From: a virus
DNA length: 27,148 nt
Direction: 5' to 3' (one strand)
Virus record (IMG/VR): IMGVR_UViG_3300028374_000055
Location: 1-27,148 of that record
Below the pieces are notes generated by a model, which worked only from the letters and a program-made list of their open reading frames with translations, ran no database searches and had not been told where the DNA came from. Shown here piece after piece: positions 1 to 27,148 of this stretch (positions are counted from its first letter, which is position 1; each line of letters begins with the position of its first letter). The position numbers were made by a program, and so were the translations under genes.

Positions 1-2566
1 ATGTTATACCATTAACAGTTATTTTAACTGCATTCACATCAAATGCTGCATAATTCATCACATATACATATCTATTAATACCACCATTAAAGAATATTTT
101 ATTACTATTTAGTGAATCAACTCTATGTGCCTCTGATTTCTTAATTGCATTAGTCTCACCATCATCAGTAATATATGTGGTTCTAACAATACCACCATTA
201 TTAAGATATGTTTTTAAGGCTGTATTTTGAACAATGACTCTAGTATTAGTAGTTGAATTATCTAAGATATAATCACCAGTAAATAAACTTGTACCCTTTG
301 TCATGGTTTTACCATCAACGATTAATTGAATATCACCCTTCGCTTTAACATTCGGAGGTAACAATAATATAGCACCTGCATCTATAACTCTAGGTCTATC
401 AATTACATAGTTCAATGATGTATAACCAGTAACAGTACCACCATTAAAATTACTATAGAAATCTTCACTAATATATGAAACACTAATAACATCCCTACCA
501 GTAGTACTCGCACTAATAGCTAATGCTTCATTAATTCTTACTGCTGTAATAAGATTATCACCATTAACAACATACTCATAATCATAATCTGTTCCACCAG
601 TAACACCTGTTGGTGGTGTCAAAGTAATACCATTGAAACTCATTAATACTCCACTACCACTTAATGGTAATTCAGGTAATTGAAATTCTAATGGATCATT
701 GATATCAAGTTCTACGTTTACATAAACATATGGTCTTGTAACACCAGTAGAAGTAATTGGATCATCGACTTGTTGATTATAACAAAATACATCATATTCA
801 ACACCTCGTGCTGCATCTAATGTTACATCTACTTCCTTGGTATTAATAATCAGTTTACTATCGACTTGGTAGTAATTTGGAGACGAATAATGCACTCTAT
901 CTACACTACCAGCTTCAACCCATGACTTCTTATTATCAACAGTTCTATTAACATTGAATCCAAGGTCTCTATATAGATTAATATATGTCTCACCACCATC
1001 AGTATTACCTGATAATTGAAAGAAGAAATCATTAGTTTCAACAGGAGCTATTGGATACCCTTGATTATTATATGGGAATGATGCAGAAGGTATATCCTCT
1101 AGTTCTAGAGTAACACTATCTGGATTTATCTTACCATCAACAGTATAAACATACTCGGTTATATTAACAAACGGTTCGGGAATACCAATAAGTCTGAATA
1201 TTGACTTAATAGCATTACGAGTACCTTTAGTTTTCCAATAGTAATTAGTATTAATTAAAATTCTTCTCCAAAGCTCAATATCAATTTCGGCTGGAAGAAG
1301 ATTATCATCATCTTGTATTATTTCGGTTGAGAAAAATGCATTAACTATATCAGACTCTTCAGTTATAGCAAAAATATCCCATCCCATTGTTTCAGCTAAG
1401 TTTTTAACTAATCTATCTGGAATAGTGTTTACTTTCTTATATGATGTTTTATTGATATTTACCAATGAATCAATGAATACTTTTATCTCATCAAATTCAC
1501 GACCATAAATCTTTAAAAGCTTATTCATTTTACCCTCTTGGGTAGTATCATACACTCTTAATGATTGAGGTGTTAATAGTCTTGCTATTAAATCACTTTT
1601 TACTTCATCATATTTATCACCAATACCTATTAAAGCATCACTGAAAATATTAAACAAACCAGTGCCAATATCAGGATTATAACCATCCAATGTTGACCAA
1701 GTGAATAGTTCATCATCATAATTTATTGAACCAATTTCACCAATACTTGGATTTTTTATTATGAAATCAAAACCACTATTATCATCTTTTCTATCACCTA
1801 TAATATATTTCTCAAAATTCGTTAATTCAGATCGGAATTTATTATACTCGACAATATTAGGTCTTATATGGAATGGTACATCTATTGTAGTTCCAGTGAA
1901 TTCTTGGAACACATCACCTCTGGCTTGTATTGTAATAAAAGGATTTGAGTCTGTAAAACCAGTAAAACCTATAACATCATGACTAAAATCATCATTAAAG
2001 CTTTTTCTCCAAACAACAAATCTATCAAAAGTATTATTTAGATTTCTTAATGGATTATCAGTTGTTGTAATATTACCTCTATCAGTAATTATCTCATATC
2101 TGTTATCAATGAAAACTTTAGGTATTCTAAACGTTGAAATATCTGCTATTTCATCAAAAGTATAATCTATTGCTGTAACATTACCACCGATGTCAGTTTG
2201 ATTATTAGCAAATATACTTGCAGGATATTTATCAATTATATTTCGTAATGAAACACGCATGATCTCACCTGCAGAACCAAACCTAGTAAAGCCCTTAATG
2301 TCAGAATAATCTAAGTTTAGCTTCACATTATTAGTGAAGTTTAATAACTTTTCAGAATCTTCTACTGATATATTTAAAGTCTCTAGTGTAACTGGTGTGG
2401 CAAATGAAGTTAATTCATTTGAATAATCACGTTCTCTTCTACCAGTGAAATTACTTTCCACTGAGAATCTACCCAACCTGAATACAGTTTGAGATGCCGA
2501 ATTGGTGAAATTAGCACCAACCAAGTCACCATCTTGACGACCATTTATTATTTTTACTCTAGCCAC
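1..2566 (-). CDS. Large baseplate/tail protein, gp7/P2 gpI-like, partial at left edge
   Basis: An open frame of 855 codons runs without a stop from a GTG codon at 2566 to the left edge, so the C-terminus is missing. GTG is the first usable start: the preceding in-frame codon is TAA, and the protein begins MARVKIINGRQDG. Around residues 330-430 there is a tail-assembly-like region, and near 1215-1270 on the DNA it encodes WRRILINTNYYWKTKGTRNA, a pattern (W..I..N..Y...KGTR.A) I associate with P2 gpI-type tail proteins. T4 gp7 is the gpI counterpart in the minimal contractile baseplate, and here the gene follows gp25 and gp6 as gp7 does in T4. The more distal part is beta-rich with many Thr, Asn and Gly. 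The assignment to gp7 rests on order, size and this short pattern; it could instead be another large baseplate or fibre protein. It is preceded by a GTATTTATA box and the leader CGAAAAATAA, with no Shine-Dalgarno. Confidence 0.7.
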   Translation of the reverse strand, partial: MARVKIINGRQDGDLVGANFTNSASQTVFRLGRFSVESNFTGRRERDYSNELTSFATPVTLETLNISVEDSEKLLNFTNNVKLNLDYSDIKGFTRFGSAGEIMRVSLRNIIDKYPASIFANNQTDIGGNVTAIDYTFDEIADISTFRIPKVFIDNRYEIITDRGNITTTDNPLRNLNNTFDRFVVWRKSFNDDFSHDVIGFTGFTDSNPFITIQARGDVFQEFTGTTIDVPFHIRPNIVEYNKFRSELTNFEKYIIGDRKDDNSGFDFIIKNPSIGEIGSINYDDELFTWSTLDGYNPDIGTGLFNIFSDALIGIGDKYDEVKSDLIARLLTPQSLRVYDTTQEGKMNKLLKIYGREFDEIKVFIDSLVNINKTSYKKVNTIPDRLVKNLAETMGWDIFAITEESDIVNAFFSTEIIQDDDNLLPAEIDIELWRRILINTNYYWKTKGTRNAIKSIFRLIGIPEPFVNITEYVYTVDGKINPDSVTLELEDIPSASFPYNNQGYPIAPVETNDFFFQLSGNTDGGETYINLYRDLGFNVNRTVDNKKSWVEAGSVDRVHYSSPNYYQVDSKLIINTKEVDVTLDAARGVEYDVFCYNQQVDDPITSTGVTRPYVYVNVELDINDPLEFQLPELPLSGSGVLMSFNGITLTPPTGVTGGTDYDYEYVVNGDNLITAVRINEALAISASTTGRDVISVSYISEDFYSNFNGGTVTGYTSLNYVIDRPRVIDAGAILLLPPNVKAKGDIQLIVDGKTMTKGTSLFTGDYILDNSTTNTRVIVQNTALKTYLNNGGIVRTTYITDDGETNAIKKSEAHRVDSLNSNKIFFNGGINRYVYVMNYAAFDVNAVKITVNGIT

Positions 2567-2581
2567 TTATTTTTCGTTTTT

Positions 2582-2590
2582 TATAAATAC
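2582..2590 (-). promoter_or_regulatory. GTATTTATA box before the gp7-like gene
   Basis: Exact copy of the boundary motif (TATAAATAC on the plus strand), 15 nt before the GTG start at 2566, in the 37-nt gap after the 307-aa gene. Function unknown; see findings. Confidence 0.6.
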
Positions 2591-2603
2591 TACTAAGTGG
2601 AGA

Positions 2604-3527
2604 TTATCCATCCACACTATCAGTTATATCATCAAAGTCTTGAGAAGTGTCTATAGTAGGTCTTTCCTGCTTCACTTCATATAGTGAAACATTACCTATA
2701 TCATCTTTAATCTCATATAAATCGAATTGCTTAAGAATTTGACGGTTACCATTATTATCTAAAGTGTAATATGTTAATATACCATTATCAACATCCTTAA
2801 TTTGTTCACCACCTACATAATCAACAATCGTATCTATATCATTCTCAACAAATTCTACTTCAACTGTTACTGGATTGAAACCAGTACTACTTAGTAAAAT
2901 AGTTTGATCTGGATTACCTATAAATGGATTTGCATTTGGTTTTACATTGGAAGATGATGAAGGGGTCACTTGTAAGAATAAAAGAGAACCAGCATCATCA
3001 AATCTATATCTAACAGATGATTGAGATGTGTTACCAATATTCTCAGTCACTGGAACAACCTTATTAGAGGTTACAACGTATCTTGAGGTATTCCTTAGCT
3101 TAGTACCATCATCGTTAATATATTCTACTCTATACCCTTGTAATGCGTTATTAGCAACTAATTCACTTGGTAGATCATTAGAGTCGATAACAAGACCTTT
3201 TATGTTAGGTAATGCAGATAATACACCACAATCACTTAATTGTAATCTATATTTCTTTGGTCTTAAATATATTGTGTAGATACCAAGTTGATTAAATGTC
3301 GTAGCTGGTAGATTGAGATTATACATCCCCTCTAATAAATTTTCTTGACCAGATGCAGCCAATTCATCATCAGCAGGTAATGCAATTTCTTCAAGCAGAT
3401 CGTTAGGATCAACTCTTATAAATTCATTACTATTATTTGCTCTCGTTGATGAGTATGAGTAAAATATCTCTATATCGTTTAATGATATATCTGCAGGTCT
3501 TATATTGCCGAAACTTCCAATAGACAT
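2604..3527 (-). CDS. Putative virion/baseplate protein, 307 aa
   Basis: I do not recognise the family. The protein is acidic and beta-rich, with no signal peptide or membrane segment, and begins MSIGSFGNIRPADIS. It lies between gp6 and the gp7-like gene, in the same direction, so a structural role in the baseplate is the likeliest inference; T4 has gp8, of similar size (334 aa), in a comparable neighbourhood, but I see no diagnostic similarity. Its first nine codons are nearly repeated at 4246-4272, on the far side of the inserted endonuclease gene. This suggests its ancestral position was directly behind the 150-aa gene. Start chosen: ATG at 3527, three bases after the stop of the endonuclease gene, with the A-rich leader ATATAAATA. 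Confidence 0.75.
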   Translation of the reverse strand: MSIGSFGNIRPADISLNDIEIFYSYSSTRANNSNEFIRVDPNDLLEEIALPADDELAASGQENLLEGMYNLNLPATTFNQLGIYTIYLRPKKYRLQLSDCGVLSALPNIKGLVIDSNDLPSELVANNALQGYRVEYINDDGTKLRNTSRYVVTSNKVVPVTENIGNTSQSSVRYRFDDAGSLLFLQVTPSSSSNVKPNANPFIGNPDQTILLSSTGFNPVTVEVEFVENDIDTIVDYVGGEQIKDVDNGILTYYTLDNNGNRQILKQFDLYEIKDDIGNVSLYEVKQERPTIDTSQDFDDITDSVDG

Positions 3528-3530
3528 TAT
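3502..3530 (-). repeat. Left copy of a 29-bp direct repeat flanking the endonuclease gene
   Basis: 25 of 29 bases match 4247-4275, aligned without gaps. It holds the start codon and first codons (MSIGSFGNI) of the 307-aa gene. Differences are at 3507, 3519, 3521 and 3522; they are either synonymous or change Ile to Val, so both copies look as if they evolved as coding sequence. Confidence 0.85.
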
Positions 3531-4232
3531 TTATATTTTGTTTAAAATATTTTCAATATTATAATAATCTTTATATGATATTCTTATCAAATTAAATTCA
3601 TGTTTTTCAACAAATTCATTTTTTATTTTATCATTAAATTTTGTTTTCTCTAATGACTCAACACCCCAAACATTTTCAAAATGTTGTCTACCGTCATATT
3701 CGATTAATAAATTTTTTGAAGGTATATAAAAATCAAATGGTAAATGATTAATATTTTTACAATCAGTAAATTTTTTTTGAGGCATATAATATATACCATT
3801 CTTAATTAAATACTTCCTTATTTTTTTTTCACCTTTCGATTCATTGCATTTTGGACAACCAGAACCTTTTAAGTGTATATGTGGTCTTTGTTTAAAATCA
3901 CCATGTAATTGACATGTAATAACTACATTTTCATTTACTTTAGAATATTCAACTCTATTATAATCATATTTTTTTCCGTGTATTTTTTCTGCTTTTTTTA
4001 TAAAATCAATAGTATTTGATCTAAATAGATCACTAATTAATTCTGACCTACAATTTTGACACCCACATCCATTTAAATGATCGTATGGTTTTTGTTTAAA
4101 AAATCCATATTTATGATATTTAATTCTTATCTTACTTGTTGAATCTAGGTATAATGTTTCCGAATAATCATATTTATTACCATGAATATTTTTTGCCTTA
4201 ATGATAAACTCTTCTGTTGTAAGTTTCCTCAT
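3531..4232 (-). CDS. Free-standing homing endonuclease with DUF723-type ribbons and a Vsr-like nuclease domain
   Basis: Two repeats of about 55 residues at 9-62 and 75-129 follow the pattern F..A..IHG.KYDY...Y......HG.F.Q.P..HL.G.GC..C, the DUF723 zinc-ribbon-like unit. In the second unit the ligands are intact (CQLHG, then CPKC); the first has lost one pair (YHKYG in place of C..HG), so only one ribbon probably binds zinc. The C-terminal 95 residues contain GEKKIRKYL, FDFYIP and LIEYDGRQHF, then ND.IKN and LIRISY, the layout of Vsr/EDxHD-type phage homing endonucleases. It probably cuts a site in gene-lacking relatives, spreading the insert by repair. It sits inside the baseplate operon between two copies of the neighbour's start, and has a degenerate motif (AGTATTTAG) just before its ATG. 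It is a mobile passenger, not a virion gene. The family call is firm; the cutting site is inferred. Confidence 0.85.
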   Translation of the reverse strand: MRKLTTEEFIIKAKNIHGNKYDYSETLYLDSTSKIRIKYHKYGFFKQKPYDHLNGCGCQNCRSELISDLFRSNTIDFIKKAEKIHGKKYDYNRVEYSKVNENVVITCQLHGDFKQRPHIHLKGSGCPKCNESKGEKKIRKYLIKNGIYYMPQKKFTDCKNINHLPFDFYIPSKNLLIEYDGRQHFENVWGVESLEKTKFNDKIKNEFVEKHEFNLIRISYKDYYNIENILNKI

Positions 4233-4236
4233 ATAA

Positions 4237-4272
4237 CTAAATACTTATATTTCCGAAACTTCCTACTGACAT
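4237..4272 (-). pseudogene. Truncated copy of the 307-aa gene's start (MSVGSFGNISI-stop)
   Basis: ATG at 4272 overlaps the stop of the 150-aa gene as TAATG and reads eleven codons to TAG at 4237. Eight of the first nine residues equal those of the 307-aa protein (MSIGSFGNI). It is best explained as the original start of that gene, cut off when the endonuclease gene inserted and rebuilt at 3527. It ends 4 nt before the endonuclease ATG. Confidence 0.75.
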
Positions 4273-4275
4273 TAT
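4247..4275 (-). repeat. Right copy of the 29-bp direct repeat flanking the endonuclease gene
   Basis: Partner of 3502-3530 (25 of 29 identical); lies immediately upstream of the endonuclease gene and overlaps the stop codon of the 150-aa gene. The two copies are 745 bp apart, which gives the size of the insert. Confidence 0.85.
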
Positions 4276-4724
4276 ATATTATCTATTATATTAAAATTAC
4301 CACCACCTGCATAAAAATTAAGTTGACTTAAATTATCAATAACTCTCAATCTATATTGCCTTTCAAAAACACTCAGGGATTGTCTTGTAATAAATACATC
4401 AGATTTTACTTCTGGTCTACCCACCACATTTCCTTTTGAAAAGTCCTTAATTATTGGAAAATTAACAGATTGATTATCAGCAGTTGCATTTGTTATTGTG
4501 AATTCAAATACTGTTGCATTTAATCTATTATTATCATAAATATCTATAAATTTGATTCCACCAATATAGTAGTTAATTATAGTATCAGCACTTGACGTTA
4601 ATATATCAATACCATCATTATTTATAGTACCACCAGTGAAATATATTTGAGATAAATCACCAGTCCTTCTATACTTTCTAAGTTCTATTAATCTACTTGT
4701 AGTTGTTCCTGTTATTATTGCCAT
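4272..4724 (-). CDS. Putative virion protein, 150 aa
   Basis: Not recognised. It begins MAIITGTTTSRLIELRKYRR, is rich in Asn, Ile and Thr and looks mostly beta, with a Gly-rich stretch (YAGGGNFN) near the C-terminus. There is no membrane segment or signal peptide. It sits in the baseplate operon behind gp6, so a small baseplate or tail accessory role is inferred from position only. The start ATG at 4724 follows the A-rich leader AAAAGAAATAAAA. Its stop overlaps the truncated start codon of the neighbouring gene as TAATG. Confidence 0.7.
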   Translation of the reverse strand: MAIITGTTTSRLIELRKYRRTGDLSQIYFTGGTINNDGIDILTSSADTIINYYIGGIKFIDIYDNNRLNATVFEFTITNATADNQSVNFPIIKDFSKGNVVGRPEVKSDVFITRQSLSVFERQYRLRVIDNLSQLNFYAGGGNFNIIDNI

Positions 4725-4796
4725 TTTTATTTCTTTTAAAAAAAGATAACTATTGTCGTAATTATAATGTCACTATTCCAGTATCTAAATTAGTGA

Positions 4797-4997
4797 CTAT
4801 AAAATATCACTGATCGCTAGATTAGCACAAGGATCATTTACAACATCAAAAAAACCTAAATCAATTTCTCTTTTATTTAATGAGAATTTCATACTATAAA
4901 CAACATCGGTATCTGGAATAACTTCTATTTCATTTCCAGACACTAATTGTGTTTTAGTTTTTTGAACTATGGTTTTTTTTATAATCTCAGGTTGCAT
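4797..4997 (-). CDS. Small hypothetical protein in the baseplate operon, 66 aa
   Basis: Not recognised. The ATG at 4997 lies 2 nt after the stop of gp6, so translation is probably coupled. The sequence begins MQPEIIKKTIVQKTKTQLVS and has charged strands, no membrane segment. Beyond the stop at 4797 a reading frame shifted by -1 stays open for 12 more codons (IVTNLDTGIVTL, ending at 4762), which reads like a natural protein tail; a frameshift or a sequencing indel near the T-run at 4800-4805 is possible. The 72 nt that follow, up to the 150-aa gene, hold no other gene. Confidence 0.65.
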   Translation of the reverse strand: MQPEIIKKTIVQKTKTQLVSGNEIEVIPDTDVVYSMKFSLNKREIDLGFFDVVNDPCANLAISDIL

Positions 4998-4999
4998 TA

Positions 5000-6853
5000 T
5001 TATCTACCTAAATTTGCTTTCTTTCTCATTATTACTCTTATATCCTTTTGAGGGAATTTTATCTCAAACATACTATCTTCAGTAGAATAAACTGTTTGAT
5101 TAACAAGCTGTATTTGACCACTACTAACATCCACCAATGGTTGTTCAATAGCATTTACCGAATACTGACCACCAACTTTATTGAATGCAACTAAACTCAA
5201 TACGTTTAACACACCCTCTACATTATTAATTTGCTCAATAAGAGGTGTAATCATAATATCTTCATTCATTTGTCTATTATTAATATTGAAATAGGCAACT
5301 AATGATTGAATGATTGAGTTTGCAATTTGATTCTGATTTTGTTCACTTACAAATACTTCAACATCGAAAGCCAAATTAAAAATACGACCATCTCTAATTT
5401 CAACATAATCATTAACCATTCTTAAATTAGAAAGATATTCTGATATATTTGACTTCAATAATGTATTTGAGGTATTACTCAACTTAGCTGAAGAATCAAG
5501 CCCAAGTATTGGAATAACAATCTTATTGAATTCTCTATATGCATTCGCTCTAAATGGTGAACCATATCTACCACTCATTGAATAGACATGGAATAGATAA
5601 TCAGTAACTGTAACTGCTCTATATTGAGATGAGAAATTATATTTAATTAAGTTTCTTATCTGTTCAATGCTTAACCCATCATTACCACCTATAGCTGGGA
5701 TCGGATTATTTACAGTAAAACTTCTTCTAACCTGTTGATTAAAATCTTGTCTTGATCCACCAATATTTAATGTAAATGTTCCTGTTTGAGTTAATGAACC
5801 AGCACCCAAGTTTGATTGAGTACCACCACCTGTTCTATATCTTACAAATAATGTACTATCTCTTCTTAACTTCTGACCAAGTGCTGAGTTTTCCAAATAA
5901 TTATCAAGGAATGCTCGATTAGTCACACCTGCTTTTAAAAACCCATCCTTAAATGCATCAGATTCAGCATCACCAGCACCAAATGTTAATTCACAAAAAC
6001 CTTCATTAGTATATTCCTTAATGAATTTTTGATCTACATCAATCCATAATCCAGCTTTTAAACCAGTTTCACCAGTAGTTGCTATATTAGTACCACCATT
6101 AGGATCATCAACAAAAACTCTTTGTTGTGCCAAGTAATCAACCTCATAATATTTAAATTCAGGATTATTAAAATCAGATTCAGTTGGGTCACTAGTAAAG
6201 TTAGTACCTGCCACTAATATTACATCCTCAATGGCTGTAACGTCAGGATCAGGAAGTCTTAATCTATAGAATGGTTGTACTTCACCATCTCGAATTGTTT
6301 TTCTATATATATTACGTGAACCATTAATAACAACTTCACGCTTGGTTACGGTATAATTAATAATAATACCATTAGCATTTAACTGTGGTATTATTGATCT
6401 ATTAGGATCACCCAAGTTAGATACTGGTGAACTCCAATCAATAGTTTCAGTGGTTTCAAAAACTTGTCCACCACCAACAACTTGAGCACCAGCCAATAAT
6501 GTAGGATAATACGATTCATCTGGTTGATCACCTCTAACAGGCACTGTAACAGAAAAATCTACTACTGTTACCGAAGGTCTAAGTGCTGGAATATTGAAAC
6601 CAAGATTCTTAGCAATTCCAAGTATAGACTCTCTTTGCTGTGCAAATTCTAACTGTGTCTCTTGGAATGCTCTATCTGTATTTACACTTAGGTTATTAGC
6701 AACACCAGCATTAAGGTCAATTAATATTGAACCCACACTAGAATCAGTAAAATCTTTCAGTGTTTCAGGATAATACTCTTGAACTAATGATATTAGTTCC
6801 TCTTTAATTTCGTTAAATGTTCTTTTGTTATATGATACTCTTGAATGCTCCAT
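5000..6853 (-). CDS. gp6: Baseplate wedge protein, T4 gp6/gpJ-like
   Basis: 617 aa, close to T4 gp6 (660 aa). The N-terminus has the family pattern: a short helical region (FNEIKEELISLVQEYYPETL), then FTDSSVGSILIDLNAGVANN and a conserved stretch of AFQE-TQLEFAQQRESILGIAKNLGF type, seen in gp6/baseplate J proteins, where the first helices build the wedge ring. The middle is beta-rich with charged loops; the C-terminal third contains PLIEQINNVEGVLNV, also typical of J-like proteins. In T4 two gp6 copies per wedge link gp7 and gp53 to the inner baseplate. It lies 1 nt behind gp25 (TAA-A-ATG), the order found in T4 and in other contractile systems. There is no Shine-Dalgarno sequence (leader ACTGTATAAA). 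Confidence 0.85.
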   Translation of the reverse strand: MEHSRVSYNKRTFNEIKEELISLVQEYYPETLKDFTDSSVGSILIDLNAGVANNLSVNTDRAFQETQLEFAQQRESILGIAKNLGFNIPALRPSVTVVDFSVTVPVRGDQPDESYYPTLLAGAQVVGGGQVFETTETIDWSSPVSNLGDPNRSIIPQLNANGIIINYTVTKREVVINGSRNIYRKTIRDGEVQPFYRLRLPDPDVTAIEDVILVAGTNFTSDPTESDFNNPEFKYYEVDYLAQQRVFVDDPNGGTNIATTGETGLKAGLWIDVDQKFIKEYTNEGFCELTFGAGDAESDAFKDGFLKAGVTNRAFLDNYLENSALGQKLRRDSTLFVRYRTGGGTQSNLGAGSLTQTGTFTLNIGGSRQDFNQQVRRSFTVNNPIPAIGGNDGLSIEQIRNLIKYNFSSQYRAVTVTDYLFHVYSMSGRYGSPFRANAYREFNKIVIPILGLDSSAKLSNTSNTLLKSNISEYLSNLRMVNDYVEIRDGRIFNLAFDVEVFVSEQNQNQIANSIIQSLVAYFNINNRQMNEDIMITPLIEQINNVEGVLNVLSLVAFNKVGGQYSVNAIEQPLVDVSSGQIQLVNQTVYSTEDSMFEIKFPQKDIRVIMRKKANLGR

Positions 6854-6854
6854 T

Positions 6855-7253
6855 TTATACAGTTATCCTCAATGTTCCTTGCTCAGAAAATGTGTCTTCT
6901 GAAAATGTAAAGTTAATCACAATATCCACCTGATTTGCAGGTAGTTGATCATTTTGATCATCAAAGTCAGTATAAAATTGAACATCATCAATATCTAACT
7001 GTGGTATGAAAGTCTTTACTGTTAGTCGAATCTCTTCTTGTATATCAGCAAGTGTAAAATTATCTCTTGGTTCAAAAATATATTGTAATAAATTTGTTCC
7101 ATAGTCTGGTTGATAATAACGTTCACCTTTATTGGTGAGAAGAAGTAATATTAAATTAGAAGTGAGTGAATCTTTAGTTACCTCATTTAATAAGACAAGC
7201 CCTTTTTTAGCATTATCATCTTCCAATGGAAATTTTATATTTATTGATGACAT
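6855..7253 (-). CDS. gp25: Baseplate wedge protein gp25 (GPW/gp25 family)
   Basis: 132 aa, the same length as T4 gp25. The signature NKGERYYQPDYGTNL at residues 41-55 corresponds to the GER...P.(F/Y)G motif of the GPW/gp25 family, followed by helices (LADIQEEIRLTVKTFIPQLDI) and strands as in family members. The protein joins the sheath to the baseplate wedge and acts with gp6 and gp7 in the conserved core of contractile tails. It is the first gene of the baseplate unit: a terminator at 7282-7308 and a GTATTTATA box at 7264-7272 precede it, and the leader before the ATG is AGTAAAAAAAT. The gp6 gene starts 1 nt after its stop. Confidence 0.9.
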   Translation of the reverse strand: MSSINIKFPLEDDNAKKGLVLLNEVTKDSLTSNLILLLLTNKGERYYQPDYGTNLLQYIFEPRDNFTLADIQEEIRLTVKTFIPQLDIDDVQFYTDFDDQNDQLPANQVDIVINFTFSEDTFSEQGTLRITV

Positions 7254-7263
7254 ATTTTTTTAC

Positions 7264-7272
7264 TATAAATAC
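7264..7272 (-). promoter_or_regulatory. GTATTTATA box before gp25
   Basis: Exact copy of the boundary motif, 10 nt before the gp25 start codon and 9 nt after the end of the terminator's T-run. This is the arrangement expected if the motif opens a new unit. Confidence 0.6.
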
Positions 7273-7281
7273 ATATAAAAT

Positions 7282-7308
7282 AAAAAACCCATCAATAATG
7301 ATGGGTTT
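7282..7308 (-). terminator. Intrinsic terminator ahead of the baseplate operon
   Basis: Perfect 10-bp stem AAACCCATCA / TGATGGGTTT with a 4-base loop (TTAT on the minus strand), followed by TTTTTTA in minus orientation. It lies 20 nt past the stop of the 65-aa gene. On the plus strand the stem is followed by CGAC, so it acts on leftward transcripts only. Confidence 0.9.
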
Positions 7309-7327
7309 CGACAGCGATAAAACTTAT

Positions 7328-7525
7328 TTACTTCTTATCTAAACTATCTCCGTATCTTTCATGTAACTTAATAAACCCTTCCTCCTTATTTGTAACAACT
7401 TGTGGTTTATGAATATTAGCTCTTCTCAACATTTCCCCATAGTAATTACTAAAAAAATTCGCCATAGGATTATGTTCATCTTCATGGTCTAACGCTTCTT
7501 TAATCATATGCGGAACTGATCTCAT
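7328..7525 (-). CDS. Small hypothetical protein, 65 aa
   Basis: Not recognised. Hydrophilic and probably helical, beginning MRSVPHMIKEALDHEDEHNP. Residues 44-51 read VTNKEEGF, almost the same as VTNKDKGF in the 128-aa protein encoded just upstream, so the two may share a partner or a domain edge. It stands alone between a GTATTTATA box (7555-7563) and the terminator at 7282-7308. There is no Shine-Dalgarno (leader AATCAAGAATT). Confidence 0.65.
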   Translation of the reverse strand: MRSVPHMIKEALDHEDEHNPMANFFSNYYGEMLRRANIHKPQVVTNKEEGFIKLHERYGDSLDKK

Positions 7526-7554
7526 AATTCTTGATTTATATTAATGTTATTTAT

Positions 7555-7563
7555 TATAAATAC
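7555..7563 (-). promoter_or_regulatory. GTATTTATA box before the 65-aa gene
   Basis: Exact copy, 29 nt before the start codon at 7525. It is followed by AATAAATA, so TATTTA-TAA-TAAATA can fold into a small hairpin. Confidence 0.55.
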
Positions 7564-7584
7564 CTATGGTACGAGAAAAAGTTC

Positions 7585-7971
7585 TTATAAGCCCTTTAGG
7601 AGGTTATCTATGGCATCCAGTTCATTTAAAATGTTATCCATGTTCTGAAAAATGTTCTGCTTTTTCTGCTCATAAATTTCTTTAAAGACAACCCTTTTCT
7701 CATTACTCTGTTGCTGCATTGCTACTTGATAATCTCGTTCACGTTCTTCAATAGATGGTGCTTTAGCATTCTCCCATGTTTCATTCACTTTACCATCTTG
7801 ACCTAGAATATCTCTAAACCCTTTATCTTTATTAGTAACAGGTTTAGTCTTATCATACATTTTAGCTTGTTGATCAATAGCTCTGATTCTTTCTAAATTA
7901 ATTAATTTTTCAATATTGGATGTCTCACCTTTAGCCATTCTATTTCTTAAATCGTCAATTTCTTTACTCAT
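7585..7971 (-). CDS. Hypothetical helical protein, 128 aa
   Basis: Not recognised. Highly charged, with heptad-like helices at both ends (MSKEIDDLRNRMAKGE; NIFQNMDNILNELDAIDNLL), so a coiled coil is likely. No membrane segment. It contains VTNKDKGF, shared with the next small gene. The start ATG at 7971 is 6 nt after the stop of a 30-aa gene, and the leader is AATAAAAAATT. A virion-assembly accessory is possible from its position in front of the baseplate genes, but nothing in the sequence shows it. Confidence 0.65.
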   Translation of the reverse strand: MSKEIDDLRNRMAKGETSNIEKLINLERIRAIDQQAKMYDKTKPVTNKDKGFRDILGQDGKVNETWENAKAPSIEERERDYQVAMQQQSNEKRVVFKEIYEQKKQNIFQNMDNILNELDAIDNLLKGL

Positions 7972-7977
7972 AATTTT

Positions 7978-8070
7978 TTATTTTACTTTATATATGTAAT
8001 TATATTCACCATAGGTAAACGTTACATTTTTTATTATTAATTCTTCAGGGATTGAGATAGTACTATTCAT
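7978..8070 (-). CDS. Very small protein, 30 aa
   Basis: ATG at 8070 overlaps the stop of the 311-aa gene (ATGAATAG), and its stop at 7978 lies 6 nt before the next start. It encodes MNSTISIPEELIIKNVTFTY followed by a short tail ending KVK. It fills what would otherwise be a 91-nt gap with the same tight packing as its neighbours, which is the main reason to accept it. Function unknown; a beta-hairpin-like composition is all that can be said. Confidence 0.5.
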   Translation of the reverse strand: MNSTISIPEELIIKNVTFTYGEYNYIYKVK

Positions 8071-8998
8071 TTTTATCCATGTTTCTAATTCTATATGCAT
8101 TGAATTTCAACACATCATACTTATCATCATAATCAAGATATTTACGGTAACCATTAACAGTGAAACCATATTTACCATCATACTCATCTTTAATCCACAC
8201 TTGCTTGATATTTATCAATTCATCAAATATCTCTTTATCGTCAAGATGTTTACCAACACCATATTTTTTAGGAATGAAAAACTCCAATATTCTATCCCTT
8301 TCATACATTTTCTTCACATGAAGAAAGCTAGTCAACATTTCAATCTTATTAAAAGCATCCTTATTATCTCTAACAATACTCATTGGAAATTTACGTGCTT
8401 TAGCTTTTTCAGCAGGTGTCATAACTTCATATCCACTACCAACCTTATCAGATTTCTTCATATCTCTGAAACTAGCTAGACCTTCAATTATAGGGGTATT
8501 ATCAAACATAAACTCAATTGGATAATCATCATCCTTAGTTGTCTTATCTTTAACTTCCTGCTCCATTGCTTCAGATAATGTCATGCCATAGTTCTTGTGT
8601 TTAGGATCAAAAAATCCGTAGTGTTCAAAACGTCTACCCCACCTATCTTTCTTACCATAGCTCATACCAAATTTATCTGCTGCCATTGCAATCTTCTCTG
8701 GAGATGCTGTTTTCATAAAATGATCTGCTTTACGTAAAATTTCATAATAGTCTTTTACATATTGCTCATCACGTTCACCCTGTAACATCTTTTCAATGAC
8801 AGGATTACGATGTGTCTGGCGAATCTGCATTTTACCTTTTTTATCATCAACCATTGACTTACTTGCCATGACATCATCTTCGGTATTTTTCATTGCCAAT
8901 CCAAATCTTAAAAATAAGAGATTTACTTTAAAATAAATCTTCAGAAAAATCCTTCTGAATAATGTAACAATTCCTTTTAATATATTTTTAATCATCAA
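8063..8998 (-). CDS. Hypothetical phage protein with a basic, hydrophobic N-terminus, 311 aa
   Basis: No family recognised with confidence. The first 35 residues (MMIKNILKGIVTLFRRIFLK and following) are hydrophobic with regularly spaced Lys and Arg, an amphipathic or membrane-associating segment. The start of the folded part is at about Met36 (MKNTEDDVMASKSM), an alternative start that would remove it. The remainder is charged and mixed alpha/beta, with KKDRWGRRFEHYGFFDPKHK and a Lys/Asp/Tyr-rich C-terminus. It overlaps the 131-aa gene by 11 nt. Neighbours suggest a late or structural role, but this is inference only. Confidence 0.65.
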   Translation of the reverse strand: MMIKNILKGIVTLFRRIFLKIYFKVNLLFLRFGLAMKNTEDDVMASKSMVDDKKGKMQIRQTHRNPVIEKMLQGERDEQYVKDYYEILRKADHFMKTASPEKIAMAADKFGMSYGKKDRWGRRFEHYGFFDPKHKNYGMTLSEAMEQEVKDKTTKDDDYPIEFMFDNTPIIEGLASFRDMKKSDKVGSGYEVMTPAEKAKARKFPMSIVRDNKDAFNKIEMLTSFLHVKKMYERDRILEFFIPKKYGVGKHLDDKEIFDELINIKQVWIKDEYDGKYGFTVNGYRKYLDYDDKYDVLKFNAYRIRNMDKNE

Positions 8999-9383
8999 TT
9001 AAATCCTCCGTTAATATTTTAACATTTACAACTAAATTACCATTTCTTTTATTACGATTTATATCATGAAAAACACATTGCCAATTCAATGCCAATAGGT
9101 TATCTTGGTGATTTAACAGCGAAGTACCATCACATTCAAATCTCTTTCCGTTATACATAAAGATCGGTGAGTCAGATATAAAAACATTATCTTTTATTAT
9201 AAAATTAGCTAAAAACATATACTCATGTCTTTGTAAATAAAAAGACTTATCATTTTCATAATGTTCATTAAGAATCCTAGTTAAATATCTAAGCTTCTCA
9301 TTTATCCCTTTACCTAATTCGGATAATATTTCCTCGTTATTTTTTTTAGCTTTTGCCACCTTAACTTGTTTGGTATGCTTCAT
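8988..9383 (-). CDS. Hypothetical protein, 131 aa
   Basis: Not recognised. A Lys-rich N-terminus (MKHTKQVKVAKAKKNNEEIL) leads into a helical region and then a beta-rich C-terminal half (VFISDSPIFMYNGKRFECDG, LNWQCVFHDI). It starts within the end of the glycosyltransferase gene (23-nt overlap) and itself overlaps the following gene by 11 nt, so translational coupling is likely. No membrane segment is visible. Confidence 0.6.
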   Translation of the reverse strand: MKHTKQVKVAKAKKNNEEILSELGKGINEKLRYLTRILNEHYENDKSFYLQRHEYMFLANFIIKDNVFISDSPIFMYNGKRFECDGTSLLNHQDNLLALNWQCVFHDINRNKRNGNLVVNVKILTEDLIDD

Positions 9384-10740
9384 ATACTACAGACTCATAA
9401 AATTCAGCCCTTTTCGCTGTAACATCTTTTAAATTATATTTTTCTTTGAAATCATCATGAAGATTTTCACCAATCTTTTTACGATAATCCTCATCAAGTA
9501 TCATTTTCTTTAAATACTTAAACCAATATTTCTCAGAATTCTTTTTATTTGGGATTAAAATACAATTATGTTCATGAACACCATCAACATTATATGGTGG
9601 AATATCAGTTGTGACAATAGGGATTTTTCTTGACCAACATTCTACTTGCTTCAAGTTAGACTTCATTTTATTGAATTTATTATCAGCAAGTGGTGCTATT
9701 GAAATATCAGTCTCATCTAATACTTTAGCATAGATATTTGCTTTTTTAGTCCAACGTCTAGCAAAATTTACTTCATCACCGTATGTATCTCTTTCATATT
9801 TACTCAACCACTTTACATATTCAGGACTTTCGATGATACCATAATTATCAGTTAATATTTTTTCATATGCAAGATATACTGATTCTTCTGATTTAATATC
9901 TCTTTTATTTCTAATGAAGATATTATCACGATATACTTCCTTTATATCACTTGGAATCCCTTCAATCTTGTCAACATCACCATTACAATTATTAATTGAT
10001 TTAATGGTTTTTCTATTCCAGAGACCTCTTTTTTGAAGTTCCTTCCCAAAATCCTCATTAAATTTAATATCAGTAGTACTTCCTTGTGTATCCCAACCAG
10101 CCAATATAATTTTAAACTTACCTTTGGTTTCCTTATCTGAATTAAGTCTATTTACAACACCTTGAATTTGTTGCAAATCATTTAAATGCGATGAACCAGC
10201 ACTATATGTGATTCTTACTTTACCATTAGGGTCTGGTTTCCAATTATCTTGGAATTGTTTCATCCATGTTGGATCAACAGAATTAGGTAATACAATTACA
10301 TTGTCTTTACCAGTAACTTTTCTAATTTCTTCTGCATATAAATCAGTAGTAGTCGTAACATAGTCAGCTATTTTCAAACTATCTATAATACGCTCATGTA
10401 ATTTTTGATCTCTAGATAATGAATAAAATGGATGGGTTTTATCAAGTTCCCAATAATCATCAATATCACATACTAATGTAATACCAGCTTCTTTTAATAT
10501 TTTAGCAAGTTGTATTTCTTGATTAGTATCACCAGCAAGTTGTCTATGATAATGTATGATATGAAATGACTTAAGATACTCAATGGTCTCTGGTTTAGTC
10601 AAATCCAAGTCAGGATTTATCTCTACCCTGAATTTATCAGAATGATCTCTTTCTAATTGTTGTGCTGGTGTTGATGTACGGAAATAGTTAACACCTGCAA
10701 CGTCTCTGTTATAGAATAATACTTTAATTTTATCTACCAT
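9361..10740 (-). CDS. Glycosyltransferase, GT4-like (GT-B fold)
   Basis: 459 aa. The N-terminal domain begins with a strand-turn typical of GT-B enzymes (IKVLFYNRDVAGVNYFRTST) and contains CDIDDYWELD at 91-100. The pattern ADYVTTTTDLYAEEI...NVIVLPNSVD at 125-156 is the family's interdomain signature. The C-terminal nucleotide-sugar domain ends with SIAPLADNKFNKMKSNLKQV and a Glu-containing ECWSRKIPIVTTD, matching the conserved E-x7-E region loosely. It should transfer a sugar from a nucleotide donor; the acceptor, whether virion protein, modified DNA or host surface sugar, cannot be told from sequence. A region at 225-320 is longer than in typical GT4 enzymes. The gene opens a unit: a TATAAATAG box and a long inverted repeat sit directly before its ATG. 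Confidence 0.8.
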   Translation of the reverse strand: MVDKIKVLFYNRDVAGVNYFRTSTPAQQLERDHSDKFRVEINPDLDLTKPETIEYLKSFHIIHYHRQLAGDTNQEIQLAKILKEAGITLVCDIDDYWELDKTHPFYSLSRDQKLHERIIDSLKIADYVTTTTDLYAEEIRKVTGKDNVIVLPNSVDPTWMKQFQDNWKPDPNGKVRITYSAGSSHLNDLQQIQGVVNRLNSDKETKGKFKIILAGWDTQGSTTDIKFNEDFGKELQKRGLWNRKTIKSINNCNGDVDKIEGIPSDIKEVYRDNIFIRNKRDIKSEESVYLAYEKILTDNYGIIESPEYVKWLSKYERDTYGDEVNFARRWTKKANIYAKVLDETDISIAPLADNKFNKMKSNLKQVECWSRKIPIVTTDIPPYNVDGVHEHNCILIPNKKNSEKYWFKYLKKMILDEDYRKKIGENLHDDFKEKYNLKDVTAKRAEFYESVVYEAYQTS

Positions 10741-10741
10741 C

Positions 10742-10810
10742 TTTTTATAGTTTTTTATAAATAGTCAGTAAATCCTAAAAAGTACAAAATATTATAAAAA
10801 ACTATAAAAA
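10742..10810. repeat. 19-bp perfect inverted repeat before the glycosyltransferase gene
   Basis: Arms at 10742-10760 and 10792-10810 are exact reverse complements and are made of A and T apart from one G/C pair; the spacer is 31 nt. It fills the 72-nt gap between the 141-aa gene and the glycosyltransferase, and the left arm ends just before the start codon. In RNA it would fold into a long A-U stem. A poor terminator as there is no G/C-rich stem. Confidence 0.8.
10756..10764 (-). promoter_or_regulatory. Variant box CTATTTATA before the glycosyltransferase
   Basis: One change from the consensus (C for the first G), 15 nt before the start codon at 10740. It straddles the left arm and spacer of the inverted repeat at 10742-10810. 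Confidence 0.45.
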
Positions 10811-10812
10811 AT

Positions 10813-11238
10813 TTACTCTTCCTTATCCTCAGATTTTGTCGAGCTACTAGTGGAATCATTTTTTTTAGTGCTACTGCTTGATTTCGAAGTAGATGACGTA
10901 GTACTACTTAATTTAGTTGGAGACGATGTTGTCTCTTTTTTTGTAGTAGTAGTTTCAGGTTCTTCTTTTTCTACTGGTTGTTTCGGCTTTTGAGATTCCT
11001 TAAGTTTAGAAAGAAACTCATTTTTACCTACCTCTACGATAGTAACTAATCCTTTAACTCTTAATTTTTGAAGTTCTGTTGGAAGTCTCATGCATTCAAT
11101 TAATACTTCACCACCACTTTGAATGATTTGTTCGCTTGGGAATAAACCATCGTTTAATGTGATCGATAAATCCTTATTTTTTTGCATGTCTCTTTTAGCG
11201 AGACTTTTCGTAATATTCTTTATTTTGTAGTATCCCAT
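10813..11238 (-). CDS. Protein with a disordered Ser/Thr/Lys-rich tail, 141 aa
   Basis: Not recognised. Residues 1-80 look folded (MGYYKIKNITKSLAKRDMQK, then a region with PTELQKLRVKGLVTIVEVG). Residues 85-141 are almost entirely Ser, Thr, Lys, Pro and Glu, hence disordered, with runs such as SSTTSSTSKSSSSTKK. Such tails are common in phage virion-associated proteins, and this one is a plausible acceptor for the glycosyltransferase encoded directly downstream, but that is inference from adjacency and composition. It starts 2 nt after the ParB-like gene's stop. Confidence 0.65.
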   Translation of the reverse strand: MGYYKIKNITKSLAKRDMQKNKDLSITLNDGLFPSEQIIQSGGEVLIECMRLPTELQKLRVKGLVTIVEVGKNEFLSKLKESQKPKQPVEKEEPETTTTKKETTSSPTKLSSTTSSTSKSSSSTKKNDSTSSSTKSEDKEE

Positions 11239-11240
11239 AA

Positions 11241-12044
11241 TTAAAATCCTTGTATTAATACATCACCATACTTGATACCATCGTATCCTAATTTTCTGGC
11301 TTTCTCGCTAACAGCACGATTCATTATACTGTCAGGTCTAACGTTATATTTTTTTGCCACCTTATCAAATTCGATATTCGGAAACCAGCTTTTAGCTAAC
11401 GCATTCGCTGGAGATGAATCTGGATGTAGTATCACACCAATATCATCAGTATCTAGAATATTATTGAATTCCATTTCATATTCCTTATACCCATCAATCT
11501 TTTTAGGTGAGAAGAAGTTTCCAACCTTTGAATTTTCTTTCAATTCGCTTTGTCTATAACCCTTCATTTTTTTCTTTATATGTTTGGCTGCATTAGTTTC
11601 GCTAATATCCTTCTGCAATTCCTCTAAGAAATCAGGCTCTTGCATTGCATTGATTTGATCTTGTGCTACAACTTCCTCTATTTTTCTATTGGTTTCATAC
11701 TCATGAATATCCTGTATTTTATTCAATAAACGTGCAGCATCTTTAGCTGGTAGTTCAATTTGAATAGCTTTCATTAATGGAAGTTCATGTGAGAGTGCAG
11801 AACCATATCTATGATGACCATCTAAGACTTTACCTTCCTCTGATATCCAAATAGGTTTAAGTGCTTTAGGATTCATCTCTGACACCTTTTCAGCAAATAT
11901 AATTCCTTGACTTGGTTTTAGTTTCTTTGGATTTACTTTTATTAGTTTAAATCCAACACCCTCTTTTTCCAGCATTTCAGTTACGATACTGAATGGTGCG
12001 TTCATTTGGGGAAGCCAAGATGGTTTGTATCTCATATCAATCAT
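11241..12044 (-). CDS. ParB/sulfiredoxin-like domain fused to a phage C-terminal domain
   Basis: 267 aa. The N-terminal half contains the ParB/Srx hallmark: residues 68-79 read SEEGKVLDGHHR, with the DGHHRY loop that binds or hydrolyses nucleotide in the superfamily. The C-terminal part has FFSPKKIDGYKEYEMEFNN, GVILHPDSSPANALAKSWF and ends EKARKLGYDGIKYGDVLIQG, a motif found in polyvalent phage proteins with ADP-ribosyltransferase-like ends. No helix-turn-helix of a partitioning ParB is evident, so an enzymatic or host-takeover role fits better than plasmid-style partition. The ATG at 12044 is in a hairpin; Met4 is an alternative start (MRYKPSWLP). The ParB call is firm; the ART-like call is tentative. 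Confidence 0.75.
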   Translation of the reverse strand: MIDMRYKPSWLPQMNAPFSIVTEMLEKEGVGFKLIKVNPKKLKPSQGIIFAEKVSEMNPKALKPIWISEEGKVLDGHHRYGSALSHELPLMKAIQIELPAKDAARLLNKIQDIHEYETNRKIEEVVAQDQINAMQEPDFLEELQKDISETNAAKHIKKKMKGYRQSELKENSKVGNFFSPKKIDGYKEYEMEFNNILDTDDIGVILHPDSSPANALAKSWFPNIEFDKVAKKYNVRPDSIMNRAVSEKARKLGYDGIKYGDVLIQGF

Positions 12045-12063
12045 AGTACATATAAATACTATG
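12042..12063 (-). promoter_or_regulatory. Start-codon hairpin with an internal GTATTTATA box
   Basis: CATAGTA at 12042-12048 and TACTATG at 12057-12063 (plus strand) are perfect reverse complements (7 bp, 8-nt loop). The stem contains the start codon of the ParB-like gene, and the motif copy at 12051-12059, 6 nt from the ATG, forms the loop and part of the far stem. It could hold back initiation until opened. Confidence 0.5.
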
Positions 12064-12106
12064 ATTTCATAAATTAATTATCTACTTTGATAGGGGTAGT
12101 AATTAT

Positions 12107-12274
12107 TTAATATTTTCGAGGTTTAGGGAATGGTATATCTTTTTTTCTTTTAGCTTTGGGTGGTTTTTTTACCTTAAATCTAACACGTGTAGTAGTACTC
12201 ATTGGCATCATGACCACCAACATTAAAATAAATATTAATAGTAGGAAGTAAACAAAATATTCAAACTCTTCCAT
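12107..12274 (-). CDS. Small single-span membrane protein with a basic tail, 55 aa
   Basis: ATG at 12274 reads 55 codons to TAA at 12107. Residues 5-26 (EYFVYFLLLIFILMLVVMMP) form one hydrophobic span, and residues 29-55 are strongly basic and Pro-rich (KVKKPPKAKRKKDIPFPKPR). The span is followed by positive residues, so the tail should face the cytoplasm. The ATG follows the stop of the 88-aa gene by 12 nt with an A-rich leader (AAAAAAAAAGATAA). No cysteine, signal peptidase site or lysis motif is visible; a holin-like or membrane-anchor role is possible but unproven. The 62 nt after it hold only the next box and hairpin. Confidence 0.7.
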   Translation of the reverse strand: MEEFEYFVYFLLLIFILMLVVMMPMSTTTRVRFKVKKPPKAKRKKDIPFPKPRKY

Positions 12275-12286
12275 TTATCTTTTTTT

Positions 12287-12553
12287 TTAATCCCAATCAG
12301 TAGACCCGACCAATACAAAATCATCACCAACTATAGTATCAAACAAGCAAATCTTTTTTATATCACTAGGATCATTTTTATCATAATCTGGATTACTAAG
12401 CATAATTTTTTTAGCCTCATCTTCACTAATTTCAATTACCTCTAAAATCTCATGAAAGTCATCATATTCTGAATCATAAGATTGTAGTAGATGAAGAGTA
12501 TTTTTTGCCTGTCCAAATTCTCGTTTTTCTTTAAATATTAATTTAAATATCAT
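12287..12553 (-). CDS. Hypothetical protein, 88 aa
   Basis: Not recognised. Begins MIFKLIFKEKREFGQAKNTL and is mainly acidic in the second half (EDEAKKIMLSNPDYDKNDPS), with a strand-rich C-terminus (DDFVLVGSTDWD). No membrane segment. It lies 11 nt behind the 87-aa gene in a run of short unknown proteins. Confidence 0.6.
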   Translation of the reverse strand: MIFKLIFKEKREFGQAKNTLHLLQSYDSEYDDFHEILEVIEISEDEAKKIMLSNPDYDKNDPSDIKKICLFDTIVGDDFVLVGSTDWD

Positions 12554-12564
12554 AATTCAAAATA

Positions 12565-12828
12565 TCAAGTTTTATGTATTATCTCAACAATATCATGATC
12601 TATTTCTGGCTTTCTATTCTTAGCGAATACAAATCCATCGTTGGTTCTAGTCCCATAATTATTATCCCCATACTCATCACTACTTGGATATTTTACAACA
12701 TGGTCTAAATAAGTATAATGTTTCCAAGGTGTTTTAGAAATATATTCAAGCTTTAATCCATGTGAACTGATTAAAATATCGCCCCTTTTACAAGTATTTA
12801 AATCTATTTTACACTTCTTCTCCATCAT
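12565..12828 (-). CDS. Hypothetical protein, 87 aa
   Basis: Not recognised. It begins MMEKKCKIDLNTCKRGDILI and contains aromatic and charged strands (LEYISKTPWKHYTYLDHVVK; GTRTNDGFVFAKNRK), like a small beta-barrel of the kind often seen in short phage proteins. Two Cys lie near the N-terminus (6 and 13); no other metal ligands are evident. Its start overlaps the end of the 31-aa membrane-protein gene by 20 nt, indicating coupled translation. Confidence 0.65.
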   Translation of the reverse strand: MMEKKCKIDLNTCKRGDILISSHGLKLEYISKTPWKHYTYLDHVVKYPSSDEYGDNNYGTRTNDGFVFAKNRKPEIDHDIVEIIHKT

Positions 12829-12904
12829 CTTTTATATCAATTGATTCTTTAGATACTAGATATATCACTAAAATACCTAATAATATATATGCAGCAACAT
12901 CCAT
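12809..12904 (-). CDS. Small single-span membrane protein, 31 aa
   Basis: ATG at 12904 directly abuts the stop codon of the nuclease gene (TAA-ATG), and the frame closes at 12809 inside the next gene's start. It encodes MDVAAYILLGILVIYLVSKE and a short acidic tail (SIDIKDDGEEV). Residues 3-17 are hydrophobic, enough for a short membrane span. The exact abutment and the sensible protein support it as real. Function unknown; a membrane partner for the neighbouring nuclease is conceivable but only by position. Confidence 0.6.
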   Translation of the reverse strand: MDVAAYILLGILVIYLVSKESIDIKDDGEEV

Positions 12905-13456
12905 TTAAACGAAATCACCTACCTCTTTAGTTTTATTATTTCCATTCATCAGGTTAAATCTCTTTGAATAGTTATTAAAATAAATTGGAGAATCCTTTTT
13001 TATCATCTCAACTCTACCATCTTCCAATGTATAAACATATTTAACAAATTCGGTATGATTAACAAGATATGCCCATTTTGCAGTGTTATCACCTTCACCT
13101 GTGAAAGTGGTTCTTCCGTAATATATTTTAGGTTCTAAAAATCTATATATATCAATTGGTTTAATCCAGATTTTTCTATACCCTTCAACAAAAACCCAAT
13201 ATTTAGCTTTAGTTACTGAAAGTGCAGATGGTCTTCCATTCATTTCAACTTCAATAACTAAATTACCTGTCTCTGCTGATTTATAATCACCTTTAACTTC
13301 AATTCCTTCTTCAATTTCAGGAATATAAATATCATAGTCACTAAACTTACCTTCTTTTTCAGTAGTAAATGCTTCTGGATATTGCTTATGAATTTGAGCT
13401 AGTATCTCATGTTCAATAAGATCGCCAGCAACTTTTGATTCTTTAAATTCTGCCAT
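12905..13456 (-). CDS. PD-(D/E)XK nuclease-like protein, 183 aa
   Basis: Residues 39-57 read SDYDIYIPEIEEGIEVKGD, the core D...(E)xK arrangement of PD-(D/E)XK enzymes: Asp in SDYD, Glu53 and Lys55 in EVK, with strands between. An upstream helix with Glu (DLIEHEILAQI) completes the usual alpha-beta-beta-beta-alpha start. A beta-rich C-terminal half (AKYWVFVEGYRKIWIKPIDI and following) is not assigned. It could be a Holliday-junction or repair nuclease, or a defence or counter-defence enzyme. The start overlaps the 2H phosphoesterase stop by one base (TAATG), and its stop abuts the 31-aa gene, so it is in a tight operon. Confidence 0.7.
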   Translation of the reverse strand: MAEFKESKVAGDLIEHEILAQIHKQYPEAFTTEKEGKFSDYDIYIPEIEEGIEVKGDYKSAETGNLVIEVEMNGRPSALSVTKAKYWVFVEGYRKIWIKPIDIYRFLEPKIYYGRTTFTGEGDNTAKWAYLVNHTEFVKYVYTLEDGRVEMIKKDSPIYFNNYSKRFNLMNGNNKTKEVGDFV

Positions 13457-13857
13457 TAATTACTCATTACTTCGTCAACCACCCCTTCAAGTGTTATTCT
13501 ACTAACACCTACAACTTGATTCAATGATTTCCAATCTTTAATATTATTAGAATGAAATGGTTTACCACCTGAATTCACATCAACAGCAATAGTAATGTGA
13601 GGGATTTCATTATTACTTTGAAATCCCTCTACTTTTACTGCCATTACTTTATCAGACATTCCGAATTCAGTGGCAACTAATCTCACTTTCATACCTTTGT
13701 AGTTCTCTAAATCTTGAGGTAACCCCTCACCGAATACAATCGTCATGTGATGTGCAAATGTCTTCCAGTCATCAGGAATGACGTTACTGAAAGTGTTTAA
13801 CAACTTACCATGTGATTGCTTATCTAAAACTACTGCTGAATATAATATCTTTGCCAT
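13456..13857 (-). CDS. 2H phosphoesterase (HxT...HxT), RNA-repair or anti-CBASS-like
   Basis: 133 aa. Two H-x-T motifs, HHMTIVFG at 36-43 and PHITIAVD at 86-93, about 50 residues apart, are the catalytic signature of 2H phosphoesterases, which open cyclic phosphodiesters or 2',3'-cyclic ends. The N-terminus (ILYSAVVLDKQSHGKLLNTF) and the tail are like the short 2H-SAK group associated with RNA repair. T4 Acb1, a 2H enzyme that destroys cyclic-nucleotide signals of CBASS, is the other candidate; the sequence alone does not decide. It lies 6 nt behind the CCA-adding enzyme gene and overlaps the nuclease gene by one base, which favours an RNA-related role. Confidence 0.8.
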   Translation of the reverse strand: MAKILYSAVVLDKQSHGKLLNTFSNVIPDDWKTFAHHMTIVFGEGLPQDLENYKGMKVRLVATEFGMSDKVMAVKVEGFQSNNEIPHITIAVDVNSGGKPFHSNNIKDWKSLNQVVGVSRITLEGVVDEVMSN

Positions 13858-13863
13858 TTCTTC

Positions 13864-15072
13864 TTATTTTCGGATTAAATCTAATAAATCTTTTTTATTA
13901 TTACTAACATTATCTAAATAAATTTCAATTAATGCTTGCTTCAACGCATCACCAATCTCTTTACCCTTCAAACCAATATCCATCAAATCATCACCATTAA
14001 TAGCTAAATCTTTTATTGATTTTGGGTAAACACCTCTTTCAAATTCATTGACATATCTATCATACTGTAGTGGTAATACACCACTATTTAAAGCTTTAGG
14101 GAATATACCATGAACTCTCGATAAAACATCTCTTTTACCTGCATCGCTAAATCCAAAATCCTTAAATACATCAGCATGTGCCAATGCTCTCAATTCATTA
14201 AGAGTATTCTTATCCAGTTTGAGTTTTACATCTAAGTCCATTATAAACTCTACAGTTAACAATGGTTGAAATAACATATAAAGGAATTCACCTAATGTTT
14301 CAACATCATTCCATATACTTTTTTCAAACCAACCCATCTGTTCTTGGGTAATGTCAACTCCTGCTATCTCTTTATATAAATCTGTTGATATTAACAATAT
14401 GATAGCTTTCACTTTATTACCACCTTTATCAACAATCTTACGAAGTTCTTCAAGAATTCTCTCACCAGCAATCTCATTAATTCTATGTGCATTTTCTCTA
14501 ATCCTATCCATAGTAAATTCATGGATACCCATATCAAATCTAGCTGCAAATTGTACTGCTCTTAACATACGCAATGGATCATCAGAGAATGCATCAGGGT
14601 TAACCAATTTGATTGTTCTCAATGCTATATCCATTCTACCACCATATGGATCAATTAAATTACCATCGATGTCTTTAGCCATCGCATTGAATGTAAAATC
14701 TCTTCTGTACAAATCTTCTTTTAACGGTATGTTGTGATCAGCATCGACTTCAAAGCCTTTATGACCACCTTCACCAGTTGCACGTTCTTTCCTTGGGATG
14801 GCAACATCAATATCATCTTTTGATCCTATAGGAATAAACTTAAGTACACCGAATGACTTACCAACAGCATCTACCTTTCCGTACTTGGAAAGTAATTGCT
14901 CTAGTTGATCCATTGGTATGCCTGTAATTAGAATATCTAAATCTTTTGATTCTTTATTTAGGATTTCATCACGTACTGCACCACCAACAGAGTAGATTTT
15001 ACCACCCAGTCGCTGAACTTCTTCCTTCATCGGAAGGTCTTGCAATGTCATTATGTTTGTTGTTGATGTCAT
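13864..15072 (-). CDS. cca: CCA-adding tRNA nucleotidyltransferase, class II
   Basis: 402 aa. Catalytic head: GGAVRD at 30-35, then DLD at 44-46, the two metal-binding carboxylates. Motif RRDFTFNAMA at 123-132 and DDPLRMLRAVQFAARF at 164-179 (nucleotide-selecting neck) are intact, so the enzyme should be active. The rest is helical, as in the body and tail. It adds or rebuilds the 3'-CCA end of tRNA. No tRNA gene is seen in this window, so it probably repairs host or phage tRNA elsewhere. Start chosen at ATG 15072; Met8 is an alternative. The gene is 35 nt from the kinase-like gene and 6 nt from the 2H gene, suggesting a tRNA maintenance cassette. Confidence 0.9.
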   Translation of the reverse strand: MTSTTNIMTLQDLPMKEEVQRLGGKIYSVGGAVRDEILNKESKDLDILITGIPMDQLEQLLSKYGKVDAVGKSFGVLKFIPIGSKDDIDVAIPRKERATGEGGHKGFEVDADHNIPLKEDLYRRDFTFNAMAKDIDGNLIDPYGGRMDIALRTIKLVNPDAFSDDPLRMLRAVQFAARFDMGIHEFTMDRIRENAHRINEIAGERILEELRKIVDKGGNKVKAIILLISTDLYKEIAGVDITQEQMGWFEKSIWNDVETLGEFLYMLFQPLLTVEFIMDLDVKLKLDKNTLNELRALAHADVFKDFGFSDAGKRDVLSRVHGIFPKALNSGVLPLQYDRYVNEFERGVYPKSIKDLAINGDDLMDIGLKGKEIGDALKQALIEIYLDNVSNNKKDLLDLIRK

Positions 15073-15107
15073 TATATTTTATACGAAAAATACAATGAAA
15101 TGTTGCC

Positions 15108-17039
15108 TTATTGATTAGACTTTTTTACTTCCTCTCTGACTATCTCTTCAAAATAATATCGATTGAATTTTTTATCTTCAGCGACATTGGTAGTATTATC
15201 TTTCCTTCTATGAGCATTGTCATCATCAATTTCAGTTAGTTCCAAATTGGAAATATCTCCTTGGTTACAAGCAGTAGAAGTTCCATCACCATTACCACCT
15301 ATAGTACATTTCTTTTTAACACTCACTTTCTTAGACTTTGGCATGTAACTAGTGATACGCTCATTCATCTCACCCATATCTTCTTCAAAATCTTCGTCTC
15401 TAGTGCCATTCACTGTCATGTATAATGAATCACCACCTTCACCAATATTCATTTGCTTTGGCTTTTTCTTACCAATAGCCTTGTCATATCTACCACCGAA
15501 ATCAAAGAAAACTAAATTACCGTTTCTATAACCCAAGTTACTTGGTAGGAAAAAATCAACAGTATCAAGTTTCGCTGCCTTAACTTCATCCATTATACCA
15601 ATCAAACCATGATAGAAGTTTTTAGCATTCTCAGAAATATTATTAGTTTCTAAACTCTTTTCAATTTTTTGAGTATATACCATATTATATAGATTTGGAT
15701 CAGTATAATATGCCATTAATAATTTGCCCAACGGTTTATTAATATCCTTGCCAAACGCAGAATTCAATTCTTTAGCGTATTGGTTCATTTCGCCTTGTCT
15801 ACTAGTATCAATTTTTTCCTGTAGTATAATATATAAAGAAGTTCCTTCTTTATTGATTTGATATACATTAAATATTTTTGCTAGGTGTTGATTATCCTTA
15901 CCCTTCAATCTTAAACTCTCAGCAGCTTCAGTTTCACTTCCAGTGATTTTCAATACTTTACCATCACCTAGATCATATGCAAATCCATTATCACCTTTAC
16001 CCATATACGATGGGTCACCTTGATAACCTAGTTTGGTAGCAGCATTTTTAGCTATTTCATGAATTGTGTCTTCTTTGAACTTGTTATTAATAACTTCTTC
16101 ATACTCAGCAAGTTGATATTTATCACTTTCTGGTGAGGCATCGTTTACATGGTTGTACTCTAGATTTTCATCAACATCACTATTTAGTCCACCTTGCGAT
16201 ACACTATCAGGTTGTAACGCAAAACCATTAAGACCACCACGAGCGACTGGTTCTGATTGTTTATCACCCACACCTTTTTCAAGGTCTTGTTGAGTCATAG
16301 GCACAACAATTTCATCAATCATTTTTTGACTGATATTCTCTTTTTTTAATTTTTTTTGTAACTCATATAAATTATTTCTACTTTTATCATAATGAGTTGA
16401 ATATGTATCTTGAGTCATTCCATGATCAATTAAAATAACTTGTGGTTGTCCATTTCTTTTTACTTCACCATATGATGAAATTCTACCCCAATCACCTGTT
16501 GACATATCCCAGTTATCTACAATAGATAAAATGTCCATAATAAATTCATTATTAACCATTTCTTCATAAAGCTCATCACTTAACTTATTATAGTTAACTC
16601 TTCGACCATTCCTTTCATCACTATATTGATTCAGAAATGCACCAACATCTTTTACGTCAAAACCATTTAACTCTCTAAATCTAGTAGGTTTTATTTTACG
16701 AGCTAGTTCACTTTCAATCCATAAATCATCTGGATGTGAATCGAATACTCTAGCTACAACATCATCATGCCAGCCTATCGAAGATATTTTTTTCTCATCT
16801 GCATTTTGATCCAACCCCTTTTTATTAGCTGCCAACTTCAATGCTTTTTCATCATCAATAGCATAGACGTGTCTAGCACTACCAGAACCTAATTTTTGTA
16901 AATGTTCATCCACATACTTTTTTCTAGCAGCAAAACTTTTTTGATTTTTAAATTCTTCTTTATCCCATGAGGTAGGATAATCTTCCTGTAATTCAAAATC
17001 CTCATCAAGTGTCCATATTTCTCTTCTTATAATACCCAT
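15108..17039 (-). CDS. Protein with two kinase-like domains and a conserved C-terminal tail, 643 aa
   Basis: First domain: Gly-rich loop KLGSGSARHVYAI near 49-61, Lys68 in ALKLA, and DHG at 205-207 in place of DFG (VILIDHGMT). Second domain: MGKGDNGFAYDLGDG at 346-360, Lys364 in VLKIT, Glu372 or 373, catalytic-loop-like VDFFLPSN at 494-501 and an intact DFGG at 513-516. Neither has a standard HRD, so atypical kinases or pseudokinases are possible. The two are joined by a Gln/Gly/Ser-rich linker with VARGGLNGFALQPDSV-type repeats (266-290). The C-terminal 75 residues contain KKKCTIGGNGDGTSTACNQGD (575-595; two Cys) and a helix EEIVREEVKK. The ATG follows the leader TATGTCAAAAAAAT; a terminator and a box lie before it. 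Substrate unknown. Confidence 0.7.
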   Translation of the reverse strand: MGIIRREIWTLDEDFELQEDYPTSWDKEEFKNQKSFAARKKYVDEHLQKLGSGSARHVYAIDDEKALKLAANKKGLDQNADEKKISSIGWHDDVVARVFDSHPDDLWIESELARKIKPTRFRELNGFDVKDVGAFLNQYSDERNGRRVNYNKLSDELYEEMVNNEFIMDILSIVDNWDMSTGDWGRISSYGEVKRNGQPQVILIDHGMTQDTYSTHYDKSRNNLYELQKKLKKENISQKMIDEIVVPMTQQDLEKGVGDKQSEPVARGGLNGFALQPDSVSQGGLNSDVDENLEYNHVNDASPESDKYQLAEYEEVINNKFKEDTIHEIAKNAATKLGYQGDPSYMGKGDNGFAYDLGDGKVLKITGSETEAAESLRLKGKDNQHLAKIFNVYQINKEGTSLYIILQEKIDTSRQGEMNQYAKELNSAFGKDINKPLGKLLMAYYTDPNLYNMVYTQKIEKSLETNNISENAKNFYHGLIGIMDEVKAAKLDTVDFFLPSNLGYRNGNLVFFDFGGRYDKAIGKKKPKQMNIGEGGDSLYMTVNGTRDEDFEEDMGEMNERITSYMPKSKKVSVKKKCTIGGNGDGTSTACNQGDISNLELTEIDDDNAHRRKDNTTNVAEDKKFNRYYFEEIVREEVKKSNQ

Positions 17040-17052
17040 ATTTTTTTGACAT

Positions 17053-17080
17053 AAAAAAAGCTCATAGTAGAACTATGAGC
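17053..17080 (-). terminator. Intrinsic terminator between the Gln-rich and kinase-like genes
   Basis: Perfect 9-bp stem GCTCATAGT / ACTATGAGC with a 3-base loop (TCT on the minus strand), followed by TTTTTTT. It lies 23 nt past the stop of the Gln-rich gene and 13 nt before the kinase-like start. The boundary motif is upstream of it, not downstream. Confidence 0.85.
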
Positions 17081-17090
17081 ATCTACTTTT

Positions 17091-17099
17091 TATAAATAC
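17091..17099 (-). promoter_or_regulatory. GTATTTATA box upstream of the terminator
   Basis: Exact copy, 51 nt before the kinase-like start codon with the terminator hairpin in between. As a promoter it would feed straight into a terminator, unlike the order at 7264-7308. Confidence 0.5.
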
Positions 17100-17103
17100 T
17101 TCA

Positions 17104-17868
17104 TTATTTAGCAGTTTTCCTCTTTGCCTGAGAAAGTTCGATTAATGTTTCCTTCACAATCTTTTTAATGATATCTTTATTCTCTAATAGAGATTTCTGT
17201 ACCTTTTCCATTGCATACATCTCCATCACAGTACTTTTCAATGATTCCTGTAATAATGCTCCGAAATCAACATCGTTCAATGCTTGATTAACCTGCTCAT
17301 TCATATTACTAGGATTGTATTGTGGTTGCTGTTGAGGATACTGATTTTGCATTGGCTGTTGAGTCCCTTGCATTTTCTGATAAGCCTCCATCATTTGTTG
17401 CTGTGGATTCATTTGAACACCATTACCACCCATTTGTCCTAATGTATCACTTAAAGAAGCTTGAGAAGCTGGTCTCTGTTGAGTAAATTGTCTGTCAAAT
17501 GCACTATCACGTGGATTTGGTTGTTGCTCATTAAGCTGCTGTCTAGGCTGTTCTGGTTGCTGCTGTGGTGATTGCTGTTTAGGCGGTGCACTGATATGTT
17601 GTGACAATGCATCGTTTAATCCACCGCCACTATGTGTTCCTCTACCTGATCCACCAGCTTTAGTGTTAGCCATTCTATCCACCTGCCTCATGTTTTCAAC
17701 CATTTGGGTAGGTTTACCTGTTTGTAATGATAATTGAAGTTGATGCAATAAACTATCTTTAGGTGCATTACCTTGTGGCATAATCCTTGTATCACCACGC
17801 TGTTCACCTTCTGTTGCTCTTCTTTTTCTTTCTTCTTCGACTCTATTTTTTATTCCCTGAAAATCCAT
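17104..17868 (-). CDS. Gln/Pro-rich disordered protein with a helical C-terminus, 254 aa
   Basis: No family recognised. Residues 1-60 are charged and helical, and about 75-195 are dominated by Gln, Asn, Pro, Met and Gly (for example PKQQSPQQQPEQPRQQLNEQ), a prion-like low-complexity region. The last 60 residues form helices (EKVQKSLLENKDIIKKIVKE) ending in a basic tail, KRKTAK. This layout resembles phage scaffold or virion-accessory proteins, yet that is only a guess. Its C-terminal IVKETL helix resembles IVREEV at the end of the adjacent kinase-like protein. It is a single-gene unit bounded by boxes and a terminator. Confidence 0.65.
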   Translation of the reverse strand: MDFQGIKNRVEEERKRRATEGEQRGDTRIMPQGNAPKDSLLHQLQLSLQTGKPTQMVENMRQVDRMANTKAGGSGRGTHSGGGLNDALSQHISAPPKQQSPQQQPEQPRQQLNEQQPNPRDSAFDRQFTQQRPASQASLSDTLGQMGGNGVQMNPQQQMMEAYQKMQGTQQPMQNQYPQQQPQYNPSNMNEQVNQALNDVDFGALLQESLKSTVMEMYAMEKVQKSLLENKDIIKKIVKETLIELSQAKRKTAK

Positions 17869-17899
17869 CTCAAATTTCTTATAAAATTTTATTATTTTT

Positions 17900-17908
17900 T
17901 ATAAATAC
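17900..17908 (-). promoter_or_regulatory. GTATTTATA box before the Gln-rich gene
   Basis: Exact copy, 31 nt before the start codon at 17868, in a 57-nt gap that holds no gene and is almost entirely A and T. Confidence 0.55.
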
Positions 17909-17925
17909 TGAAAAAACTAAAAAAA

Positions 17926-18771
17926 TTACGTTTGAATTGCTTTTCTCATATTATCTTCGAAGTCTTTTCTCGATTTATCAATAAATTGTTGGTCAATTTT
18001 GAATTGGTTGGGTTGAAAGTACTTACGAAATAAAACATTTAGGTCACCAACAATTTCATCTGGTTGGAATTTACCTTGATTTGATTTTTTCGTATACCAC
18101 AACTTACCATCTTTATTTGTAACCAAGTAGTTTGACGGATTTTCTTTATTCTGCTTAACCATAGTATAGAGATCATTAATTTTTCTCTTAATATCTTCTT
18201 CACTATTTTTTGTACTATCATAGAAACTTTTGAATTTCTCTGCTTGTGGATCAAATTTCGATAACTTGGTTTTAATCACATCAGGTTCAGTGTATGAACT
18301 AATACCTTGTAAATCAATAGCCATATCATCACTACCAGCTACCACTGCAGCAATCACAGTGCTCATGTCCTTATCTTCACCATCTTTTCTATAACCTCTT
18401 CTAACACCATCTTTCGCAAACTTTTTGTTTGGAAAATCGTATGCTGAAGTTATACCATCAAGTCTGAACATTCTCCATGCACCTTTAGGTGCTGATTTTA
18501 TTCCTTTGTTGCGACTACTATCATATGGAGTATCAGTAGCACCAGCTTGTTGCCAAGCTCTTACCACGATATTACCAGTACTTCTATGAGTACCTACAGC
18601 ATATGGTTCTATGGTTCTCCAACCCCTATTAGTAGTCTCATCACCTGCATAATAAATTTTTAACACATGTCTATCGTTCACAGCATCAATAATAACATCT
18701 CTGCTTACTGATTCTGTTAGCAATCTAAAATCTTTGATCTTATCACGTATTAATTTATTCTCTTTAAGCAT
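17926..18771 (-). CDS. WYL-like domain protein, 281 aa
   Basis: Residues about 22-112 follow the WYL pattern: VIIDAVNDRHVLKIYYAG, then WRTIEPYAVGTHRSTGNIVVRAWQ and GAWRMFRLDGITSAYDF. WYL domains sense or bind nucleic acids or ligands and are common in bacterial regulators and phage proteins. No helix-turn-helix is visible at the N-terminus, so it is not a standard WYL repressor. The C-terminal half (about 150-281) is charged and helical, unassigned. It overlaps the 79-aa gene by 8 nt, so the two are co-translated. Confidence 0.75.
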   Translation of the reverse strand: MLKENKLIRDKIKDFRLLTESVSRDVIIDAVNDRHVLKIYYAGDETTNRGWRTIEPYAVGTHRSTGNIVVRAWQQAGATDTPYDSSRNKGIKSAPKGAWRMFRLDGITSAYDFPNKKFAKDGVRRGYRKDGEDKDMSTVIAAVVAGSDDMAIDLQGISSYTEPDVIKTKLSKFDPQAEKFKSFYDSTKNSEEDIKRKINDLYTMVKQNKENPSNYLVTNKDGKLWYTKKSNQGKFQPDEIVGDLNVLFRKYFQPNQFKIDQQFIDKSRKDFEDNMRKAIQT

Positions 18772-19003
18772 TGTTGATGTTATACGGATTGTTTTTATTA
18801 AACATGTTTTTTGTTGCTAATTCTTCACGCTTTCTGATATCAGTAACAGTACCAACTTGTTGCTGTTGTTCACCTCTACCTTTTTCATCACCATCACTTA
18901 GTGCATTTGGATGACCTGTATTGTAGTCATCATTATCTGTATATGTGTTTCTAGATTTATTTCTTTGTCTAAACTCATCTGAATTTTCTAATAATCTGCT
19001 CAT
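18764..19003 (-). CDS. Small disordered hydrophilic protein, 79 aa
   Basis: Not recognised. Begins MSRLLENSDEFRQRNKSRNT and contains NTGHPNALSDGDEKGRG, a compact Gly/Asp-rich stretch, followed by QQQQ and FNKNNPYN. Composition points to disorder and perhaps a binding peptide. It is the first gene of a two-gene unit with the WYL protein, 32 nt after a GTATTTATA box. Confidence 0.65.
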   Translation of the reverse strand: MSRLLENSDEFRQRNKSRNTYTDNDDYNTGHPNALSDGDEKGRGEQQQQVGTVTDIRKREELATKNMFNKNNPYNINNA

Positions 19004-19035
19004 TTTGCTATATTTATATTAATATGATTTATATT

Positions 19036-19044
19036 TATAAATAC
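19036..19044 (-). promoter_or_regulatory. GTATTTATA box before the 79-aa gene
   Basis: Exact copy, 32 nt before the start at 19003 and 2 nt after the Nudix gene's stop codon. It overlaps a TATTTATAAATA palindrome, so this site also carries TATAAATA in the gene direction. Confidence 0.6.
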
Positions 19045-19046
19045 TT

Positions 19047-19829
19047 TCAATCATACTTTTCTACAGCAAGCTTAACATATTCTTCCAGATTAGGTACACA
19101 ATCATGGTTTTTAAGCGAAGAGAAAGTACTCCAAACATAATCAGTATGCTCGTCATTTAACTTTACATCATTATTATTACCAGTATATATGGTGAGAAAT
19201 AAATATTCTTTACTATCAGGATTTCTTTGAATACAACCCTTATCTAACATCTTACCCAGCTTTAAACCAGTTTCTTCTGAAACCTCTCTTCTAGCTGCTT
19301 CTTCGGCAGTTTCACCCTCTTCAATACCACCACCAACTAAACCAAATTTATTTGGCATCCATTGATCTTCATATGCTGATCTTTTTAAGATAAGTATCTC
19401 ATTATCAGAATTAAATATAATAGCTAATGCATTTTTACATTTAGGTTCGACATCTTCTTGCTCTCTAAGATCAACAGTTCCATCTTGGGCTTTAACATCA
19501 GGGTCTTTTAAATCAACATCAATATCTTGTCTAACTTTTTGACCATGCTCAACTTTATTACGTTCTCTTTGTAGTGTGGTAGTCACAAAATTACGCATCT
19601 GTTTACCACCAGCAAGTTCAAATTGCTCAATAGATTCAGTACTTGGGTTGAAGTTATCAAAGAAATTCTTTAATCTCTTAAGATTCTGATAAGTACATTT
19701 ACCTGATTTAACTAAATTCTTGGCACGTTTGATCCCCTCAGCATCGGAAGAGCTGTAAAGTTTCATTCTTATGTTGTTAAGAATCTGAGACGGTATTTGA
19801 TATTCATTATCGTAAAGTTCAGAATTCAT
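19047..19829 (-). CDS. Nudix hydrolase fused to a phage-specific N-terminal domain, 260 aa
   Basis: Nudix box at 167-189: G167, E173, then REVSEETGL with R181, E182, E185 and E186, the complete G-x5-E-x7-REVxEExG signature. It should cleave nucleoside diphosphates linked to another group; the substrate cannot be predicted. Preceding strands (ALAIIFNSDNEILILKRS) fit the fold. The first 90 residues form a separate helical domain (YQNLKRLKNFFDNF near 47-60, GGKQMRNFVTT near 74-84), a pattern I associate with phage proteins; a linker joins the two. It starts at the last base of the preceding gene's stop (19829), a translational overlap. Confidence 0.85.
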   Translation of the reverse strand: MNSELYDNEYQIPSQILNNIRMKLYSSSDAEGIKRAKNLVKSGKCTYQNLKRLKNFFDNFNPSTESIEQFELAGGKQMRNFVTTTLQRERNKVEHGQKVRQDIDVDLKDPDVKAQDGTVDLREQEDVEPKCKNALAIIFNSDNEILILKRSAYEDQWMPNKFGLVGGGIEEGETAEEAARREVSEETGLKLGKMLDKGCIQRNPDSKEYLFLTIYTGNNNDVKLNDEHTDYVWSTFSSLKNHDCVPNLEEYVKLAVEKYD

Positions 19830-20425
19830 TATTGCTCAAGTATTGCTTTTATTTTATCCTGATCTTTTTTCGGTAACTCATCTATTAAATCAGCAACTCT
19901 TTTCGCCTTATAATTTAACTCATGGTCATCATCTTTTTCTTTCTTTAATGAAGATTTTTTCTTATTCTTGTCTTTATCAACAATTTTATCCTCAGCAACT
20001 TGACCTTCATCAATTTGATCTTTCATATGTGGTTGTACTACTTTCATAATAGCATCAGCCCATTCATGATCAACATCATTCATGTTGCTTGAAAAATCAA
20101 TCTCACCACCACTTAAATGCTGCTCATAATCAGATTTTAACTTATCTGGATTACTATGATAATAATCAAGACTCTGTAAATATTTACCATACATCATCTT
20201 AACAATTTTTTCTTTTATATCAGAAATATCTTCTTCTGATTCAAAACCAAAAAATCCAAATCTTCCAAGAAAATCATTCTTAAAATTTTGACCATGTACT
20301 TTAGCATTATAATCGGTAGTGTTATTCGCCATAGTTTCTTTATTAGCACCTGTAGCTGGCGTAGTATCAGTACCGATTAAATTGTCATCACCATCTATGA
20401 TTTCGTTAATATCTTTCTTTCTCAT
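19829..20425 (-). CDS. Hypothetical acidic protein, 198 aa
   Basis: Not recognised. The N-terminal 50 residues are Asp/Asn/Thr-rich and probably disordered. Residues 50-140 are helical (DFLGRFGFFGFESEEDISDI, KIVKMMYGKYLQSLDYY) and the C-terminal 60 are Lys/Asp-rich with helices (KAKRVADLIDELPKKDQDKI). It is the first gene of a unit, and its start codon is in a hairpin with the box. It shares a one-base overlap with the Nudix gene. A virion-associated or regulatory role is possible but not shown. Confidence 0.6.
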   Translation of the reverse strand: MRKKDINEIIDGDDNLIGTDTTPATGANKETMANNTTDYNAKVHGQNFKNDFLGRFGFFGFESEEDISDIKEKIVKMMYGKYLQSLDYYHSNPDKLKSDYEQHLSGGEIDFSSNMNDVDHEWADAIMKVVQPHMKDQIDEGQVAEDKIVDKDKNKKKSSLKKEKDDDHELNYKAKRVADLIDELPKKDQDKIKAILEQ

Positions 20426-20450
20426 ATTTACAGTTTATTATAAATACGAG
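20421..20450 (-). promoter_or_regulatory. GTATTTATA box and start-codon hairpin before the 198-aa gene
   Basis: Arms at 20421-20430 and 20441-20450 pair over 10 bp with one G-U wobble, with a 10-nt loop. The inner part of one arm is the box (20439-20447, exact copy, 13 nt from the ATG) and the other arm contains the start codon at 20423-20425. Confidence 0.55.
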
Positions 20451-20461
20451 AACTTTACATA

Positions 20462-23400
20462 TTAATCACCTTCATAAAACATATATTCATCACTTGGTTC
20501 TTGTGGTTTCCTTGCTTCCACAAAATCATTGAATGCTACTTCTGCTTTAGGTTGTACCTCAAAGAGTTGTTTTTTAGATATTGATAGATCAAGACCATAT
20601 TGCTCTTTAAACGCCATGAACATTTCATTTATCATATCTCTTTCCATTAACTTCTCCCTTAGTTCATCACTAATGGTAACATCCTCACCCTCTTTCAACC
20701 TTTCAAGTATATCTTCTTCATACTTTTCTTTCTCAATTCTAATTCTCTTCTCATCAGGTGATTCAGGAATACCTTGAACATCAGGATTAATAATTTCGAT
20801 ATAATCTCCATTATGGTAACCTATAGAGTATTTGTTAAAATTCTTAATCAAAACGTAGTCATCCTTACCTATATTATCGTTAATAGATTTAAGTCTTGGT
20901 TTACCTGCTTTCTCCATTTTATCACTTAAATAGTTAAGTGCATAATCATAAATTTGAGGTGTTAGATCATTAGGATTTTCACTGAACCCATCCCAAATAT
21001 ATTTAGGATCATAACCAGTTCTATTCCAGAACTCCAACTCTTTCTCTTCTAGATACATGGATGGTTCATATTTATCATGGTTATGGTTTTTCAGTTTCAA
21101 ATCACTTGAAGTAAACTCATTCTTTTTTAACTCGACCTGTTCCACTTTCTTACCAGATGCATCAGGAACTTTAGAACGTTTAATAGATACTAAAATATCC
21201 TCTCTGATTTCTTCATCGAATCCATCTAGTAAAACCTCAGCACGTTTATTGAATGCATCCAAGTATTTGTCAACATTATAGTCACCAATCAAGTCAGGAT
21301 TTTCTTCTAAATCTTCTGTCTTAATCAAGGTGGCATTAATTGTGATTTCCTCGTCAATAACCTTACCATCGTCATCTTTAATTTTCTTGGTCTTAACATC
21401 ACCATGTGATTTACGAGTACCGTTATTCACATAATAAACCATAGAATCTAATTCAGGTGGTGGCGGTAAGAATGCATCAGCCAAATCAAACACTTCTTCA
21501 ATAGAGAATTCTTCAATCCCCTTAGACTTAATATCCTCGATTCTCTTCTTGGTAAGAGCACTTGTCTCACCATCTTCCTTGGATTTATCCTTAGATTTTA
21601 ATAACTCAATATTATACTCAATGATTTCATCATACCTTTCCTTGAAGACATTCCTAGCTGTTTTTTCACGATCAGCAATAATCAATTCCATGTGTGCTTG
21701 TTTTGCTTTAGGTCTACCATTCTTATCAGTAGCACGATTTAAGTAGTCCTTAATGGTCATCTTAAACTTAGACTTGGATGCTATCTTTTTAAGTGGTATT
21801 TGCTTATAGAAAATTTTCTCAGCGTAGTCATGGTAATAGTTAACAAAATCAACACCATCACCTTCTAAAATCATACGCATACCTTTATCCACGAAGTCTT
21901 CGATGTACTCTGACATGGTTTTACTTTTGATAGTATTACCAGTAAGCTTGATCTCATCATCCTCAGTTAATAAAGCATAGTTAATACGTGATAAATTAAG
22001 ACATGCCTTAAACTCACCATCATTATCCACACTCATGAAATCAGATGTCATCTGCTCGTCATTGAATTTCTCAATAATAGCACCAAGTCCTACTTTACCA
22101 TCATAAGTCCACATCTCTTCAATAGTACCTTCTGGTTGATCATATGATACTGTTCCATCATCGCTAATCCTAATAGTTGTTGTATCTGGAATACCAAAGT
22201 TCACACCATCTGTTACCGCAAGCAACGGCTCTAAGCCAAAGTCCTTAAACCAACTAATTGCTTGTCTTAACGACAGACGACCACTACAGGTAATTCTAGC
22301 TGCACAAATATTATCAGACCAGTTAAATGAGAATGCCGAACCAAGTGCACCAAATAAAGAGTTATTCAAAATCTTAATCGGTAACTGTTTAACCTTAAAC
22401 ATTTTACGTTCTGCCTTGGTGAAAGTATCACTAACATATTTATCATAAGTATCGTGATCAATCTCTTTCATCAATTCAACCTCTTCATCCTTCAATGGTG
22501 CACCACTAGCAAGCTTCTTATATATGTTACGAGTAGTAGTCATATACATAAGCATCTTCTTAATTACACCAGTTACATCGAACATTGGGAAGATGTCTAA
22601 CCATAGTTGAAGCATTGGATATAGTGATGCAAAGTCAATCTTTGCTACACGTTTAGTCCAGCCCTTCTTATAACAACGTGTAAGACCTCCTGAGAAGTTT
22701 TCTCTCTCATCGGCATGTGGTATTGCCAAATCATTTTCATAGCTCCAAGTAGTCATTAAAAGATTCCATATGGCAGCATTACCCATTGTGGCTACACGTC
22801 CATATGTAGTTGGTACAAGTTTGGCAAGTAAGAACGAAGATTGATTGTACAGGTTATCAACTTGTTCTGTTTCCCATAAATCGTCTAATAAGTATTGACG
22901 TAAAATATCTTTACCCTCCGTGAATTCTATTTGACCCTTTTTATCTTCATTTAATAATTTAGGTGATTGATCTCTTAACCAAAGTACAAATTCAGGATTA
23001 TTATCTAATAGATGCTTTCTAAATATCTTATATTTTTCATCAGTTAATGACTGTTTCTTTTTTTGTATTAAAAGAAAGTCACTACCAACCTCTTGAAATT
23101 CATCAGGTATTTGTTTATAATTATTATTATCTCTATTGATAAGATGAAGTTTATTATCATCCCACATTTTACCAATACCACCATCACTACCATTGATATA
23201 CATACGATTTGGCTTGGCGATACCTTCAAACTTACAAATATATTTTAGTCCTGTTTTCTTGATCTCGGTGTTTACTGCAGCAGTTTTCTTAGCAGCATGT
23301 AAAGTATCTAAAATGTTGATACCCCACATAATGGTTTTTCTATAGTTCTCAGTACTATTACCAAATTTCACAGTACCCCTTTTCTTTTGAATTACCTTGG

Positions 23401-24238
23401 TCTTACTTAATGTGGTCTGTAATTCTTTCAAATCAATACCAAGTATCTCTGCTCTCTTAAGAATATAAACAAAGTCAAACTCTTCCGAGTTATGTCCTAC
23501 GATAACGGCTGGTCTCTTTAATACAATAAGACTAAAGAAATCAATAATTAATCTACGCTCTTCCTCATCACTATCAGGATCGTTTGTTTCCAATACAATA
23601 TCAAGTCCTTTTGTATCTCTAACACCAATTGCAAATATACGTGCAATCTCAGGTCTCAAACCCCTTGTCTCAATATCGAAAGTCATTCTATTTAAATCCT
23701 TATATTCTTCGATACCTTTGAATAATCTAGCACCTGTAGAAATGAAAAATTGTTCCTCTGGTGAAACATTGAAAAATAGATCACGATTCAGATAAACCAA
23801 TTTATCATTCTTATCTCGAATTGGATTACCTTGAATATCACGTGCTACTTCATATATATCTATACCACCTTCCTTAAAGTATTGAATGATTGAATCATAT
23901 GAATCAGTACTGGTAACTTTATATGGATACCCATTTTCAAGTCTTGGGTGCTTACCAGTTTTCATCTTTTTCATCGAGATACCATGTTTTACCATCATTC
24001 TCTTGGCAAACTCTTTATCTCCATTATATAAAGCACGATTATGTGCCTTTAAATCCTTCACATAAAGAAACGGAGTGTATTTAACCTCAATAGTCTTCGG
24101 CTCTTGGTTTGGTTCTTCAATAAAACATGTCGCTTTATTATTTTTTCTATCAGTTTCAACATGAACTAAATATTTTAGATCATTATTACTACCATCAAGA
24201 AAATTCTTGATTTCATTAATTATTTTTTTGTTATCCAT
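20462..24238 (-). CDS. Family B DNA polymerase, T4-like, with variant motif C
   Basis: 1258 aa, much longer than T4 gp43 (898 aa). Exonuclease: FDIETRG with D188 and E190, then GHNSEEFDF and a YLLDD-type exo III, so proofreading residues are present. Polymerase: motif A DFASLYP (D535), motif B K622-I-L-N-N-S-L-F-G, and motif C LAVTDGVNF. In motif C the first Asp of the usual DTD is V675 and only D677 remains. An extra C-terminal region of about 450 residues after motif C is charged and includes a proline run (LPPPPEL) and the end DEYMFYEGD. It replicates the phage genome. It lies 8 nt behind the 121-aa gene. Confidence 0.9.
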   Translation of the reverse strand: MDNKKIINEIKNFLDGSNNDLKYLVHVETDRKNNKATCFIEEPNQEPKTIEVKYTPFLYVKDLKAHNRALYNGDKEFAKRMMVKHGISMKKMKTGKHPRLENGYPYKVTSTDSYDSIIQYFKEGGIDIYEVARDIQGNPIRDKNDKLVYLNRDLFFNVSPEEQFFISTGARLFKGIEEYKDLNRMTFDIETRGLRPEIARIFAIGVRDTKGLDIVLETNDPDSDEEERRLIIDFFSLIVLKRPAVIVGHNSEEFDFVYILKRAEILGIDLKELQTTLSKTKVIQKKRGTVKFGNSTENYRKTIMWGINILDTLHAAKKTAAVNTEIKKTGLKYICKFEGIAKPNRMYINGSDGGIGKMWDDNKLHLINRDNNNYKQIPDEFQEVGSDFLLIQKKKQSLTDEKYKIFRKHLLDNNPEFVLWLRDQSPKLLNEDKKGQIEFTEGKDILRQYLLDDLWETEQVDNLYNQSSFLLAKLVPTTYGRVATMGNAAIWNLLMTTWSYENDLAIPHADERENFSGGLTRCYKKGWTKRVAKIDFASLYPMLQLWLDIFPMFDVTGVIKKMLMYMTTTRNIYKKLASGAPLKDEEVELMKEIDHDTYDKYVSDTFTKAERKMFKVKQLPIKILNNSLFGALGSAFSFNWSDNICAARITCSGRLSLRQAISWFKDFGLEPLLAVTDGVNFGIPDTTTIRISDDGTVSYDQPEGTIEEMWTYDGKVGLGAIIEKFNDEQMTSDFMSVDNDGEFKACLNLSRINYALLTEDDEIKLTGNTIKSKTMSEYIEDFVDKGMRMILEGDGVDFVNYYHDYAEKIFYKQIPLKKIASKSKFKMTIKDYLNRATDKNGRPKAKQAHMELIIADREKTARNVFKERYDEIIEYNIELLKSKDKSKEDGETSALTKKRIEDIKSKGIEEFSIEEVFDLADAFLPPPPELDSMVYYVNNGTRKSHGDVKTKKIKDDDGKVIDEEITINATLIKTEDLEENPDLIGDYNVDKYLDAFNKRAEVLLDGFDEEIREDILVSIKRSKVPDASGKKVEQVELKKNEFTSSDLKLKNHNHDKYEPSMYLEEKELEFWNRTGYDPKYIWDGFSENPNDLTPQIYDYALNYLSDKMEKAGKPRLKSINDNIGKDDYVLIKNFNKYSIGYHNGDYIEIINPDVQGIPESPDEKRIRIEKEKYEEDILERLKEGEDVTISDELREKLMERDMINEMFMAFKEQYGLDLSISKKQLFEVQPKAEVAFNDFVEARKPQEPSDEYMFYEGD

Positions 24239-24246
24239 CTTCTTAA

Positions 24247-24612
24247 TTAAAGAGTTTCCACTTTCAATTTTTTCATTCTCTTACTAAATGAGTATTGCTT
24301 ACCCATATATATGTATTTTCCCTTTCTATCGATTTCTTTATTATCGTCAGGAAATATACCACAAAACCATAATGCTGTAACCATGTTTTTTGCTTTTATT
24401 TGAATGAAATCAATACTTTTATCACTTACAATGTCAAAATCAAGATAATCAACATCATCCATTTTAGTGATAGTCATTGTTAGGTATTCATATATTTCCT
24501 GATAAAGGTAAATAATATTTTCTTCATCTAAAAGTTTTTCACCATCTTCCATCATAGCAGCCAATAAAATATCTGCTAATGGATTGGTATCAACATCAAA
24601 TAGTTCACCCAT
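24247..24612 (-). CDS. Hypothetical acidic protein between helicase and polymerase, 121 aa
   Basis: Not recognised. Acidic N-terminal half (MGELFDVDTNPLADILLAAM), then strand- and helix-like segments (DDVDYLDFDIVSDKSIDFIQ; TALWFCGIFPDDN) and a basic end (SFSKRMKKLKVETL). It overlaps the helicase gene by 8 nt and is 8 nt from the polymerase gene, so it is probably a replication accessory by position, with no motif to prove it. Confidence 0.65.
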   Translation of the reverse strand: MGELFDVDTNPLADILLAAMMEDGEKLLDEENIIYLYQEIYEYLTMTITKMDDVDYLDFDIVSDKSIDFIQIKAKNMVTALWFCGIFPDDNKEIDRKGKYIYMGKQYSFSKRMKKLKVETL

Positions 24613-26386
24613 GCTTTTCCTTAATTTTCTTTATGACTTCATCTAATACAGATTCACTCACATCAGTCTTATAATCTTCATTATCAATTACTTTTCTAAT
24701 TTCTTTCCTCTTTGATTCAAGAGTATGAAATACAGCTTCATCAATAGTATCTCTAAATATTAAAGGATATATATGTACTGTTGAATCCTGCCCAATTCTA
24801 TGAAGACGATCACTTACTTGATCATATTCACCAACTGAATACGGCAATGTCAATATAAGCAATTTATCAGCAGCAGTTAATGTTAACCCATAATTACAGG
24901 TTTGTATCGATCCAAGAAATATATCTAACCCACTATCAGGGTCTTGGAATTTCTTTACTATATCAGCTCTTTCTTCAACACCCTGATCACCAGTATGTAA
25001 TGCAGAAATATTAGGATACATCTTATGTATCTCCTTTAATATCATCTTAAATTGATCGACAATTACCAACTTACCACCCTCTTGGATAATGCTATCAATT
25101 ATTTCTTTAGCATGTCCAATTTTTAATGCCGAAGTATATTGTCTTAATCTAATTAAGATCGTCAATGCATTAGTAGTTTCAGAAGAAAATATATCATTGG
25201 CAACACCTTGCTCTATCTTTTCATACTCTTTCATTTCGGCACTACTCAATTCAAGCATAAGTTTTTGATATACCTTATCAGGTAGATTTAAAACATCTTC
25301 CTTCCTCTTACGATAAGTATACGGTGCAATCTTATGGAAAAGCTCTTCTAGATTCTGTTTATCAATGTCGGTATCATATCCATACCCATATGGATCATAT
25401 TTCATACCACAATAGTATTCATAGAAATGCGTTTTAGTTGCAAAATCTATTTCAGAAATTTGATTTAAAACGGTATATAATTCAAATGCTCTATTTGGTG
25501 CTGGTGTACCAGATAAAAATACCTTACTTGGTTTACCTTTAAAGAATTTATCATTAGATAATCTTTTGAAATTCTTATATGTATTCGAGGACTGGTTTTT
25601 CAATCTATGGGATTCATCACATATCACCGCATCTATCTTATCAACACCCAAGTCACTAAATTTCTTATCCATCTTCTTCTTATCCGATGGATTGAAATAT
25701 TCATAGTTCATAATGATATACTTGGAATCTTCAATAGAATGTTTATTCTTTTTCCACTTAACGATATGTGCTTTTGAATCGGTGAATTTTTCAATCTCAT
25801 TGTAGAAGTTAAATTTCAATGAGTTAGGTGTAATCACGAAAACCTTATCATAACCACTCATCTCAACATATGCAATACTACAAATTGTTTTCCCTAAACC
25901 CATCTCTAATGATAATAGAGCACTTTTAGCATGTCTTAAATATAATGCAGCAACAATTTGATGTGGATATAATTCGATATGATCAAGTAAACCAGCATGT
26001 ACTTCATCTGAATACTGTTTGAAGTTTTTCTCATATTCAGACTTCATTTCCATCCAGAACTTTTTGTTCTTGGTTAGTTCTACTATTTTTCTCTCAGTCT
26101 CTTTCTTTTCTTGAATTACTTTATCAAATTCTTTTTTGATACGTTGCTTTTCTTCATGAGAACCAAAATCAAAATGGACTTTATCTGATCCTCTGAACAT
26201 AGTGATAAGTTCATAAAGTCCTTTTACATTTAAAGTCCAAGTTCTATCCTTATAACTACGGTTTTTGGTATCCAGCAATTTAATACTGTCAATCATTTCT
26301 TTATTAAAATCGAAATGAAGATCATATTTTTTTGCTCTAGAAGAAGGTCTTCTACATTTAACTATAAACTTGTTAGTATCCACCAT
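24605..26386 (-). CDS. SNF2-family helicase/translocase, HARP-like N-terminus (SMARCAL1 type)
   Basis: 593 aa. Walker A LEMGLGKT (160-167), motif II DESH (257-260), SGTPAPNR (292-299) and motif VI SDRLHRIGQ (525-533) are all intact, so ATPase activity is expected. QxxDRxHRIGQ and the spacing are SNF2-type, not UvsW. Residues 20-60 (FDFNKEMIDSIKLLDTKNRS...DRTWTLNV) resemble the HARP domain of SMARCAL1, which anneals or remodels forked DNA. It may therefore stabilise or reverse replication forks in place of T4 UvsW/Dda. It is followed by the 121-aa gene with an 8-nt overlap. The leader is GCTAACAAAAAAAT; a TATATTTG box lies 17 nt upstream. Confidence 0.85.
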   Translation of the reverse strand: MVDTNKFIVKCRRPSSRAKKYDLHFDFNKEMIDSIKLLDTKNRSYKDRTWTLNVKGLYELITMFRGSDKVHFDFGSHEEKQRIKKEFDKVIQEKKETERKIVELTKNKKFWMEMKSEYEKNFKQYSDEVHAGLLDHIELYPHQIVAALYLRHAKSALLSLEMGLGKTICSIAYVEMSGYDKVFVITPNSLKFNFYNEIEKFTDSKAHIVKWKKNKHSIEDSKYIIMNYEYFNPSDKKKMDKKFSDLGVDKIDAVICDESHRLKNQSSNTYKNFKRLSNDKFFKGKPSKVFLSGTPAPNRAFELYTVLNQISEIDFATKTHFYEYYCGMKYDPYGYGYDTDIDKQNLEELFHKIAPYTYRKRKEDVLNLPDKVYQKLMLELSSAEMKEYEKIEQGVANDIFSSETTNALTILIRLRQYTSALKIGHAKEIIDSIIQEGGKLVIVDQFKMILKEIHKMYPNISALHTGDQGVEERADIVKKFQDPDSGLDIFLGSIQTCNYGLTLTAADKLLILTLPYSVGEYDQVSDRLHRIGQDSTVHIYPLIFRDTIDEAVFHTLESKRKEIRKVIDNEDYKTDVSESVLDEVIKKIKEKHG

Positions 26387-26403
26387 ATTTTTTTGTTAGC
26401 AAA

Positions 26404-26411
26404 CAAATATA
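26404..26411 (-). promoter_or_regulatory. Possible Bacteroidota-type promoter -7 box TATATTTG
   Basis: Matches the TAnnTTTG -7 element described for Bacteroidota promoters, 17 nt before the helicase ATG in a 52-nt gap. No clear TTG-like -33 element at the usual distance, so it is weak. It is the best vegetative-type promoter candidate I found in the window. Confidence 0.3.
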
Positions 26412-26438
26412 GTAAAAATAAAATAAAGAGTAAAGTTT

Positions 26439-26852
26439 TTACACTACGCTAGTTTTTGTTGATGACTCACCAATAATAATATTGATGTCACTATCGGTTG
26501 GGAATGTGATCTTACCACAATAATCACCAAGAAAATCTAGCTTGAACTCAGCCATATATCTACCAGCTTTTTTTGTTTGATTTTCTTTGAATCGATATGC
26601 TAAAGTATATTTACTTTCATCTAATTGATAATAATCATCAGCTTCATTTACTATTAATTTACCACCATCATTAGCAACATGATATATACCACTTTCAGAA
26701 TCTCTCATAGAAAATGTTACAGCAACGTTTTCCAGCATCTCATCGGTGATATCATATTTCTCTCTCATTCTCTGACTTAAAGAAAATTTTACTTCTGGAA
26801 GAGTGGAATGTTGTTTTATAAAAATATTGTTGTTTCTAAATGTAGTGCTCAT
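26439..26852 (-). CDS. Beta-rich protein, perhaps virion or baseplate accessory, 137 aa
   Basis: Not assigned to a family. Strand-turn composition (FIKQHSTLPEVKFSLSQRMR; VAVTFSMRDSESGIYHVAND; RYMAEFKLDFLGDYCGKITF) resembles Ig-like or BppU N-terminal modules used in phage adhesion devices. No signal peptide or membrane segment. Its ATG at 26852 is only 3 nt from a GTATTTATA box, leaving no room for a leader RNA if that box were its promoter. The next downstream gene is the SNF2 helicase, 52 nt away. Confidence 0.6.
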   Translation of the reverse strand: MSTTFRNNNIFIKQHSTLPEVKFSLSQRMREKYDITDEMLENVAVTFSMRDSESGIYHVANDGGKLIVNEADDYYQLDESKYTLAYRFKENQTKKAGRYMAEFKLDFLGDYCGKITFPTDSDINIIIGESSTKTSVV

Positions 26853-26855
26853 AAT

Positions 26856-26864
26856 TATAAATAC
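26856..26864 (-). promoter_or_regulatory. GTATTTATA box abutting stop and start codons
   Basis: Exact copy; directly after the stop codon of the right-edge gene (26865) and 3 nt before the start codon at 26852. The tightest case in the window. Confidence 0.55.
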
Positions 26865-27148
26865 TTATTCATCATATTTTAAATATTCACCATAAACAAA
26901 TACTTTTTTTAATTCATTTTTAAACTCAACCCATGTTCCCTTTTTCAAAACATATCCTGATTCTTCTAAACCTGAACCAACATAGCCACTAGTTGAGTAT
27001 ACATAGTCCATTATACCATCGACTGATTGTTCATACTCAGTACCTAAAATACCTATTTCAACATAATAATCGATAAGCTCTCTCACACTAAAAAATAAGT
27101 TCTCAGCATCACCTCTATTCAGGTATAATAGAACAACATATTTTGCAT
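26865..27148 (-). CDS. Hypothetical protein, partial at the right edge
   Basis: The frame stays open upstream of the GTG at 27086 to the window edge, with AKYVVLLYLNRGDAENLFFS as its visible N-terminal part, so the GTG is not the start and the gene begins outside the window. At least 93 codons are present. It is aromatic-rich with Gly/Ser (YSTSGYVGSGLEESGYVLKK) and has a strand-rich C-terminus (WVEFKNELKKVFVYGEYLKY). Not recognised. A box and the 137-aa gene follow. Confidence 0.6.
   Translation of the reverse strand, partial: AKYVVLLYLNRGDAENLFFSVRELIDYYVEIGILGTEYEQSVDGIMDYVYSTSGYVGSGLEESGYVLKKGTWVEFKNELKKVFVYGEYLKYDE

Follow-up and report, generated by a model that had tools for sequence, protein, structure and literature searches.

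The nine-nucleotide box GTATTTATA, which recurs upstream of genes in a 27,148-nt stretch of viral DNA (hereafter, the window), is very probably a diverged T4-type late promoter that would be read by host RNA polymerase together with a gp55-like sigma factor in large Bacteroidetes-type phages. The evidence comes from sequence comparisons and concerns the box itself, its orientation, position and conservation, the classes of genes that it precedes, its exclusion of other promoter classes and the presence of a single candidate sigma gene in each near-complete genome checked.

Nine exact copies of the box were counted window-wide on the plus strand (as TATAAATAC) and none on the other strand, the predicted genes of size being all on the minus strand, where the box reads GTATTTATA. 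A tenth copy, at 10756, reads CTATTTATA on the gene strand, i.e., one change from the box, and this variant is the form used throughout G017, a distant jumbo phage with 33% gp6 identity. The count thus confirmed an earlier reading made from the letters alone (the sequence-only reading), which had listed ten copies, nine of them exact and the tenth differing at one base, each in a gap (Table 1). By chance, 0.92 exact copies were expected over both strands, and none of 100 dinucleotide shuffles reached nine; all exact copies (9/9) were intergenic in a window of which gaps make up approximately 4%. Thus, the earlier reading, which was to fall if the motif were equally frequent in coding DNA or shuffled sequence, withstood that comparison. 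With one mismatch allowed anywhere, 36 copies were found versus 26.5 expected, and this small excess places the signal in the exact core. By the list of open reading frames, 15 gaps are 20 nt or longer and nine of them contain a box, while the copy at 26856 lies in a 12-nt gap; gaps of this size at 4232/4272, 4724/4797, 7971/8063, 12828/12905, 15072/15108 and 26386/26439 are without one, so that the description of a box before nearly every unit was somewhat generous. A scan of the window for sigma-70 elements (TTGACA/TATAAT) gave numbers at or below shuffle expectation.

Table 1. Copies of the box in the window and the start codons that they precede.
Form	Position	Strand	Distance to ATG (nt)	Downstream start or gene	Remarks
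Exact, GTATTTATA	2582..2590	-	15	ATG 2566, structural-region gene	Kept in 12/14 distinct relatives
Exact	7264..7272	-	10	gp25-like baseplate gene 6855-7253, unit gp25-gp6...	Kept in 18/18 other relatives
Exact	7555..7563	-	29	ATG 7525	Compared with relatives
Variant, CTATTTATA	10756..10764	-	15	Glycosyltransferase gene 9361-10740	
Exact	12051..12059	-	6	Listed ATG 12044	Compared with relatives
Exact	17091..17099	-	51	ATG 17039	Odd case
Exact	17900..17908	-	31	ATG 17868	Compared with relatives
Exact	19036..19044	-	32	ATG 19003	Compared with relatives
Exact	20439..20447	-	13	ATG 20425	Kept in 6/6 relatives
Exact	26856..26864	-	3	ATG 26852, unit of SNF2-type helicase 24605-26386 and DNA polymerase 20462-24238	Predicted leaderless start

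Individual sites differ in their surroundings. A terminator hairpin (7309-7284) directly precedes the box at 7264, and an in-frame ATG 9 nt beyond the listed ATG 12044 would give the box at 12051 the usual spacing. At 17091, a terminator-like hairpin with a T7 tail (17080-17060) was noted between box and ATG, which counts against a promoter at this site; hairpin and box together (17060-17099) may act as an attenuator or yield a short RNA, or the box may belong to something else. Near the first site, the opening codons of gene 2604-3527 (ATGTCTATTGGAAGTTTCGGCAATATAAG) are repeated with hardly any change at approximately 4265, beyond gene 3531-4232. The latter is of DUF723/DUF559-like endonuclease type, with many copies in relatives, and has the appearance of a mobile endonuclease that entered at the start of gene 2604-3527, the 5' end having been re-created.

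The window comes from the genome of an uncultured myovirus, of which it is a fragment, and encodes gp6- and gp25-like baseplate wedge proteins, a DNA polymerase, an SNF2 helicase and a CCA-adding enzyme. Megablast and blastn searches of phage records with the window gave no match. The gp6-like protein found contigs of up to 366 kb, the box-carrying relatives ranging from 299 to 366 kb. Its more remote matches were the cultured Flavobacterium phage immuto, Microcystis phage Mel-JY01 and the 484-kb uncultured phage LR756508. The host is presumably of Bacteroidetes type, judging from the host of immuto and from promoter elements of the form TATATTTG (TAnnTTTG class; PMC6847099). Identity with the bS21 phages (PMC9723584) was rejected, no ribosomal S21 gene being found above the cut-off in the relatives. 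Genes in the relatives were called by a simple custom caller, and sequences were analysed in 20-kb pieces with loss of units at piece edges.

The strand bias along gene direction held throughout the close relatives. GTATTTAT was the top upstream 8-mer in G004, G006 and G013, and first or second by excess over antisense; exact copies were intergenic in 60 of 78 cases (77%) in G004 and 47 of 58 (81%) in G006, where gaps make up 11% and 7% of the sequence, respectively. The count by strand and distance to starts that had been proposed with the sequence-only reading gave, in these relatives, a sense-strand bias and distances mostly of 11-20 nt. More distantly, G017 uses CTATTTAT in 52 upstream regions and immuto uses (A/C)TATTTAT. 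When 407 intergenic sites were compared, clear conservation next to the box was confined to A at positions 12 and 13 (i.e., AA 3-4 nt past the box); no conserved -35 element was seen upstream, where positions -13 to -15 were weakly T-rich at most. The comparison of relatives that had likewise been proposed showed the box to be kept at orthologous starts. Of 81 distinct regions upstream of orthologues of the boxed genes, 64 had a box, as opposed to 5 of 124 for unboxed genes, one repeated endonuclease-like gene family being left out. Among same-strand gaps, 28% of those of 20-60 nt and 22% of longer ones had a box, as did 31% of divergent starts and 1.8% of packed junctions; as a control, the same pattern read in antisense gave 3/321 and 3/1027.

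Two claims of the sequence-only reading were not supported. The box had been said to face the wrong way for a T4 late promoter, the plus-strand form TATAAATAC being indeed an exact match to the T4 late core. However, T4's TATAAATA and the gene-strand TATTTATA are reverse complements, the conserved flank (AA, positions 12-13) occurs only on the gene side, and in relatives the gene-strand form lies mostly 11-20 nt 5' of start codons. The box had also been judged too close to some ATGs to serve as their promoter. In fact, an ATG 3 nt after the 9-mer (4 nt after the 8-mer) was over-represented, with 23 cases versus 8 at neighbouring offsets (P=1e-5), and a second, broad zone of ATGs lay 11-20 nt after the box. 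The sharp peak suggests transcripts that begin with the AUG or close to it, an arrangement that would account for the site at 26856. Host-type TATATTTG boxes clustered at -14 to -11 from the ATG and, with the numbering of Flavobacterium johnsoniae promoters from T-12 to G-5 (PMC6847099), therefore also put transcription initiation on the ATG or close to it. For the box, transcription would begin at or near position 12, counted from its first base, and would yield very short 5' leaders; some mRNAs, including that of 26852, are probably leaderless or nearly so. Leaderless or near-leaderless starts of this kind remove the objection of insufficient distance. Bacteroidetes are without Shine-Dalgarno signals (PMC6847099); AGGAGG Shine-Dalgarno-like signals were noted 5' of approximately 20 genes of G017 (L099-L116), unlike the other relatives.

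The genes that follow the box are largely those of the virion. In the 299-366 kb relatives the box lies 5' of terminase, portal, prohead protease, the unit of the major capsid protein (MCP), sheath, tube, gp25 and gp6 units; it was found at tail tube in 4/4 genomes, at gp25 in 9/9 and at sheath in 3/4 (the fourth being cut at a piece edge), as well as at TerL, portal and protease. The distant jumbo phage and immuto likewise carry it 5' of virion genes, the immuto sites being at terminase, portal, sheath, tube, hub and baseplate-adjacent genes. Some non-virion units are boxed too, namely the helicase/DNA-polymerase unit (26856) and the glycosyltransferase (10740), and as the former unit is not virion, "late" may mean "middle-late". 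Boxed genes tended not to have a promoter of the TTGTAAC-N18-TATAAT or TATATTTG/TATTTAGGTA class as well (odds ratio 0.25, P=6e-11). At PhoH the promoter is of the TTGTAAC/TATAAT class, and primase has TATATTTG in four genomes, both genes being found mostly with classes other than the box, and the candidate late sigma gene is headed by the TTGTAAC/TATAAT class in two genomes. In immuto, 15 of 16 TATTTAGG-class sites were at small genes of the 60-77 kb region.

Two features of these other classes were also noted. The TTGTAAC class has the form TTGTAAC(A/C)TTTT-N-CGTATAAT(C) with 18-bp spacing (relatives L039-L089 and L123-L127), and some ATGs lie exactly 5 nt past it, with a sharp peak 5 nt after CGTATAAT; it may be read by a host sigma factor or by a phage ECF-like one. 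In immuto (L134-L136), many small genes at 60-77 kb are preceded by an early-type motif, TATATTTAGGTATCAATAATTAAAACA, whose conservation extends well past the -7 element.

A candidate reader was found in a gp55-like family with exactly one member in each near-complete genome checked, which was traced outward from G013 to G004, G006, G017, immuto, LR756508 and Mel-JY01. An alignment of 133 members matched a T4/cyanophage gp55 profile over 130 columns (hhalign, E=4.9e-5), and T4 gp55 alone gave a collinear but weak match. In the AlphaFold model of the candidate (pLDDT 76, pTM 0.41), the most probable PDB structure matches were sigma factors (SigI6, probability 0.89; sigma-E region 2, TM 0.69 on target), with E-values that were not significant (best Foldseek E only 0.18). 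The match to the PHROG late sigma was weak (E=0.5), no Pfam match was obtained and a PDB sequence search with the sigma profile gave none. The relationship to gp55 would thus be a remote one. Contigs fetched by the sigma alone, a link independent of the window, carried the box in the sense orientation, with 59 sense versus 1 antisense copies of GTATTTAT in the close clade, a count inflated by one conserved locus, and 44 versus 3 copies of TATTTAT in the distant clade. The gp55-like gene is present in LR756508 although no clear box was seen in the 100 kb examined, which counts against the link of sigma and box. In immuto the gene (NC_055915.1:78174-78872), whose product is gp118, is annotated "hypothetical". 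Besides the gp55-like gene, up to two PF04542-type sigma genes per jumbo genome were noted above the cut-off in G004, G006, G013, G017 and smaller contigs. In box-using relatives, one such gene lies close to the baseplate cluster.

A phage-encoded RNA polymerase was rejected as reader, and host RNA polymerase was taken as the enzyme, because the beta-subunit model (PF00562) found no gene in any of the seven relatives searched (7/7 contigs), control genomes being positive. In the proposed scheme, with expression timing taken from gene function, early and replication genes would start from host-type promoters (TAnnTTTG and TTGTAAC-N18-TATAAT), and a diverged sigma factor with gp55-like region 2 would be made among them. 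This factor would direct host polymerase to a late core, (G/A/C)TATTTAT(A/T)-N3-AA, without a -35 element and pointing along the genes, so that virion-gene units and some others would fire. In immuto, 5' ends of the TATTTAGGTAT class would precede box-driven ones. It is conceivable, if rather doubtful, that the candidate represents a separate late-sigma branch whose own C-terminal domain replaces the clamp-binding tail of T4, firing a clamp-independent late promoter with routine leaderless or near-leaderless mRNAs in hosts without Shine-Dalgarno signals.

Other readings of the box fit these results less well. The PF04542-type genes in jumbo relatives, with one near the baseplate cluster, could point to a late promoter read by an ECF-like sigma factor with region 4 in place of the gp55-like protein. 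This is unlikely: immuto uses the box and has a gp55-like gene but no PF04542 match, the box is present in contigs selected solely for their gp55-like gene, and region-4 ECF factors normally use a -35 element, of which the box has none. The sequence-only reading had offered an RNA signal, an antisense promoter and a promoter of a new type, and the last of these came close to what is proposed here. An RNA-level signal in the 5' leader, whether translation enhancer or processing site, would suit a short box that often lies 11-20 nt before the ATG in Bacteroidetes, which lack Shine-Dalgarno signals (PMC6847099). However, a signal for translation would be expected before the internal genes of units as well, and only 1.8% of packed junctions have it; moreover, the box excludes other promoter classes, its distance from the ATG ranges from 3 to more than 100 nt, and no room is left for a leader where it abuts the ATG, all of which makes this reading very improbable.

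That the plus-strand form drives antisense transcripts as a T4-type late promoter is scarcely credible despite its exact match to the T4 core, since the AA flank is conserved on the gene side only, it is the sense start codon that the spacing follows, and strand bias tracks gene direction, divergent gene pairs included. Repetition of a short box across the genome would also be expected of a binding site for some other protein (replication, packaging or a repressor operator), but the strict sense orientation and the position at unit heads, before virion genes in relatives, leave this explanation hardly any weight.

With the box read as a diverged T4-type late promoter, widespread and largely uncultured large Bacteroidetes-type phages would gain a directly testable map of three promoter classes and a named late-sigma candidate, and their transcription units and timing would become readable from metagenomic contigs. 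The variants of box and sigma would form natural pairs for the study of specificity change in late sigma factors.

No description of GTATTTATA, TATTTATA or late promoters of Flavobacterium or Bacteroidetes was found among openly accessible papers. Among known systems, the Bacteroidetes sigma-ABfr promoter (TTTG ... TAnnTTTG) resembles the box in its distance to the transcription start and also occurs in the present phages (as TATATTTG), but the box is without TTTG and thus without the -7 element TAnnTTTG, and the host-type elements stand at other genes and exclude the box. Late promoters of the jumbo phages phiKZ and AR9 also have short motifs but are read by phage-encoded multisubunit RNA polymerases, with phiKZ late starts at TATG (PMC5312081), whereas no beta-subunit gene was found here (PF00562, seven relatives). 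The T4 late promoter (gp55/gp33/clamp gp45) shares with the box a single -10-like AT box, no -35 element, a position before virion genes and, with the candidate reader proposed here, the putative use of host polymerase with a phage sigma factor. (G/C)TATTTATA equals T4's TATAAATA at 6 of 8 positions. In T4, gp55 accommodates A-12 and A-8 of the non-template strand in deep pockets, and its pocket for A-9 is shallow (PMC7892883); A-12 and A-8 are retained in TATTTATA, while -10 and -9 are changed (two central bases, AA to TT). The T4 box spans -13 to -6 (PMC1524935), and a start at position 12 would put the present box 2 nt nearer the start. Further differences are an additional outer base, for which the preference (G, C or A) depends on the lineage, the downstream AA and an extra C-terminal helical region in the candidate sigma. 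Divergence of gp55 and box together has a precedent, although with another box and another host group, in the Aeromonas phage Aeh1. Its late promoter, CTAAATA, is paired with a diverged gp55 (PMC1524935). The box was not assigned to the T4 type in the strict sense because the TATAAATA consensus at -13 to -6 is itself absent; on present comparisons it most likely works as a T4 late promoter does, as a variant rather than a strict member.
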